Of a stretch of 64,000 nucleotides of DNA, positions 1 through 64,000 are shown piece after piece. The notes beneath the pieces were generated by a model. It made no database searches, was not told the DNA's origin, and worked only from the letters and a program-made list of their open reading frames with translations. The first letter of the stretch is position 1, and each line of letters begins with the position of its first letter. This stretch comes from Planctomicrobium piriforme (lineage in GTDB: Bacteria; Planctomycetota; Planctomycetia; Pirellulales; UBA1268), in assembly GCA_945869735.1 (NCBI GenBank), contig CAMBPQ010000007.1, positions 1 through 64,000 on the forward strand, read 5' to 3'. Made by a program: the position numbers and the translations under genes.

Positions 1-1
1 C

Positions 2-76
2 TTCGACTCCCCGTGGGGGTACTGCAACGGCCGCGCCGCCCGCGAATGCGAGTGGCGCGGCTGTCCGCGTTTCTGA
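2..76 (+). CDS. C-terminal fragment of a CDS truncated by the window edge (…FDSPWGYCNGRAARECEWRGCPRF*), Cys/Trp-rich
   Basis: Frame 2 is open from the window edge to a TGA at 74-76; unusual Cys-rich composition; family not recognised. Confidence 0.4.
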   Translation, partial: FDSPWGYCNGRAARECEWRGCPRF

Positions 77-155
77 TGACGACGCCTGCGCCGAGTTGAT
101 GGACGCCGTCGCCGGTGCAGGAAATCTAACCCGGTCACCCCGGTGCGGACGGCCA

Positions 156-365
156 TCAATCGGGCAGCGTCGCTCCGATCTTCACCCGCACCTGCCAGTG
201 GGCGATCTTACCGTCCTCGATGTGCCCGCGGGTCTCAACGACCTCGAACCACCGCAACTTGCTCTCATCCTGCTCCGCCTTGGCGATGGCGTTTTGAACC
301 GCCGCCTCGATGCTCGTGTGCGAAGAGCCGACTAGTTCGATCATCTTGTAGGAGTGTTCGCTCAT
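156..365 (-). CDS. Dodecin family protein
   Basis: 69 aa [32 protein letters not shown]…[29 protein letters not shown], dodecin signature; ORF track start (641) is too far upstream. Confidence 0.93.
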
Positions 366-691
366 GGAGAATCGAGTCCCTTTCCTAAAGTTGTCAACGT
401 GGTGAGACCGTATCAATCGACGTGATGCACCAATTGTATGACGTGCCAGACTTCGCGGAAAAGCCCTCCTTGCCGAACTCCCGGTGCTCGATTGTCTCGA
501 ACCGCTCTGCGAGTTTCCGAAGCCGGGTAGGGGAGGTATTGCCATCATGCGCATAAACCCCGGCACGCACTTCCGGCCACGTGTCCAGCCGGGGCTGGCC
601 GCAGCTGACAAGACGGCGACCTGCGACCGTGTCGGTGGCAAAAGTGGTGCGTAGCCCCCGAAAGCCCGGCCCCTGAAGCCTCAGATCTCAG

Positions 692-967
692 TCAAAACGC
701 CGCGAAGACCCACCACACGGCGACCGCAAGACAGACGAGGGCCGTGGCGATCACCCAGGCAGGCTTGCGCGGCCCCGCATGGTCTTCTGCCGAGAGATAC
801 CGCTCGCAGTACGGACACCGCGGCGAGTCTTCGAGAATATCGCGATGACAAGAGGGGCAGGGGACGGTCGGTTCCTCGTCGGAGTCGTCGCCGAGATCAG
901 CCTCGACATCCTCCCAGTCGTCGTCATCGTCATCTTCTTCATCGTCGCGGTCGCGGCGGGCTGTCAT
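692..967 (-). CDS. Small acidic zinc-ribbon protein with C-terminal transmembrane helix
   Basis: 91 aa; Asp/Glu-rich N-terminus, CPSCHRDILEDSPRCPYC zinc ribbon, one C-terminal TM; start overlaps the upstream gene stop. Confidence 0.7.
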   Translation of the reverse strand: MTARRDRDDEEDDDDDDWEDVEADLGDDSDEEPTVPCPSCHRDILEDSPRCPYCERYLSAEDHAGPRKPAWVIATALVCLAVAVWWVFAAF

Positions 968-1140
968 CGGTTGACCTTCGTGTTTCCCTCGACGTGCGGG
1001 GGGCTGTAGGGACAGTGCCGGCAGCCACAGCCGCAGCAATGGCCGCGCTTCAGGTGATGGGCCGCCGAATACACCAGCAAACCATTCTCGAAGTAGAAAT
1101 CGGGCTGCAGGGGTGCGGGCTTGGGCTGGTCATCAGGCAT
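964..1140 (-). CDS. DUF5522-like small Cys-rich protein (58 aa)
   Basis: Hand translation MPDDQPKPAPLQPDFYFENGLLVYSAAHHLKRGHCCGCGCRHCPYSPPHVEGNTKVNR*; CCGCGCRHCPY motif; 4-nt overlap with downstream gene; below the ORF-track length cutoff. Confidence 0.75.
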   Translation of the reverse strand: MPDDQPKPAPLQPDFYFENGLLVYSAAHHLKRGHCCGCGCRHCPYSPPHVEGNTKVNR

Positions 1141-1270
1141 AAGCTGGCTCGCGACTCCGATCGATACGCCACCGTAGTCTAGCCGCGGCGGTCAGGTGTC
1201 GTTCCCTGCTCGACAGACATAGACCTCAGCACGCTCGGGATGGTTTCCCGGTCACCTAGAATGGGGAGCT

Positions 1271-4111
1271 ATGGCCAACGATCTACCTCGGGGTCTGACG
1301 ATGAACGCCGCGAGCCCCATGATCGCCACCAGCGCCGGACGACGCGAGCCGCCGGCACGTCCGCCGGTGCTATGGCACGCCATCGACCTCGACGGCGTCG
1401 TCACCCGTCTCGGGACCGATGTGCGAGGACTCACGTCGGCTGAGGCTACTCGACGGCTTACCGACCACGGCCCAAACGTACTCAACGAGCCGCCTCCACG
1501 GCCTTGGTGGCGGACCTTCCTCCGCCAGTTCAAGGAACTCGTCATCTGGATCCTCGTGGTGGCCGCTGTGATCGCCGGCGCCATGGGAGACTGGGCCGAC
1601 GCGGCGGCGATCGTGGCGATCGTGCTCGTCAACGCCATCATCGGCTTCCTGCAGGAGGAACGGGCACAGAAGGCCTTGGCCGCGCTGCAACGCATGGCGG
1701 CACCGCTGGCGCGAGTGGTCCGCGACGGCACGCCCGCGTCGATTCCCACGCGGGAGGTCGTTCCGGGCGACCGGATCGAACTCGAGGCTGGCGACCACGT
1801 GCCGGCCGATGCCCGGCTGATCGAGGCCTTCGGGCTCTCCGTCCAGGAGTCGGCGCTCACCGGCGAGAGCATGCCGGTCGATAAGTCGCCGGCGGAGCCC
1901 CTGCCCGCCGCCACCTCGCTCGGCGAACGGCTCTCGCTCGTGCACGCGGGCACAGTGATCGCAGCGGGCAGCGGCTCGGCCGTCGTCGTGACCACCGGCA
2001 TGTCAACGGAAATTGGAAAGATCGCCGGCATGCTGGAGCGGTCTCCACCGGAGCAGACGCCGCTCCAGCGCAGGCTGGCGGGACTAGGCCGAATCCTGGT
2101 CGCCGTCTGCCTCGCCGTGGTCGGGATGATCTTCCTGATGGAACTGATCCGCGGCGGCGGTCTCAGCGAACTCTGGCGGACGGGCAGGCTCGGGGACGTG
2201 CTCCTACGGGCGTTAAGCCTCGCCGTGGCCGCGGTGCCCGAAGGGCTGCCGGCGGTGGTCACGCTCGTGCTCGCTCTCGGCGTGCAGCGGATGGTGGCGA
2301 GGAACGCGCTCGTTCGCCGTCTGCCGAGCATGGAGACACTCGGCTCGGTGACGGTGATCTGTTCCGACAAGACCGGCACGCTCACCCGTAACGAGATGAC
2401 CGTCCGCGACGTCGTCACTGCCAGCCATCACTACCGCGTGACTGGTGTGGGCTACGAGCCCCGGGGCGAGTTTCTTCCGCATGATCCGGGCGACGGCCAT
2501 GCCGTCGTGCCTGCCGCCGAGCCCGATCTCCGCACCCTCCTTTGGATCGCGGCCCGCTGCACCACGGCTACGCTGCGGCCCGGGGCCGATGGCGGCGGCT
2601 GGCAGGTGATCGGTGATCCGACGGAGGGGGCCCTGGTCGTGGCCGCGGTGAAGGGAGGCGTGGCCGCGAGCGATCCTGCCGAACCGACCATCTTCGAGAT
2701 TCCCTTCGACTCCACCAGGAAGCGGATGAGCGTGGTCGTGCGGCTCGACGCGAAGCGGCGGATGCTGGCCACGAAGGGCGCCCCAGAGGCGGTCCTCGCG
2801 CACTGCGTTGCCGAGCAGTGGGACGGCCGGGTCGTGCGACTCACCGATGACCGCCGCCTGGAAATCCTGGCCGCGGCGGCCGCCCTCGCCGAGCAGGCGC
2901 TGCGGGTGCTGTCACTGGCGTGGCGTGACGTGCCAGCGGAGGAGTCGCTCGACGACGACCCGAGCCACGTCGAACGCGGGCTGGTGCACGTGGGCCTCGT
3001 CGGCATGCTCGACCCGCCCCGAGACGAGGCCCGCACCGCCGTGCAGCGCTGCCGATCGGCCGGCATCCGCCCCGTGATGATCACCGGCGACCATCCGGCG
3101 ACGGCGATGGCCGTGGGCCGCGAACTCGGGCTCGTCAGCCCGGGCACCGACCGCATCGTCACCGGCACGCAACTCGACGCCATGGACGACTCGGCAATCA
3201 CGACCGCGGCCGCCGAGACGGCCATCTATGCGCGGGTGTCCGCCGAGCACAAGCTCCGCATCGTGCGAGCGCTCCAGGGCCTCGGCAACGTGGTGGCGAT
3301 GACGGGCGACGGGGTCAACGACGCCCCGGCGGTGAAGGCGGCCGACATCGGGATCGCGATGGGGATCACCGGCACCGACGTCACCCGCGAGGCGGCCGAC
3401 ATGGTGCTCACAGACGACAATTTCGCCTCGATCGTCAGCGCGGTGGAAGAGGGACGGGGCATCTATGACAACATCCAGAAGTTTATGCACTACCTGCTCT
3501 CGTGTAATGCGGGAGAGGTGCTCGTGATGTTTGTCGCTGCCTTGGCCGGATGGCCCGCGCCCTTGGCCGCGATCCAGATCCTGTGGCTCAACCTCGTGAC
3601 CGACGGCCTGCCGGCGCTTGCGCTGGGCCTTGAGCCGCCGGAGCCCGACATCATGAACCGTCCGCCACGTCCGCCGCGGGAGCCGGTGATCCCGTGGGCA
3701 CGCGGCATCCAGATCGTCGCGCACGGAGTGATCGTGGCGGCGGTGGTGCTGTTCGCGTTTTGGATCACCTGGCAGGGTGATGAGGCCCGGCTACCCTTGG
3801 CCCGCACCGTGACGTTCTGTGTCGCCGCGTTCAGCCAGCTTTTCTTTGCCATCGGCTGCCGCAGCGACCGCTCGACCGCGTTTCAGCTGGGCTTCCTCGG
3901 CAACCCGGCCCTCCTCCTGGCCGTGGTCCTCTCGGGACTGCTTCAGGTCATTGTCGTCACGCTGCCGCCGACACAGCCGTTATTCGAGATCGACTCCACG
4001 CTCGGCCGCGAGTGGGGACTCGTGCTCGGACTGTCGCTCGTGCCGGTCACTGTCGTCGAGTTGGCGAAATACCTCGTCTGGCCGAGACCCCGCCCTGCTC
4101 AGACCTTGTAG
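1271..4111 (+). CDS. Cation-translocating P-type ATPase (P2-type, Ca2+-ATPase-like)
   Basis: 946 aa; TGES, PEGLPAVVTLVLALGVQRM, DKTGTLTRNEMT, TGDGVNDAPAVKAADIGIAMG, C-terminal cation ATPase region. Confidence 0.95.
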   Translation: MANDLPRGLTMNAASPMIATSAGRREPPARPPVLWHAIDLDGVVTRLGTDVRGLTSAEATRRLTDHGPNVLNEPPPRPWWRTFLRQFKELVIWILVVAAVIAGAMGDWADAAAIVAIVLVNAIIGFLQEERAQKALAALQRMAAPLARVVRDGTPASIPTREVVPGDRIELEAGDHVPADARLIEAFGLSVQESALTGESMPVDKSPAEPLPAATSLGERLSLVHAGTVIAAGSGSAVVVTTGMSTEIGKIAGMLERSPPEQTPLQRRLAGLGRILVAVCLAVVGMIFLMELIRGGGLSELWRTGRLGDVLLRALSLAVAAVPEGLPAVVTLVLALGVQRMVARNALVRRLPSMETLGSVTVICSDKTGTLTRNEMTVRDVVTASHHYRVTGVGYEPRGEFLPHDPGDGHAVVPAAEPDLRTLLWIAARCTTATLRPGADGGGWQVIGDPTEGALVVAAVKGGVAASDPAEPTIFEIPFDSTRKRMSVVVRLDAKRRMLATKGAPEAVLAHCVAEQWDGRVVRLTDDRRLEILAAAAALAEQALRVLSLAWRDVPAEESLDDDPSHVERGLVHVGLVGMLDPPRDEARTAVQRCRSAGIRPVMITGDHPATAMAVGRELGLVSPGTDRIVTGTQLDAMDDSAITTAAAETAIYARVSAEHKLRIVRALQGLGNVVAMTGDGVNDAPAVKAADIGIAMGITGTDVTREAADMVLTDDNFASIVSAVEEGRGIYDNIQKFMHYLLSCNAGEVLVMFVAALAGWPAPLAAIQILWLNLVTDGLPALALGLEPPEPDIMNRPPRPPREPVIPWARGIQIVAHGVIVAAVVLFAFWITWQGDEARLPLARTVTFCVAAFSQLFFAIGCRSDRSTAFQLGFLGNPALLLAVVLSGLLQVIVVTLPPTQPLFEIDSTLGREWGLVLGLSLVPVTVVELAKYLVWPRPRPAQTL

Positions 4112-5781
4112 CCGTTGCGGGTGACGTCGGGCTTCACGCCCTCGGGCGTCTCGTCGCTGGCGATGTCGAACCACTCGGGCTTGAAGTCGATCCGAGCCTG
4201 CGACGTCGGGTTGGCCAGCGCGATGTTGCTCACCAGGGCGATGACCGCGTCGGCGATCGCCACCTCCGGCTTGCACCGCGGCTGGTTTTCGGGCGACGGG
4301 TTGCGGATGCACCACGCCCAGTGCTCCATCTCCTCGGTGTAGCCGCGGGACGGGGCCGCGTCGGCGCCGCCTGCCTTGCCGCTGGCCGCGTAGCCACCGC
4401 CGCCGCTTTCCGTGGTGTCGAGCGTGGGCGAGCCGTCCTTCGCCTTCGCGACGGTCACGCGGGTGTCCTTCGATGAATCCTTGTAGAGCATCACGTCCCG
4501 CTCCTGCTCCAGCACGAGCGTGCCCTTCGTGCCCAGCACCACTTCACCGTAGCCGCCGAAGCCGTTGCCATTGATGGAGGAGTAGGTGACGACGATCTTT
4601 TTGTTTTTGTCGTCCTCGTATCCTGGCGCGGGATACTCATACATGCAGTAGACGTGGTCATCGATCTCGCGGTCGGCCGGAAAGATGCTCCGGTTGCCAA
4701 CGGCGGTTACCGTCAGCGGCTTCACCTTCTTACCCTGGCCGTGCATCGCCGATACAAAGATGCCGGCGGCGTCGAGTTGGTGGCTGCCCAGCTCGGCCAT
4801 CAGGCCACCGCCCGTGCGGTTCCAGAGCCGCCAGCGGACGAGCTCCTCCATTGGCGTGCGGGCCGATCCGTCGGGCAGGCTCATCTGCGTGTAGCCGAAC
4901 TTCGCGGCATCGAGCAAGGAGTCGGAGATTTGGGCCTCGAGCTGGGCGATTTTCTTCTCAAGCGGGTCGATGTCGGAGGGCTTCGCTGTTTCGAGGTCCT
5001 TCTTCCAGCCGGCGAGTTGCTTGGCAAGCGATGCGTCGTCGGGCATCGCCGGCTTCCACGAATCCTTGCCGGGCAGGTTGCCGCGGTGCCACTGGGCACG
5101 GATCGAGTGCAGGTCGCCGATGAGTTTGGCGGTGCCGATCGTATGGACGGCGTTGTCGTAGAGCATGCTGTAGTGCCGCTGATGCCCGGTCGCGAGAATC
5201 CTGCCGGTCTCCTGCGACACGCGGCCCATCTCCTTGCACTCATGCACGCTGTGGCCCATGAGCTTTTCGGTGAGCACGTGCTTGCCGGCCCGCATCGCTT
5301 TGATCGACGCCTCGGCGTGGAGGTGGAGCGGCAGCGCGATGATCACCGCCTCGACGTTCGGGTCGGCGAGCAGGTCTTCGTAAGCCGCGTAGATCTTCAC
5401 CTTCTCGCGGGCCGCATCCTCCGTCGACCACTTGTACTTCGCCATCAGCCCGGGGCGGGCCTGGTAGGCGCTGGGGCTGGAGACGTCACCGTGAAAGGCG
5501 CGGAAGACGTTGTAGGGCCGGATGTCGGCGATGGCGACGACGTTGAGGTAGTCGGGATTGTGGGCCCCGACGAGCACGCTCCCCTCGTCGCCCGTGCCGA
5601 GCACGCCGACGCGGAGTGGGTCGCCCACGCTCTTGCCGTAGCCAAAGTAGATCGAGCCCAGCCCGGCCCCGCTGGCGAGACCAGCCGCCACCGTGCCGGT
5701 GAGGAAGTCACGCCGCGTGATGGCGACGGCATCGTCAAAGTTTTCCTTGCCGATCGCCTTCTGCTGTTCGGTCAGGTTCAT
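4099..5781 (-). CDS. Gfo/Idh/MocA family oxidoreductase with twin-arginine signal
   Basis: 560 aa; TRRDFLTGTVAAGLASGAG Tat signal, RVGVLGTGDEG Rossmann motif, EKLMGHSVHECKEM. Confidence 0.92.
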   Translation of the reverse strand: MNLTEQQKAIGKENFDDAVAITRRDFLTGTVAAGLASGAGLGSIYFGYGKSVGDPLRVGVLGTGDEGSVLVGAHNPDYLNVVAIADIRPYNVFRAFHGDVSSPSAYQARPGLMAKYKWSTEDAAREKVKIYAAYEDLLADPNVEAVIIALPLHLHAEASIKAMRAGKHVLTEKLMGHSVHECKEMGRVSQETGRILATGHQRHYSMLYDNAVHTIGTAKLIGDLHSIRAQWHRGNLPGKDSWKPAMPDDASLAKQLAGWKKDLETAKPSDIDPLEKKIAQLEAQISDSLLDAAKFGYTQMSLPDGSARTPMEELVRWRLWNRTGGGLMAELGSHQLDAAGIFVSAMHGQGKKVKPLTVTAVGNRSIFPADREIDDHVYCMYEYPAPGYEDDKNKKIVVTYSSINGNGFGGYGEVVLGTKGTLVLEQERDVMLYKDSSKDTRVTVAKAKDGSPTLDTTESGGGGYAASGKAGGADAAPSRGYTEEMEHWAWCIRNPSPENQPRCKPEVAIADAVIALVSNIALANPTSQARIDFKPEWFDIASDETPEGVKPDVTRNGYKV

Positions 5782-5815
5782 GGGATCACCTTCGAGGGCT
5801 CGGCGTGCGTGAACG

Positions 5816-6757
5816 TTATGAGGGAGTGCCAGAGGGCGGCTTTGAGGCCCCACAGCACGAGGACAGCGGACACCACTGGCTGAGGAAATAGTCGAGGCCG
5901 CTCCAGCCTCCGGTGGGCAGGGCGGCGATGACGAGCAACGCCGCCACCTCCACCCATTGATCGTACGTGGGCTGGGCCCCAATGGCCCAAAAGGGCTGCG
6001 AGGCGATCACGCTGACCAGGAAAAACACCCCACCCATGGCGTTGAACTTGGCCAGCACCCCGAGCACGAGGCAGGCCCCGATCGTGACCAGCGACCAGCT
6101 GACGAACCGGTCGGCCCGCCAGAGCTTCGTCGGCTCGGCCGCCAATCCGGCACGGCTGCGGTCCGCATCGGACGGCAGTTGGGCATCCCACTCGGCCGTC
6201 AACTTATGGCCGATGGCCGCGGCGTCTTTCATCCAGCCGGCGGCCTGACCCCCGAGTTCCTTCTTTTTCTTGTTGACGCGTTCCCACTCGAAGGGAATCT
6301 CGGCGGCCCCGGGCTTCCGCTCCATGACGCCCAGACGGGCCACCTGGAGCCGGTAGTCGGTGAGGTCGTCTTCAAGGCTCTTGGCGTAGTCGGCCAGTTC
6401 CTCACGAGCGGCGGCGAGGCTCTTTTCAGCGGCGGTGCAGGCATCGGCCGCGAGCGGAACCTTTTTCATTCGGGCTTCGAGGAGCTTCTGCCAGCCAGCG
6501 ACAACCGTTCGCTGCCAGTCCTTCGAGACCTCGGCCGCGGGCCGGCCGTCGCGGGCACCGAGCGTGCCCGACCAGTCACCCGTCTGCGGCAGGCCTGAAC
6601 GATACAAGTCGGCAAGAGGGCCGACCGCCGCCTTGCGGAATCCGGCACTCGACCAATCGGGCTCGCGCAGATGGTTGAGGCCTTCGAGAAAGAAATGCAG
6701 GCCGCACATGATCCGAAGGAACGCGAGCGCTGCAATGGCGATGAGGGGAAGTCGCAT
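5816..6757 (-). CDS. DoxX-like membrane protein
   Basis: 313 aa from MRLPLIAIAALAFLRIMCGLHFFLEGLNHL; coiled middle region; C-terminal TM segments (LVTIGACLVLGVLAKFNAMGGVFFLVSVIASQPFWAIG). Confidence 0.72.
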   Translation of the reverse strand: MRLPLIAIAALAFLRIMCGLHFFLEGLNHLREPDWSSAGFRKAAVGPLADLYRSGLPQTGDWSGTLGARDGRPAAEVSKDWQRTVVAGWQKLLEARMKKVPLAADACTAAEKSLAAAREELADYAKSLEDDLTDYRLQVARLGVMERKPGAAEIPFEWERVNKKKKELGGQAAGWMKDAAAIGHKLTAEWDAQLPSDADRSRAGLAAEPTKLWRADRFVSWSLVTIGACLVLGVLAKFNAMGGVFFLVSVIASQPFWAIGAQPTYDQWVEVAALLVIAALPTGGWSGLDYFLSQWCPLSSCCGASKPPSGTPS

Positions 6758-6928
6758 GGGATTCCAAGCGGGGTTCGTCGGCAGCGGAGGGATGGGCCCG
6801 CGACCGATGTCCGGAAACATATTGAACCCTGAAACGGACCGGCGACAAGCCCACGAAAATCGGACCAAACGGAAAGAGCCATTGGAAAAGGCTTGCCAGA
6901 TTGGCGGCAACCCTGCGAAAACCCGGAA

Positions 6929-7906
6929 ATGCGAATCGTTCTCTGCTATCCCGTCGAGCAAAAACACGTCGCCCAGATCCAGGCCGTGGTCCCCGATGCC
7001 ACGCTCGTCGACGCCGGTCAGGAGCGGGTGGCAGACGAGCTCCCATCGGCCGACCTGTTGTGCGGCCATCCTAAGGTGCCTGTTCCGTGGGACAGGGTCG
7101 TTGCTGAGGGGCGGCTGAAGTGGATTCAGTCGTCGGCGGCTGGCCTCGACCACTGCCTCGTGCCGGCCGTGGTCGGTTCCAAGATCATCGTCACGAGCGC
7201 GTCCGGCGTGCTGGCCGACCAGGTCGCGGAGCAGACCGTCGGCATGGCCGTGGCCTGCACGAGAAGGTTTCCCCTGTTTCTCGAGCAGCAGCAGCGACGC
7301 GAGTTTGTCCGTCGCCCCACCGTCGATCTCACCGGGGCCACTGTGGGAATCGTGGGGCTGGGAGGAAATGGCCGACGCCTGGTCGAGGTGCTCGAGCCTT
7401 TCCGTGTCCGGATCCTCGCGACCGACTGGTTTCCGGTGCGGAAGCCCGCAGCCGTCGAGTTTCTCGGCAACCCCGATACGCTCCCTGGCCTGCTGCCCGA
7501 GATCGACGTGTTGTTTCTCTGCGCCCCACTCACCGAACACACCCGCTCCATGATCGACGCCACCGCGATCGCCCGGATGAAGAAAGGGGCGATTCTCGTC
7601 AACGTCGCCCGCGGGCCGCTGGTCGACGAAGATGCACTCGTCGACGCGCTCGAGAGCGGTCACCTCGACTCGGCGGCCCTCGACGTGACCCCCGACGAGC
7701 CCCCCCGGCCCGACAGCCGGCTCTGGACGGCGCCGCGACTTTTGATCACGCCCCACGTGGGCGGCCAGTCAAAACACCGAATCAATGCGATGACCGATTT
7801 TTTCTGCGACAATCTTCTAAGGTATCGTGAGGGTCGGCCCCTGCGGAATCTCGTCGACAAGCGACTTGGCTTTCCGGAGCCGCCTCATGAGGGGAGCGGA
7901 CGATGA
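6929..7906 (+). CDS. D-2-hydroxyacid dehydrogenase family protein
   Basis: GATVGIVGLGGNGRRLVEVL NAD motif; ARMKKGAILVNVARGPLVDEDALVDALESGHLDSAALDVTPDEPP. Confidence 0.93.
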   Translation: MRIVLCYPVEQKHVAQIQAVVPDATLVDAGQERVADELPSADLLCGHPKVPVPWDRVVAEGRLKWIQSSAAGLDHCLVPAVVGSKIIVTSASGVLADQVAEQTVGMAVACTRRFPLFLEQQQRREFVRRPTVDLTGATVGIVGLGGNGRRLVEVLEPFRVRILATDWFPVRKPAAVEFLGNPDTLPGLLPEIDVLFLCAPLTEHTRSMIDATAIARMKKGAILVNVARGPLVDEDALVDALESGHLDSAALDVTPDEPPRPDSRLWTAPRLLITPHVGGQSKHRINAMTDFFCDNLLRYREGRPLRNLVDKRLGFPEPPHEGSGR

Positions 7907-9006
7907 GCACGACCATCATGCAAGAGGAACGGCCCACGATCACGGCGGCCGGTGACGTCGGCAGCCAGTGCCCCGAGGAACTCCTCTCCCGCTACGCCGA
8001 GATTCTCAATGCGGGCCGCCTCCACTGGACCGAATACCACACGCTCTCGCGGCGACTCGGGGCGGGAGGGCAGGGGGTCGTCTATCTCACCACCCGGCGC
8101 GGCACCGACAACTTCACGCTTCCCGTCGCGCTCAAGATCTTCTCGCCCGAGCGGTATGCGTCGGAGCAACTCTATGTGGAGGCGATGAACCGCATCGCGG
8201 CGGTGGCGGCCCGGGTGGCCCAGATCCAGCAGGACAACCTGCTCGACGTCCACAACTTCGTTGAGCAGCGTATGGTCCGGATCATGGAGATGGAGTGGAT
8301 CGACGGTTACGACCTCTCGCGGCTCCTCGCGCCCGAACTGCTTGAGCGCACCAAGGCGAGCGTTGATGAGGATCGCTGGACATATCTCAACAACGTGATC
8401 GTCACGGCGGGACCTCTGCAATCGCGGCTCAAGCCGGGAGTGGCGATCGCGATCGTACGGGAATGCCTCGCCGCGCTCGCTGCACTCCACCGCGAGGGGA
8501 TCGTGCACGCCGATGTGAAGACCTCCAACATCATGGTGAAGCGGACCGGTAACGCGAAGATCATCGATATCGGCTCGGGGCATCCGGTTGACGAACCGCC
8601 GCCGACGCGGACCTGTACGCCGGCCTATGCGGCTCCGGAGGTGCTCGAGGGCCGCGACAACACGCCGCGTTCCGACCTGGCCAGCCTCGGCTACGTGCTC
8701 ATCGAGATGCTTTCAGGGCAGCCGCTGTTCGCCGGCCTCCAATCGTTTGGCGACCTGCTCGAGGCCAAGCGATCGCTCGTGCACCGGCTGCCGCAACTGC
8801 TCCCGACGGAGGTGACCTGCAACGAACTGCTCATGGATTTCTGCCGCGGCCTCATCGCCCCCGATCCCGCGAAGCGGTTTCCGAGCGCTGAAGACGCCGA
8901 CATGAAGAAGGGCGGTGCGGCCAGCTTTCACCGCCAACTCATCGTGGGCGGGCTGGCCAGCGAATACGAAAACGAGATCCGCGCCTGGCTCGAAGAGCTC
9001 GACTGA
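7903..9006 (+). CDS. Serine/threonine protein kinase domain protein
   Basis: GAGGQGVVYLTTRR…VALKIFSPE, HADVKTSNIMVKRTGNAKIIDIGSGHP, CTPAYAAPEVLEG; ATGA overlap with the preceding dehydrogenase. Confidence 0.9.
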   Translation: MSTTIMQEERPTITAAGDVGSQCPEELLSRYAEILNAGRLHWTEYHTLSRRLGAGGQGVVYLTTRRGTDNFTLPVALKIFSPERYASEQLYVEAMNRIAAVAARVAQIQQDNLLDVHNFVEQRMVRIMEMEWIDGYDLSRLLAPELLERTKASVDEDRWTYLNNVIVTAGPLQSRLKPGVAIAIVRECLAALAALHREGIVHADVKTSNIMVKRTGNAKIIDIGSGHPVDEPPPTRTCTPAYAAPEVLEGRDNTPRSDLASLGYVLIEMLSGQPLFAGLQSFGDLLEAKRSLVHRLPQLLPTEVTCNELLMDFCRGLIAPDPAKRFPSAEDADMKKGGAASFHRQLIVGGLASEYENEIRAWLEELD

Positions 9007-9033
9007 ACGCCTGCCAGCCTGCCACGCCTCCGA

Positions 9034-9268
9034 GGCCACTTTGGCAATCCTGTTCGGCACGAGAGGAGCTCGAAGGGGGCTTGAGTGGTGGGTCGGGGCT
9101 GCCCGTGCCCCATCGCCGGACGTGTACGCCGCCCGGATTCCCGTCGCTTGCGCTCTGGGCTTTTTGAGGGCCGGGGATCGCGTCCGACAAGAAGCCCCAA
9201 GCGCGAGCGCGGGGAAGACGGGTGGCATACCGATTCCTTCCGCGCCAAACAGGATCGCCACGGTGGCC
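9034..9268. repeat. MITE-like intergenic element with ~27-bp imperfect terminal inverted repeats enclosing a copy of repeat family 1
   Basis: 9034-9060 GGCCACTTTGGCAATCCTGTTCGGCAC pairs with the reverse complement of 9241-9268 (GGCCACCGTGGCGATCCTGTTTGGCGCG); internal inverted arms at ~9140-9170 and ~9187-9218. Confidence 0.75.
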
Positions 9269-9269
9269 T

Positions 9270-10133
9270 TCACCGCAGGCGGCGGTAGATGCCGCGGACG
9301 AGCGCGGTGGTGATTCGCGGGGCGAGCCGCTTGAGCCGCCAGAGCCAGCGGGCCGTCAGTCCGACGACCACGTAGCGGTGGTTGACGTGGATCGCGCGGA
9401 GCACGCGACGGGCGACGCGCTCGCTTGTCCACCACGTGACCGCCATCCGCCGCTCGGCCTCCTGCTTCTCCACCGCCGAGGTGAAGTGCCACGAATCGAG
9501 AAGCCCCGAGCGGAAGAAGCCTGGGCAAACGATCGTCACGCCCGGGCGGCGACGCGGGCACTCGGCGGCGATCGCCTCGGAGAGCGCGACCACGCCCGCC
9601 TTGCTCGCTGCATAGGCGGCCATCGACGGCGGCGCGAGGACCGCCGCGATCGAGGCGACGTTGACGACATGCGACCGCCGCCGGGCGGCACGCAGCCACG
9701 GGAGAAACGTCTCGCAGCCGAGGGCGGTGCCCACGAGGTTTGTGTCGATGACCCGTCGCCACTGTGACTCGGGGAGCGTGCCCACCTCACCAGTCGCGCC
9801 GACGCCCGCCGCATTGACGAGCAGGTCGAGCGACTGCCACTCGTCGCGAAGCCGGTCGTGGAGCGCTTGCCATCCCGCCGCGTCGCGCACGTCGAGGCCC
9901 AGCCGAAGCACACGGTCAGGCGGTGGCGGGCTGTCCGCCTGCCAACGGTCGATCGCGTCGGGAAGATCGACGCAGGCCACGGTCCAGCCGTCGTCGACGA
10001 GGGCGTCGGCAAGGGCACGGCCGAGCCCACTGGCGGCCCCCGTCACCACCGCCGTGCGGGGTGGGGCGTGCGGGCCCGATGCATCGACGCGGCTGCCTGG
10101 CACAGGGCGGACGACAGGCGGCTGGAGCCGCAT
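9270..10133 (-). CDS. SDR family NAD(P)-dependent oxidoreductase
   Basis: VTGAASGLGRALADALV, NAAGVGATG, YAASKAGVVALSEAIA. Confidence 0.93.
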   Translation of the reverse strand: MRLQPPVVRPVPGSRVDASGPHAPPRTAVVTGAASGLGRALADALVDDGWTVACVDLPDAIDRWQADSPPPPDRVLRLGLDVRDAAGWQALHDRLRDEWQSLDLLVNAAGVGATGEVGTLPESQWRRVIDTNLVGTALGCETFLPWLRAARRRSHVVNVASIAAVLAPPSMAAYAASKAGVVALSEAIAAECPRRRPGVTIVCPGFFRSGLLDSWHFTSAVEKQEAERRMAVTWWTSERVARRVLRAIHVNHRYVVVGLTARWLWRLKRLAPRITTALVRGIYRRLR

Positions 10134-10178
10134 CCTGCGGGACTGAATCGACGGTAACTGAATCGACGAATGGACGAG

Positions 10179-10252
10179 CGAGGGTGACGGGACTCGAACC
10201 CGCGGCCTCCAACGTGACAGGCTGGCGCTCTAACCAACTGAGCTACACCCCC
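10179..10252 (-). tRNA. tRNA-Asp(GUC)
   Basis: Cloverleaf GGGGGTGTAGCTCAGTTGGTTAGAGCGCCAGCCTGTCACGTTGGAGGCCGCGGGTTCGAGTCCCGTCACCCTCG; anticodon GTC in loop CTGTCAC; no encoded CCA. Confidence 0.95.
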
Positions 10253-10375
10253 GTGTCGGGCCGTGCGGGTCGCCGAAGCGACGCCAACAGCGGTTTCCCG
10301 TGACGGGTGTCCACTTCATCGAAGCCCGAGTATAGCGAACGTCCACCGTGCGGCCAGAACACCGAACGGACGCGG

Positions 10376-11326
10376 CTAAAAAATCCCCTTCTCGGGAGAA
10401 TATCCCTTCCGCTCGGCGATTTCGAAATCCTGCCGCGCCTGGCGATCGAGGCCGATCGCCAAGCAGGCCAGACCGCGGTGCTGGTGCATGACGGCGAGCC
10501 CGTGGTCGAGCGCACGCAGCCGGTAGGCGACTTCGTCGGGATCGGCGCGGCCGGCGAGGAGCAGCAGGTTGCGGCGGTTTTTTTGGGTGCCGTCAATCGC
10601 CAGATTGAGTTGGTCGACCGCTTCGGGATTCCTGCCGAGCAGATGAAGGACCAGGCCCTTGGTGTCGAGAAACTCGGGGCCCCCCTCCCCATTTTCGGAG
10701 AGCGCCGCATCGATGTCTTCGAGCGCGGCATCGAGATCACGGCCGACCAGCGCGCGGATGTAGGCACGATGGTTGAGGGCTTCGGGGTCGGCCGGACCGG
10801 AAAGTTCCACCGCGGCCTGGGCGTCTGCGAGCGCGGCGTCGGAGTCGCCCACGATCACTTGAGCGAGCGCCCGAACCCGGTGAGGTTGTGCCGTCGTGGG
10901 AGTGATCGAGATGGCCTGGTCTGCGTCGGCAATGGCGGCTCGTGGGTCGCGGTTCTCGATCCGCAGCATCGCTCTCCAGCAGAGCAGACGACTGCGGCGC
11001 ACGGCGTCGTCTTCAGTCCAGCGGATGGCGCGTCCTACGTCGCCGATCGCAGCCCCGACATGGCCGCGGGCCTCACGGGCCATGGCGCGTTCGAGCGACC
11101 ATTGCACCACTGCGTCGGAAATCGCTGGCATGATTCCCGGCGCCAGGAGTCCGGGCACGACGACCGCCGCCAGCACGCCGAGCAGGAACAATTTTTTGCC
11201 GCGGCCCGCCGAGCGGGCCGGAGGCGGCACGGCTGGGGCGTCGCGACGCGACGACACATCCTCCTGCCGCGCATCGGGGGGCGGAAACTCCGGTGGAATC
11301 GGGAAACCATGGCGGTCGTAGTTCAT
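10376..11326 (-). CDS. TPR-like protein with N-terminal TM helix
   Basis: KLFLLGVLAAVVVPGLLAPGI TM; repeated Ala-rich helical pairs (AIADADQAISITP, ALADAQAAVELSG, ALEDIDAALSE). Confidence 0.75.
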   Translation of the reverse strand: MNYDRHGFPIPPEFPPPDARQEDVSSRRDAPAVPPPARSAGRGKKLFLLGVLAAVVVPGLLAPGIMPAISDAVVQWSLERAMAREARGHVGAAIGDVGRAIRWTEDDAVRRSRLLCWRAMLRIENRDPRAAIADADQAISITPTTAQPHRVRALAQVIVGDSDAALADAQAAVELSGPADPEALNHRAYIRALVGRDLDAALEDIDAALSENGEGGPEFLDTKGLVLHLLGRNPEAVDQLNLAIDGTQKNRRNLLLLAGRADPDEVAYRLRALDHGLAVMHQHRGLACLAIGLDRQARQDFEIAERKGYSPEKGIF

Positions 11327-11490
11327 CGATCGGCCTGACGATGACGGCGGAGACGACGGCATTTTCGACTTGCCGACAACGACATTCTACGCCGTGGTTG
11401 CCGGCTGACAGCGTTTCGGGGCGGCCGTCGGTTTGACGCCCCAGACCGGGTGCCGTACCCTCGCCACCATTCTCCTCAGGAGCGCCCGCC

Positions 11491-11817
11491 ATGCCCCTCT
11501 TCGAAATCGAGACCGACGCCCACATCATCATTTCATGGGCCGTCGACGAGCAGGCTGCCTCGGCGGTGGTGCATGAAGCCTATCCGGGCGAGAAGATCGT
11601 GCGGCTCACCCGTCGTCCCCGTGACTCATGGGTGATCTCCAAGTCGGCTCTAGGACTTACCGACTCGCGGGCGAACCCATGCAGCACGGCCCGCGAGTGC
11701 CTCGCCAAGGCGGCGGGCGACAAGGTCCATGCGATCCGGCTCTACATGCACGAGACGGGCGACGATCTCGACCGTGCCCGCAAGGTGATCGAGTCGAACA
11801 TGGTCATGGGCTGGTAA
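11491..11817 (+). CDS. Conserved hypothetical protein (108 aa)
   Basis: Complete ORF MPLFEIETDAHIIISWAVDEQAASAVVHEAYPGEKIV…; tight 3' spacing to the convergent gene. Confidence 0.65.
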   Translation: MPLFEIETDAHIIISWAVDEQAASAVVHEAYPGEKIVRLTRRPRDSWVISKSALGLTDSRANPCSTARECLAKAAGDKVHAIRLYMHETGDDLDRARKVIESNMVMGW

Positions 11818-11830
11818 GCTGCGACATCGG

Positions 11831-12793
11831 TCAGGGCCCCGTGCCCGAGTCTGTCTGGAACGACGCCTGCTGCACCGCTCCGGTTTCGGCGCTCGGTGCT
11901 CCGGCAAGAATCGCGCGACTGGTGCGGTAGCTCGACGTTCCTCCCGGACGGTACCCGGGATCGGGCCGACGGGTCGGCGTGAGAGGCGCGGCGGACCCCG
12001 AAGACGGCGGGGCGACGGCGGGCATGCCCGCCGGGACTGCGGAGGACGGCGGCAGTGAAACTTCCGAGGGGAGGGTCGCCGGGTTACTGAACTCCGGTGG
12101 CATCGCAGCCGACGGCGCGGGCGTCAGGCCTCCGGAAAAGCGGCTGCCCGTGGTCGAGCCATACCGCGACTCGTTCGTGGTCGAGACGGCTGCCGGTGGC
12201 GTCGACCAACTGTTGGCTCCGCGAGCATCGGCCACGCGGGTGCCGGCAGGGTCAGCGGCGGCTGTGCCGGCCGCTGCGCCAAACGCCGAGGCGGTGTCCG
12301 GAGCCTGCGGAGCGGGCGAGCTGCCGTACGGGCCGACTTGGGGCGTGATCGACGAGAGACCGGTCTGCGGGCCGCCCGCTGTGGCCACCTGCGCGGGTGC
12401 GGTCGGCCGGGATTCAGGGGTCGTCGGCACGGCGGGCTGCGAACCGTAGGTGACGGCCGCCGGTTCGACGGGCGACTGGAGTTGCGGCGCCGCGCTTGCT
12501 GGCGACGACTGCCCGGTCGCCTGAGAGTTGTTGAGGACGTAGCCGTCGGGGGTGGTGGTCGTCGGATACGGTTTGGCAGCCGCCGATGGCTTGGTGACAT
12601 CGGTCGGGGCAGGTGGGGCTGAGGCGAGTTTTGCCGCGTCTTCGGGACCGCCGCCGAACGTCCACCATGAGGGCTTGGCCGTCCACGTGCTCCCAGACTT
12701 GCAGCCCACCGCGGCGATGGCCACGGCCATGGCCACCGTGCCACGGATGGCTGTGCCGGTGAGAAACCGCTGCCACTTCGACGCCGTGATCAT
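11831..12793 (-). CDS. Putative lipoprotein, Pro/Ser/Ala-rich low-complexity
   Basis: MITASKWQRFLTGTAIRGTVAMAVAIAAVGCKSGS signal peptide with lipobox-like AVGC; low-complexity remainder. Confidence 0.7.
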   Translation of the reverse strand: MITASKWQRFLTGTAIRGTVAMAVAIAAVGCKSGSTWTAKPSWWTFGGGPEDAAKLASAPPAPTDVTKPSAAAKPYPTTTTPDGYVLNNSQATGQSSPASAAPQLQSPVEPAAVTYGSQPAVPTTPESRPTAPAQVATAGGPQTGLSSITPQVGPYGSSPAPQAPDTASAFGAAAGTAAADPAGTRVADARGANSWSTPPAAVSTTNESRYGSTTGSRFSGGLTPAPSAAMPPEFSNPATLPSEVSLPPSSAVPAGMPAVAPPSSGSAAPLTPTRRPDPGYRPGGTSSYRTSRAILAGAPSAETGAVQQASFQTDSGTGP

Positions 12794-12942
12794 GCAAACT
12801 GCCTCCGGACGGGATCCATGCACCCAGGAAGAAGGGGAAATAGGATCCCGCCCGAAGGCGAGTCAACGGCAGCACAACATTCGTTCCGTCAGAAGCGGTT
12901 GAGATGTGAAGATGGGCGAGCCCGGCAGGGAGCGGCGGTGCC

Positions 12943-13557
12943 CTACTTCTTGATCGTGGCGAACCGCTTGTCGATGGCGTCCCAGTCGATGACGTTATAG
13001 AAGGCGTTTACGTAGTCGACACGGCGATTCTGGTAGAGCAGGTAATAGGCGTGCTCCCAGACGTCTATGCCGAGCAGCGGCGTGTTGCCGTGCATCACCG
13101 GGCTGTCTTGGTTGGCGGTGCTCTCGATCAGGAGTTTGCCCTTGGGGTCGGCCGCGAGCCATGCCCATCCGCTCCCAAAACGGCCCATGGCCGCCTTGGT
13201 GAACTCCTCCTTGAACTTGTCGAAGCCGCCGAACACGGAGCGAACGGCCTCGGCGAGATGGCCGGCCGGTTCGCCCCCCTTGCCCTTGGCAAGTGACTCC
13301 CAGAAGAGCGAGTGGTTGGCGTGTCCGCCACCGTTGTTGCGGACCACCGTGCGGATCGCCTCGGGCACCTTCTCCAGATCGGCGATCAGTTTCTCGACCG
13401 GCAACGCCGCCAGGTCCGCGTGGCCCTCGAGCGCCTTGTTGACGTTGGTCACGTAGGCGGCGTGGTGCTTGTCATGGTGGATCTCCATCGTGCGGGCGTC
13501 GATGAAGGGCTCAAGGGCGTCGAAGGCGTAGGTCAGCGGGGGCAGCGTGTAGGCCAT
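12943..13557 (-). CDS. sod: Superoxide dismutase (Fe/Mn family)
   Basis: [36 protein letters not shown]…[14 protein letters not shown]…GSGWAWL…[13 protein letters not shown]. Confidence 0.97.
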
Positions 13558-13913
13558 GAGAATCCTCCGGTATGTGGGTCGTGTATCAGGATCGTGGTTC
13601 GTGAGCAAGGATCGTAGCCGACCCGGTTCGGGGCGGCAAATCGCCGGCCATCGCAGCGACCGTGCCGGTAGGCGCGGTTGCAGCGACAGTGCGTCGGACA
13701 CCGACGATGCCGAACCTGCACGGCGTTCTTTCTCTCATGCCACGATCACGCCCGCTGAATGCCCCCTACCGGCATGGTCGAAGGAGAAGGAGCGGGGAGC
13801 GACACATCGGCGGCGGGCGGCCGTCGGTTCGTTGATCCTGGTCGGGGTGTCATGCCCTCGTTCTGGCAAGGATTGCCGGGGCGGCACAGTCATCGAACGG
13901 ATTCGAGCATCCC

Positions 13914-15014
13914 ATGTCCCTGAATACGAACCAGCGCCGCGACCAGCGTCGCCGCCTGGTCGTCTCCTGGAAGCGTTCTGCCGGCACGGCGCTGGCCGCC
14001 GCCTCCGAATCACCGCGGGTGATGGCGGCCTACGAGCCCGAGGCCCACCCCGAGAAACAACGGGGCCCGGCCACGCTCCTGCCCACCGGGATCGGCGGGC
14101 TGTCGCTGGCGATCCTCGCGATCAGCCTCCCGCTCGTGGCGGCGATCGCCGCTGGGGCGAGCGAGCACTTGTTTGGCAGGTCGCTGTTCAGCGGCGGCGG
14201 TAGGTTCGCCCGCACGCTGATGGCGGCGAGCGCCGTCTTCGACCCGCGGACCGTGTCGTCGCTCCAAGGCTGGCTGTCGCACATGTATCTCATAACCGCT
14301 GCCGGCGTGGCGGTCGTGGTGCGGCTGATGCGGCGACACCGCCGCGACGACTATAAGGGCCGGTTTCGCGCATGGGGGTGGATGGCCGCGCTGTTCTTGA
14401 TCGCTGCCTGCTCGTCGGTGGTCCCCGTGGGACGGCTGTTCGGGATGGCGATGTCGGACGCGACGGGAGTGACGCTCGGGCCCGACGGCATCGGCTGGTG
14501 GATTTCTGCCGCGACGGGCGCCTTCTTCATCGTCAGTCTCTGGGCGGTGCTGCCGCTCCACGAGCGGACGGCGACCGCACTGTGGCTCTCGGCCGCGCTC
14601 GTGGCCTGGGCCGGAGCGGCGGCGACGACGTGGCTGGCTGCGGGCCGCGAGCGGGTCGTGGTCGCGGGGCTCGCGGCCTGGTCGTTGGGCGGGGCGCTGG
14701 CCATGATCGCGATGCTCGCGGCGGCCCGATCGGTGATCCGCGAGGTTCGTGGCCAGTGCGTCCGGACGGCGAAGCCGAAGTCGAATCCAAAGGGGAAACC
14801 CGACAATCAGGAGAAGTCGCGGCACGCACCGGCTGTGTCGCGGCTCGACAACGACGAGGATGCCGATGGCTCCACCTTCGACGCGGACGACGCAGCAGCG
14901 GATGAGAGTGAGACAGTCTACGTCGACGGTACGGAGCACGAGCAGCGGCACCTGTCGAAGGCCGAGCGGAAGCGGCTCCGGAAGCTCGCCCGTATGAATG
15001 GAGTCGCCGCCTGA
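13914..15014 (+). CDS. Hypothetical multi-pass membrane protein
   Basis: 366 aa with several hydrophobic segments, acidic then Lys/Arg-rich C-terminus. Confidence 0.65.
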   Translation: MSLNTNQRRDQRRRLVVSWKRSAGTALAAASESPRVMAAYEPEAHPEKQRGPATLLPTGIGGLSLAILAISLPLVAAIAAGASEHLFGRSLFSGGGRFARTLMAASAVFDPRTVSSLQGWLSHMYLITAAGVAVVVRLMRRHRRDDYKGRFRAWGWMAALFLIAACSSVVPVGRLFGMAMSDATGVTLGPDGIGWWISAATGAFFIVSLWAVLPLHERTATALWLSAALVAWAGAAATTWLAAGRERVVVAGLAAWSLGGALAMIAMLAAARSVIREVRGQCVRTAKPKSNPKGKPDNQEKSRHAPAVSRLDNDEDADGSTFDADDAAADESETVYVDGTEHEQRHLSKAERKRLRKLARMNGVAA

Positions 15015-15090
15015 TCGCTCCACGATTGACGGGGGCGGTCGGCGTGCGCGACAACGGGCCTCGAGTTCCCGCCGTCGAGAGGCCCCGACC

Positions 15091-16650
15091 ATGACCGTCC
15101 GCACCCGATTCGCGCCCAGCCCGACCGGATACCTGCACATCGGTGGCGTTCGCACCGCGCTGTTCAACTGGCTCTTCGCACGGCGGCACGGCGGGCAGTT
15201 CATCCTCCGGATTGACGACACCGACGCGGAACGAAACGTCGACGAGGCTCTCGAACCGATCCTCTCGGGGCTCACGTGGCTAGGCATCGACTGGGACGAG
15301 GGCCCCGGCGTGGGTGGACCCCATGCGCCGTACTTCCAGTCGCAGCGGGCCGCGGGGCACCGCGCCGCCGCCGAGCGTCTGCTTGCCGCGGGCCATGCCT
15401 ATCGCGATTTCGCAAAGCCGGCAGAACTCGACGAGGAACGAAAGGCCGCGCAGGCGGCCGGGAAGCCCTTCCTCTATAGCCGGCGGTTCGCGGCCTTCGA
15501 CGACTCGGCGGCAGCACGGTTTGCCGCCGAGGGCAGGCAGAGCGTCGTGCGACTCAAGATGCCCCGCGAGGGCGTGCTCGTGATCGACGACGCCGTCCGC
15601 GGCCGGGTCGAGTTTGCCTGGGAGCGTGAGCAGGATCACGTCATCCAGCGGGCCGACGGCACATGCCTCTACCATCTCGCGAGCGTGGTCGACGACCACG
15701 ACCTGGCGATCACGCATGTGATTCGGGCCGAGGAGCATCTCTCCAACACGCCGCGGCAGGCGTTCATCGCACTGTCGCTCGGCTACGATCTGCCGGCCTA
15801 CGCCCATCTGCCGCTCGTCGCCGAGCCGGGCAGCCGCACGAAACTCTCCAAGCGGAAGCTCGCGCAGTATCTGAAGAACGCCGACTTTAAGCAGATTTCT
15901 GAGCACGGCACGAAGATCGCCGAGCGGATCGGGCTGGCCCCCGAGGCCGACACGTTCAATCCCGTGATCGTCGACTTCTATCGCGAGGTGGGCTACCTGC
16001 CGTGGGCGATCGACAACTATCTCGCGCTGCTCGGCTGGTCGTACGACGACAAGACGGAGTTCTTCTCCCGCGATGAGCTTGTGAGAAATTTCACACTGGA
16101 GCGGATCAACTCGTCACCGGCGAGCTTCGACCCCAAGAAGCTCTGGGCGGTGCAGGACCACTACATGGGCAGCCTCTCGACTGACGAGAAGCTCGCGATG
16201 ATGCTCCCCTTCCTCGTGAAGGCGAAGCTCGTCGGGGATCCACCGCCCGCAGCGGCCGTGGAGACGGTGCGGCAGGTGATCGAGGCCTCGGGCGACCGGC
16301 TCAAGGTCGCGGGAGACGTGCTCGGCTACGCTGATTTTTTCCTGGTTGAGGAGCTCCCGATGGACGAGGCGGCAGTGAAGCAGCGACTCGCCAAGCCAGG
16401 CGTGCGGTCGCTGCTGGATGCCTTTGCCGCGGACGCGAAGACAGTTGAGCCGTTCACGCCTGCGGCGCTTGAGGAGTCGCTCAAGCGTGTGGTCGAGGCG
16501 GCGGGCGTGAAGACGGGCGACCTCGTGCATGCGGTTCGCGTGGCGGTGACAGGGAAGACTGTAGGCCCCGGCCTCTATGACTGCCTGGCGATTCTTGGCC
16601 GGGAGAAGGCGCTCGCCCGGCTCGCCCGCGCCCTGCCGCTCTGCGGCTGA
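15091..16650 (+). CDS. gltX: Glutamate--tRNA ligase
   Basis: TRFAPSPTGYLHIGGVRTALFNWLFAR, LRIDDTDAERN, KLSKRKLAQYLK. Confidence 0.96.
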   Translation: MTVRTRFAPSPTGYLHIGGVRTALFNWLFARRHGGQFILRIDDTDAERNVDEALEPILSGLTWLGIDWDEGPGVGGPHAPYFQSQRAAGHRAAAERLLAAGHAYRDFAKPAELDEERKAAQAAGKPFLYSRRFAAFDDSAAARFAAEGRQSVVRLKMPREGVLVIDDAVRGRVEFAWEREQDHVIQRADGTCLYHLASVVDDHDLAITHVIRAEEHLSNTPRQAFIALSLGYDLPAYAHLPLVAEPGSRTKLSKRKLAQYLKNADFKQISEHGTKIAERIGLAPEADTFNPVIVDFYREVGYLPWAIDNYLALLGWSYDDKTEFFSRDELVRNFTLERINSSPASFDPKKLWAVQDHYMGSLSTDEKLAMMLPFLVKAKLVGDPPPAAAVETVRQVIEASGDRLKVAGDVLGYADFFLVEELPMDEAAVKQRLAKPGVRSLLDAFAADAKTVEPFTPAALEESLKRVVEAAGVKTGDLVHAVRVAVTGKTVGPGLYDCLAILGREKALARLARALPLCG

Positions 16651-16654
16651 CGCG

Positions 16655-16690
16655 TTTGACAAAAACGGTGCCTGACACCGAATTGGGATC
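16655..16690. repeat. Short hairpin sequence with core GGTGcctgaCACC
   Basis: tttgacaaaaacGGTGCCTGACACCgaatt 5 bp after the gltX stop. Confidence 0.45.
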
Positions 16691-16734
16691 GAACTACCGG
16701 CGATCGACATTCACAGCCGGGAGACGTGCGCCGG

Positions 16735-16857
16735 CCTCAAGAAGCCCGGAGCGCGAGCGATGGGAAAGCGGGTGGCGACTGTGGGCGTGGCGGGGAGCGG
16801 GTTGGGGTGGAGGACGTCTTCCCCGCGCTCGCGCTTGGGGCTTCCTGACGGGAGGCG
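16735..16857. repeat. Dispersed repeat family 1, long hairpin copy (left arm-loop-right arm)
   Basis: Left arm TCAAGAAGCCCGGAGCGCGAGCGATGGGAAAG; right arm 16819-16853 CTTCCCCGCGCTCGCGCTTGGGGCTTCCTGACGGGA, imperfect reverse complements. Confidence 0.9.
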
Positions 16858-16918
16858 GCGCGGATGCGGGTGCCGCGGCCGTACGGCTCGCGCCGTTACG
16901 CTCTCTGACGGCACCACG

Positions 16919-18241
16919 TCACTCCGCCAGCGACACACGGATGATTTCGGTGTCGTTGCGGACCACGATCGACTTGTTGGCGTAGGCCGGGGCGCACCAC
17001 ACCACCTCACGGCCGAAGGCGACGTTTGTCGGCTCGAGGAGGTGGGCTCGTGCGAGCTCCTCGTAGCCGGTGGGCGTGAATCTCGCGATCACGAGGTCGC
17101 CGGTCTCCGTGAACAGGAAATAACGGTCGCCCTTCTCGGTGTCGCCCTGCTTCGTGATGAAGGCGGTTCCGGAGCCCGGCGGTCGTTCGCCTAGTGGCCC
17201 GCCGCCCTTCCAGGCGAAGTCGCCCTCGGGGATCCGCATCGCCCGCAGTTCACCGCTCTCGTGGAAGCCGTAGACGAGCCCGTCGGCCGCGATCGGCTGC
17301 ACGTTGACCGCCGAGATGCCCTGCTTGGGCTTGTTGCGCCAGACGACGTCCACGCCCGGCACGTCGGCTTTCAGTTTCAGGAGCAGGTTCTTCCCCTGAT
17401 AGCCGCCGATGTAGAGGTGATCGCCGACGCGGACTGGTGTCATGATGATCGAGCCGTTGTCGGCGTTGTAGGGCGTCTCCCAAAGGAGCTTCCCGGTCTC
17501 GGGCTCGACCGCATAGACGGCGTCGGGCTTCGCGAGCACGAGTTGTCGCACCCCCGCCGCCTCGATGATCGACGGCGGCACGTAGCCCTGCTCGGGAGCT
17601 GATCCCGTGCGCCAGACTTCCTTGCCGGTCTTCAGGTCAAAGGCCGCGGCATGGGCCACGTCGGTGCCCACGACGCACACGAGCCGGTCGCCGTCGACGA
17701 GCGGATGGCTTGCCCAGCCCCAGAGCGCCGCCTTCGTGGCGTAGTCTTTCTTCAGATCGCGTGACCAGACGACCTTGCCGGTGGCCGCTTCGAAGCAATA
17801 CAGATCGCCCTCGGCTCCGAGCGTGGAGACACGATCGCCATGGACCGTGGGCGTGCATCGCGGTCCGGCGGGATAAGCGATTGTGTAGGTGACCGGATAC
17901 TCGTGCTTCCAGATCTCCTTGCCCGTGGCCTCGTCGAGGCAGAGCACCCGCTCGGTGCCAGTCGATTGCTTCCGCTCGAAGTTGGCCACCTTCACGTCGG
18001 CGTCGGTGACATAGTCGGTGACGAACACCCGGCCGCCGGCGACGGCCGGGCCGGCGTAGCCACCCTTGATCGGCGTCCGCCAGAGCACCCGCGGCCCGCC
18101 AGCGGGAAACCCGGCGGCGATGCCCTCTTCCCGCCAGACGTTGTCGCGTTTGGGGCCCATCCACTGCGGCCAGTCATCGCCGCGCGTCCACGCGCCGAAG
18201 AAAGCGATCGTGATCGCGAGAGCGGTGCGGGAACGGTGCAT
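16919..18241 (-). CDS. PQQ-binding-like beta-propeller repeat protein, secreted
   Basis: 440 aa; N-terminal signal; DWPQWMGPKRDNVW, repeated YCFEAATGKVVWSRDL / FDLKTGKEVWRTG / YAVEPETGKLLWETPY blades. Confidence 0.92.
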   Translation of the reverse strand: MHRSRTALAITIAFFGAWTRGDDWPQWMGPKRDNVWREEGIAAGFPAGGPRVLWRTPIKGGYAGPAVAGGRVFVTDYVTDADVKVANFERKQSTGTERVLCLDEATGKEIWKHEYPVTYTIAYPAGPRCTPTVHGDRVSTLGAEGDLYCFEAATGKVVWSRDLKKDYATKAALWGWASHPLVDGDRLVCVVGTDVAHAAAFDLKTGKEVWRTGSAPEQGYVPPSIIEAAGVRQLVLAKPDAVYAVEPETGKLLWETPYNADNGSIIMTPVRVGDHLYIGGYQGKNLLLKLKADVPGVDVVWRNKPKQGISAVNVQPIAADGLVYGFHESGELRAMRIPEGDFAWKGGGPLGERPPGSGTAFITKQGDTEKGDRYFLFTETGDLVIARFTPTGYEELARAHLLEPTNVAFGREVVWCAPAYANKSIVVRNDTEIIRVSLAE

Positions 18242-18325
18242 GCGAGAGGCTCCGTGAGGCGGGGTTTTCAATCGAGGTCGATCGGTCATACTCTCCTCGA
18301 ATGCATCACCCTTGGAAAGCCTGCC

Positions 18326-19228
18326 ATGCCGTTGCTCGTCGTCGGAAGCGTCGCCCTCGATTGCGTCGAGACCCCCACCGCCAAGCGTGAGGACGTGCTC
18401 GGCGGGTCGTGCGTGTTCTTTTCCTACGCCGCGAGCTTCTTCTCGCCCGTCAAGATGATCGGCACCGTGGGCGAGGACTGGCCGCAGGAGCACACGCGGT
18501 TTCTTGAGACGCGGGGGATCGACACGTCAGGGATCGAGATGATCAAGGGAGGCAAGACGTTTCGCTGGCGGGGCCGCTACCTACCCAACATGAACGACCG
18601 TGAGACGCTCGAGGTGCATCTCAACGTGTTTGGCGAGTTCAAGCCGAAGTTGCACGAGAGCCACAGCCAGAGCAAGTTTCTGTTTCTCGGCAACTCGTCG
18701 CCGGTCACGCAACTCTCCGTGCTTGATCAGGTGCCCGAGGCCAAGCTCACCGTGGCCGACACGATGGATCTCTGGATCAACATCCAGCGGGATGAACTGG
18801 AAGCGCTCCTCAAGCGGATCGACGGCCTGGTGCTCAACGACGCGGAGGCCAAGTTGCTCGCAGAAGACGAGAACCTCGTGCGGGCCGGCCACAAGGTCCG
18901 GGCGATGGGGCCGAAGTTCGTGGTCATCAAGAAGGGGGAGCACGGGGCGATGTTCTTCAGTGAGCACGACATGTATGTCATGCCCGCCTACCCGACGCCG
19001 CGCGTGGTCGACCCGACCGGTGCCGGCGACAGCTTCGCGGGGGGGATGATGGGTCATCTCGCGGCCCTCGACCGCTTCGACCCGCAGGCCCTCAAGGAAG
19101 CCCTCGCCTACGGCGTGGTCACGGCGAGCTTCACCGTGGAGGACTTCAGCCTCGACCGGCTGGCCGGAATCGATCGCGGCGACCTCGACCGCCGCGTGGC
19201 GGAATACCGCCAGATGCTCACTTTCTGA
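18326..19228 (+). CDS. PfkB family carbohydrate kinase
   Basis: MPLLVVGSVALDCVETP; FVVIKKGEHGAMFF; RVVDPTGAGDSFAGGMMGHLA. Confidence 0.93.
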   Translation: MPLLVVGSVALDCVETPTAKREDVLGGSCVFFSYAASFFSPVKMIGTVGEDWPQEHTRFLETRGIDTSGIEMIKGGKTFRWRGRYLPNMNDRETLEVHLNVFGEFKPKLHESHSQSKFLFLGNSSPVTQLSVLDQVPEAKLTVADTMDLWINIQRDELEALLKRIDGLVLNDAEAKLLAEDENLVRAGHKVRAMGPKFVVIKKGEHGAMFFSEHDMYVMPAYPTPRVVDPTGAGDSFAGGMMGHLAALDRFDPQALKEALAYGVVTASFTVEDFSLDRLAGIDRGDLDRRVAEYRQMLTF

Positions 19229-19500
19229 CCCAGCGGCCCCCGTAAGGCAGTGGGCCTTGGGGCGGTTGCGGCATCGAGCAGGGGCCGAAGGGGCCGGAAT
19301 CGCCGTGGGCAGAGTCTGTACGGCTGTTCAAAAAATCTGCTTGCCATGCTGGCCCGCAGCCGATAGTATACCCGCGTTCAGTGTTCGGTTCCGCGGCAAA
19401 TCGCTCGATTCATGGTGGCGAAGCAACCACCCCGACGGCGTGCCGGGAAACGTGGGAGATGGTCGCCATGATAACGGCAGTTGCAGGAGTGAATGGTCGG

Positions 19501-20637
<1,137 letters not shown>

Positions 20638-20671
20638 TCGCCGCGCCTGCAGCAGCCAACCACACCTCCGA

Positions 20672-20712
20672 CCGTCCACGAGTAACCGACCCAAGCGGCG
20701 GCTCGTGGACGG
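20672..20712 (+). terminator. Terminator-like hairpin downstream of recA
   Basis: Perfect 11-bp stem CCGTCCACGAG/CTCGTGGACGG followed by TTTCGTTT. Confidence 0.75.
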
Positions 20713-20886
20713 TTTCGTTTGTGGGTGCTTTCATAGGACGGGCAATCCTGGGAAGTAGTTGCGGAAGATGGGCAACGGCGGTCGGCGTATTCCGCAGAGT
20801 CGGCTCAAGCCCGCCAAATCCTCGGCCCGATGATCCGTCATCTGAAGTCACGCGTTGCACATGATCCCGCCGGAGGCACACCGAGC

Positions 20887-21429
20887 ATGCGTCAATCCCG
20901 CCGTTACAGAACGTCGTCCGCACGGCGATCAAAAATGTCGGTCGAGGCGCTCGAGCGCCGCGGGATGATGGCCGCCGATGCAGGCCTCGTCATGAGTGTC
21001 GAGGTGAGCGCGGCGTTGGATGCGGAGCCAGATTTCTCGTCGATCTCCCTGCCGAACGCCGGCGACGAGATTGTGTGGGCCGAGTTCGTTGACTGCGCGG
21101 ATGGACCGAGTGGCACGGGTATCGAGCAGGGCATGGACGCCGTCGAGTTTGCCTGCGACTGGGATTCCTCGGTCGACGCGGGCGGTGTCGCTGAGGCTGC
21201 CGCCGCGGGCGACGGGGAGGCGTCATCCATGCATCTCATGGAGCTCATGATGGAGACCGTGGCGCAGCCCCTGGCAGCGTCGATCGCGGGGGACGTTGTC
21301 TCGCCGTCGCCAGCGCCGGCAACAGGAACCGTGCCGCTGTTCGCCGCTTGGGCCCTGTTCGCGGTCGATGGCGCTGTCTCGGAGACGCTCCCCATGAAGC
21401 GTGGGGCGAGGTTCCCTCGTCGCGGCTGA
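20887..21429 (+). CDS. Short protein with LEPR-XLL-like N-terminal motif
   Basis: MRQSRRYRTSSARRSKMSVEALERRGMMAADAGLVMSVEV: basic leader then VEALERRGMMAAD. Confidence 0.55.
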   Translation: MRQSRRYRTSSARRSKMSVEALERRGMMAADAGLVMSVEVSAALDAEPDFSSISLPNAGDEIVWAEFVDCADGPSGTGIEQGMDAVEFACDWDSSVDAGGVAEAAAAGDGEASSMHLMELMMETVAQPLAASIAGDVVSPSPAPATGTVPLFAAWALFAVDGAVSETLPMKRGARFPRRG

Positions 21430-21544
21430 GGAGCCGAGCCTTCACGGTGGCCGCTCGGCCGCCCGCGGCGACGGCGGTGCGGGGCGGAATGTATAGTGAC
21501 GCGCACGACGGGACTGACTTCACGATCCGGGAGCCGATGGCGAT

Positions 21545-24157
21545 ATGAAGGCCGATGATCTTCGCGAGGCATATCTCGCATTCTTTGAGTCCAAGGGCTG
21601 TGTGCGGAGGCCGAGCGACGTGCTCGTGCCGCGGTGGGATCCGTCGGTGCTGTTCACGCCCGCGGGCATGAACCAGTTCAAGGATCACTTCCTCGGTAAG
21701 TGCAAGCTCGACTTCACCCGGGCCACGACCTGCCAAAAGTGCCTGCGGACGGGCGACATCGACAACGTGGGGCGGACGCCGCGGCACCACACGTTTTTCG
21801 AGATGCTCGGCAACTTCTCGTTTGGCGACTATTTCAAGCGGGAGGCGATCCACTGGGCCTGGGAGTTTCTCACGGCGAAGAGCTGGCTGAGCATCGCCCC
21901 CGAGAAGCTCTCGATCACCGTCTATCACGACGACAACGAGGCCTTCGCGATCTGGGCCGACGAGGTCGGCGTGCCGGCCGCGCGGATCACCCGGATGGGC
22001 GAGGACGACAACTTCTGGCCGGCGAGCTCACCATCGCAGGGGCCCGACGGCGTCTGCGGCCCGTGCAGCGAGATCTTCTACCGCATGCCCGACGGCAGCG
22101 ATGTGGAGATCTGGAACCTCGTGTTCACGCAGTTCAATCGCGTGGGACCGCCGCCAAACAACCTCCACCCGCTGCCGAGCCGCAACATCGACACCGGCAT
22201 GGGACTGGAGCGGACGTGTGCGATGCTGCAGGGAGTCGACAGCAACTTCCACATCGACATTCTGCGGCCGATCGTCGAGGCGGTGGCCGAGGTCTGCGGC
22301 CGGAAGTACGAGCCTGCGACCGACGACGGCCGGCGGATGCGGCGGATCGCCGACCATGTCAGGGCCTGCACGTTCGCGATCCATGAAAACGTGCTGCCGG
22401 GCAACAACGAGGAGAAGTATGTCGTCAAGCGGTTGCTCCGCAGGGCGGTGCTCGACGGCCGACAGATGGGAATGCGTGAGCCGTTTCTCCATTCGCTGCC
22501 GCCGATCGTCGCCGAGATGATGCGGAAGCCCTATCCAGAACTGGCCGACACGACCGACCGCGTGGGCGGCGTGATCAAGCGGGAGGAGGAGTCGTTCCTC
22601 GCCACGATCGACGGCGGTTTGGCGAGAATCGAGAAGCTCTTCGGGGCGATCGGCTCGTCCGGCAAGGCCGTCGTGCCGGGCGGCGACGCGGCCGAACTCT
22701 ACACCACCTACGGCTTCCCGCCGGAGCTGCTCGAGACGCTCGCTGCCGAACGCAACTGCGGCTTCGATTGGGAGGGCTTCCGCGCGGCGATGGAGGATCA
22801 CGGCCTCAAGTCAGGGGCTGGCACTCGCGTGGAGGTGTTTACCTCGGGGCCACTCGACGCGCTCAAGAAGACGATGCACGGCTCAGAGTTTGTGGGCTAC
22901 GACGCCACCGAGGCCGAGGGCAAGGTGATCGGCATCATCGCGCAGGATTCGCTCTGCGATCGGCTCGTTGAGGTCGGGCATGACCAGCGCGTGACCGTGG
23001 TGCTCGACCGCACTCCCTTCTACGGCGAGTCGGGTGGTCAGGTCGGCGACACCGGCCGGCTTGCATGGCCCGGCGGTGAGTTTGAGGTGCTCGACACGCT
23101 GCGGGAAGGGGGCTTCATGCTCCACCTCGGCCAACTGCGGAAGGGCACGCTTGATCTGGGAGCCAGCGTCATCGCGAAGGTCGATCCGGCTCGGCGGGCG
23201 GCCCTCCGCCGGGCGCACTCAGCCACGCACCTCCTGCATGCGGCCTTGCAGCACCATCTCGGCTCGCACGCCGTCCAGCAGGGCTCGAAAGTTGATGCCG
23301 ACCTGCTTCGGTTTGACTTCTCACATGCCAGCTCAATCGACCACGACACGCTCCGGGCCATCGAGACAATGGTCAACGCGGGCGTCTTTGCCGCAGTGCC
23401 AGTTTCCTCCAGACTCCTGCCGCTCGCCGAGGCCCGGCACGCCGGTGCGATGATGCTGTTCGGTGAAAAGTATCCCGACGTTGTGCGGATGGTGACGATG
23501 GACGACGTGAGCCGCGAGCTCTGCGGCGGCACCCACGTCTCGAGCACCGGTCAGATCGGCCTCGTGCGGATCATCGGCGAGGAGAGCGTCTCGGCCGGCA
23601 CCCGGCGCATCACCGCCGTCACGGGCGCCAAGGCGCTTGACCGCTTTCGCCAGGCCGAGCATACGCTTGCCGAGTCGGCTTCGGTCCTCAAGGTGCCGGT
23701 GGGCGAACTGACTCATCGGCTCACGACCGTCGTCAAGGAACTCCGCGATCTCAAGAAGGCCAAGCCTGCCGTGGCCGCGGCAGGGCTCTCGGCTGACGAC
23801 CTCCTCGCCGCCGCTTCGTCGGTGGCCGGCACCCGGATCGTGGTCGCCGATGCCAAGGGGAGCGATGCGGGAGCCATGCGGCAGTGCATCGACCTCCTGC
23901 GACGGAAGGGAAGCCCGATTGCCGTTTTGCTCGGCAGCGTGGAGGGCGACAAGGTGACGCTCGTCGCCGGCATCTCCCGCGAACTCGAAGAGAAGGGCCT
24001 CTCGGCCGGCAACTGGATCAAGGACCCTGCGACAGTCGTCGGCGGCAAGGGGGGCGGCAGGCCCGACCTCGCCCAGGCCGGCGGAAAACTCGTCGACCAA
24101 CTGCCGGCCGCGCTCGCCGCGGCCCGCCAGTCGATCGAACGGCTGCTCGGCGGTTGA
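21545..24157 (+). CDS. alaS: Alanine--tRNA ligase
   Basis: 870 aa; REAYLAFFESKGC, AGMNQFKDHFLG, HSATHLLHAALQHHLG, ELCGGTHVSSTGQIG. Confidence 0.97.
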   Translation: MKADDLREAYLAFFESKGCVRRPSDVLVPRWDPSVLFTPAGMNQFKDHFLGKCKLDFTRATTCQKCLRTGDIDNVGRTPRHHTFFEMLGNFSFGDYFKREAIHWAWEFLTAKSWLSIAPEKLSITVYHDDNEAFAIWADEVGVPAARITRMGEDDNFWPASSPSQGPDGVCGPCSEIFYRMPDGSDVEIWNLVFTQFNRVGPPPNNLHPLPSRNIDTGMGLERTCAMLQGVDSNFHIDILRPIVEAVAEVCGRKYEPATDDGRRMRRIADHVRACTFAIHENVLPGNNEEKYVVKRLLRRAVLDGRQMGMREPFLHSLPPIVAEMMRKPYPELADTTDRVGGVIKREEESFLATIDGGLARIEKLFGAIGSSGKAVVPGGDAAELYTTYGFPPELLETLAAERNCGFDWEGFRAAMEDHGLKSGAGTRVEVFTSGPLDALKKTMHGSEFVGYDATEAEGKVIGIIAQDSLCDRLVEVGHDQRVTVVLDRTPFYGESGGQVGDTGRLAWPGGEFEVLDTLREGGFMLHLGQLRKGTLDLGASVIAKVDPARRAALRRAHSATHLLHAALQHHLGSHAVQQGSKVDADLLRFDFSHASSIDHDTLRAIETMVNAGVFAAVPVSSRLLPLAEARHAGAMMLFGEKYPDVVRMVTMDDVSRELCGGTHVSSTGQIGLVRIIGEESVSAGTRRITAVTGAKALDRFRQAEHTLAESASVLKVPVGELTHRLTTVVKELRDLKKAKPAVAAAGLSADDLLAAASSVAGTRIVVADAKGSDAGAMRQCIDLLRRKGSPIAVLLGSVEGDKVTLVAGISRELEEKGLSAGNWIKDPATVVGGKGGGRPDLAQAGGKLVDQLPAALAAARQSIERLLGG

Positions 24158-24166
24158 GGACCGCCC

Positions 24167-25045
24167 TCAGCGCAGGTCCATCGTGTGGAGCGAGCGGATG
24201 GCCACTGGCACGAGGTTGAGGACGCCGAGAATGGCGTCGTGCCGATCTGAATCGGCGAAGGCGGCCGCATAGTCGTCGGCCTGCGCGGCGATCTCGCCGA
24301 ACGAACACGGCCGATACTCGAACGGAAACACGGCGAAGTCGTTGCCGCCGCAGGCTCGCTGCAGTTGAGCGGTGTACGGCTCTGGGAGCGGAGGCAGGAG
24401 GCGTGCGGGGCCGGCGAGCCAGCTGCGGAGATGCGGCAATCCGTGGGCGAGATCTTTGAGAAATCCGCCGTCCTGAAAGTGCAGGAGCCCGAGCCGACCA
24501 TCCTCGGCGATCAAGAGCAGCGGCACCACCGGGGCGAGTAGCGGAAAGAAGACGTTTGGGAACGCGTGGCAGCGGTGGTACGACTCGGCGACGCGGATCA
24601 GGGTGGGGAGTTCACCGACGTTCTCGTACGGCACTTCTCGGACGTCCATCCACTCCAGCCACGGCTTCGCCGGGTCGACCGTGTCGTTGGCGACATCGAT
24701 GTAGAGATTCCCGAACTGCATCGCGTTTTGGAAGTAGCGATCCTTGAGGATCACGAAGACTTTCTTCAGGACGAGGCCAGCGGCTATCAGGCTTTGCACG
24801 CGGGGATCGCCAAGGAGGCCATCGAAGACGCGGTCCCGGATCACGGCGCAGAAGCCGATGGGATACGAGGGCGGCGCGGCGGATTGGGCGATCCAGGCAT
24901 CCGTCCGTAAACGCAGCCGGCCCAGCGTGTCGACGATTTCGGGGAGGATGGGCCGCAGGAGCGACGTCGTCAGGGACTCCTGGCCGGCGTGCCAGGCCAT
25001 GTCCTGCGACATGGCCAGATCGACAAGCTGGTTCAGGGGCGTCAT
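24167..25045 (-). CDS. Conserved hypothetical protein
   Basis: 292 aa from MTPLNQLVDLAMSQDMAWHAG; no recognised domain; 9 bp from the convergent alaS stop. Confidence 0.65.
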   Translation of the reverse strand: MTPLNQLVDLAMSQDMAWHAGQESLTTSLLRPILPEIVDTLGRLRLRTDAWIAQSAAPPSYPIGFCAVIRDRVFDGLLGDPRVQSLIAAGLVLKKVFVILKDRYFQNAMQFGNLYIDVANDTVDPAKPWLEWMDVREVPYENVGELPTLIRVAESYHRCHAFPNVFFPLLAPVVPLLLIAEDGRLGLLHFQDGGFLKDLAHGLPHLRSWLAGPARLLPPLPEPYTAQLQRACGGNDFAVFPFEYRPCSFGEIAAQADDYAAAFADSDRHDAILGVLNLVPVAIRSLHTMDLR

Positions 25046-25103
25046 CCCGTTTGTCCAAGACGAACGCGCCAGGTGGTCGCGCCGAGGCGGCACGTGCGAT
25101 GGT

Positions 25104-25784
25104 CTACCGCCGCCGACGGAGGCAATTCCGCAGCAGTCGGCCGCCCAGGCACGCGATGACGCCGAGTCCGCCCAGGAGGGCCACTGCCGGCTCCGGGACA
25201 ACCGTGATGGGGGTGTTTGGCGTGGTCTCCCAGCCGGCAGTCACGGCCAGCGAGCCGGCCCATGGTGTCGTGTTGTTCGGGAAACTGAAGTTCACCCAGC
25301 CGTAGTGGATGAACGAGTCAGTTCCGGTGAAGCGGACACCTGTGGAAAACGAACCGAGAGCCGCCGGGGAGGTTGAGAAACTGTTCTCCGCCAGCGCCGT
25401 GGACGTCAGGAACGTGAGGCTTCCATCGACCTGGGATCCGTTGGCGAGGACGGCCGAGTAGTAAAACTGATTGAAGCCATCGAGCGTCGACGATGCCGTC
25501 GAGGCATTCGAGGCACCATTGATCCCCACAATCCGCAGAACCTGCGTGTTGTTGAAGGCGAACGCGAAGTCCGCGATGCCGCTGCCATCGATGTCGATCG
25601 TCCCACCGTTCGAGATGGGGACGTTCACAACGGTAGACGAGATCACCGGTGTTGCCGACGCCCTCGACGCCGCGGACCAGGCCGCTACGGCGGAAAGACT
25701 GCCAAGCGCCGCGGTTTGCACGCGCGATGGCGAAGTGTCGGAACGACGGCCGGCTTGCTCGGGAAGCGAAGGTGTAATGATCAT
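25104..25784 (-). CDS. PEP-CTERM sorting-domain protein
   Basis: 226 aa; C-terminus VVPEPAVALLGGLGVIACLGGRLLRNCLRRRR; DIDGSGIADFAF; N-terminal export region. Confidence 0.85.
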   Translation of the reverse strand: MIITPSLPEQAGRRSDTSPSRVQTAALGSLSAVAAWSAASRASATPVISSTVVNVPISNGGTIDIDGSGIADFAFAFNNTQVLRIVGINGASNASTASSTLDGFNQFYYSAVLANGSQVDGSLTFLTSTALAENSFSTSPAALGSFSTGVRFTGTDSFIHYGWVNFSFPNNTTPWAGSLAVTAGWETTPNTPITVVPEPAVALLGGLGVIACLGGRLLRNCLRRRR

Positions 25785-25870
25785 GTTGGAGATTCTTTCG
25801 AGGCCACGGCGTGAAACGCCGAAGCGTGTCCGAGATTGGTCAGAATCACACATCGTCTGTGAAGCCGGTG

Positions 25871-26398
25871 TCAGGCGAGTTTCTCGAGCGCGGCGATGGC
25901 GGCGTCGTAGTTCGGCTCCTCGGCCACTTCCTTCACGACCTGGGCGTAGTGCACGACGCCCTTGGCATCGAGCACGAAGACGGCGCGGGCGAGGATCTTG
26001 AGTTCGTCGATGAGCACGCCCCAGTTCGTGCCAAACGCGCGGTCCATGTAGTCGCTGCCGTTCTTCATGCCCTTGATGTCCTCGGCGCCGCAGAAGCGGT
26101 TCATCGCGAAGGGCAGGTCGAGGCTCACGGTCAGGGCGGTCACCTTGTCGCCGAGGGCGGCGAGCCGCTTGTTGAATGTCTTGGTCTGCACCTGGCAGAC
26201 AGGCGTGTCGAGCGACGGCACGACGCTGATGATCGCGGGCTTGCCGAGAAGGTCGGCCTTCTTGATGTGCTCCATGCCGCCGGCGCCGTAGCAGGTCAGG
26301 TCGAATTCCGGAGCAGCCGAGCCAACCTTCACTTCGTCGCCCACGAGGGTGAGCGGGTTGCCCTTGAACGTCACTGCGCCGTGTCGACCCATGGTCAT
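25871..26398 (-). CDS. tpx: Thiol peroxidase (Tpx, atypical 2-Cys peroxiredoxin)
   Basis: VTFKGNPLTLVGDEVKVGSAAPEF, SVVPSLDTPVCQVQTKTFN, SLDLPFAMNRFCGAEDIKG. Confidence 0.95.
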   Translation of the reverse strand: MTMGRHGAVTFKGNPLTLVGDEVKVGSAAPEFDLTCYGAGGMEHIKKADLLGKPAIISVVPSLDTPVCQVQTKTFNKRLAALGDKVTALTVSLDLPFAMNRFCGAEDIKGMKNGSDYMDRAFGTNWGVLIDELKILARAVFVLDAKGVVHYAQVVKEVAEEPNYDAAIAALEKLA

Positions 26399-26703
26399 CT
26401 CTCCTTGAGGGGGTTGCGAAAGCATGGGGGCAGTATTGCCGTGATGTCGTTGGCGGCAAGCCCCGGCCCCAATCCCCCTGCACGAGGAAGGCGAATCGCC
26501 AGAGCGGGGCGGGAGCGATGTCCCAAGTGTCCTGCTGGGCTGTGGGGCCTGTTTCCCCGGGTCGCACCGGATTGAGGGAGGCCGCTTGCCAGCCCGCTTA
26601 CGATGGTGGTGGTTCGGGGGCCGGGGCGGATATCGTCGTCCGTCGCGGGCAGGCACGTTGTCACGGATGTCACGAAAGCCAGCACACGAGGGAGGATCAT
26701 CTC

Positions 26704-27132
26704 ATGCACGCGTCCACTGTCCAGATTCGCACCGCAGGCGACACCAGCGGCCTTGGCCGGGAACAGCGCGACTGGGGCGTCGCGGTGGAGCGGGGGCCCG
26801 ACTGGCTCTTCCTCCGGCTTGAATCGCCGCCCGGGATGCCTGCCAACGCGGGCTGCGAGCGGCTCGCCGATCGCATCGTGGCTATGATATTGGAAAACCA
26901 CGCGCACCGCGTCGTGCTGGAGTTGGACCACGTGAACGTGATCGATGATGATTTGATCGGCATGATCGCGGACGTCGGCGCGAGAGTTCGCGGCCACGGC
27001 GGTCTGATCCGCGTCTGCGGGCTTTCGCAGCCGAACCTGTCGAAGCTGCGATCATCCTCTGACGCCGGTAGCCTGGCCCATTTTGACTCACGATTGGCGG
27101 CCGTCGGCGGCCGCGGCAGACCAGTTGAATGA
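26704..27132 (+). CDS. STAS-domain-like protein (anti-sigma factor antagonist-like)
   Basis: RVVLELDHVNVIDDDLIGMIADVGARVRGHGGLIRVCGLSQPNLSKL resembles a STAS fold. Confidence 0.65.
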   Translation: MHASTVQIRTAGDTSGLGREQRDWGVAVERGPDWLFLRLESPPGMPANAGCERLADRIVAMILENHAHRVVLELDHVNVIDDDLIGMIADVGARVRGHGGLIRVCGLSQPNLSKLRSSSDAGSLAHFDSRLAAVGGRGRPVE

Positions 27133-27142
27133 GGAAGCCCGG

Positions 27143-27313
27143 ATGAGGACGATTGGAAGGTTTGGTCAGTTCGCCGGGCTCACGGTCCCTGCGGTCGCGG
27201 TGATGCTGGAACTGAGCGGACGGATCTCTTCTGGGCCGATGCTCGGCATGCTCGTGTTTTCGATATGCTGCTTCGGGATCGGGCGGATTCTCGAAGGCTA
27301 CGCCGGCTCCTGA
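27143..27313 (+). CDS. Small membrane protein (56 aa)
   Basis: MRTIGRFGQFAGLTVPAVAVMLELSGRISSGPMLGMLVFSICCFGIGRILEGYAGS; 10 bp after the STAS-like gene. Confidence 0.6.
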   Translation: MRTIGRFGQFAGLTVPAVAVMLELSGRISSGPMLGMLVFSICCFGIGRILEGYAGS

Positions 27314-27355
27314 TCGCCGGCCGCCACCGTCCCGGACACTCCGGACCGAGACGCC

Positions 27356-28330
27356 GTGCTGCCACCACTGATCTTCACGCCCGTCTACCGCCGCTTCATC
27401 TGGGGCGGTCGTCGCTTCGAGTCTGCCCTCGGCCGCTGCCTGCCCCCGGGTGACGACTACGCCGAATCGTGGGAGCTCGTTGACCGGGGAGCCGACCAGA
27501 GCGTGGTCGCGGTGGGTCCGCTCACCGGCACGACCCTCGGCCAACTCGTCGCCTCCCGTGGCGATGAACTTCTCGGTCGGCACGCGCCGCAGAAGACATT
27601 CCCGCTGCTCTTCAAGTTTCTCGATGCCTGCCGCGATCTCTCTGTGCAGGTCCATCCGGACGACCTGCGGGCGGGGAAGCTCGGCACGCCGGACTTGGGA
27701 AAGACCGAGGCCTGGTACGTGATCGCCGCCGAGCCCGGTAGCCGGATCTACGCGGGCCTGCGGGCGGGTGTCTCGCGGGACGACTTCGCGGCGGCGCTGC
27801 GGGCGGGTCGGTGCGACGAGGCGCTCCATTCGTTCGCCGCCACGCCGGGCGACTGCTTCTTCATTCCGGCAGGCACGGTGCATGCTATCGGCGCCGGGCT
27901 CGTAGTCGCCGAGATCCAGCAGTCGAGCGACGTCACCTATCGGCTCTTCGATTGGAATCGCGTCGGACTCGACGGGAAGCCGCGGCCGCTGCACATCGAA
28001 GCCGGGCTCGAGGCGACCACACGCGTGGAGCCCGTCGATCCGGTCAGGCCCATGCCGACCGATGATCCCGCCGTGCGGAGGCTCGTCGGCTGCGGGTATT
28101 TCGTGTTCGACGAGGTGCGTCCGCGGGGCCGCTGGGAAGTCGGTGGCGACGACGGCTGCCATTTCATCGCCGTACTTTCTGGTGCCGTCGCTCTGGACGA
28201 GCGGTGGGAACTCCCGCCGCTCCACGCCGGCGGATGCCTGCTCCTGCCCGCGTCGGCCGGCCGGCAGTCGCTCGCCGCGTCGACGGTCGATGGCCGGCCC
28301 GCGACACTGCTCCACGTCGCGCTGCCCTGA
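27356..28330 (+). CDS. manA: Mannose-6-phosphate isomerase, class I (GTG start)
   Basis: YRRFIWGGRRFES, LLFKFLDACRDLSVQVHPDD, KTEAWYVIAAEPGSRIYAGL, AGTVHAIGAGLVVAEIQQSSDVTYRLFDW. Confidence 0.93.
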   Translation: MLPPLIFTPVYRRFIWGGRRFESALGRCLPPGDDYAESWELVDRGADQSVVAVGPLTGTTLGQLVASRGDELLGRHAPQKTFPLLFKFLDACRDLSVQVHPDDLRAGKLGTPDLGKTEAWYVIAAEPGSRIYAGLRAGVSRDDFAAALRAGRCDEALHSFAATPGDCFFIPAGTVHAIGAGLVVAEIQQSSDVTYRLFDWNRVGLDGKPRPLHIEAGLEATTRVEPVDPVRPMPTDDPAVRRLVGCGYFVFDEVRPRGRWEVGGDDGCHFIAVLSGAVALDERWELPPLHAGGCLLLPASAGRQSLAASTVDGRPATLLHVALP

Positions 28331-28426
28331 CGCGACCACGAAACCGCGGTGGAAACCGGGGTTGGGGCCGTGTCTCCCGGCTCCTACACTCCCGTCCCCT
28401 CGTGCCGCCCCGGGCCACTCGCCGTC

Positions 28427-28702
28427 ATGCGCGCTCATCGCTCTCTCTTGTTTGGACCGGTCGCGGTCCTGGTCGCGATCGCGGCGGGCTGCGCCTCGCT
28501 CAGCAAGCCCGCCTGGCTCGATCCCGGCCCCGCTCGGAACCAGCAGCGGCGGGCCGTTCGCTTCGACCCGTACATGGAAAACGACATCGGTCCATCCCTC
28601 TTCCGGCAATACTCCTCGCTCGACGGCACGCGGCCACGCGATTACGCCGAGCCCGTCGCGGAAGTGAAGCGGTCCCGCTGGTGGTCGCAACCCCCGCGGT
28701 GA
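28427..28702 (+). CDS. Small putative lipoprotein
   Basis: MRAHRSLLFGPVAVLVAIAAGCASLSKPAW lipobox AAGC; 91 aa. Confidence 0.65.
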   Translation: MRAHRSLLFGPVAVLVAIAAGCASLSKPAWLDPGPARNQQRRAVRFDPYMENDIGPSLFRQYSSLDGTRPRDYAEPVAEVKRSRWWSQPPR

Positions 28703-28805
28703 CCTGCCGCGGCTCTCGCCGGCGTGTATGATCGGTCCGGTCGTCCGAGGCCCGGTGCCTGCCGCGGATGGTTGCTTTTCGCGGCACACCCCCGGAACCC
28801 GCCCC

Positions 28806-30146
28806 ATGCCCGCCCCCGATTCGAGGCCACCTCGCGGCCGTCCCTCCCGCCCCGCGTCGCAGGACCAGGGCCGAACGCCACCCCGTAGCGCTGGCGGTCG
28901 GCGGCCGTTTTCACGGAGCCGCGACGACCGGGAAGACCGGCCGCGTATTGCCGCTGCCGACGACGGGCTGGAGCGGCTGCAGAAGGTGCTGGCTGCGGCG
29001 GGCCTGGGCAGCCGGCGTTCCTGCGAGGAACTGATCACGACGGGACGCGTCGAGGTTGACCGGAAGGTGGTGACCACGCTCGGCAGTCGTGTCGATCCGC
29101 TCACCCAGGAGATCCGCGTCGACGGCGAGAGACTGCCGAATCCGAAGCGGGTCGTTTTCATGCTCAACAAACCGGTCGGGGTCGTCACCACCAACGTCGA
29201 CCCTGCGGGCCGGCCCCGCGTCGTTGATCTGGTGCCGGGCGACCTGCGGCTCTTCTCGATCGGTCGGCTGGACCGCATGAGTGAGGGATTGATTCTGCTC
29301 ACCAACGACGGGGGCCTCGCCAACCTCCTCGCGCATCCGCGGTATGGCGTGGAGAAAAAATACCTCGTGCAGGTCGCCGGTGTGCCCACCGAGGAGCTGA
29401 TCGACCGACTTCGCCGCGGCATCCGTCTGGCCGAGGGGGAGGTGCACGCGAAGCGGGTTTCGATCCGTTCGCAGCACAAGCAGAGCGCCGTACTCGAGAT
29501 GGTGCTCGACGAGGGCAAGAACCGCGAGATCCGCCGGATGCTCGCCAGCCTCGGCCACAAGGTGCACCAGTTGAAACGAGTTGCCGTCGGCAAGCTCTCG
29601 CTGGGAAACATCCTGCCCGGGCAGTGGCGGCAGCTCACGTGGAGCGAGATTGAGTCGCTGCGGCGTGACGCAATCGCGGAAGTTGGTGCCGACGCCGAGC
29701 GCGAGCCTGTGCGTCCGAGAGGACCGGAGCGAGGGCGGCGGCCAGGTGGCCCACCGCCGCGACGTTCGGGAGGCCCAGGACGGCCTGTTGGAGCAGGGCG
29801 GCCCACTGGAGCAGGGCGGCCCACTGGAGCGGGGCGGCCTGTTGGAGCAGGACGGCCTGTTGGAGCAGGGCGGCCTGTTGGAGCAGGGCGGCCCACTGGA
29901 GCAGGGCGGCCCACTGGAGCAGGGCGGCCCACTGGAGCAGGACGGCCCGTTGGAGCAGGACGGCCCGTTGGAGCAGGACGGCCTGCCGGGCCGGGAGGGA
30001 AGCCCCCTTACAGTCGTCCCACGGGTGATGAACCCCGCGGCACGGGTCGTGGCGGCAAGCCGGCACGTCCGATGCCCTTCAAACGTAAGCGTGCCGGCAA
30101 GGCGTCGTCGTGGCGAGCGAAGCCAGGTGAGCGAGGGAAAGCCTGA
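28806..30146 (+). CDS. rluB: RsuA/RluB family pseudouridine synthase with C-terminal hexapeptide-repeat and basic tail
   Basis: LERLQKVLAAAGLGSRRSCEELI (S4), LNKPVGVVTTNVDPAGRPRVVDLVP, GRLDRMSEGLILLTNDG; tail (GRP[V/T]GA)n. Confidence 0.9.
   Translation: MPAPDSRPPRGRPSRPASQDQGRTPPRSAGGRRPFSRSRDDREDRPRIAAADDGLERLQKVLAAAGLGSRRSCEELITTGRVEVDRKVVTTLGSRVDPLTQEIRVDGERLPNPKRVVFMLNKPVGVVTTNVDPAGRPRVVDLVPGDLRLFSIGRLDRMSEGLILLTNDGGLANLLAHPRYGVEKKYLVQVAGVPTEELIDRLRRGIRLAEGEVHAKRVSIRSQHKQSAVLEMVLDEGKNREIRRMLASLGHKVHQLKRVAVGKLSLGNILPGQWRQLTWSEIESLRRDAIAEVGADAEREPVRPRGPERGRRPGGPPPRRSGGPGRPVGAGRPTGAGRPTGAGRPVGAGRPVGAGRPVGAGRPTGAGRPTGAGRPTGAGRPVGAGRPVGAGRPAGPGGKPPYSRPTGDEPRGTGRGGKPARPMPFKRKRAGKASSWRAKPGERGKA
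29782..29995 (+). repeat. 18-bp in-frame minisatellite encoding ~12 GRP(V/T/A)GA hexapeptides
   Basis: Tandem cggcctgttggagcaggg / cggcccactggagcaggg units. Confidence 0.95.
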
Positions 30147-30148
30147 GG

Positions 30149-31027
30149 ATGGCCAGCGACACTTCCGAAACGATCTGTCATACCGACTCGGCCCACCATG
30201 TGCGGGCCCGGATCGTGTCTCATGACCAGGTCGCAGAAGCGACGTGGAGGATCCGGATCGACTGCCCTGAGATCGCGGCCCAGGCGGTGCCGGGCCAGTT
30301 TGCGATGCTGCGGATTCCCGACCGCACTGATCCGCTGCTCGCCCGTCCGTTGGCGGTCTACGACACGTTCAGCGACGGCGTCGGAATCCGCTATGCCGAC
30401 TTCATCTACCTCGTGCACGGCCGGTTCACCACGGCCCTGTCGGCGGCCCGTCCCGGAGACGAACTCACAGCGTGGGGGCCGCTCGGCAACGGCTTTTGGC
30501 TGCCGCCCGCTGAGCACCTGGTGCTCGTGGCCGGCGGCATTGGTCAGACGGCCCTCTTCGCTCTGGCACGCGAGCGACTTGGGAAGGCCCGCTACGGTCT
30601 GCCCCACCGCGACCCGCCGGCCGCCCGGCAGGTGACGTTTTGCTGGGGAGCCCGACATGCGGGCATGTTCGCCGACGTGAAGGATTTTCGCGGCGCTGGA
30701 TGCGACGTGCACTTGGCGACACTCGACGGCTCGAAAGGCACGAAGGGCACGGTCGTCGATCTGCTCGACACGCGGTTCGCCGGCGGGATCGATGCAGCGA
30801 CCACCCGCATTGCCTGCTGCGGCCCGGAGCCGATGATGGCCGCGGTGTCGCGGTGGGCCCATGCCAGGGGTGTGCCATGCGCCGTGTCGCTCGAGACGCC
30901 GATGGCGTGCGGCATCGGCATCTGCTTCACGTGCGTGGCCCGGATCCGCGACGCCGATGGCGGCTGGGACTACCGCCGCACCTGCGTCGAAGGGCCGATC
31001 TTCGACGCGGAATGCGTCGAGTGGTGA
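30149..31027 (+). CDS. pyrK: Dihydroorotate dehydrogenase electron transfer subunit (PyrK-like)
   Basis: PGQFAMLRIPDRTDPLLARPLAVYD FAD region; CCGPEPMMAAVSRWA; ETPMACGIGICFTCVARI…RTCVEGPIFDAECVEW 2Fe-2S region. Confidence 0.9.
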   Translation: MASDTSETICHTDSAHHVRARIVSHDQVAEATWRIRIDCPEIAAQAVPGQFAMLRIPDRTDPLLARPLAVYDTFSDGVGIRYADFIYLVHGRFTTALSAARPGDELTAWGPLGNGFWLPPAEHLVLVAGGIGQTALFALARERLGKARYGLPHRDPPAARQVTFCWGARHAGMFADVKDFRGAGCDVHLATLDGSKGTKGTVVDLLDTRFAGGIDAATTRIACCGPEPMMAAVSRWAHARGVPCAVSLETPMACGIGICFTCVARIRDADGGWDYRRTCVEGPIFDAECVEW

Positions 31028-31059
31028 AACTCTGCGGCACTCGACCGCATTCGACTTTT

Positions 31060-31205
31060 GTGGACCGCCGGCTCGGGTGCGGCAAAAGTCTCGTCGCCGG
31101 GGCGAGGATACGCCCAAGGCTCCTCGAGCGTTCGCCGACCCCTGTGCCTCCCTCCTCCAAGCTGCCGGCTCGCCGCTCGACCAAAAGCAGATGCGCTTGA
31201 GCGAC
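31060..31205. repeat. Dispersed repeat family 2, copy A
   Basis: TCGTCGCCGGGGCGAGGATACGCCCAAGGCTCCTCGAGCGTTCGCCGACCCCTGTGCCTCCCTCCTCCAAG…; near-identical to 36631-36735. Confidence 0.85.
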
Positions 31206-31220
31206 ACGGCGCACGGCGAG

Positions 31221-31541
31221 TCAGGCCTTCGTCGCTGCCTTGCGTCCCTTGACCGCCGGCTTGCTGGCGACAGTGCCTTTCTCGGCGTTTTTGATGCGTG
31301 CCGAGATCCGCGACTTGATGCGGGCCGCGCGGTTGCGGTGGATCGTGCCCAATGAGGCGGCACGGTCGGTGGACTTCGTCATGCCCTTGAACTGTTCCTT
31401 CGCCGTAGCGACGTCGCCGCCGGTGATCGCCTCGAGAACCTTGCGGATCTTCGACCTGATCTCCGACTTGACGACGCGGTTCTGCTCACGATCGCGGAGA
31501 TTCTGACGATGACGCTTCTTGGCACTGGCCGAATGGGGCAT
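31221..31541 (-). CDS. rpsT: 30S ribosomal protein S20
   Basis: MPHSASAKKRHRQNLRDREQNRVVKSEIRSKIRKV. Confidence 0.95.
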   Translation of the reverse strand: MPHSASAKKRHRQNLRDREQNRVVKSEIRSKIRKVLEAITGGDVATAKEQFKGMTKSTDRAASLGTIHRNRAARIKSRISARIKNAEKGTVASKPAVKGRKAATKA

Positions 31542-31570
31542 TCCGAAATCCTCGAAAAGGGCGCTCGATA

Positions 31571-31632
31571 AAATGGGGGTCGGGAACGAACCCGACCGGA
31601 TAAAGTGGGGGTCGGGAACAGCCCCGACCGGC
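31571..31632. promoter_or_regulatory. Duplicated hairpin motif between rpsT and the upstream TPR gene
   Basis: Two ~31-nt tandem units, each with a perfect 7-bp stem: GGTCGGGaacgaaCCCGACC (31578-31597) and GGTCGGGaacagcCCCGACC (31610-31629). Confidence 0.6.
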
Positions 31633-31657
31633 GGACGGCCCGTGCCCCGGGGGCGGG

Positions 31658-33094
31658 TCAGCCGTCGACACCTTTATCCTTCGCCGACCCCAACTTGTCC
31701 AGACGTTGGGCCACATCCCGGTATCCGAAGTCGAGTCCGGCCAGCAAGGAGAGGTATTTCCGGGCTGCATCGACGTCGTCGAGCCCCGAGGCGAGCACGC
31801 CCGCCCGGTAGAGGGCCCGCTTGCGGAGTTCCATTTCGCGGTCGCCCAGCGCCTCGACGGCGGCCTGATAGTTTTGCATGGCGAGCTGATACTGTTTGAT
31901 TTTCTGGAAGCATTCACCCAGTTCCAGCGCCACCGCCCCGCGTCGCCGGGTGTCCTGCATCGATTCCTGGAAGCAACGGATCGCCTCCGCGAAGTTGCCG
32001 GCGGCCTTGAGACGCGTCGCCAGTTCGTACCTCCAAGTGAGGTTCTCGGGATAGCGGCTGCACCGCGACGCGTAGACCTCGATCTCCTGCTTGAGCTGGG
32101 TTGACCGCAGTCGTTCGACGGCCGCGCGGTTCTCGGGGGTGTCGTCGGTCTCGAGCCGTTTCTCGGCGAGCATCACCTTCTGCTTGCCCCAGCGGAGGTG
32201 GCGATCCTCGACATGCTCTCGCACCTTGAGTTCGTTACCGGAGGCGGCGAGCGCGTTGGCGAGCACCCGCTCGGCCTCACCGATCGAACCGTCGCGTTCC
32301 AGAAGATCGGCGAGTTCGAGGTGGGAGTCGATGTCGGCCGGATTCTGCGCGAGGGTCTGCTTGAGTTCGGCGATCCGGCCGCCGGCCATGGCGGCATCGT
32401 TGGGCTTGGCCGCGCCGCCGGGCTTGCCGCCGCCGGACGTGCGGCCCACCATGCCATGCCCGGCAACGATCGTCTTCTCCACCGACAGCCGCGCGATCTC
32501 CCGTTCCGACTCCTCCGCTAGCCCCTTCGTTCGCGAGATTCTCCGCCAGCACTCGATCGCCTGGTCGAAGTGACCCTGGTTGGCGGCGAACCGAGCGCAT
32601 TGCCGGTTTACCTCAGGGTCGGCGGGCGATGCGTCGAGGGCAGCCCGCAGATGAACAGACTGGGCGTCGTAGAACATCAGGTTGCCGCAGGCCTCGGCCA
32701 TCGCCAGGAAGCAGGCGTGGTCGGATGGATTTGCCTTGATGATCTCGACGCCCTGCTTGACGACGTCGCGCCATTGGGCCGATGCGGCGAGTTTCTTAAG
32801 CATCGCCCGGGAACCTGCGGAGAAAAAAGACGTCAGGCTGCCAGCTTTCTTCGCCCCGAACTTCCGCTTGAGTGCGGCCAGGAGCGACTGCAGAAAGATG
32901 GCGTTGCCCGGATCACCGGCCGCGCAGAGCGAAAACATGTCGACCGCGTAGTTGGCGTTGGTCTGCAGGGCTTGAGCTCCCCGCTGGTAGCACTGCATCA
33001 ACCTCGACCGCTCGCCGGGCGAAAGCGCTACCATAGACGGGGTCGATGAAGGATCGACCGGGCCCGGGGTTGCCGCAGTGGACTCATTCGCCAT
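31658..33094 (-). CDS. TPR-repeat protein
   Basis: 478 aa from MANESTAATPGPVDPSSTPSMVALSPGERSRLMQCYQRGAQALQ; TPR helices throughout. Confidence 0.82.
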   Translation of the reverse strand: MANESTAATPGPVDPSSTPSMVALSPGERSRLMQCYQRGAQALQTNANYAVDMFSLCAAGDPGNAIFLQSLLAALKRKFGAKKAGSLTSFFSAGSRAMLKKLAASAQWRDVVKQGVEIIKANPSDHACFLAMAEACGNLMFYDAQSVHLRAALDASPADPEVNRQCARFAANQGHFDQAIECWRRISRTKGLAEESEREIARLSVEKTIVAGHGMVGRTSGGGKPGGAAKPNDAAMAGGRIAELKQTLAQNPADIDSHLELADLLERDGSIGEAERVLANALAASGNELKVREHVEDRHLRWGKQKVMLAEKRLETDDTPENRAAVERLRSTQLKQEIEVYASRCSRYPENLTWRYELATRLKAAGNFAEAIRCFQESMQDTRRRGAVALELGECFQKIKQYQLAMQNYQAAVEALGDREMELRKRALYRAGVLASGLDDVDAARKYLSLLAGLDFGYRDVAQRLDKLGSAKDKGVDG

Positions 33095-33245
33095 GGTGGG
33101 GGACAATTGGAGGGATGGGACGCGGCGTACTCCGCCTCCGGGGCCGCCTGGCCGCCGATGGTAAGGAGCAAGCTTGGAGTGTAGTGCCCTCAGCAGGGCC
33201 GACAAACACCGGTCCCTTTCGGACCCTGGATCCTTAACTTTCCAC

Positions 33246-34817
33246 ATGCAACCCGATGCCACGCGAAATCCCGGCCCTGTTTCCTTCGTGGGAGCCGGTC
33301 CTGGCGCCCCAGACCTGCTGACGCTGCGGGCCGCCGAGCGGCTGCGGGCCGCCGACGTGATCGTGCATGACGCGCTGGTGCCACAGCGGCTGCTCGACGA
33401 GATCAATCCGACGGCGGAGCGCATCGCCGTCGCGCGCGAGGAGGCGGCGCGGCCGAACCCCGGTGTTGCGACGGGACGGCTCTTGGCACGGCTCGCGCTG
33501 GAGGGCCGCACTGTGGTGCGGCTCAAGGGGGGCGATCCCACCGTCTTTGCGCGGCTCACTGAGGAGCTCGAGCCCCTTCGCCAGGCCGGCATCCGCATCG
33601 AGTTCGTTCCAGGCGTGACCGCGGCGCTCGCCGCGGCGTCCGCCGCCGGTATACCCCTCACGACCCGGGATGCCGCGTCGAGCCTGACGATCGTCACGGG
33701 ACGGGAAGCTGACGACAAGGCTGAGGGAGTCGACTTTCGCGCACTGGCCGCGCTGCCCGGCACGCTGGCGGTCTACATGGGTGTCGAACAGGTGGCCCGC
33801 TGGTCGCAGGAGCTCCTCCGCGCGGGCATGCCCGGCGACACGCCCGTCACGATCGTGAGCCGCTGTTCCTGGCCCGATCAACGGATCATGACGACCACGC
33901 TGGCGTCGTGTGTCGCCGATTGCACGCGGCAGAGCTGGCAGTCGCCGGCGGTCGCGGTGATCGGCCAGGCGGCATCCGCCGCCGTGGCCGCCACAGGTCC
34001 GCTGAGCGAACGGCTCGTGCTCGTGACCAGGCCCGTCGGGCAGGAGACAGAACTCGCCGCCGCCGTCCGCGCCGCCGGTGGCGAATGCATCCATGTGCCG
34101 GTGATCCGCATCGCTGATCCACCCACATGGCAGCCGGTCGACGACGCGATCGCCCGCGCCGACACCTACGACTGGATCGTGTTCGCGAGCGGCAATGGTG
34201 TCCGCGGGTTCCTCCGCCGGCTGCGGGCCGCCGGCCTCGACGGCCGGGCGCTGGGTACCGCGCGGCTTGCCGCCATCGGCCCGGCCACGCGGCGGCAGCT
34301 TGAGGAGGCTGGATTCCACTGCGATCTCACCCCCCAGACCTTCCGCTCCGAAGGGCTGGCGGCCGCACTGGCTGGCACCGCACGACGCGGCCGCTTCCTG
34401 CTGGTCCGCGCTGACAAAGGCCGCGACGTGCTGCGGTGTGAACTTGAGTCGCTGGGGCACCACGTCGACGAGGTCGTAGCGTACGAGAGCCAGCCGGTCG
34501 AGGCGCTCACCGCGGACATAGTCGGCACGATCGACCGCCTCCACATCGACTGGATCACGCTCACGAGTTCGTCGATCGCCGAGGCCGCCATTCGGCTGTT
34601 TGGCGACCGGATGCGGCACTGGAAGATTGCGAGCATCAGTCCGGTCACCTCGGCCACGCTCACCCGGGCAGGGTGGCAGCCGACGGTGGAGGCGGCCGAG
34701 GCGACCGTCGGCGGCGTCGTGGAGGCGATCCGCGGCTGGGAGGCCGCCACGGCAGGGGTTCGCCCGCCCGCAGAGTCGCCCGAGACGGCGAATCTTCCCC
34801 CGTCGCGCCGCGACTGA
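33246..34817 (+). CDS. cobA-hemD: Fused uroporphyrinogen-III C-methyltransferase / uroporphyrinogen-III synthase
   Basis: VSFVGAGPGAPDLLTLRAAERLRAADVIVHDALV, RLKGGDPTVFARLTEE (SUMT); LVTRPVGQETELAAAVRAAGGE…DWIVFASGNGVRGF (HemD). Confidence 0.93.
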   Translation: MQPDATRNPGPVSFVGAGPGAPDLLTLRAAERLRAADVIVHDALVPQRLLDEINPTAERIAVAREEAARPNPGVATGRLLARLALEGRTVVRLKGGDPTVFARLTEELEPLRQAGIRIEFVPGVTAALAAASAAGIPLTTRDAASSLTIVTGREADDKAEGVDFRALAALPGTLAVYMGVEQVARWSQELLRAGMPGDTPVTIVSRCSWPDQRIMTTTLASCVADCTRQSWQSPAVAVIGQAASAAVAATGPLSERLVLVTRPVGQETELAAAVRAAGGECIHVPVIRIADPPTWQPVDDAIARADTYDWIVFASGNGVRGFLRRLRAAGLDGRALGTARLAAIGPATRRQLEEAGFHCDLTPQTFRSEGLAAALAGTARRGRFLLVRADKGRDVLRCELESLGHHVDEVVAYESQPVEALTADIVGTIDRLHIDWITLTSSSIAEAAIRLFGDRMRHWKIASISPVTSATLTRAGWQPTVEAAEATVGGVVEAIRGWEAATAGVRPPAESPETANLPPSRRD

Positions 34818-34926
34818 TTCCGGCAGCGTTGGTGCAGAGCTCGGCGGCCGCGGGTCGATAGACCCGACGACGAGGGTTGGTGATGTCCTCGGAAGGAACA
34901 TCGCCGCCAAACCGAGGGGATGTCGC

Positions 34927-35652
34927 ATGATCCGGTCGAAGGTGCCCGCGACGCTGGTGATCTGTGGCACGACACCGCGGCAGTCGGCCACCGCGGGCGG
35001 GGCAACCTGGCTTCAGGCCACGCGGTCGCTCCCTGTGACGTGGCTCGTGGGGATCGGGGTTTTGGGTGACGTCGCGGCGGCCATCGGTCGTCACGGTGGC
35101 GGCAACGATATCGCCCTCGACATTCCCCCGGCGGCATGCGGTTCACGCGCAAAGCTTCGTGATCTACTGGTTCGTGCCCGCAACGAGGCACCGGGCGTGT
35201 CGGCGGTCGTGCTCCGTGGGCCGACACCCTTGGCCAACCGCACCCTGCTGGTGGAGTTGGGGGTCTCCGTGGCACTCGTCAACTCGTTCGAGGACGACAG
35301 CCGCGGGAGCCGCCGCCCCGCGCCCCGTGATTGGCCCTGCCGCAACACCGTCTGGGGACTCTGGGAAGTGCTCGTTCGACCGCACCGCCCACGGGGCATC
35401 ACCGGCTGGCTTGGTCTCGGCGGGATGCCGACGCCGAAGGCCGGTGGCATGCACGTGCTGCGGACCGAAGGAGTGACGGCCGGCAGCAGACACGAAGCCT
35501 TCATGACGCCCCGCCTCGACCGCTGGATGGCCTGGGCCGCACACCGCGTGTCGGCGGGCACCGTTGTCGTCACGGGCCTTTCCGATCTGCCAGCCGCGAT
35601 CGCTGGCACAGGCCGGCAGCCGCTGCCGGGGTCGGTACTCCGCGCGGCGTGA
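34927..35652 (+). CDS. Conserved hypothetical protein
   Basis: 241 aa from MIRSKVPATLVICGTTPRQS; no recognised family. Confidence 0.6.
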   Translation: MIRSKVPATLVICGTTPRQSATAGGATWLQATRSLPVTWLVGIGVLGDVAAAIGRHGGGNDIALDIPPAACGSRAKLRDLLVRARNEAPGVSAVVLRGPTPLANRTLLVELGVSVALVNSFEDDSRGSRRPAPRDWPCRNTVWGLWEVLVRPHRPRGITGWLGLGGMPTPKAGGMHVLRTEGVTAGSRHEAFMTPRLDRWMAWAAHRVSAGTVVVTGLSDLPAAIAGTGRQPLPGSVLRAA

Positions 35653-35665
35653 GGCCCGGCGTGGG

Positions 35666-35902
35666 TCAGGCCCTGGCCCGCGGGTTGATCGACCAACTCA
35701 GGTAGGCGACCAGCAGACCTGCCAGGATGAAGCCGATGTCGGCGGCCACGCTCGTTCGCTGGAACGGGAACGCGACCGCGAGATCAGCCACAAACAGGAT
35801 GACGACCACGCCCGAGATGATCAGGCCGGCGAGGGAGAGCACGTTCGACACGCGGGTAGACTTCCGGATTCGCCAAGGTTTCTTTCGAGAAGACAATTCC
35901 AT
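35666..35902 (-). CDS. Small two-TM membrane protein
   Basis: MELSSRKKPWRIRKSTRVSNVLSLAGLIISGVVVILFVADLAVAFPFQRTSVAADIGFILAGLLVAYLSW. Confidence 0.7.
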   Translation of the reverse strand: MELSSRKKPWRIRKSTRVSNVLSLAGLIISGVVVILFVADLAVAFPFQRTSVAADIGFILAGLLVAYLSWSINPRARA

Positions 35903-36004
35903 ACCATACCCGCTGCCGCACGGGGAGGCAGGGGCCTCAGAGTGCCGCTGCGGCGTCGGCTCCATGCCCGTGAGTTTCCCCCCGTTCCTCCCCAGCCATT
36001 CCCC

Positions 36005-36511
36005 GTGAACCCGTCACGCCCGAGTATCGCCGTCTACATCGGATCGTTCGATCCGATCACGCTGGGCCACCTCGACGTGATCGGGCGGGCCAGCCAGGTC
36101 TTCGAGACAATCGTCGTCGGGGTGGGTATCAATCCTGACAAGCAGCCGCTGTTTTCGCTCGAGGAGCGGGTACAACTCGTGAAGTCGGCGGTGAAGTGTT
36201 TTGGCAACGTCAGGGTGGAGCTCTTCAGCGGGCTTTCGGTCGCCTTTGTGCGGGCGCAGGGGGCCCATGTCTTGCTCCGCGGAGTGCGTTCGCTCACCGA
36301 CATCGAGGCCGAGTTCACGATGACGCTTGCCAACCGCAAGCTCGACCCGTCGGTGGAGACGATCTTCCTGATGGCCGACTCCGCCTTCTCGCACATCTCG
36401 TCGTCGCTGCTCAAGCAGATCACTCCGCTGGCCGACGACGACGCGCTGCTGCGATTCGTGCCGCCGATTGTTGTCGCGGCCCTGCGGGCGAAGCTCACCG
36501 ACTGCGGGTGA
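36005..36511 (+). CDS. coaD: Pantetheine-phosphate adenylyltransferase (GTG start)
   Basis: IAVYIGSFDPITLGHLDVIGRAS, LLRGVRSLTDIEAEFTMTLANRKLDPSVETIFLMAD. Confidence 0.96.
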   Translation: MNPSRPSIAVYIGSFDPITLGHLDVIGRASQVFETIVVGVGINPDKQPLFSLEERVQLVKSAVKCFGNVRVELFSGLSVAFVRAQGAHVLLRGVRSLTDIEAEFTMTLANRKLDPSVETIFLMADSAFSHISSSLLKQITPLADDDALLRFVPPIVVAALRAKLTDCG

Positions 36512-36599
36512 CGCGTCGACTCACCCGCCGATTGGAGGCGGACCCGGCGGATGCGTTGAGAGCGCATCCAACTGACGTGTCTCGCCGGCTCGCGGGCGG

Positions 36600-36735
36600 C
36601 CAAAGTCGCCGCTGCGCGGTCCTGCGGATTGTCGCCGGGGCGAGGATACGCCCGAGGCTCCTCGGCCGTTCGCCGACCCCCTTGCCTCCCTCCCCAAGGT
36701 GCCGTCTTGCCGCTCTCACAAAAGAGGGTGCGTTT
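36600..36735. repeat. Dispersed repeat family 2, copy B
   Basis: TTGTCGCCGGGGCGAGGATACGCCCGAGGCTCCTCGGCCGTTCGCCGACCCCCTTGCCTCCCTCCCCAAG…; aligns with 31085-31200. Confidence 0.85.
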
Positions 36736-37807
36736 AGTTGGGGCTGGCAGGGCTTGTGCCGCCCTCGAAGTGGCGGCGGAGGTAACGGGCCCGTTCGATG
36801 TTGCGGTCCTTGGTGTCGAGTTCCACGCCCCGGAGTTTCTGGAGGTGGGCCGGCTGGGTGCGGATAAGGAGCGAGTTGATGTCGGCGATCTTGACGTCGC
36901 CGATCAGCCCCAAGAGCACTCCCATGCGGACCCGCGAGAGAAGCTGCATCGTTTCCTCGGCCGTGATCGTCTGCGCTGTCCGGAGGATGCCGTAGGCGCG
37001 GCTCACCTGGTCGTGGACGTTTTGCTGCGTCTCGCGTACGAGGAACTCCCGGGCCCGCCGCTCGTAGTCGATGAGCACGGGCACCACGTCTCCCACCTGC
37101 TCCACGAGTTCCTCCTCGGTCTTGCCGAGCGTGGTCTGGTTGGAGATCTGGTAGAAGTCGCCCATCGCCTGCGAGCCCTCGCCATACAGACCGCGGACGG
37201 CCAGCGAGATCTTGTGCAGGCTGCGAAACACCTTGTCGATCTGCCGCGTGATCACCAGCGCCGGCAGGTGGAGCATGACGCTGACGCGGATACCGGTGCC
37301 GACGTTGGTGGGGCAGGCAGTGAGATAGCCCCACCGCGGATGGAATGCGTAGGGCACCACGCGGCCGATCTGGTCGTCGACCACCTTGATCTGCTCCCAC
37401 GCCCCGCGGAGGTCGAGGCCGCTGTGCATGCACTGGATGCGGAGATGATCCTCCTCGTTGATCATCAGGCTGACTTGCTCAAGCCCGTCGATCGCGACGC
37501 CCCGCGCGCCCTGCGCATCGGCGTGCTCGCGGCTGATCAACTGCCTTTCGACGAGGAGCTGCCGATCGATCTCCTCCAGTCGTCCGACGTCGATGTATTC
37601 GAGCTGACTGCCGACGGGCGCTGCCGCGATCCGCTCACGGAGAAATCGCTCCGCTTCGGCGCGGTCCTGCTCCGACATCCGGCTGACGAACGGATGCTGC
37701 GCCACGTTGCGGGCGAGGCGGACGCGACTGCTCATCACGATGTCCGACTCCGGGCCGGTGCCGCGGAGCCATTCGCCAACGGCGTCGGTGAGTGAATCAA
37801 GTTTCAT
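36734..37807 (-). CDS. mcsB: Protein arginine kinase McsB-like (ATP:guanido phosphotransferase)
   Basis: DIVMSSRVRLARNVAQHPF, CPTNVGTGIRVSVMLHLPAL, VRGLYGEGSQAMGDFYQISNQTTLG. Confidence 0.95.
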   Translation of the reverse strand: MKLDSLTDAVGEWLRGTGPESDIVMSSRVRLARNVAQHPFVSRMSEQDRAEAERFLRERIAAAPVGSQLEYIDVGRLEEIDRQLLVERQLISREHADAQGARGVAIDGLEQVSLMINEEDHLRIQCMHSGLDLRGAWEQIKVVDDQIGRVVPYAFHPRWGYLTACPTNVGTGIRVSVMLHLPALVITRQIDKVFRSLHKISLAVRGLYGEGSQAMGDFYQISNQTTLGKTEEELVEQVGDVVPVLIDYERRAREFLVRETQQNVHDQVSRAYGILRTAQTITAEETMQLLSRVRMGVLLGLIGDVKIADINSLLIRTQPAHLQKLRGVELDTKDRNIERARYLRRHFEGGTSPASPN

Positions 37808-38387
37808 TGGTTGGAGTGTCCGCCTTGGGGGTGGCTGCGTCGCGTCCGGTGCCGCCGAGCCAGCGGTCCTCGATGCGGCGAATGGCATCGCGGCTTTCGC
37901 GGGCCTTCTCGTAGTCTTCGCACGTGATCGCCTCTTGCATGCTGCGCCGCAGACCGATCACGCCGGTAAGTTCCTCGGTGCCTTCCGGCAGCGTCGCGGC
38001 CTCGGCCGCGGCCCGCTCGGGCTTCCGGCCGGTGTGCTGGGTTGCGCCGTGGATGTTGGCGATCAACGGCTCGAGTTCCTTCTCGAAATGGACGTAGTCG
38101 TGCGGGCAGCCCAGCCGGCCCTGATTGCGGAACTCGAAGAAGGTGATGCCGCACATCGGGCAGGCCTTCTTGTCGAGGAGGGCGAGTTCGTCGGCCGTCT
38201 GGCCGACGGTGAGCGGTCCCGTCAGGCCGCCGGCCGAGGGCTTGTCCTCGTCATCCCCCTCCGCGGCCTCCGACTGGTTGAGGTAGGTGCGGGCATGGTC
38301 CTCGCAGAGGTGCAGTTCGCGGACTTCCCCCGTCTCTAGTTCGGTGATGTGAAACACCGCCTGCTTGTCGCACTGTTGACACTTCAT
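37797..38387 (-). CDS. mcsA: McsA-like UvrB/UvrC-motif protein with Cys clusters
   Basis: MKCQQCDKQAVFHITELETGEVRELHLCEDHA; CPMCGITFFEFRNQGRLGCPHDYVHFEKELEPLIANIHGATQHTGRKP; overlaps mcsB. Confidence 0.9.
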   Translation of the reverse strand: MKCQQCDKQAVFHITELETGEVRELHLCEDHARTYLNQSEAAEGDDEDKPSAGGLTGPLTVGQTADELALLDKKACPMCGITFFEFRNQGRLGCPHDYVHFEKELEPLIANIHGATQHTGRKPERAAAEAATLPEGTEELTGVIGLRRSMQEAITCEDYEKARESRDAIRRIEDRWLGGTGRDAATPKADTPTNET

Positions 38388-38539
38388 GGCTCTCTCCTGA
38401 CGGACCGGTTGAATCATAGCGGGTCGGGCCACGGTGGTCGCCCTCGGTGCACACGGCAGCGTGTTGTTGGCCTTCGGCCTCGGGGGTAGTCTCTGTCGGA
38501 TCCGGTCGCCACCGCGTCTTCCCGTCGCACGCCCCCTCC

Positions 38540-40090
38540 ATGCCCCATCTCCCGGACAGGTACCGTTTTGGCGAACTCGTCCGCACCATCGCGCCGCCGC
38601 TCCCGGGCGGAGGGCGGCTCGTGCCCGTTTACCGCCGGCTCTTTGCCGACAGCCTCACCCCGCTGTCCGCCTTCGCGAAGATCGACGCGGGCGACTCGGC
38701 CTGCCTGTTTGAGAGCGTGGTCGGGGGCGAGCGGGTGGGCCGCTACAGTTTTCTCGCCGCCGACCCCTTCCTGCGACTCGAGGCCCGTGGGACGGAGGTG
38801 CGGATCATCGGGGCCGGCGGGGAAGAGACACTGTCATGCGCCGATCCGCTCGCCGAGCTCGAGCGGCGGATGGCCGCCTACCGTCCGGCCCACCTGCCGG
38901 AACTGCCGCCGTTCACCAGCGGCGTGGTGGGCTACGCGGCCTACGACTCCGTCCGCTACACGGAGCGTCTGCCGAACCCGCCCCGCGACGATCTGGGCCT
39001 ACCCGATCTGTCGTTTGGTTTCTACGACCGGATGGTGGTCTTCGACAACGTGACCAAGGCGATCGACGTCGTGGTGCTCGCGCGGATCGACGACGACTCG
39101 GCCGAGGGAGTCGATCGGGCCTACGCCGCCGCCTGCCACCGGATCGACGCCACGATCGACCGGCTTTCGGCGCCGCACGACTGGCCGCCGCCGGCGGACA
39201 TCGGCCCGCGGCGGGAACCGGCCTGCCTCGCTGATGGCGCGGCTCGCTCGGCCTTTGGACGCGAGGCTTTTCTGGCGGCCGTCGATCGGTCGATCGAGTA
39301 CATCCGCGCCGGCGACGTCTTTCAGGTGGTGCTCAGCCGCCGGCTCGAGATTCCGTTCACGGCGCCGCCGCTCGAGCTCTACCGCACCCTCCGCGTGGTC
39401 AATCCCAGCCCGTTCATGTTCTACCTGCGGACACCCTCCTGCACGCTCGTCGGCAGTTCGCCGGAGATTATGGTGCGGTGCATCGACGACACCGTCACGG
39501 TGCGTCCGCTCGCGGGCACCCGCCGCCGCGGGGCCACGCCCGAGGAAGACAAGGCTCTTGCTGACGAGCTGCTCGCCGACCCGAAGGAGCGGGCCGAGCA
39601 CGTGATGCTGATCGACTTGGGGCGAAACGACGTCGGCCGAGTGGCCGCGATCGGCTCGGTCGAACTCTCCGACGTGATGGTGATCGAGCGGTACAGCCAC
39701 GTCATGCACATCACGAGCAACGTTACGGGACGGCTTGCCGAGGGGCTCTCCGCCTTCGACGCCCTGCGGGCGTGTCTGCCTGCGGGTACGGTTTCGGGAG
39801 CGCCCAAGATTCGGGCGATGCAGATCATCGACGAGTTGGAGCCGGTCCGCCGCGGTCCCTACGCGGGCGCGGTGGGGTATGTCGACTTCAATGGCTCGAT
39901 GGACACCTGCATCGCGCTGCGAACGGTCGTGGTGACGGAAGGCCGGGCCTACGTGCAATCGGGCGCGGGCATTGTGGCCGACAGTGTTCCCGAGCAGGAG
40001 TTCGAGGAAACGCTCAACAAGGCTAAGGGCATGCTCGTCGCAATCGAGATGACGACCGATCGGCTGGCGGGATCTCTGCCACCCGTCTGA
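38540..40090 (+). CDS. trpE: Anthranilate synthase component I
   Basis: GDVFQVVLSRRLEIPF, RTPSCTLVGSSPEIMVR, RPLAGTRRRGATPEEDKALADELLADPKERAEHVMLIDLGRNDVGRV. Confidence 0.95.
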   Translation: MPHLPDRYRFGELVRTIAPPLPGGGRLVPVYRRLFADSLTPLSAFAKIDAGDSACLFESVVGGERVGRYSFLAADPFLRLEARGTEVRIIGAGGEETLSCADPLAELERRMAAYRPAHLPELPPFTSGVVGYAAYDSVRYTERLPNPPRDDLGLPDLSFGFYDRMVVFDNVTKAIDVVVLARIDDDSAEGVDRAYAAACHRIDATIDRLSAPHDWPPPADIGPRREPACLADGAARSAFGREAFLAAVDRSIEYIRAGDVFQVVLSRRLEIPFTAPPLELYRTLRVVNPSPFMFYLRTPSCTLVGSSPEIMVRCIDDTVTVRPLAGTRRRGATPEEDKALADELLADPKERAEHVMLIDLGRNDVGRVAAIGSVELSDVMVIERYSHVMHITSNVTGRLAEGLSAFDALRACLPAGTVSGAPKIRAMQIIDELEPVRRGPYAGAVGYVDFNGSMDTCIALRTVVVTEGRAYVQSGAGIVADSVPEQEFEETLNKAKGMLVAIEMTTDRLAGSLPPV

Positions 40091-40104
40091 GCCGGAGGAC
40101 GACG

Positions 40105-41001
40105 ATGATCCGCTGCGAGCGCGCCACCGTGGAACGGTCCGGCCGCGTGACCGTCGAAGCGGTCACGTTCGTGGTCAGCCCGGGGCAGGCCACGGCGCTC
40201 GTCGGCCGCAGTGGTGCGGGAAAAAGTTCACTGCTCGCCGCCGCCGCGACGGCCTTACCGCTGCATGCGGGCGACATCCTCATCGACGGCCATTCGGTGC
40301 GTCGCGAGGCGGAGACTGTTCGCTGGCTGATCGGCTACGTGCCGGACCGGCTGCCCGGCTGGCCCGGTGTCCGAGTCGACGAGTTCGTGGAGCTGTTCGC
40401 CGTGGCGGCTGGACTGCGTGGGAAGCCGCTCGCGACGGCGGTCTCGAAGACGCTGGGCATGGCAGGCCTCGACGGCCAAAGACATGCACCCGTCGACACG
40501 CTTTCCTCGGGGCACGCGAAGCGGCTGCTCGTGGCCCGTGCCCTCCTGCACGATCCGCAGGTGCTGCTCCTCGATGATCCCTTTGGCGGGCTCGATCCCA
40601 TCGAACGCCATGAGATGGAGCGGCTCGTGGGCGACACCCACCTGATGGGGCGAACGGTGCTCGCCGCGATCGACGATGCGGACGTGCCGCCGTGTTTCAC
40701 GCATCTCGCGGTCCTCGACGAAGGGCGGATGATGGTGAGTGGTCCGGCGGAGCCGGCGTGGTTCGCGGCAGGGCGGACGTGGGCGTGCATGATTCGCTGT
40801 CGCGGCGCGGCCGAGGCGGCGGTGCGGGTGCTCGCGACGATCGTGGCCGATGCGCGGGCATCGGACGGCGACACGGTCGCGGTCACGCTCGATCCCACGC
40901 GGGGCACGCTTGCCGATGCGATTGCCGCGGTCGTACGGGCCGGCATCGCAGTGGAGCATGCCGGCTTCGATCCGCCGTGGCCGGCGCAGCTGCTGCGGTG
41001 A
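40105..41001 (+). CDS. ABC transporter ATP-binding protein
   Basis: ALVGRSGAGKSSLLAA Walker A, LSSGHAKRLLVARALLHDPQVLLLDDPFGGLDP. Confidence 0.92.
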   Translation: MIRCERATVERSGRVTVEAVTFVVSPGQATALVGRSGAGKSSLLAAAATALPLHAGDILIDGHSVRREAETVRWLIGYVPDRLPGWPGVRVDEFVELFAVAAGLRGKPLATAVSKTLGMAGLDGQRHAPVDTLSSGHAKRLLVARALLHDPQVLLLDDPFGGLDPIERHEMERLVGDTHLMGRTVLAAIDDADVPPCFTHLAVLDEGRMMVSGPAEPAWFAAGRTWACMIRCRGAAEAAVRVLATIVADARASDGDTVAVTLDPTRGTLADAIAAVVRAGIAVEHAGFDPPWPAQLLR

Positions 41002-41004
41002 AGT

Positions 41005-41190
41005 GGTGGGCGTATTCCCCGCACTTGCGCTTGGGGCTTCCTGACGGGATGCGGTGCCGCGGGATGCCCTCAAGAAGCCCGGAGCGCGAGCGATGGGAAA
41101 GCGGGTGGCGACCGTGAGCGTGGTGTGGAGCGGGTTGGGGTGGTGGGCGTATTCCCCGCGCTCGCGCTTGGGGCTTCCTGACGGGATGCG
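41005..41190. repeat. Dispersed repeat family 1, compound copy (right arm; then left arm-loop-right arm)
   Basis: Right arms at 41017-41049 and 41154-41186; left arm at ~41069-41105. Confidence 0.9.
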
Positions 41191-41220
41191 GGAGACGTGG
41201 CGGGCGGTGCCCGTCGCGGG

Positions 41221-41718
41221 TCAACGCTCGCCCCAGATGCGACGGACTTCCGCCAACCCCTCCACGCAGAGGTCGTAGTCGCTCGACAGCCGTTCGAGGA
41301 GCCGTCGCTCATCGGCTGCGTTCGCCGGCTCCAGGGTGCTTGCCAACCAATAGGCCCGCTTGCCCGTCTCGCGGTAGGCTTCCAGCGGGTCGCGAAGTTC
41401 CCGCTGCTCAAACCGCCTTAGCGACTCCGGGTAGAGGCCGCTCCAGAAGAGCGTGACGTCGCCGATACGGCGGTATTTCTCCCGGGCGTCGTCCGGCCCA
41501 GTGTGACTGGCGGCCTCGACGAGCAGCCTTGCGACGTCTGCTGCTTCGGATGCCACAGCCGACGGCAGGGCCGCCTCATTCCGCAGAAACCTCACGAGCA
41601 GCACCGAGACATAGTCCACGAGCGGCGGGTCAACCACGCCCAGCCGCGCGTGAAACGCGTATTCCGTGAGGCCCCGGAAGAACCGGTCGATGTCGGACGG
41701 GTCGTGGGCTGAAAACAT
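41221..41718 (-). CDS. Conserved hypothetical protein (165 aa)
   Basis: Complete ORF MFSAHDPSDIDRFFRGLTEYAFHARLGVVDPPLVDYVSVLLVRFL…. Confidence 0.75.
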   Translation of the reverse strand: MFSAHDPSDIDRFFRGLTEYAFHARLGVVDPPLVDYVSVLLVRFLRNEAALPSAVASEAADVARLLVEAASHTGPDDAREKYRRIGDVTLFWSGLYPESLRRFEQRELRDPLEAYRETGKRAYWLASTLEPANAADERRLLERLSSDYDLCVEGLAEVRRIWGER

Positions 41719-41837
41719 GGCACGCTCGCACGCACCTGGCAGGACAACTACTGTTGCTACGATCTGTTATAGGCTTCTGTTCTCCGTCTCGACCAGACGA
41801 ACCTTAGGCCAGACGAACCCAGACCGAACGAACCCCC

Positions 41838-43205
41838 ATGCTCATCGAGCCGCACCCCTTCGCGCCGATCCTGCTCGCCGCCGGCCGCGAGGAGGCCCTC
41901 CGGCCGCTGCTGGTGCAGCTCGTCGTGATCATCCTCGCAGCCCGCGCCGGGGCGGTAGTCGCCCGCTGGTGCCGGCAGCCGAGCGTGGTGGGGGAGATCG
42001 TGGCCGGCCTGCTCCTCGGACCATCGGCGTTCGGCGCCTGGTTCCCAGACCTGTTCGCGATGATCTTTCACAGCGGGGCAGGGGGGTCGGGTGGCGGTGC
42101 GATGGAGGCGTCGCTGACGAGTTTTAGCCAGGTGGGACTCGTGCTGCTGCTTTTTCTGATCGGGATCGAGTTTGACTTCTCGCACGTCCGCCGGCATGGC
42201 CGCCGCGCAGCGTCGATTTCCCTGGCGGGCGTCGTGGCGCCGTTCGGGATGGGCATCGGCCTCGCCTGGTTGATGATGCCGCGGCTTGAGGCGCTCGGGG
42301 CGACTGGTCCAATCGACACGCGATCGTTCGCACTCTTCATGGGCACGGCGATGTCGATCACGGCGATCCCGATCCTCGGACGGATTCTCATCGAGATTGG
42401 CATGCAGCACACGCCCCTGGGGGCGACCGTGATTGCCGCCGCCGCCTGCGACGACGCGGTCGGCTGGACGCTTCTCGCCGCGGTGTCAGCGCTGGCGAGC
42501 GGCAACTTTGAGGCCGAACGGATCGCAGTGATGGCGGGAGCCACGCTTGCATTCGCCATGGTCTGCCTCTTCGTCGTGCGGCCGCTCCTCCTGCCGCTGC
42601 TGCAGCGGGCTGTCCGTGACGAAGGTGAAACCGGTCACCCGCGGCTCTCACTCGGGATGCTCTCGCTGGTGCTGGCCCTGCTGCTCATGGCCGCGTGGAT
42701 CACGAGTTGGATCGGTATCTTCGCGATCTTCGGGGCGTTTCTGCTGGGCGCTTCGCTCTCGGGCGTGCCCAAGGTCCGCGAGGCGATGGCGGCTCATCTC
42801 ACCGACTTCGTGGCCGTTTTCTTCCTGCCGATCTTCTTCACCTTCACGGGTCTGCGCACCAACATCGGCTCGCTCGGCACGCCGGAGGCCTGGGGCTGGT
42901 GCGCTGCCGTGATGGCGGTGGCCGTGCTTGGCAAGTGGGGCGGCTGCGGCTTGGCGGCCCGGCTCGGCGGGATGCCGGCCGGCGAGGCGTCGTGCGTGGG
43001 TGTGTTCATGAACACCCGGGCACTCATGGAACTGATCGTGATCAACGTCGGCATCGATCTCGGCGTCATCCCACCGGCGGTCTCCTGCATGCTCGTGCTG
43101 ATGGCGATCGGCACGACGCTGATGGCCACGCCGCTGGCCGCGTGGATGCTGCGGGGTAGTCAGTACGAGCCGACGCTGATCACCCGCGGGTTTCTCCGGG
43201 GCTGA
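41838..43205 (+). CDS. CPA2-type cation:proton antiporter
   Basis: PSVVGEIVAGLLLGPSAFG, VGLVLLLFLIGIEFDFSHVRRHGR, ACDDAVGWTLLA, MNTRALMELIVINVGIDLGVI. Confidence 0.93.
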   Translation: MLIEPHPFAPILLAAGREEALRPLLVQLVVIILAARAGAVVARWCRQPSVVGEIVAGLLLGPSAFGAWFPDLFAMIFHSGAGGSGGGAMEASLTSFSQVGLVLLLFLIGIEFDFSHVRRHGRRAASISLAGVVAPFGMGIGLAWLMMPRLEALGATGPIDTRSFALFMGTAMSITAIPILGRILIEIGMQHTPLGATVIAAAACDDAVGWTLLAAVSALASGNFEAERIAVMAGATLAFAMVCLFVVRPLLLPLLQRAVRDEGETGHPRLSLGMLSLVLALLLMAAWITSWIGIFAIFGAFLLGASLSGVPKVREAMAAHLTDFVAVFFLPIFFTFTGLRTNIGSLGTPEAWGWCAAVMAVAVLGKWGGCGLAARLGGMPAGEASCVGVFMNTRALMELIVINVGIDLGVIPPAVSCMLVLMAIGTTLMATPLAAWMLRGSQYEPTLITRGFLRG

Positions 43206-43210
43206 CCGGC

Positions 43211-43822
43211 TCAGCCGTCCGGGTCGTCGAGCAGTTGCTGGAGGCGGGCCGCGTGTTCGGGGATGCACCTCGGCAGCCATGAGGCGTCGATGAGCCCGAG
43301 CGATATGAGGTCGCGAAGATGCGTGCGATCCTTGTCACGAAACGCGTTGAGCTTCATCCTCACGAGGGGCTCGAGCGACACGATGTGGTAGTCGTCGGCC
43401 TGCTCCCGCTCGGTGACGTCGGCTGTCGGCAGCGGATAGGATTCGCGGACCTTCTCACCGGCAAACAGAAGATGCACGGCGTCCCGCGGGCTGCCGCCGG
43501 GGCCGTCGATGAAGCAAGTCACGTCCATCACGGTCGCATGCACGAAGCCCACTGCTTCGAGGGCCGCCTTGATGGCGTCAAAATCCGCACGGCGGACGAG
43601 GATGTCGACATCCTGCGTGTTGCGCACGGCGGCGCGGTCCACCCGCGACACCCAGGCCGCCACGGCGTTGCCGCCGGCAACGGCGTACGGAATGCCTGCC
43701 CGCTCGAGAGCGGCTGTGGCTCGCAGGGCACGTTCACGGACTGCTTGCACGGCTTCGATCATCCTCTGCCATGAGAAATCGCGAAGTTCGACCGCCACGC
43801 TTCCACCTCGACCTGCGACCAT
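43211..43822 (-). CDS. Nucleotidyltransferase-like protein
   Basis: AGIPYAVAGGNAVAAWVSRVDRAAVRNTQDVDILVRRADFDAIKAALEAVGF. Confidence 0.72.
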   Translation of the reverse strand: MVAGRGGSVAVELRDFSWQRMIEAVQAVRERALRATAALERAGIPYAVAGGNAVAAWVSRVDRAAVRNTQDVDILVRRADFDAIKAALEAVGFVHATVMDVTCFIDGPGGSPRDAVHLLFAGEKVRESYPLPTADVTEREQADDYHIVSLEPLVRMKLNAFRDKDRTHLRDLISLGLIDASWLPRCIPEHAARLQQLLDDPDG

Positions 43823-44045
43823 CGAAACCTGCCCACGCCAACGATATCGTATCGTGCCACAGGCCGCCGGTGAAGGCGCGGACGAGCCGCTTTCCTGTGT
43901 GCTGAGAGTGAAGTTCGCCTTAGATCGCTCGAACGAGAACCTCACCCCGAAGCCGGGTGAGGTGTCCTGCGAGAGATCAGGCACGCCGCCGGCGACGTAA
44001 TCCCACCACAGCCATCGAAACTGCGGCGGGCACGCGACTGGGGCG

Positions 44046-44070
44046 AATCGCTCCACCAAGTGGAGCGGTT
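44046..44070. terminator. Strong inverted repeat between the trpA 3' end and the nucleotidyltransferase start (terminator or operator)
   Basis: CGCTCCAC-caa-GTGGAGCG perfect 8-bp stem extended by wobble/A-T pairs; no clear U tract. Confidence 0.4.
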
Positions 44071-44208
44071 CGCTCCAGTCCGTCAGCGCAGAAACTCATC
44101 TGGTGTCGCGAGATATCTTGCGAAAAAGCAAGTTTCCTGTCGTTCGACAAATGGCTCGTGCCTGGAAAGCAACGCGATCCGCGTGCCAAACGCTTGACTT
44201 TTTTTGAG

Positions 44209-45036
44209 TCAGCGGCACGCCGCAGCGAGGTCGGCCACGTAGCGGCTGACATCGGCGAGCATCGCCTCGCGGGGCTGGCCGGTGGCCTCCGCGATCCGGC
44301 GGACGAGCGCCGAGCCCACGATCACGCCATCGGCCACCGCGGCCACCGCCCTGACCTGGTCGGGGTCGGAGATGCCGAATCCCACCACGATCGGCACGTC
44401 GGTCTTCGTGCGGAGCCACTTCACGCGGTCGATGAGTCCGGCAGGTAGTTCGATCCGGGCGCCGGTCACACCCGCGACCGACACGCAGTAGAGAAAGCCG
44501 GTCGACTTTTTCGCAATCGCCTCGGCGCGGTCTGGCGGCGTGGTCGGCGTAACAAGCCGCACGAGCGCGAGGCCTGCTGTGCGACACGCCGCGTCGAGAT
44601 CATCGCTCTCCTCGAGTGGCAGATCGGGCACCACGAAGCCGGCCAGGCCCGCGGCCACCGCGTCGGCCACGAAGCGGTCGATCCCTCTGCGGAAGATGAG
44701 CGAGTAGCTCGCCATGGCGAGGATCGGCATCTTCACGCGGGCCGAGGCTTCGCGGGCGATCCCGAACATGCCTTCGAGCGAGATCCCCTTGCCGAGCGCC
44801 CGAGTGTAGGAGGCCTGGATCACGGGGCCGTCGGCGATTGGGTCGCTGTAGGGCACGCCGAGTTCGCAGAACGACGCGCCCGCCTTGGCGATCGCCTCCA
44901 GCACCGCAACGCTCGTCTCGACGTCGGGATCGCCCGCCGTCACGAACGGCGCCAGCGCCTTCGTACCGGCGGCCCGGTTGGCGGCGAAGATCGCCTCGAG
45001 TGCGTCGATCGGCCGCGCGGGCGTGGTGGTGCTCAT
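44209..45036 (-). CDS. trpA: Tryptophan synthase alpha subunit
   Basis: ALAPFVTAGDPDVETSVAVLEAIAKAGASFCELGVPYSDPIADGPVIQ, VVGFGISDPDQVRAV, GVIVGSALVR. Confidence 0.96.
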   Translation of the reverse strand: MSTTTPARPIDALEAIFAANRAAGTKALAPFVTAGDPDVETSVAVLEAIAKAGASFCELGVPYSDPIADGPVIQASYTRALGKGISLEGMFGIAREASARVKMPILAMASYSLIFRRGIDRFVADAVAAGLAGFVVPDLPLEESDDLDAACRTAGLALVRLVTPTTPPDRAEAIAKKSTGFLYCVSVAGVTGARIELPAGLIDRVKWLRTKTDVPIVVGFGISDPDQVRAVAAVADGVIVGSALVRRIAEATGQPREAMLADVSRYVADLAAACR

Positions 45037-45058
45037 GCTCATCCTGCTCGTGAGTGGT

Positions 45059-46297
45059 TCAGGCCTTGGCCCCGTCGGCCGTGAGCCCACGGAGCCGGGC
45101 GATCTCGGCGGCGTCCTTATCGCCCCGGCCGGAGAGGCAGACGACGATGATCTCGTCGGGCGACCGCTTCGCCGCCTCGCGGGCCGTCCACGCCAGCGCG
45201 TGCGCGGTTTCGAGTGCCGGCAGGATGCCCTCGTTGCGGGCCACGGTGTCGAAGGCGTCGAGCGCCTCGAGGTCGGTCACGCTCGTGTATTCCACGCGGC
45301 CCATGTCGTGCCAGTAACTGTGCTCGGGGCCCACGCCCGGATAGTCGAGGCCGGCCGACACGGAATGCACGTCGGCGGTCTGGCCGTCCTGATCCTGGAG
45401 GACGTAGCTCAGGCTCCCGTGCAGGATGCCTGGGCTGCCGTAGGAGAGGCTCGCGGCGTGGTCGCCGGGTTGGCCCGATCGGCCACCGGCCTCGACGCCC
45501 ACGAGCCGGACCTCGGGGTGGTCGACGAAGGGATAGAACATCCCCGCCGCGTTGCTGCCGCCGCCGACGCAGGCCACGACGGCGTCGGGCAGACGGCCGA
45601 ACTGCTTCCGCGACATCTCGATCGTCTCGCGGCCGATCACGGATTGGAAGTCGCGGACGATCCGAGGGAAGGGATGTGGCCCCACGACCGAGCCGATGAT
45701 GTAGTGGGTGGTTTCGACCGAGCCCATCCAGTCGCGCATCGCCTCGTTGATCGCGTCGCGGAGGGTTCGTGAGCCAGTCTCCACCGGGCGGACCTCGGCC
45801 CCCATGAAACGCATGTTGCGGACGTTGGGCGCCTGCCGGCGGACGTCTTCGGATCCCATGTAGACGACGCAATCCAGGCCGAACCGGGCACAGGCGGTGG
45901 CCGTCGCCACGCCATGCTGGCCGGCGCCGGTCTCGGCGATGATTCGCCGCTTCCCCATCCGCATCGCCAGCAGCCCCTGGCCGAGCGTGTTGTTGATCTT
46001 GTGGGCGCCGGTGTGGCTGAGATCTTCCCGCTTGAACCAGATCTGGGCGCCGCCGGCGAGTTTGGTGAGTCGCTTGGCGAAGAGCAGGGGGGTGGGCCGG
46101 CCCACGAAGGCCGAGAGCAGGCCGTCGAGTTCGGCTGCGAACGCCGGGTCGGCCACCGCCTCGGCATAGGCCCGCTCCAGCTGGTCGAGCGCCGCGGAAA
46201 GCGTTTCGGGAACGTAGCGGCCGCCGAATCTGCCGAAGCGGCCGTAGGCGTCGGGCACGCTGGACATGGGCGGGGCGGCTGCGGAGCTGGCGGCCAT
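45059..46297 (-). CDS. trpB: Tryptophan synthase beta subunit
   Basis: [68 protein letters not shown]. Confidence 0.96.
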
Positions 46298-46414
46298 GAA
46301 AGGGTTCCTCGGATCGATCGCGGTGCGGAGTCGTGGCGGTTTGTCCACGATCTTGATCGATTGTAGCCTGCCCCGGCCGAGCCACCATCCACGCCACCTC
46401 CGTCTGCACGAGCG

Positions 46415-47287
46415 ATGCCCGAACTGCCCGAAGTCGAGACGATGCGCCGCGGCCTCGCCGGCGTCGTCGGTCGGAAGATCGCGTCGGTGGAATTTCCCCG
46501 CAGCCGCGTCCGGCCGCTTTCGATCGAGCCCGCGGCCGCCACCATCTCGCGCCGAATCGTGGGCCACACGGTCGCCGCCGTCGAGCGCCGCGGCAAGCGG
46601 ATCGTGATCGAGCTGGCCGCCGCCGGTGCTGCGGCCCGACGCGGGCGGCTCTGGCTGGCGATCGAGCCGCGGATGACGGGTCTGATGCTCGTCGTCGAGC
46701 CGCCGACAGAGGAGCATGTGCGGATGGTGGTGGGCTTCGGAAAGGTTCGCGGAGGCGGGCCGCCGCAGCGGATGCTCTTCTGGGATCGCCGCGGGCTCGG
46801 CACGATCCGGCTGCTCGACGACCGCGGGCTCGACGCCGCCTGCGGCCCGCATAAGCACGGTCCGGATGGACTCGTTGTGACCGGCGGCGATCTCGCAGCC
46901 CGACTGGCGGCATCGCGTCGGGCCGTGAAGGTGGCGCTCCTCGACCAGCGGGCCGTCGCCGGCATTGGCAACATCTACGCCGCCGAGATCCTCTTCCGAT
47001 GCGGCGTTGATCCGCGGATGCGGTGCCGCCGGCTCCCGCGCGACGCCTGGGAGCGGATCGCTGACGTCACTCGTGCACTGCTCGCCGAGGCGGTGGCGGA
47101 CGAGGGATCGTCGATCGGCGACGAGACCTACCGCACGGCCGACAACCGTGTCGGCCGGTTTCAGCGGCGGCATCGGGTGTATGGCCGCGAGGGCGCTGCG
47201 TGTACCGCCTGCGGCGCGGCTATCGTTCGCATCGTGCAGGTGCAGCGGGCGACGTTCTTCTGTCCGACGTGCCAGCGGCGGGCGTGA
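46415..47287 (+). CDS. mutM: Formamidopyrimidine-DNA glycosylase
   Basis: [41 protein letters not shown]-terminal zinc finger CTACG…FFCPTCQ. Confidence 0.94.
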
Positions 47288-47437
47288 GCGGCGTGTCGCG
47301 CTGCGCCGTCCCCACGGCTGACGCCGTTGGGCTTCTTGATGCGGGTGGCTGGTGTGGCACGGGGCGACGACGCGGCGTAGGCTAACGTAGTACAGGACGC
47401 GGGCGTCGTGTGCCACACCCGTGGAGGAGCTATTGTC

Positions 47438-48448
47438 ATGCCAACGCGAACGATGCGACTGTCCAGGCGGAGCGTCCTGCAGGCAATCAGCTCCGGGGCT
47501 GTTGCGGCAGTCGCCCGCGCCCCGTTCGTGGTCGCGGCCGACGGGTCGGCCGCCGCGACCGCAGAGTCGCTCGCCGCCCGGCTGCACTCCTCGCTCACCC
47601 CCGCCCAGCGGAAGCAGGTTTGCTTTCCGTGGGACTACGTCCATCCGAAGTTCGGGCTGCTGCGGACCCGCGTCGGCAACAACTGGAACGCCACCGAGCC
47701 CTCAGTGAAGAGCGACTTCTTCACGAAGGACCAGCAGCAACTCGTTCGCGACATCTTTGAGCACCTGATCGAGCCCGAGTGGCACGCGCGGTTCGACAAG
47801 CAGCTCGAGGACGACACCGGCGGCTTCGGCCACGACCAGTCGGTCGCCCTCATCGGCGAACCCGGCAGCGGAACGTTTCAGTTCCTGCTCACCGGCCGCC
47901 ACATGACGCTGCGGTGCGACGGCGATTCCGCCGACCACGTCGCCTTCGGCGGCCCGATCTTCTACGGCCACGACGCCGGCGGCTTCAACGAGGACAAAAA
48001 CCACGAGGGCAACGTCTTCTGGCCCCAGGCCGTGGCGGCCAATGCGGTCTGCGGCATGCTCGACGGGAAGCAGCGGCAGCAGGCCCTCGTCGCCACGGTG
48101 CCGCGCGAGAACGCGATTGCGTTCCGGGGCAGGGGGCAGGAGCCCGCGGGCATCCCGGTCTCCGATCTCTCGGCCGACCAGCGGGCCGAGCTGGAGCGGG
48201 TGCTCGGTGTGCTGCTCGAGCCCTACCGCACCGTCGATCGCGATGAGGTCCGCGGCTGTCTGTCGAAGCAGGGCGGGCTCGAGCGCTGCCGGCTCGCCTT
48301 CTACCGTGAGGGCGACATCGGCGACGACGGCGTGTGGGACAACTGGCGGCTCGAGGGGCCGGCGTTCGTCTGGCACTTCCGCGGTGCGCCGCACGTTCAC
48401 GTGTGGGTCAACATCGCCGACACGCCCGACATCCCGACCAACGCCTGA
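47438..48448 (+). CDS. DUF3500-domain protein with twin-arginine-like signal
   Basis: [22 protein letters not shown] signal; [46 protein letters not shown]. Confidence 0.82.
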
Positions 48449-48458
48449 TCCACGGCTC

Positions 48459-49676
48459 ATGAACGATTGCTGCATCATTGGCGGGGGCATCATCGGGCTC
48501 TCGATCGCCCGGGAGCTCGCCGGCCGCGGCTTGTCCGTCCGAGTGCTGTCGCGGGACACGCGGGAGGAAATGGCATCCTGGGCAGCGGTCGGCATTTTTC
48601 CACCGGCTCCGACCGCGGCCGGCATGACGCCCGGGGAGGCGCTTACCGCCTGGAGCGACAGGCTCCATCAGGAGTGGGCACAGGAGCTTCTCGACGAGAC
48701 CGGAATCGACAACGGTCTGCGACGCTGCGGCGGCTTGCACGTGGCGGCCGACGACGCTGCCATGGAACGGGTGCGGCGGGAGGCCGGGAGTTGGCTCGCC
48801 AAGGGGGCGAGCTGCGAGGTGCTCGCCGCCGCCGCCCTTGCCGCCGCTGAGCCGGCCTTGGCCGGGGCGGTCGCGCGAGGTGCCGTTCGAGGCGCTCTGC
48901 TGCTCGCTGACGAGCACCAGTTTCGCTCGCCCCGTCAACTGCGGGCGCTCGAGCAGTCGTGCCTGAACCGTGGCGTCGTTCTTACCCGCGGGGCCGACGT
49001 CTCGACGATCTCGGTGGACGGCGGACGGATCACGGGAGTCGTCGCCGCCGTGGGGGGCGTGTCGGAGCGGGTCGAGGCGGCGGCCTATGTGGTGGCGGCG
49101 GGTGCCTGGTCGGGGCGGCTCGCGGAGGTGTTGGGCCTGTCGATCGACACGCGGCCGATTCGTGGGCAGATCGTGCTGCTGCGGCTGCCGCGACAACCGC
49201 TCACGCGGATCGTGAATCTTGGGCTCGACTACCTCGTGCCCCGCGAGGACGGCCACCTCCTCGTCGGCTCCACGCTCGAGGACGCGGGCTTCGTGCCGGT
49301 GCCGACCGACGCGGCGATCCGGCGGCTGCGCCGCGTGGCGGTCGACCTGCTCGGCGACGTGGCCGACGTGCCTCCCGAGAAGTCGTGGGCCGGGCTGCGG
49401 CCCGGGTCGCCCGACGGCCTGCCGTTCATCGGCCGCGTGCCGGCCCTCGCCAACGCCTTCGTCGCGGCCGGGCATTTCCGAGCGGGGCTTCACCAGTCGA
49501 CGGGCACGGCCGTGATGATCGCCGATCTCATCCAAGGCCGCATCCCGGAGGTCGACCCGGCGCCGTTCGCTCCTGGCCGGCGGGGCGGCCCACCCGGCGA
49601 CGACTCGGTGCCCGTGATGCTCGCCCGTGCCGCGGCGGAGGGCGCATCCCCCGCGCTCGCGCCTGGGGCTTCCTGA
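48459..49676 (+). CDS. FAD-dependent oxidoreductase (ThiO/DadA-like)
   Basis: CCIIGGGIIGLSIARELAGRGLSV; WAGLRPGSPDGLPFIGRVPALANAFVAAGHFRAGLHQSTGTAVMIADLI; C-terminus EGASPALAPGAS* lies in the repeat. Confidence 0.92.
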   Translation: MNDCCIIGGGIIGLSIARELAGRGLSVRVLSRDTREEMASWAAVGIFPPAPTAAGMTPGEALTAWSDRLHQEWAQELLDETGIDNGLRRCGGLHVAADDAAMERVRREAGSWLAKGASCEVLAAAALAAAEPALAGAVARGAVRGALLLADEHQFRSPRQLRALEQSCLNRGVVLTRGADVSTISVDGGRITGVVAAVGGVSERVEAAAYVVAAGAWSGRLAEVLGLSIDTRPIRGQIVLLRLPRQPLTRIVNLGLDYLVPREDGHLLVGSTLEDAGFVPVPTDAAIRRLRRVAVDLLGDVADVPPEKSWAGLRPGSPDGLPFIGRVPALANAFVAAGHFRAGLHQSTGTAVMIADLIQGRIPEVDPAPFAPGRRGGPPGDDSVPVMLARAAAEGASPALAPGAS

Positions 49677-49910
49677 CGAGAGGCACCACCCACGGTTGAT
49701 CCACCCGATTCCAGATCGTGAGGAGCCGGGGGTGGCACGCGCAGAAGCTGGGAATGTTTGCGACTCACGAGCGACAACCCGTCGGCCAGCCGAGCATCCT
49801 GTAGCAAAATCCCCGGCGCCGAGCATGTCACACCCGGCGAACCAATCCGGCACCGTTTCGATGCGACCCGTATTCCCCGCGCTGGCGCTTGGGGCTTCCT
49901 GACGGGAGGC
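49645..49910. repeat. Dispersed repeat family 1, two right-arm copies
   Basis: 49649-49681 CCCCGCGCTCGCGCCTGGGGCTTCCTGACGAGA and 49875-49907 CCCCGCGCTGGCGCTTGGGGCTTCCTGACGGGA. Confidence 0.88.
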
Positions 49911-49973
49911 CGCGCCGAGCATGTCAGCGCTGGCGGACCGGACGGATCGCGGGCGTGTTCGCAGCCTTTTCCG

Positions 49974-50633
49974 TCAGGCCGCCTGTGGGGAGAGGCGGCG
50001 GTGGATCGTCTCGATGTCGGCCGGGGTGATGGGCCAATCCGGCCTCGACGCCGCGAGCACGGCGGCGAGCGACGCAAGCCGGAGCATTGCCGCGGGGATG
50101 CCGGCGGCGATCTCGTGGATGGTTGCCAGCGCGGGGTGCAGCGAGTCATCAACTGCCGTCGTGCCCAACGCCGCGGCGAGCATGCCGAAGGACTCCGCGA
50201 GCGTGCAGGGACGCAGGCTGGCGCGGAGATGGATCGCTTGCTCGACGCGACTGTCGCGGGAGACCAGCGTCAGCAACCGGCCCTCGCCAGCCAGCACGAC
50301 GCTCGCCGCGGGCCGCCGGCTCCGGCAGGTGGCCAGGAGCCTGGCGATGTCGCCGTCGGCGGCGAGGTGGGCGTCGTCGGCCACCACGACGTCGGGAAGG
50401 TCCCGGCGGCAGGCTTCGGCTGCGGTGGCCCAGGCCGCGATGTCGCGAACCTCCACCGACAGCGAGCGGAGTTGGCGGGCGGATGCGAGATGGGCGAGCA
50501 CGGTGGTCTTCCCTACGCCCTGCGGACCGCAGAGCAGTGCCACACCCCCCGGTTGCGAGATGCCACAGGCGATCTTGGCGAGGGCTGCTTGTTGCGTGGG
50601 CGTGAGCGTGGGGGCGGCAGGCGATTCGCTCAT
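49974..50633 (-). CDS. ExeA-like AAA ATPase
   Basis: ALLCGPQGVGKTTVLAHLASAR Walker A, VVVADDAHLAADGDIARLL Walker B-like; general secretion/EPS ATPase layout. Confidence 0.8.
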   Translation of the reverse strand: MSESPAAPTLTPTQQAALAKIACGISQPGGVALLCGPQGVGKTTVLAHLASARQLRSLSVEVRDIAAWATAAEACRRDLPDVVVADDAHLAADGDIARLLATCRSRRPAASVVLAGEGRLLTLVSRDSRVEQAIHLRASLRPCTLAESFGMLAAALGTTAVDDSLHPALATIHEIAAGIPAAMLRLASLAAVLAASRPDWPITPADIETIHRRLSPQAA

Positions 50634-51250
50634 GGCGTTGCTCCAGAAACTCCGCCGCCGCCGAACGGCGGCGCGAACGACATCACCTCGCCGAGCGGTT
50701 CGACGCCGAGGGCCTCGAGGGTGACGGCCCACGTCGCGGGTGGTTCACGATTTCCCTTGCGGACGAGGATCGCGGCATCGCATCCGGCGCTGGCGACCAT
50801 GAGCCGTTGGCGGTGGATCCTGCCCGGGGGAAACCAGACGCCCGCATCGACCAGCATGATCCGCTTGCCGTGGGTGGGACCCGTCGCGTGGATGCCGGAA
50901 GAGTCGCAGGCGACAGCCTCGTGCCCGCGGCCATGAAGCGTACGAACGAGCGCGGCGACGATGGTCGTGCAACCGGCCCCGCGCTCGCAGGCGGCGATCG
51001 CGATTGCGTGGCGGCCGCGGCGGCGGGCGGATTCGATCACGTCGGCCAGGGACGACCACTCCGGCTTGGCCGCCTGCAGCAGCCGGTTGACGAGGTCGTC
51101 GTGTGCCGGATCAGTGCACCGTTCGAGGGCCGGCGGTGACGCGGCGGTCGGCGTCGAGGGGCTCATCGGGGCGGGCCGGTCCGCGTCTGCTGACGGCAGG
51201 ACCGCGTTCCAGCGCTCGATGAAAGCGTGATCGAGGAGATCGAGCGTCAT
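50630..51250 (-). CDS. BY-kinase/ParA-like protein with degenerate Walker A
   Basis: HAIAIAACERGAGCTTIVAALVRTLHGRGHEAVACD…RIMLVDAGVWFPPGRIHRQRLMVASAGCDAAILVRKG; ATGA overlaps on both sides. Confidence 0.7.
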   Translation of the reverse strand: MTLDLLDHAFIERWNAVLPSADADRPAPMSPSTPTAASPPALERCTDPAHDDLVNRLLQAAKPEWSSLADVIESARRRGRHAIAIAACERGAGCTTIVAALVRTLHGRGHEAVACDSSGIHATGPTHGKRIMLVDAGVWFPPGRIHRQRLMVASAGCDAAILVRKGNREPPATWAVTLEALGVEPLGEVMSFAPPFGGGGVSGATP

Positions 51251-51561
51251 CGCTGCAGGGTATCCGTCGTGGTCGTTGCGGGACGCATCCGGGCGAGCCT
51301 TTCCATTCGGCTGTGTTCGGCGCGGCGGCCGTCGTTCCAAGACGCGAGCGCCCAGACCACCGTTGCCATGACTGCCAGCGCCATGACCGAACCCATGGGA
51401 AAGCGGGTCCGTGAGGCCCTCGGCCTGCGGCAGGGGGCCGGCGTCGGGGCGGGCTTCACGGCCGTGACGGGCACGCCGTCTGCGGCCCCGGCCGCAGCCT
51501 GATCCGCCCCGATGTCTGGAATACGTGCGAGAACGTGCATCATCTCCCCTTGCGGTTCCAT
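51247..51561 (-). CDS. Small single-TM protein, first gene of the cassette
   Basis: 104 aa; TM FPMGSVMALAVMATVVWALASW; stop overlaps next gene start. Confidence 0.6.
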   Translation of the reverse strand: MEPQGEMMHVLARIPDIGADQAAAGAADGVPVTAVKPAPTPAPCRRPRASRTRFPMGSVMALAVMATVVWALASWNDGRRAEHSRMERLARMRPATTTTDTLQR

Positions 51562-51759
51562 CGTCGGCGATGCCGGATGCCCTTGAGCGACGCGCCGTCA
51601 GGGGGATGCCCTCTTCCCAGCCCTACGCCTCCGCGCCCGCCAATCGCGCCATAGAACCGTCGCAGTATGCCCCGTCCTCCGAGTCGCCTATGATCAGGCA
51701 GATCCAAACCACGGCGATTTTCCGCCATTCATGCCTTTTTCCAGCTTTTTGGACCGTCG

Positions 51760-54700
51760 ATGTCGACCAACTCTCCGTCCAGTCGTTCCGACCTTTTCCA
51801 CTCAGTGCTCGCTAGCCGGATCGCGATTCTCGACGGCGCCATGGGCACGATGGTGCACGCCCTTGGCCTCGATGAACAAGGTTTCCGTGGCGAGCGTTTT
51901 GCCGGACATCACCGCGACCTCAAGAACTGCATCGACGCCCTCACGCTCACCCAGGGAGACGCGATCCGGGGCATCCATGCCGCGTATCTCGAGGCGGGGT
52001 CCGACATCGTCGAGACCAACACGTTCGGTGCCACGAGCATAGCCCTGGCCGATTTCGGCCTTCAGTCGTATACGCGGGAGATGAACCTCGTCGCCGCCCG
52101 GCTGGCCCGCGAGGCGGCCGACGCGGCCACGGCGAAGACGCCCGACAGGCCCCGGTTCGTCGCCGGGTCGATCGGCCCCACCAACAAGCAGCTCTCCATT
52201 GCCGGCAACGTGTCCGACCCCGGCCACCGCGACGTGACGTTCGACGAGATGGTGGCGGTGTATCGCGAGCAGATCGAGGCCCTGATCGAAGGGGGCGTCG
52301 ACATTCTTCTCGCCGAGACGGCCTTCGACACGCTGGTGCTCAAGAGCTGTCTCCATGCCATCGAGCAGGTGTTCTCGGACCTTGGCAGGAAGCTACCGGT
52401 GATGGCCTCGTTCACCGTTTTCGACGGCGGTCGCACGCTCTCTGCCCAGACGGTGGAGGCCTGCTGGACCAGCATTTCCCACATCGATCTGGTGAGCGCG
52501 GGCATCAACTGCGCCCTCGGACCGGAGAAGCTCCGGACCCACGTGGCCGACCTGTCACGAATCACCTCGCGGCTCGTGAGTTGCTATCCCAACGCGGGCC
52601 TCCCCAACGCCCTCGGGGGCTTCGACGAGACGCCCAAAATGATGGCGAGCGTGCTCGAGGAATACGCCCAGTCGGGCTGGCTCAACATCGTGGGCGGCTG
52701 CTGCGGCACGACGCCGGCCCATCTCAGGGCGATCGCCGACGTGATGCGAAACTACCCGCCGCGGAAACCGGCGGATCCGCCGCGGCGGTCGCGGTACGCA
52801 GGCCTTGAGATGCTGGAACTGCGGCCCGAGAGCAGCTTCACCGTCATCGGCGAGCGGACCAACGTGACGGGGTCGCGGGCCTTCGCGCGGCTCATCCAGG
52901 AGGAGCGGTACGAGGAGGCACTCAGCGTCGCTCGCCAGCAGGTCGAGAACGGCGCCACCATCATCGATATCAATGTCGATGAGGGGATGCTCGACGGTGT
53001 CAAGGTGATGACGAAGTTTCTCACGCTGCTCTCGAGCGAGCCGGAGATCTCGAAGGTTCCGATCATGATCGACTCCTCGCGTTTCGAGGTGCTCGAGGCG
53101 GGGCTGAAGTGCGTGCAGGGGAAGGGGATCGTCAACTCGATCAGCCTCAAGGAGGGAGAGGAGAAGTTTCTCGAGCAGGCCCGCATCGTCCGCAGCCACG
53201 GGGCCGCGGTCGTGGTGATGGCGTTTGATGAGGAGGGGCAGGCGACCGACGTGGAGCGTCGGGTTGCGATCTGCCAGCGGGCCTACCGTCTGCTCACGGA
53301 GCAGGCGCACTTCCCGCCCGAAGACATCATCTTCGACCCCAACATCCTCACGGTCGCCACGGGCATCGAGGAACACAACCGCTACGCGATCAACTTCATC
53401 GAGGCCACGCGGCGGATCAAGGAGGCGATGCCGCTGGTGAAGGTCTCGGGGGGCGTGAGCAATATCTCGTTCTCATTCCGGGGCAACGAGGTCGTCCGCG
53501 AGGCGATGCACTCGGTCTTCCTCTACCAGGCGATTCGGGCTGGGATGGACATGGGGATCGTCAACGCCGGGCAACTGGCCGTCTACGAGCAGATCGATCC
53601 GCCACTCCGGGAACGGATCGAGGACGTGCTCTTCGACCGCCGGACTGACGCGACCGATCGCCTGATCGAATATGCCGAGACGGTCAAGCAAAGGGATCCG
53701 GCCGATGTCGCCAAGGCCGACACGTGGCGGAGCCTCGGTGTGGAGGAGCGGATCACACACGCCCTCGTGAAGGGGATTGCCGACTTCGTCGAGGAGGACG
53801 TCGAGGTGGCCCGGGGGCACTACGCCACGAGCCTCGAGATCATCGAGGGGCCGCTCATGCGGGGTATGCAGACCGTGGGCGACCTGTTTGGTGAGGGCAA
53901 GATGTTCCTGCCCCAGGTGGTGAAGAGTGCCCGCGTGATGAAGCGGGCGGTCAACCACCTCCTTCCCTCGATGGAGGCTGAGCGGATCGCGTCGGGCAAT
54001 GCTCAGACCAAGCGGGGCAAGGTGCTGATCGCCACCGTGAAGGGCGACGTTCACGACATCGGCAAGAACATCGTCTCCGTGGTCCTCGGATGCAACGGCT
54101 ACGACATGGTCGACCTCGGGGTGATGGTGCCGTGCAACAAGATCATCGAGGAGGCGATCCGCCACCAGGCCGACATCGTAGGCCTGTCAGGGCTGATCAC
54201 ACCGAGCCTCGACGAGATGGTGCAGGTGGCCCAGGAGTTTGAACACGCAAAACTGACGATACCGCTCCTGATCGGCGGGGCGACGACGTCGGCCCGGCAC
54301 ACGGCTGTGAAGATCGCCCCGAAGTATTCCGGTGCCGTGGTGCACGTCAACGATGCTTCCCGGGCAGCCAGCGTGGTGGAAAAGCTCCTCAGCCCGACGG
54401 CCCGGGAGGAGTTCTCGCGGGCCAATCGCGAGGCACAGACCCGCGACGTTGAGAACTTCAAGCGGCGGCAGGAGACCAAGCTCGTGCCTTATGCCGTTGC
54501 CTGCGGGAAGCGGTGGACGACCGACTGGGCCACGACGCCGATCGACGTGCCGGAGTTTCTCGGCGTGCGGACGCTCCAGAAGGTGCCGCTGACCGAACTG
54601 ATCCCGTTCATCGACTGGTCCCCCTTCTTTATGTCGTGGGAACTGAGGGGAAAGTATCCGGCGATTTTCAACGACCCGATCGTGGGCGTTGAGGCCCGGA

Positions 54701-55458
54701 AGCTCCACCGTGACGCGCTCGATCTGCTCGACCTGATCGTCCGCGACGACGCACTCGTGGCCAAGGGCGTGTATGGTTTGTTTGCCGCCAACTCGGTCGG
54801 CGACGACATCGCGGTGTTCACCGACGAGTCTCGGACCACCGAGATCGGCCGCGTGCACACGCTCCGGCAGCAGTGGGAACGGAAAGGACAGGACGTCTTT
54901 CACGCGCTGGCCGACTTCGTGGCCCCGGTGGAAAGCGGCCGCAAGGACTACCTGGGGGCCTTCGCGGTCACCGCCGGCCACGGCTGCGACGAACTCTGCA
55001 GGAAGTATGACGCCGAACTCGACGATTACTCGTCGATCATGGTGAAGGCGATCGCCGACCGGCTGGCCGAGGCCTGTGCCGAATGGCTGCATGCGAAAGT
55101 CCGCCGCGAGTGGGGCTACGGCCGCGCGGAGAGCCTGAGCCGCGAGGACATGATTGAGGAGAAGTATCGAGGCATCCGGCCGGCGCCTGGATATCCGGCC
55201 TGTCCCGACCATACCGAGAAACAGGCCCTGTTCGACTGGCTTTCGGTAGAGAAAGCCGCGGGAATGCGGCTCACGGAGAGCTTTGCGATGACGCCGGCGG
55301 CGAGCGTCAGCGGACTCTATTTTGCGCACCCGGAAAGCCGATATTTCGCTGTGGACCGGCTGACGCGGGAGCAGGTTGAGGCCTACGCAGCCCGCAAGGG
55401 GATGCCGGTCGCGGAGATCGAGCGGTGGCTCGCTCCGAATCTCGGCTACGACGCATAG
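51760..55458 (+). CDS. metH: Cobalamin-dependent methionine synthase
   Basis: 1232 aa; [75 protein letters not shown], activation domain. Confidence 0.97.
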
Positions 55459-55503
55459 TTGTGGGTGGGCCGTCCCACGGCTGACTGGGCGGTGGGAGGA
55501 ACC

Positions 55504-56472
55504 ATGGCTGATACTCCTGAGCCCCGCCGGCCGCGGACGCGGAAGATCCTGCTCAACGCTCCCCGCGTCGTCGAGGCTGTGGGCGGCACGAGCAGTCTCG
55601 TCGATCGCTTCCTCGACTATGTCCGGCACGAGCGGGCGCTCGCCGACAACACGCAGTCAGCCTACCGTCGAGATCTGCGGGACTTCGCCGCTTGGCTTGC
55701 CGGGCGGCCGGCGGCCTCCATGACGATTCGGGATCTCGGCGACTACTTCGCGGCGCTCACGAAGAAGGGTCTTGCCCGCGCGAGCGTGGCCCGGCAGGCT
55801 GCAACGCTGCGAACCTTCTACGCCTTTCTGCAACTCGAGGGCGTGATTGCTGAAAGTCCGGCGGAGTTGATCAAGGCCGCGAGGCGGGATGACAACATCC
55901 CGGGTACGCTGTCGCCGGCCCAGGTCGACAGGTTGCTCGCCAGCCCGGAGGGTGATGATCCGCGGGCTCAGCGTGACCGGGCGCTCCTCGAACTCCTCTA
56001 TGCGACCGGCTGCCGGGCTTCGGAGGTGTCAACGCTCCGGCTCACCGACGTGCACCTGGCAGAGAGTTTTTGCACCTGTCGCGGCAAGGGCAACAAGGAA
56101 CGCGTCGTGCCGCTCGGCCGCCGTGCGGTCGCGGCGACGTCGGCCTGGCTCAGCGACGCCCGCAAGACGTTTGCCGCCCGGGCGGGGGGCACCCCGTCGT
56201 GGGCTCTCCTCTCGGCGCGGGGCAACCGGCTCTCACGGATGCGGATTTGGGAGATCGTGCGGCTTCACGCCGACCAAGCCGGCATCCCGCCCGACATCGG
56301 TCCCCACACGCTGCGGCACAGTTTCGCCACGCACCTCGTGGCCGGGGGCGTCGACCTCCGCCACGTCCAGGAGATGCTCGGCCACTCGAGCATTGCCACC
56401 ACCCAGCGCTACACGCACGTCGACGCCAGCCGCCTCAAAGCCGTCCACGAGAAGTTTCACCCGCGGCGGTAG
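55504..56472 (+). CDS. xerD: Tyrosine recombinase XerC/XerD
   Basis: VDRFLDYVRHERALADNTQSAYRRDLRDF; ATGCRASEVSTLRL; HTLRHSFATHLVAGGVDLRHVQEMLGHSSIATTQRYTHVD. Confidence 0.94.
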   Translation: MADTPEPRRPRTRKILLNAPRVVEAVGGTSSLVDRFLDYVRHERALADNTQSAYRRDLRDFAAWLAGRPAASMTIRDLGDYFAALTKKGLARASVARQAATLRTFYAFLQLEGVIAESPAELIKAARRDDNIPGTLSPAQVDRLLASPEGDDPRAQRDRALLELLYATGCRASEVSTLRLTDVHLAESFCTCRGKGNKERVVPLGRRAVAATSAWLSDARKTFAARAGGTPSWALLSARGNRLSRMRIWEIVRLHADQAGIPPDIGPHTLRHSFATHLVAGGVDLRHVQEMLGHSSIATTQRYTHVDASRLKAVHEKFHPRR

Positions 56473-56479
56473 CGCGGAG

Positions 56480-56672
56480 CGAGTTGGGATGGAGGGCGTA
56501 TTCCCCGCGCTCGCGCTTGGGGCTTCTTGACGGGAATCGTGGCGTGAGGTCCCCAAGAAGCCCGAAGCGCGAGCATTGGAAAGCGGGTGGCGACCGTAGC
56601 GGTAGCGCGGAGCGGGTTGGGATGGAGGGCGTATTCCCCGCGCTCGCGCTTGGGGCTTCCTGACGGGAGCGT
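56480..56672. repeat. Dispersed repeat family 1, compound copy (right arm; left arm-loop-right arm)
   Basis: Right arms 56503-56535 and 56636-56668; left arm from ~56551; same architecture as 41005-41190. Confidence 0.92.
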
Positions 56673-56718
56673 GAACTCCAGCGCAGCCGTACGGCTCATG
56701 CCGTTGCGATTCGAGGTG

Positions 56719-57195
56719 TCAGCGCTTCTTCGGGGGGGCGAACTTGATCTTCTTGATCAGTTCCACGACCGTGCCATCGGGCTGCACCATCCCCGAGACG
56801 GCCGTGACCGCGCGGATCACATTTTCATACTTCAAGGTCGGGTCGCAATCGAGTTCGACCTCCGTCTTGTCGGCGTTGGAGCCGGGGCCGGTTCCCACGA
56901 GATCGATGATCCGCCGGCGGAGATCGTCGAAGTCGCCGACCTGCTGACCGTTCATCGTCATGCTCGTCCGCTCCCCCGATGGGCCGGCCGTCATCTTGAC
57001 GCGGACCGGTGGAATCAGATCCTCGGGGGCCGCTCCAGCGCTGGCGCCGAGCGGCATGCGGATGTCGAAGTCACCTTCGCTGATCACCGATTTGAGCGTG
57101 AGCATGAAAAACGTGATCAACTGAAAAACGACGTCGATCATCGGCGTCATGTCGATCGCGATTTTGTCGGACAGCGATTCGCGTTTCGCGGCCAC
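56719..57195 (-). CDS. ExbD/TolR family protein (likely GTG start)
   Basis: KIAIDMTPMIDVVFQLITFFMLTLKSV; GTG at 57195 follows GGAG; an upstream start at 57234 would overlap the previous gene. Confidence 0.9.
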   Translation of the reverse strand: MAAKRESLSDKIAIDMTPMIDVVFQLITFFMLTLKSVISEGDFDIRMPLGASAGAAPEDLIPPVRVKMTAGPSGERTSMTMNGQQVGDFDDLRRRIIDLVGTGPGSNADKTEVELDCDPTLKYENVIRAVTAVSGMVQPDGTVVELIKKIKFAPPKKR

Positions 57196-57208
57196 GGTGA
57201 TTCTCCGG

Positions 57209-57652
57209 TCATTTACTTTCGTCGTATTCAGCACGCAGGACGAACCGCTCGAAGCCCTTCTCCTGACAGACCTTGATCATCTCCTGCACGTCGCCCGTCT
57301 TCGACCGGCCATCGGCCCGCACGATGATCGTGGCCGAACTTGGCTCCTTGCTCGCTGAGATCATCACCCGTTTCTCGTTCTCCAGGTAGCCGCCGACGTC
57401 CTGCAGGGCGATTGGCTCGCCAGAATAGATCACCCTGCCATCGTTCATCAGTTGAAGCGTAATCGGTTCGACCGACGGACCCTCTGCCGGCTTCGCCAAC
57501 TGGCTCGTCGGCAACTGCACGCGGTCGTCCTGAACGGCCGTGGAGAAGTTGAGCGTGAACACGAAGAACGTGATCAACTGAAACGTCATGTCGATCATCG
57601 GCGTCATGTCGATGTCGGTCCTTGCCGGTCCGTCCCTCTGTTTGCGTGCCAT
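57209..57652 (-). CDS. ExbD/TolR family protein
   Basis: TDIDMTPMIDMTFQLITFFVFTLNFSTAVQDD. Confidence 0.92.
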   Translation of the reverse strand: MARKQRDGPARTDIDMTPMIDMTFQLITFFVFTLNFSTAVQDDRVQLPTSQLAKPAEGPSVEPITLQLMNDGRVIYSGEPIALQDVGGYLENEKRVMISASKEPSSATIIVRADGRSKTGDVQEMIKVCQEKGFERFVLRAEYDESK

Positions 57653-57693
57653 GGCGTGCCGCTCTCCAGTTCAGCCTACGATCGAGCGTGAGC

Positions 57694-58530
57694 CTACTTC
57701 TTGCCCATGTTTTGGAACCGTGCCATCAGCTTCATTGACTCGTCATCGACTTCCATGTTGAAGCGCTGCAGCCAGTTCTTGAGGAGGCCGTAGCAGGCGA
57801 TGGCGGGAATGGCGAGCCAGAGCCCGATGAGCGTCGTCACGAGGGCCTGTGATATACCGACGGCGAGTTGCGACGGCTTGGGGGCGGTGTCTTGCTGGGC
57901 AATGAGCATGAAGGCCGCCACCATCCCGTCCACCGTCCCGAGGAGGCCGAACATCGGCGCCAAGGCTCCCACGAGCGACACGTAACTGATCTTGTGCTCG
58001 AGGTTCATGGCCTGCTCGTTCTCCGCCGCCTGCATTGCCTCGACGGCCGCCGGATAGCCCGACTGCAACTTGCTCATGCCGGCCGACAACACCTTGCCGA
58101 GATACGAGTCGTCGTTCTTGGCCAGTTCGTAGGCCTGTTGGAATTCCTTGTTTTCCAGATGCTGCTCAAACTGCTGGCCAAGCGCCGGAGGCATCATCAC
58201 CACCTTGCGAAACTGCATGAAGCACATCACGAGGAGAGCCACGAGACCGAAGGAAAGAAGCAAGAAGATGATCACATACTTAACGCCGAGCGCCTCGAGG
58301 AGAAAGGTGAGGTAGCTCTTACCCTCGGGTTCCGCATCGCCATCTTCGTCGACGGCGGCCTCGTCTTGGGCGAAGGCGACGGATGGAGCCACGCACGTGA
58401 CTGCAACGCCCCACGATGCCATCAGGCATGCGGCGAGGAGAATCCGCCCAATCCGCGTGGGAAGCACGCCGGCCCACCACGACCGTATCCCTTCCCGCCC
58501 ACCGTCGCACGAGCCAACCAGCATGATCAT
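57694..58530 (-). CDS. MotA/TolQ/ExbB proton channel family protein
   Basis: N-terminal signal; VKYVIIFLLLSFGLVALLVM; YVSLVGALAPMFGLLGTVDGMVAAFMLIA…GISQALVTTLIGLWLAIPAIACYGLLKNWL. Confidence 0.94.
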   Translation of the reverse strand: MIMLVGSCDGGREGIRSWWAGVLPTRIGRILLAACLMASWGVAVTCVAPSVAFAQDEAAVDEDGDAEPEGKSYLTFLLEALGVKYVIIFLLLSFGLVALLVMCFMQFRKVVMMPPALGQQFEQHLENKEFQQAYELAKNDDSYLGKVLSAGMSKLQSGYPAAVEAMQAAENEQAMNLEHKISYVSLVGALAPMFGLLGTVDGMVAAFMLIAQQDTAPKPSQLAVGISQALVTTLIGLWLAIPAIACYGLLKNWLQRFNMEVDDESMKLMARFQNMGKK

Positions 58531-58621
58531 CTCCTCAAAAGGTGTGGTTCCATTCAGCCTTTTCTTGACGACAGCGTACCCTCGCCTCGCCGGACACCGA
58601 AAGGGCTCTGCTCGCTCGGCT

Positions 58622-59761
58622 TCAGGAGGCCTTTGCCGCTCGAAGTTTTTTGGTCCACGGACTGTCCGGGTAGGTCGTTTCCAGATCCTGCCTGGCCTCA
58701 CGGGCACGCTCCGGATTATTGGTCTTATCCCAAAGTTCGACGAGATTGAACAGGGCCTCGGCATGTTCTTCGGGAAGCAAGTTGTGGACCATGTCAATTG
58801 TGAGAAACGAAATGATCGCGTCCCTGTCCTTGTCGCCGATGGCCCGCTGAGCGTCGCCCAGCACGCCGAAGATACGGGCGAGGGACTCAGAGTCGCCGGG
58901 ATCGGCATCTTTGAGCATGCCTTGCGATGCGACGAGGGCGTCAGCAGCCTTGCCGAGACGGGTCAGGCACCGCGCTCGGCCCAGTTCGGTGCCGAGTTTG
59001 GCTCGCTTTCCGGACTCGCCTTCGATCCTCGTCGCGGCCTTGGCGGCCGCCTCGTATTCCCGAATCGCCTCGGCATATTTCTGCTGCCCGGAGAGGAGGT
59101 CGGCCTTCAGCGTAGCGGCCCGCACCTCGATCACGGGCGGACCCTTGGCGAGCGAGCCATATGCGGCCGCTGCCTCGGCGATCTTGCCCTGTCGAGCAAG
59201 GACGGTGCCGAGCAGTTCCTGCATGTCATAGAGGTGATGACTGCGTGGAAACGTGGTGACGAAATCGGTGACGGCCTTTTGTCCGCCTGCGAGCCCCTCG
59301 CCCGTGGCGAGCGCCTTGCGGGCGGTCGCGGCGGCATGAACGAATGCGAGTTCGGTCTGGATATTCTTAGTGAGCCCCTCCTTGTCGGCGGGCTTGATCT
59401 TGTCAAGTTGGTCGAGAGCCCCAGCGCCATCCTTGCGAAGGAGCAGAGTGCGGGCGCTCTTCAACTCCTCGGGTTCTTTGCCAAAGAGGACCTCACGGAT
59501 GCTTTCGATCGGGATCTTTGTCGTGCCGTTTCGGTTCTCGAGGTCGATCCCATTCGGGGATGTGTCGATGACCTCTCCTTGAATGTCGGCCGCAGCCACG
59601 CGCCTCACTCGGTCGAGAGACTGCGCCCGCGTCGGAAAAGCTGATCCTCCGGCGATGATGCCCGCCACTATCGCCCACACCAGTGGGATGAGTCTGCGAG
59701 ACGCCAGGCCGTTCATCGTTGCCCGCTTGTTGGTGGATGCTGTGTTGTTGAATGCCATCAC
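58622..59761 (-). CDS. TPR-repeat protein, exported
   Basis: 379 aa; signal LIPLVWAIVAGIIAGGSAFPTRAQS; TPR-like helices. Confidence 0.85.
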   Translation of the reverse strand: MMAFNNTASTNKRATMNGLASRRLIPLVWAIVAGIIAGGSAFPTRAQSLDRVRRVAAADIQGEVIDTSPNGIDLENRNGTTKIPIESIREVLFGKEPEELKSARTLLLRKDGAGALDQLDKIKPADKEGLTKNIQTELAFVHAAATARKALATGEGLAGGQKAVTDFVTTFPRSHHLYDMQELLGTVLARQGKIAEAAAAYGSLAKGPPVIEVRAATLKADLLSGQQKYAEAIREYEAAAKAATRIEGESGKRAKLGTELGRARCLTRLGKAADALVASQGMLKDADPGDSESLARIFGVLGDAQRAIGDKDRDAIISFLTIDMVHNLLPEEHAEALFNLVELWDKTNNPERAREARQDLETTYPDSPWTKKLRAAKAS

Positions 59762-62700
59762 GGTGCGGCCCCCGAGGGAGCAGGCTGCGCCAAGGCTCCC
59801 GCCTCCTGGTCAAGTTGGGTAAATCCGCCAGGATTCGCGGCGCCCTGCTCCTTTTGGACCTCGCGGAGGAGTTTCTCAAACCGCTTTTGAAACGCCTCTC
59901 CGCCCAGATCGGGATAGAGCTTGCGGGTCATGGCGATTGCAGTCTTCGCAGTGTCGAGTCGCTTGTCTCGATCGGCCGCCTGGCCACCCAGTTTGGCCCG
60001 CGTGAGCAGCGTGTCGGCGACGTGCAGCCGCGCCTCAAAAAACTGCTCGCGGGCCTTCATCGCCTTTTCATCGGCCGAGGAAAAGGCCTGGCGAGAGAGT
60101 TTGTTAGCGATGCCGCCCCAGCCCCAGATCAAGATCGGCGGTGCCTTGCGGCCGGCGGCGGACTCCCGCAGCAGGGCATCGCCCTTGGCCGAATCACCGG
60201 CGGCGAGGGCGGCACGGCCTGCCGCCTCGAGCAGATCGGCCGCCTGAAGCTGAATGTCCAGCGAGTTTTGCCGCTTGGGATCGGCGAGGATCCAGTCGAT
60301 CTGCTCCTGAGCTGCATCCCACTTGCCTCGCTCCTTGAAAATGCCGGACATCTTCAGCCGGATCGACGGCTCAAAGCGGGTGATGTCCGCACGGTCTTTT
60401 TCCGCGACGTTTGGGTCATCTTTCGCAGACAGCAGACGGGCATAAGCCTCCGCGGCACGGTCGAGGTATTGCTCTGCCTTCGACTTCGGCACGACGGCGC
60501 CCGTCCCCTTGCCGGAACCAAGCGTGAAATACGTGGTTGCCACCCAGATCTGCGAAGAGATCTTCTTGTCACGCTTGGCGATACCGTCGAGGAACTTTTC
60601 GAACCCGGCGAGGATCTTCGACGCCCGCTCGCGCACCTCAGGCGTGGTCCCCTTGTCGCCACCGCCCAGGTTTTCCAGTTGAGCCTGAAGGTCGCGACCC
60701 ATCGAGAGATACATGCCCGTCAGTTTGGCCGAGGCCTCTTCCCCCTGGCCGGCCGCCTTCTCCAAGGCATCCATCGCCGTCTGGGCCTTGTCGAGTTGTT
60801 CGGTCTCGATGAAGTGTCGGAGGGAGACCGTGAGCGTGCCTTCCGCGAACTGCCCCTGGGCGAGCGCGGGATCGCCGCCGAGAACCACCGTCCACGGGCC
60901 GAAAACCTTGTGTTCGAGAACCCGACCCGCGGTTTCGCGATCGCCGTCGTCAAGGGCCATTTGCACGCGGGCCAGCGCCGCGCCCGCGGCTATCTTGGCC
61001 CCGGCACCGGCAGGCAGGGCGGCCGCCTGATCGAGCGACGTAAGGCCTTCGTCGATGGCGGCCTTCGCGGCCGCGTTCCAGTCGTTGATGGTGCTCTCGT
61101 CGGGACGCACCGACGCCTCAAGCTTGCGGGCTTCCTGCACCTCCCGCCGCAGCCCCGTTCCTGCCCGCATGGCAAACTCGGCACGCCGCGGCGATTCGGC
61201 GGGAAACTTTTCGAGCAGCGCCGCCATGGCCACAGCATCGCGCGACTCGAGGGCCGCGTTCAAAAGCACCGAAAAGGCGTCGGCTCCCTCGGCCTCGGCG
61301 GGCCACGTCTTGCCGATCAAGGTCGCCACCGCGACCAACTTTGCCTTTGCATCCTTGCTCGCGGCCGGATCGGCCTGCAGGCCGAGTTGCTGGAGGCTCG
61401 CCAGGGCCACCCGTGCCGCCTGCCGGCTGCCCATCGCATTGGGATAGCGTTCGGTGAGCATCGAGCCGAGCGTGGCGGCGTCGGCGAACCGCTTGGCGTC
61501 GTAGTAGAGAAACGTCAGCATCGAACGGGCCGAGTTGATCGCCGCCTCGTCGGGTTGCTTCTCGGCTTCACCGGCCTTGATTGCCTCCTCGAAAAGTTTC
61601 GCGGCGGCGTCACGGTCGACCCCAGCAAGGTTGGCCGCCTCCGCAGCCTCCGCTGCCTTACCCTCGGCCAGGAACTTCTTCGCCTCGACCTGCTTCTCCT
61701 GCATTCCAGAAAATGACACGCGGGCATCGGCCACCAGCGTGGCGAAGTCCTTCTCCTCGCTCCCCTCGGGAAGATCCTTACCCAACTTGGCTGCAAGTTC
61801 GCGGGCCTCTTTCGCGAAGTCCTTGTTCGCGGTGGCGACCTCAGTGGCCAGCTTCTTCGCATCCCGCTGGAGCAGGCCCTTGGCCTGTTTCTCCTTCACG
61901 TCGAGTTTGCCCGCCAACGCATCGAGCGCCGCTGCGGTGCGGTACTTCAGCCCCAGCCACTCGGCGTCGAGTTTCCTCCCCGGGAGTTTGTCGGCTGGTG
62001 TAAGGGCGAACTTCCGAACGGCGTCGTCGACTCGTTGCAGGATGGTCGTGGCCTTCGCGGTGTCCTGTTGTTCGGCCGCCATCGCCAGCCAGCACTCGAG
62101 CGAGGTGTTGATGGCCTTGGCGCGGAGCGAGACAGCGAGCGGCGATTTGTCGTCGAGGACTACGATCGGGGAAAGGGTGTCCGCCGCGAGTTCGTGTTTG
62201 CCGATCGCCGCGGTGTTACGGCCCCAGTAATACCTCGCGAAGATCCCCGCCGCGTTCGAACCATATTTCTCAGCCAATGTCTTGAACACGGCTGTCGATT
62301 CGCTGATCGCGGCGGTCGCCTCTGTCGATCCCGCCGGAAAGGCCTTTGATTTTTCGAACAGGGCAGCGCCGGTCATCAGCCGCGTCGAGAGGAGTTTGGC
62401 CCGGTACTGGGTCTGAATCTCCTCGAGGCGATCGACCTCCTTCTGCTGTGACGGCGAGAGTTTGGCAGGGCCGTCGCCATTGGCCTTGCCGCCGGCCTTG
62501 ATCGTGTCGATCTGGGCATCGACCTCGCGAAGCGCCCTGAGGACCGCATCCTCGGCGTTGGTGACGGTGGCGATGTCCTTCTGGTCAGGCTTCACGGTGC
62601 CCTTCAGGCTCTTGATCGCGGATTCGAAGAACGCCACCCCCTCGGCGGAGAGTTTCTTCGCGTCCTGTCCGGGCCGTTTCGCCAGGTCGAGTTTGCCGCG

Positions 62701-63084
62701 ACCGCGTTCGATGAGCAGGTTGCCCTTCTGCGTGTAGGCAGCGATCGCAGGGTCACCCGTGGGCGATGTCGCGAGGAACGTATCGATCGACTTCTCCGCC
62801 TCGTCGAGCAGCGCCGCCCGCTTGGTGGCATCCGACTCGGTGCGGGTTGTACCCACTAAGGCCGTGGCGCGAAGGAACGGCAGTTCGCCCTTGAGTTTCC
62901 CGGAGATGGCGGGGTCGGCGGCCGCCCGCTCGATCACCCACAGCATGACGTCGGGCATCTGCCGTTCGTCGAGTCTCTCCAGCAGGGACCGGGTCGTCTC
63001 TTCCGCGGCCGACTCGCCCCGGGCCGCGCCAGACGCCGACACGACAAGAAAGCTGAGGACTATTGCCCTGAAGACCATACGCAT
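59758..63084 (-). CDS. Large exported TPR-rich protein (~1108 aa)
   Basis: MRMVFRAIVLSFLVVSASGAARGES signal; long helical TPR-like repeat; 4-nt overlap with the next gene. Confidence 0.87.
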   Translation of the reverse strand: MRMVFRAIVLSFLVVSASGAARGESAAEETTRSLLERLDERQMPDVMLWVIERAAADPAISGKLKGELPFLRATALVGTTRTESDATKRAALLDEAEKSIDTFLATSPTGDPAIAAYTQKGNLLIERGRGKLDLAKRPGQDAKKLSAEGVAFFESAIKSLKGTVKPDQKDIATVTNAEDAVLRALREVDAQIDTIKAGGKANGDGPAKLSPSQQKEVDRLEEIQTQYRAKLLSTRLMTGAALFEKSKAFPAGSTEATAAISESTAVFKTLAEKYGSNAAGIFARYYWGRNTAAIGKHELAADTLSPIVVLDDKSPLAVSLRAKAINTSLECWLAMAAEQQDTAKATTILQRVDDAVRKFALTPADKLPGRKLDAEWLGLKYRTAAALDALAGKLDVKEKQAKGLLQRDAKKLATEVATANKDFAKEARELAAKLGKDLPEGSEEKDFATLVADARVSFSGMQEKQVEAKKFLAEGKAAEAAEAANLAGVDRDAAAKLFEEAIKAGEAEKQPDEAAINSARSMLTFLYYDAKRFADAATLGSMLTERYPNAMGSRQAARVALASLQQLGLQADPAASKDAKAKLVAVATLIGKTWPAEAEGADAFSVLLNAALESRDAVAMAALLEKFPAESPRRAEFAMRAGTGLRREVQEARKLEASVRPDESTINDWNAAAKAAIDEGLTSLDQAAALPAGAGAKIAAGAALARVQMALDDGDRETAGRVLEHKVFGPWTVVLGGDPALAQGQFAEGTLTVSLRHFIETEQLDKAQTAMDALEKAAGQGEEASAKLTGMYLSMGRDLQAQLENLGGGDKGTTPEVRERASKILAGFEKFLDGIAKRDKKISSQIWVATTYFTLGSGKGTGAVVPKSKAEQYLDRAAEAYARLLSAKDDPNVAEKDRADITRFEPSIRLKMSGIFKERGKWDAAQEQIDWILADPKRQNSLDIQLQAADLLEAAGRAALAAGDSAKGDALLRESAAGRKAPPILIWGWGGIANKLSRQAFSSADEKAMKAREQFFEARLHVADTLLTRAKLGGQAADRDKRLDTAKTAIAMTRKLYPDLGGEAFQKRFEKLLREVQKEQGAANPGGFTQLDQEAGALAQPAPSGAAP

Positions 63085-63191
63085 GGTGGATGTCGGAGGA
63101 GGAGAGGGAAGTCCGATGAGCGGAACGGTCATTGTGCGGCCCTGCCAATGGTCCGTCAAACCGCCCACCCCGCGGGGCAGGCTCCAGGCGG

Positions 63192-64000
63192 TCAGCGCTG
63201 CAGCCGCCGACTGGCAGGAAGCCGTTCGAGACCAGCGGCCAGTAACTCTCCAAAAGGAGTCATGTCTCCGCGCTGGCGCCACTGCCGGACGAGTGCGGCC
63301 GCCGCGGTCCTCGCCCGGGGATCGGCGTGTGCAGAGCCGCCAGCTGCTTCGGCGAGTGTGACGGCGAGAATGAGTTCGCAGCCGTGCGGCGAGGGCAGCG
63401 CCGCAGGGTGATGGAGATCGGCAGCGGTGAGAACGCCGTGCGAGGTTCGGGCCACGTCGTCGGCCCCCCGCCAATCGAGCACCGCCGACACGCCGGCCGC
63501 GGAGACCGCAGCACGGGGCACGATTTCGTACACCGCCCGCACCGTTTCTCCGACGTGCAGGTCGATCGCTGCGGGCGGCGTGACGGCCAGCGACTCCATC
63601 GCCGACTGCCGGTGGCCGATCAGGCGGTAGGCCGCCACGAGTCGCGGATCAAAACTGACGGCGAGGCGACACTGGCGACCGACGAGCGTCTCGGTGGCGA
63701 AGACTTGCCGGATGAGCTCGCGGCGAATCGCCGTCGCATCGGCCGGCGTCCGTCCGAACGAGGGACCCTGTGACCGCTCCTCGGGGGAGGTGGTCGGATC
63801 AACCAGCACGAATCGGGCCAGACCTGGCCGGGACGGCTCGTCCGCGAGCGGCTCTCCCCCGGTGGCGGCCTGCGCCTCGTGCCAGCCCGCGAGGGCGGTG
63901 CGAACCACGTCTCGGCCGCGGTCGGCCGTCTCCTGATGGGCCACCACCACGAGCCGAACGCTGGTGACTGTCGATTCGGCGGACGTCGATTCGGAGACCG
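63192..64000 (-). CDS. von Willebrand factor type A domain protein (YfbK-like), C-terminal part, truncated at window edge
   Basis: Frame open to base 64000; CRLAVSFDPRLVAAYRLIGHRQ…HVGETVRAVYEIVP matches the C-terminal region of YfbK-type vWA proteins. Confidence 0.78.
   Translation of the reverse strand, partial: VSESTSAESTVTSVRLVVVAHQETADRGRDVVRTALAGWHEAQAATGGEPLADEPSRPGLARFVLVDPTTSPEERSQGPSFGRTPADATAIRRELIRQVFATETLVGRQCRLAVSFDPRLVAAYRLIGHRQSAMESLAVTPPAAIDLHVGETVRAVYEIVPRAAVSAAGVSAVLDWRGADDVARTSHGVLTAADLHHPAALPSPHGCELILAVTLAEAAGGSAHADPRARTAAAALVRQWRQRGDMTPFGELLAAGLERLPASRRLQR

What the first reader, a model, noticed from the sequence alone, without database searches (positions are those of the whole stretch)
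4099..56719. Bimodal convergent gene junctions: every wide tail-to-tail spacer is filled by a dispersed repeat
I listed every + to - junction between confident genes. Five are tight: 4111/4099 overlap by 13 bp; 11817/11831, 24157/24167, 35652/35666 and 43205/43211 have gaps of 13, 9, 13 and 5 bp. Seven are wide: 9006/9270, 16650/16919, 31027/31221, 36511/36734, 41001/41221, 49676/49974 and 56472/56719, with gaps of 193-297 bp. All seven wide junctions contain repeat family 1 or 2, and none of the tight ones does. I found no clear copy in a divergent or same-strand spacer. This suggests the repeats act as, or are tolerated only as, 3'-end insulators such as bidirectional terminators or BIME/REP-like elements, or that they insert specifically into transcription-termination hairpins.
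Basis: partly seen in the sequence, partly recalled or inferred. Interest (0 to 1): 0.85.

Follow-up and report, generated by a model that had tools for sequence, protein, structure and literature searches.

The report
Mobile repeats widening gene-end junctions
In this planctomycete genome most wide gaps between two genes that end facing each other hold small mobile repeats, and related genomes show that several of these gaps were nearly zero bases long before the repeats inserted, so gene ends act as harmless landing sites for at least two unrelated kinds of mobile DNA.

Summary
All twelve convergent junctions are at the stated coordinates; the seven wide ones carry a repeat, the five tight ones none, and no same-strand or divergent window spacer has a copy. 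In 1.23 Mb of the host genome, dispersed repeats occur in 74/88 convergent, 91/157 same-strand and 16/103 divergent gaps of at least 150 bp. So copies are not exclusive to convergent gaps; in same-strand gaps they hug the upstream stop codon. In related genomes several of the same junctions are 0-55 bp and repeat-free, so insertion made the bimodality and no terminator had to be there first. Family 1 (339 copies) is a REPIN-like inverted pair; the genome has one divergent RAYT-like gene, resembling "class 3" TnpA_Y1, flanked by exact family-1 copies. All nine such genes in the genus are flanked by their own repeats, tagged NAAG instead of GTAG. Family 2 (123 copies) looks like an IS630-type MITE inserting at the TA of CTAG; its terminal TAG is often the neighbouring gene's stop codon (29 of 41 abutting genes; 17% elsewhere). 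Best reading: unrelated mobile elements accumulate where insertion does no harm. A terminator or insulator role is not supported but not excluded.

The parts
9183..9220 (-). family-1 unit, type A; an inverted type-B-like unit lies at about 9135-9172, the two folding into one hairpin
   Evidence: HMM hit; fold z -4.9 for 9140-9222
16735..16860 (.). family-1 inverted pair (type B at about 16737-16766 on the minus side, type A at 16815-16856 on +) in junction 16651-16918
   Evidence: HMM hit, inverted-repeat list, fold z -2.2
31041..31200 (+). family-2 element, about 160 bp, degenerate TIRs, in junction 31028-31220; the same junction is 3-40 bp in five relatives
   Evidence: HMM hit 31049-31200, end alignment, orthologous junctions
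36558..36737 (+). family-2 element with an internal 21-bp insertion; its 3' end includes the stop codon (TAA) of the minus-strand gene 36734-37807; junction is 1 and 12 bp in G047 and G050
   Evidence: left end read from the sequence
41011..41052 (+). family-1 unit, type A, in junction 41002-41220 (also occupied in G044, 52 bp and repeat-free in G050 and G037)
   Evidence: HMM hit; orthologous junctions
41065..41101 (-). family-1 unit, type B, inverted partner of both neighbouring type-A units
   Evidence: HMM hit; fold z -4.5 and -4.8
41148..41189 (+). family-1 unit, type A
   Evidence: HMM hit
49643..49684 (+). family-1 unit covering the last codons and stop codon of the FAD-dependent oxidoreductase gene 48459-49676; relatives encode a different C-terminus
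49692..49910 (+). family-3 composite (about 213 bp with inverted arms) ending in a family-1 unit at 49869-49910; origin of family 3 unresolved
   Evidence: 61 hits in the sample; HMM hits
56497..56538 (+). family-1 unit, type A, in junction 56473-56718 (20 bp in G047); inverted type-B-like unit at about 56549-56585
   Evidence: HMM hit; fold z -5.2 for 56495-56585
56630..56669 (+). family-1 unit, type A
   Evidence: HMM hit

Best explanation
The wide convergent spacers are tail-to-tail junctions, originally only about 0-50 bp long, that received insertions of small non-autonomous mobile elements. Family 1 is a REPIN-like inverted pair of short palindromes, most likely mobilised as single-stranded hairpin DNA by the RAYT-like HUH enzyme encoded outside the window at G000:C8:52251-52745, whose gene is flanked by the same repeats. 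Family 2 is a MITE of an IS630/Tc1-mariner element that inserts at the TA of CTAG; when that TA belongs to a TAG stop codon, the element's own terminal TAG keeps the stop codon in place and the gene stays intact. Copies elsewhere (coding sequence, promoters in divergent spacers, upstream regions of genes) are presumably removed by selection. Unrelated elements therefore pile up at gene 3' ends, and convergent junctions, with two 3' ends and no promoter, fill most often. Shown: the junction-class bias, tight repeat-free orthologous junctions, the RAYT-like gene with matching flanking repeats, the CTAG/TAG association. Inferred: that the RAYT-like enzyme moves family 1, that an IS630 transposase moved family 2, and that selection rather than targeting empties the other sites.
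For: Class bias repeated in G044 and G042. Residual convergent gap after removing repeats has a median of 20 bp, like repeat-free gaps at 17.5 bp. Six of ten repeat-bearing convergent junctions with a comparable relative are at most 55 bp in at least one relative; examples. RAYT-like gene between exact family-1 copies, with own repeats on both sides in 9 of 9 genomes and an invariant NAAG tag in 17 of 17 units. Family-1-rich genomes all carry the gene (4 of 4, against 5 of 18 others; p = 0.017). Family 2: C before and G after the TA; TAG stops in 29 of 41 abutting genes against 17% elsewhere (OR 12, p = 1e-13); orthologous protein in G042 ends at the same residue with TAG and no element; ends shared with IS630 transposase loci. 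Free CTAG sites are 54% coding, yet family 2 is almost absent from genes.
Against: No transposition was observed and no intact IS630 copy with both ends was found in the host. The RAYT association rests on few genomes, not corrected for shared ancestry. In several relatives a junction is wide without families 1-3, so not every junction shows a clean empty site. For same-strand spacers the relatives gave little evidence of tight ancestors (1 of 8). Family 3 is unexplained.
Confidence: 0.78

Rival explanations
1. The repeats are kept because they work as bidirectional terminators, mRNA 3'-end stabilisers or supercoiling insulators between convergent genes; mobility explains their origin but function explains where they stay.
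For: Location at gene 3' ends; family-1 pairs fold into long hairpins far better than shuffles (z -4.5 to -5.2 in four of five pairs). Roles of REPs/BIMEs in termination and mRNA stability are proposed in the literature (PMC3733652).
Against: Turnover between species at the same junctions and many junctions of 5-35 bp without any element; no U-tract and no excess of terminator-like sites in the stretch scanned; family 2 does not fold better than shuffles (z 0.6); copies in same-strand gaps show no strand bias.
Confidence: 0.15
2. Both families insert preferentially at gene 3' ends (target choice, not selection).
For: Family 2's CTAG target overlaps TAG stop codons; stop-abutting copies are 34 of 91 classified elements.
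Against: More than half of free CTAG sites lie in coding sequence, where family 2 is nearly absent. Families with different mobilisers share the placement. No target motif at gene ends was found for family 1 (not searched systematically).
Confidence: 0.2
3. The repeats insert specifically into pre-existing transcription-termination hairpins.
For: Location at transcription ends only.
Against: Unoccupied junctions of 0-35 bp have no spacer hairpin, and family 2's target is CTAG.
Confidence: 0.02

Closest known systems
REP/BIME/REPIN with RAYT (TnpAREP), as in E. coli, Pseudomonas, Stenotrophomonas (PMC3116915, PMC3686654, PMC8266576)
   Same: Short imperfect palindromes in hundreds of copies, outside genes, in inverted pairs that form a long hairpin; one HUH-Y transposase-like gene flanked by cognate repeats; repeats and enzyme vary together between genomes.
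   Different: The 5' tag is NAAG, not GT(A/G)G. The enzyme is divergent: 24.5 bits to Pfam Y1_Tnp and below cut-off for the NCBIfam RAYT model.
Class 3 TnpA_Y1 proteins (PMC6006769), mainly Planctomycetes and Acidobacteria
   Same: About 165-175 aa, HVH motif, Y----Q motif, conserved N-terminal region, planctomycete distribution, flanked by atypical hairpins that can be abundant in the genome.
   Different: That paper gives a CnGA foot; here NAAG precedes the hairpin in all 17 units. Direct sequence comparison with the published class-3 members was not made.
GTAG- and CGTC-tagged REPs (PMC3733652)
   Same: Preference for convergent and same-strand over divergent spacers, close to the 3' ends of flanking genes, head-to-head dimers.
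   Different: Family 1 has neither tag at the hairpin foot and its stem does not start with AT.
IS630/Tc1-mariner MITEs
   Same: Terminal inverted repeats flanked by TA, preference for CTAG (known for IS630: Tenzen and Ohtsubo 1991, title in the reference list of PMC2170065), left end shared with IS630-type transposase loci.
   Different: Strong association with in-frame TAG stop codons; no intact autonomous copy with both ends seen.

Membership tests
REP/REPIN-RAYT system (for family 1) | High-copy short palindrome located outside genes | tested here: met
   339 copies; 0 of 162 sampled copies wholly inside genes
REP/REPIN-RAYT system (for family 1) | Inverted doublets forming a hairpin | tested here: met
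   43 of 46 adjacent pairs are inverted A/B pairs; folds
REP/REPIN-RAYT system (for family 1) | 5' tetranucleotide GT(A/G)G at the hairpin foot | tested here: not met
   NAAG in 17 of 17 units from nine genomes
REP/REPIN-RAYT system (for family 1) | HUH-Y gene flanked by cognate repeats | tested here: met
   G000:C8:52251-52745 and eight relatives
REP/REPIN-RAYT system (for family 1) | Enzyme cleaves the repeat as single-stranded DNA | not testable with these tools
   needs biochemistry
Class 3 TnpA_Y1 (for the RAYT-like gene) | HUH and Y----Q motifs, about 178 aa | tested here: met
   H95-V-H97 and Y159....Q164 invariant in nine sequences; motif description
Class 3 TnpA_Y1 (for the RAYT-like gene) | Flanking hairpins with CnGA foot | tested here: not met
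   NAAG foot instead; which strand the authors used was not checked
CGTC-tagged REP (for family 1) | CGTC at the foot and stem starting with AT | tested here: not met
   CGTC or CCTC occurs a few bases upstream in the host but not in the other genomes, and the stem starts with CCC
IS630/Tc1-mariner MITE (for family 2) | Terminal inverted repeats flanked by a TA duplication | tested here: met
   TAGAGCGCAT.../...ATGCGCTCTA ends; C before, G after. The duplication itself is inferred, no base-level empty site was available
IS630/Tc1-mariner MITE (for family 2) | Shares ends with an autonomous IS630-type element | tested here: inconclusive
   Left ends match at transposase remnants in five genomes; right ends not resolved

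The most novel reading that the evidence does not exclude
Two unrelated systems converge on gene ends by different routes: a class-3-like RAYT with NAAG-tagged REPINs whose insertions survive only at 3' ends, and an IS630-type MITE for which TAG stop codons are self-repairing target sites, so that one element can supply the stop codons of both convergent genes (as at L279). Tail-to-tail junctions would then be standing landing sites for mobile DNA, and their lengths a record of insertion history.
Probability: 0.5. Interest if true: 0.6.

Novelty: new variant of a known kind. Interest (0 to 1): 0.5.

Why it matters
The 3'-end preference of REPs is long known and often read as a sign of RNA function. 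Here related genomes supply repeat-free versions of the same junctions, and elements with unrelated mobilisers share the same sites, which favours harmless insertion over function. It also offers a setting (nine genomes, each RAYT-like gene paired with its own repeats) in which the poorly characterised class-3 HUH enzymes can be tested, and a concrete rule, CTAG at TAG stop codons, for an insertion that leaves a gene intact.

Tried and rejected
Pfam PF01797 search for a RAYT in the host was negative and at first suggested that none exists; a relative's protein as query then found it, so the negative was a sensitivity failure. CGTC-tagged REP membership: rejected. Rfam: only a tRNA in the window. 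Terminator scan: no excess in the stretch scanned. Automatic detection of NAAG hairpins around 45 planctomycete RAYT loci was too noisy to use: controls fired in 29 of 45, and it missed the G044 and G042 units. Target duplications beyond TA for family 2: none evident by eye. A family-2 end pattern in G042 gave no hit because the ends differ there; fetched copies then showed the G042 variant. Contig ends in G042 that stop inside family 2 first looked like a longer element; they appear to be assembly breaks at near-identical copies. The whole genome was not available as a file, so stretches covering 39% were used. A PDB sequence search with the RAYT-like protein found nothing. Three literature searches for insertion at stop codons by such elements found nothing relevant.

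Full report
1. The observation. The seven wide ones carry family 1 or 2 and the five tight ones do not. None of the 15 other window spacers of at least 150 bp holds a copy, against 7 of 8 convergent ones (p = 3e-5). An eighth wide convergent junction (28703-28910) has weakly supported genes and no repeat. Width and presence of a repeat are partly the same fact, so the tests below look at junction class and at history.

2. Genome scale. The window is part of contig C7 of a 3.17-Mb, 128-contig genome, 95% complete. Family 1 has 339 copies of its 23-base core (up to 3 mismatches, none for the reversed control), family 2 has 123. In 1.23 Mb (39% of the genome), de novo repeats cover part of 74/88 convergent, 91/157 same-strand and 16/103 divergent gaps of at least 150 bp; G044 gives 19/25, 20/48 and 1/34, and G042 7/9, 11/27 and 0/12. 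Same-strand copies sit at a median of 31 bp from the upstream stop and 118 bp from the next start, without strand bias. No start codon lies inside a family-1 or -2 hit and no family-1 copy lies wholly inside a gene. The rule is 'gene 3' ends', with convergent junctions as its extreme case.

3. History. With repeat bases removed, repeat-bearing convergent gaps have a median of 20 bp, like repeat-free ones at 17.5 bp. Orthologous junctions show it directly: 31028-31220 (193 bp) is 3, 3, 25, 35 and 40 bp in five relatives; 36512-36733 is 1 and 12 bp in two; 49677-49973 is 0 and 13 bp in two; 56473-56718 is 20 bp in G047. The reverse occurs too: a 1-bp junction of the host is 371 bp with a family-1-like pair in G042, and a 26-bp one is 128 bp with a copy in G044. 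Overall 6 of 10 repeat-bearing convergent junctions with a comparable relative are at most 55 bp in at least one of them. Where relatives are wide without families 1-3, the spacers often show other palindromic sequences by eye. So the two gap sizes are junctions with and without insertions.

4. Family 1. Two unit types, A (AAGCCCCAAGCGCGAGCGCGGGGAA) and B (AAGCCCGGAGCGCGAGCGATGGGAA), occur as inverted A/B pairs (43 of 46 adjacent pairs), 77 bp apart in one orientation, and pairs fold into one long hairpin. A Pfam search found no RAYT in the host, but the G042 protein found one at C8:52251-52745 (2e-54), between exact family-1 copies at 52190-52212 and 52796-52818. In all nine genomes of the genus with this gene it is flanked on both sides by inverted repeats, which differ between genomes except in close pairs. 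All 17 units examined have NAAG directly before the hairpin. The four genomes with at least nine family-1 copies all have the gene; 13 of the other 18 lack it (p = 0.017, not corrected for shared ancestry). Motifs and distribution match the 'class 3' TnpA_Y1 proteins of PMC6006769, described there as rare and of unknown behaviour, with a CnGA foot. The AG of NAAG equals the two tag positions whose change abolished cleavage in one GTAG system (PMC8266576); that is a lead, not a test.

5. Family 2. It is about 160 bp with ends TAGAGCGCAT.../...ATGCGCTCTA, with C before and G after the terminal TA, which fits insertion at the TA of CTAG. Its left end resembles sequence upstream of IS630-type transposase remnants in five genomes. 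IS630 is known to prefer CTAG (title cited in PMC2170065). Of 41 genes abutting family 2, 29 stop with TAG against 17% elsewhere (p = 1e-13), and the TAG is the element's own end. For C11:56110-57408 the G042 protein ends at the same residue with TAG and no element. In G042, whose copies are near-identical, 7 of 18 ends are in-frame stop codons, and at L279 both ends serve the two convergent genes.

6. Why gene ends. Elements with different mobilisers share the placement. Of free CTAG sites, 54% lie in coding sequence, where family 2 is nearly absent. This points to loss of harmful insertions, with family 2's target adding a bias of its own. A terminator or insulator role for the family-1 hairpins is possible but not needed, and turnover between species argues against necessity.

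7. Known or new. The REP preference for convergent and same-strand over divergent spacers is published (PMC3733652), and the safety of convergent gaps for insertion was argued in PMC1525189. Added here: repeat-free versions of the same junctions, the NAAG tag with a class-3-like RAYT paired with its own repeats in nine genomes, and the stop-codon association of the IS630-type MITE. No paper on the last point was found, which is weak evidence because most subscription journals are not held.

8. Limits. Gene calls are home-made (their stop codons, on which most counts depend, are the safer end). The sample is the longer contigs, not random. Only one close relative exists in the collection (G044, about 87% mean protein identity), so target duplications could not be read base by base. 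The origin of family 3 is open.

Noticed in passing
window 28703-28910: A possible thirteenth convergent junction, 208 bp without any dispersed repeat, between weakly coding ORFs that match no Pfam family.
   Followed up: partly
window 49692-49904: Family 3: a repeat of about 213 bp with inverted GCCGGGTGTG-type arms that often ends in a family-1 unit; 61 hits in 1.23 Mb; also expanded in G044 and G037. Origin unresolved.
   Followed up: partly
window 31567-31630: Two tandem 32-nt units, each a hairpin, between same-strand genes; terminator-like on the minus strand.
   Followed up: no
window 29740-30039: Twelve overlapping register copies of an 18-nt tandem repeat inside a minus-strand ORF.
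   Followed up: no
window 57092-57156 and 57549-57613: Two adjacent genes share a 65-nt stretch at 88% identity, probably paralogues side by side.
   Followed up: no
G042, G047, G051 orthologous junctions: Other palindromic repeats fill the same convergent junctions in relatives, e.g. GCACAGGTTTTCAACCTGTGC and CCCAACGCCGTGAGGCGTGGG types.
   Followed up: partly
G000:C8:52251-52745: The RAYT-like gene is missed by the Pfam model in the host, so surveys by PF01797 will undercount these enzymes.
   Followed up: yes
G044:C65 near 65599 and 78365: Family-2 ends with another repeat family apparently nested inside them, next to TAG stop codons.
   Followed up: no
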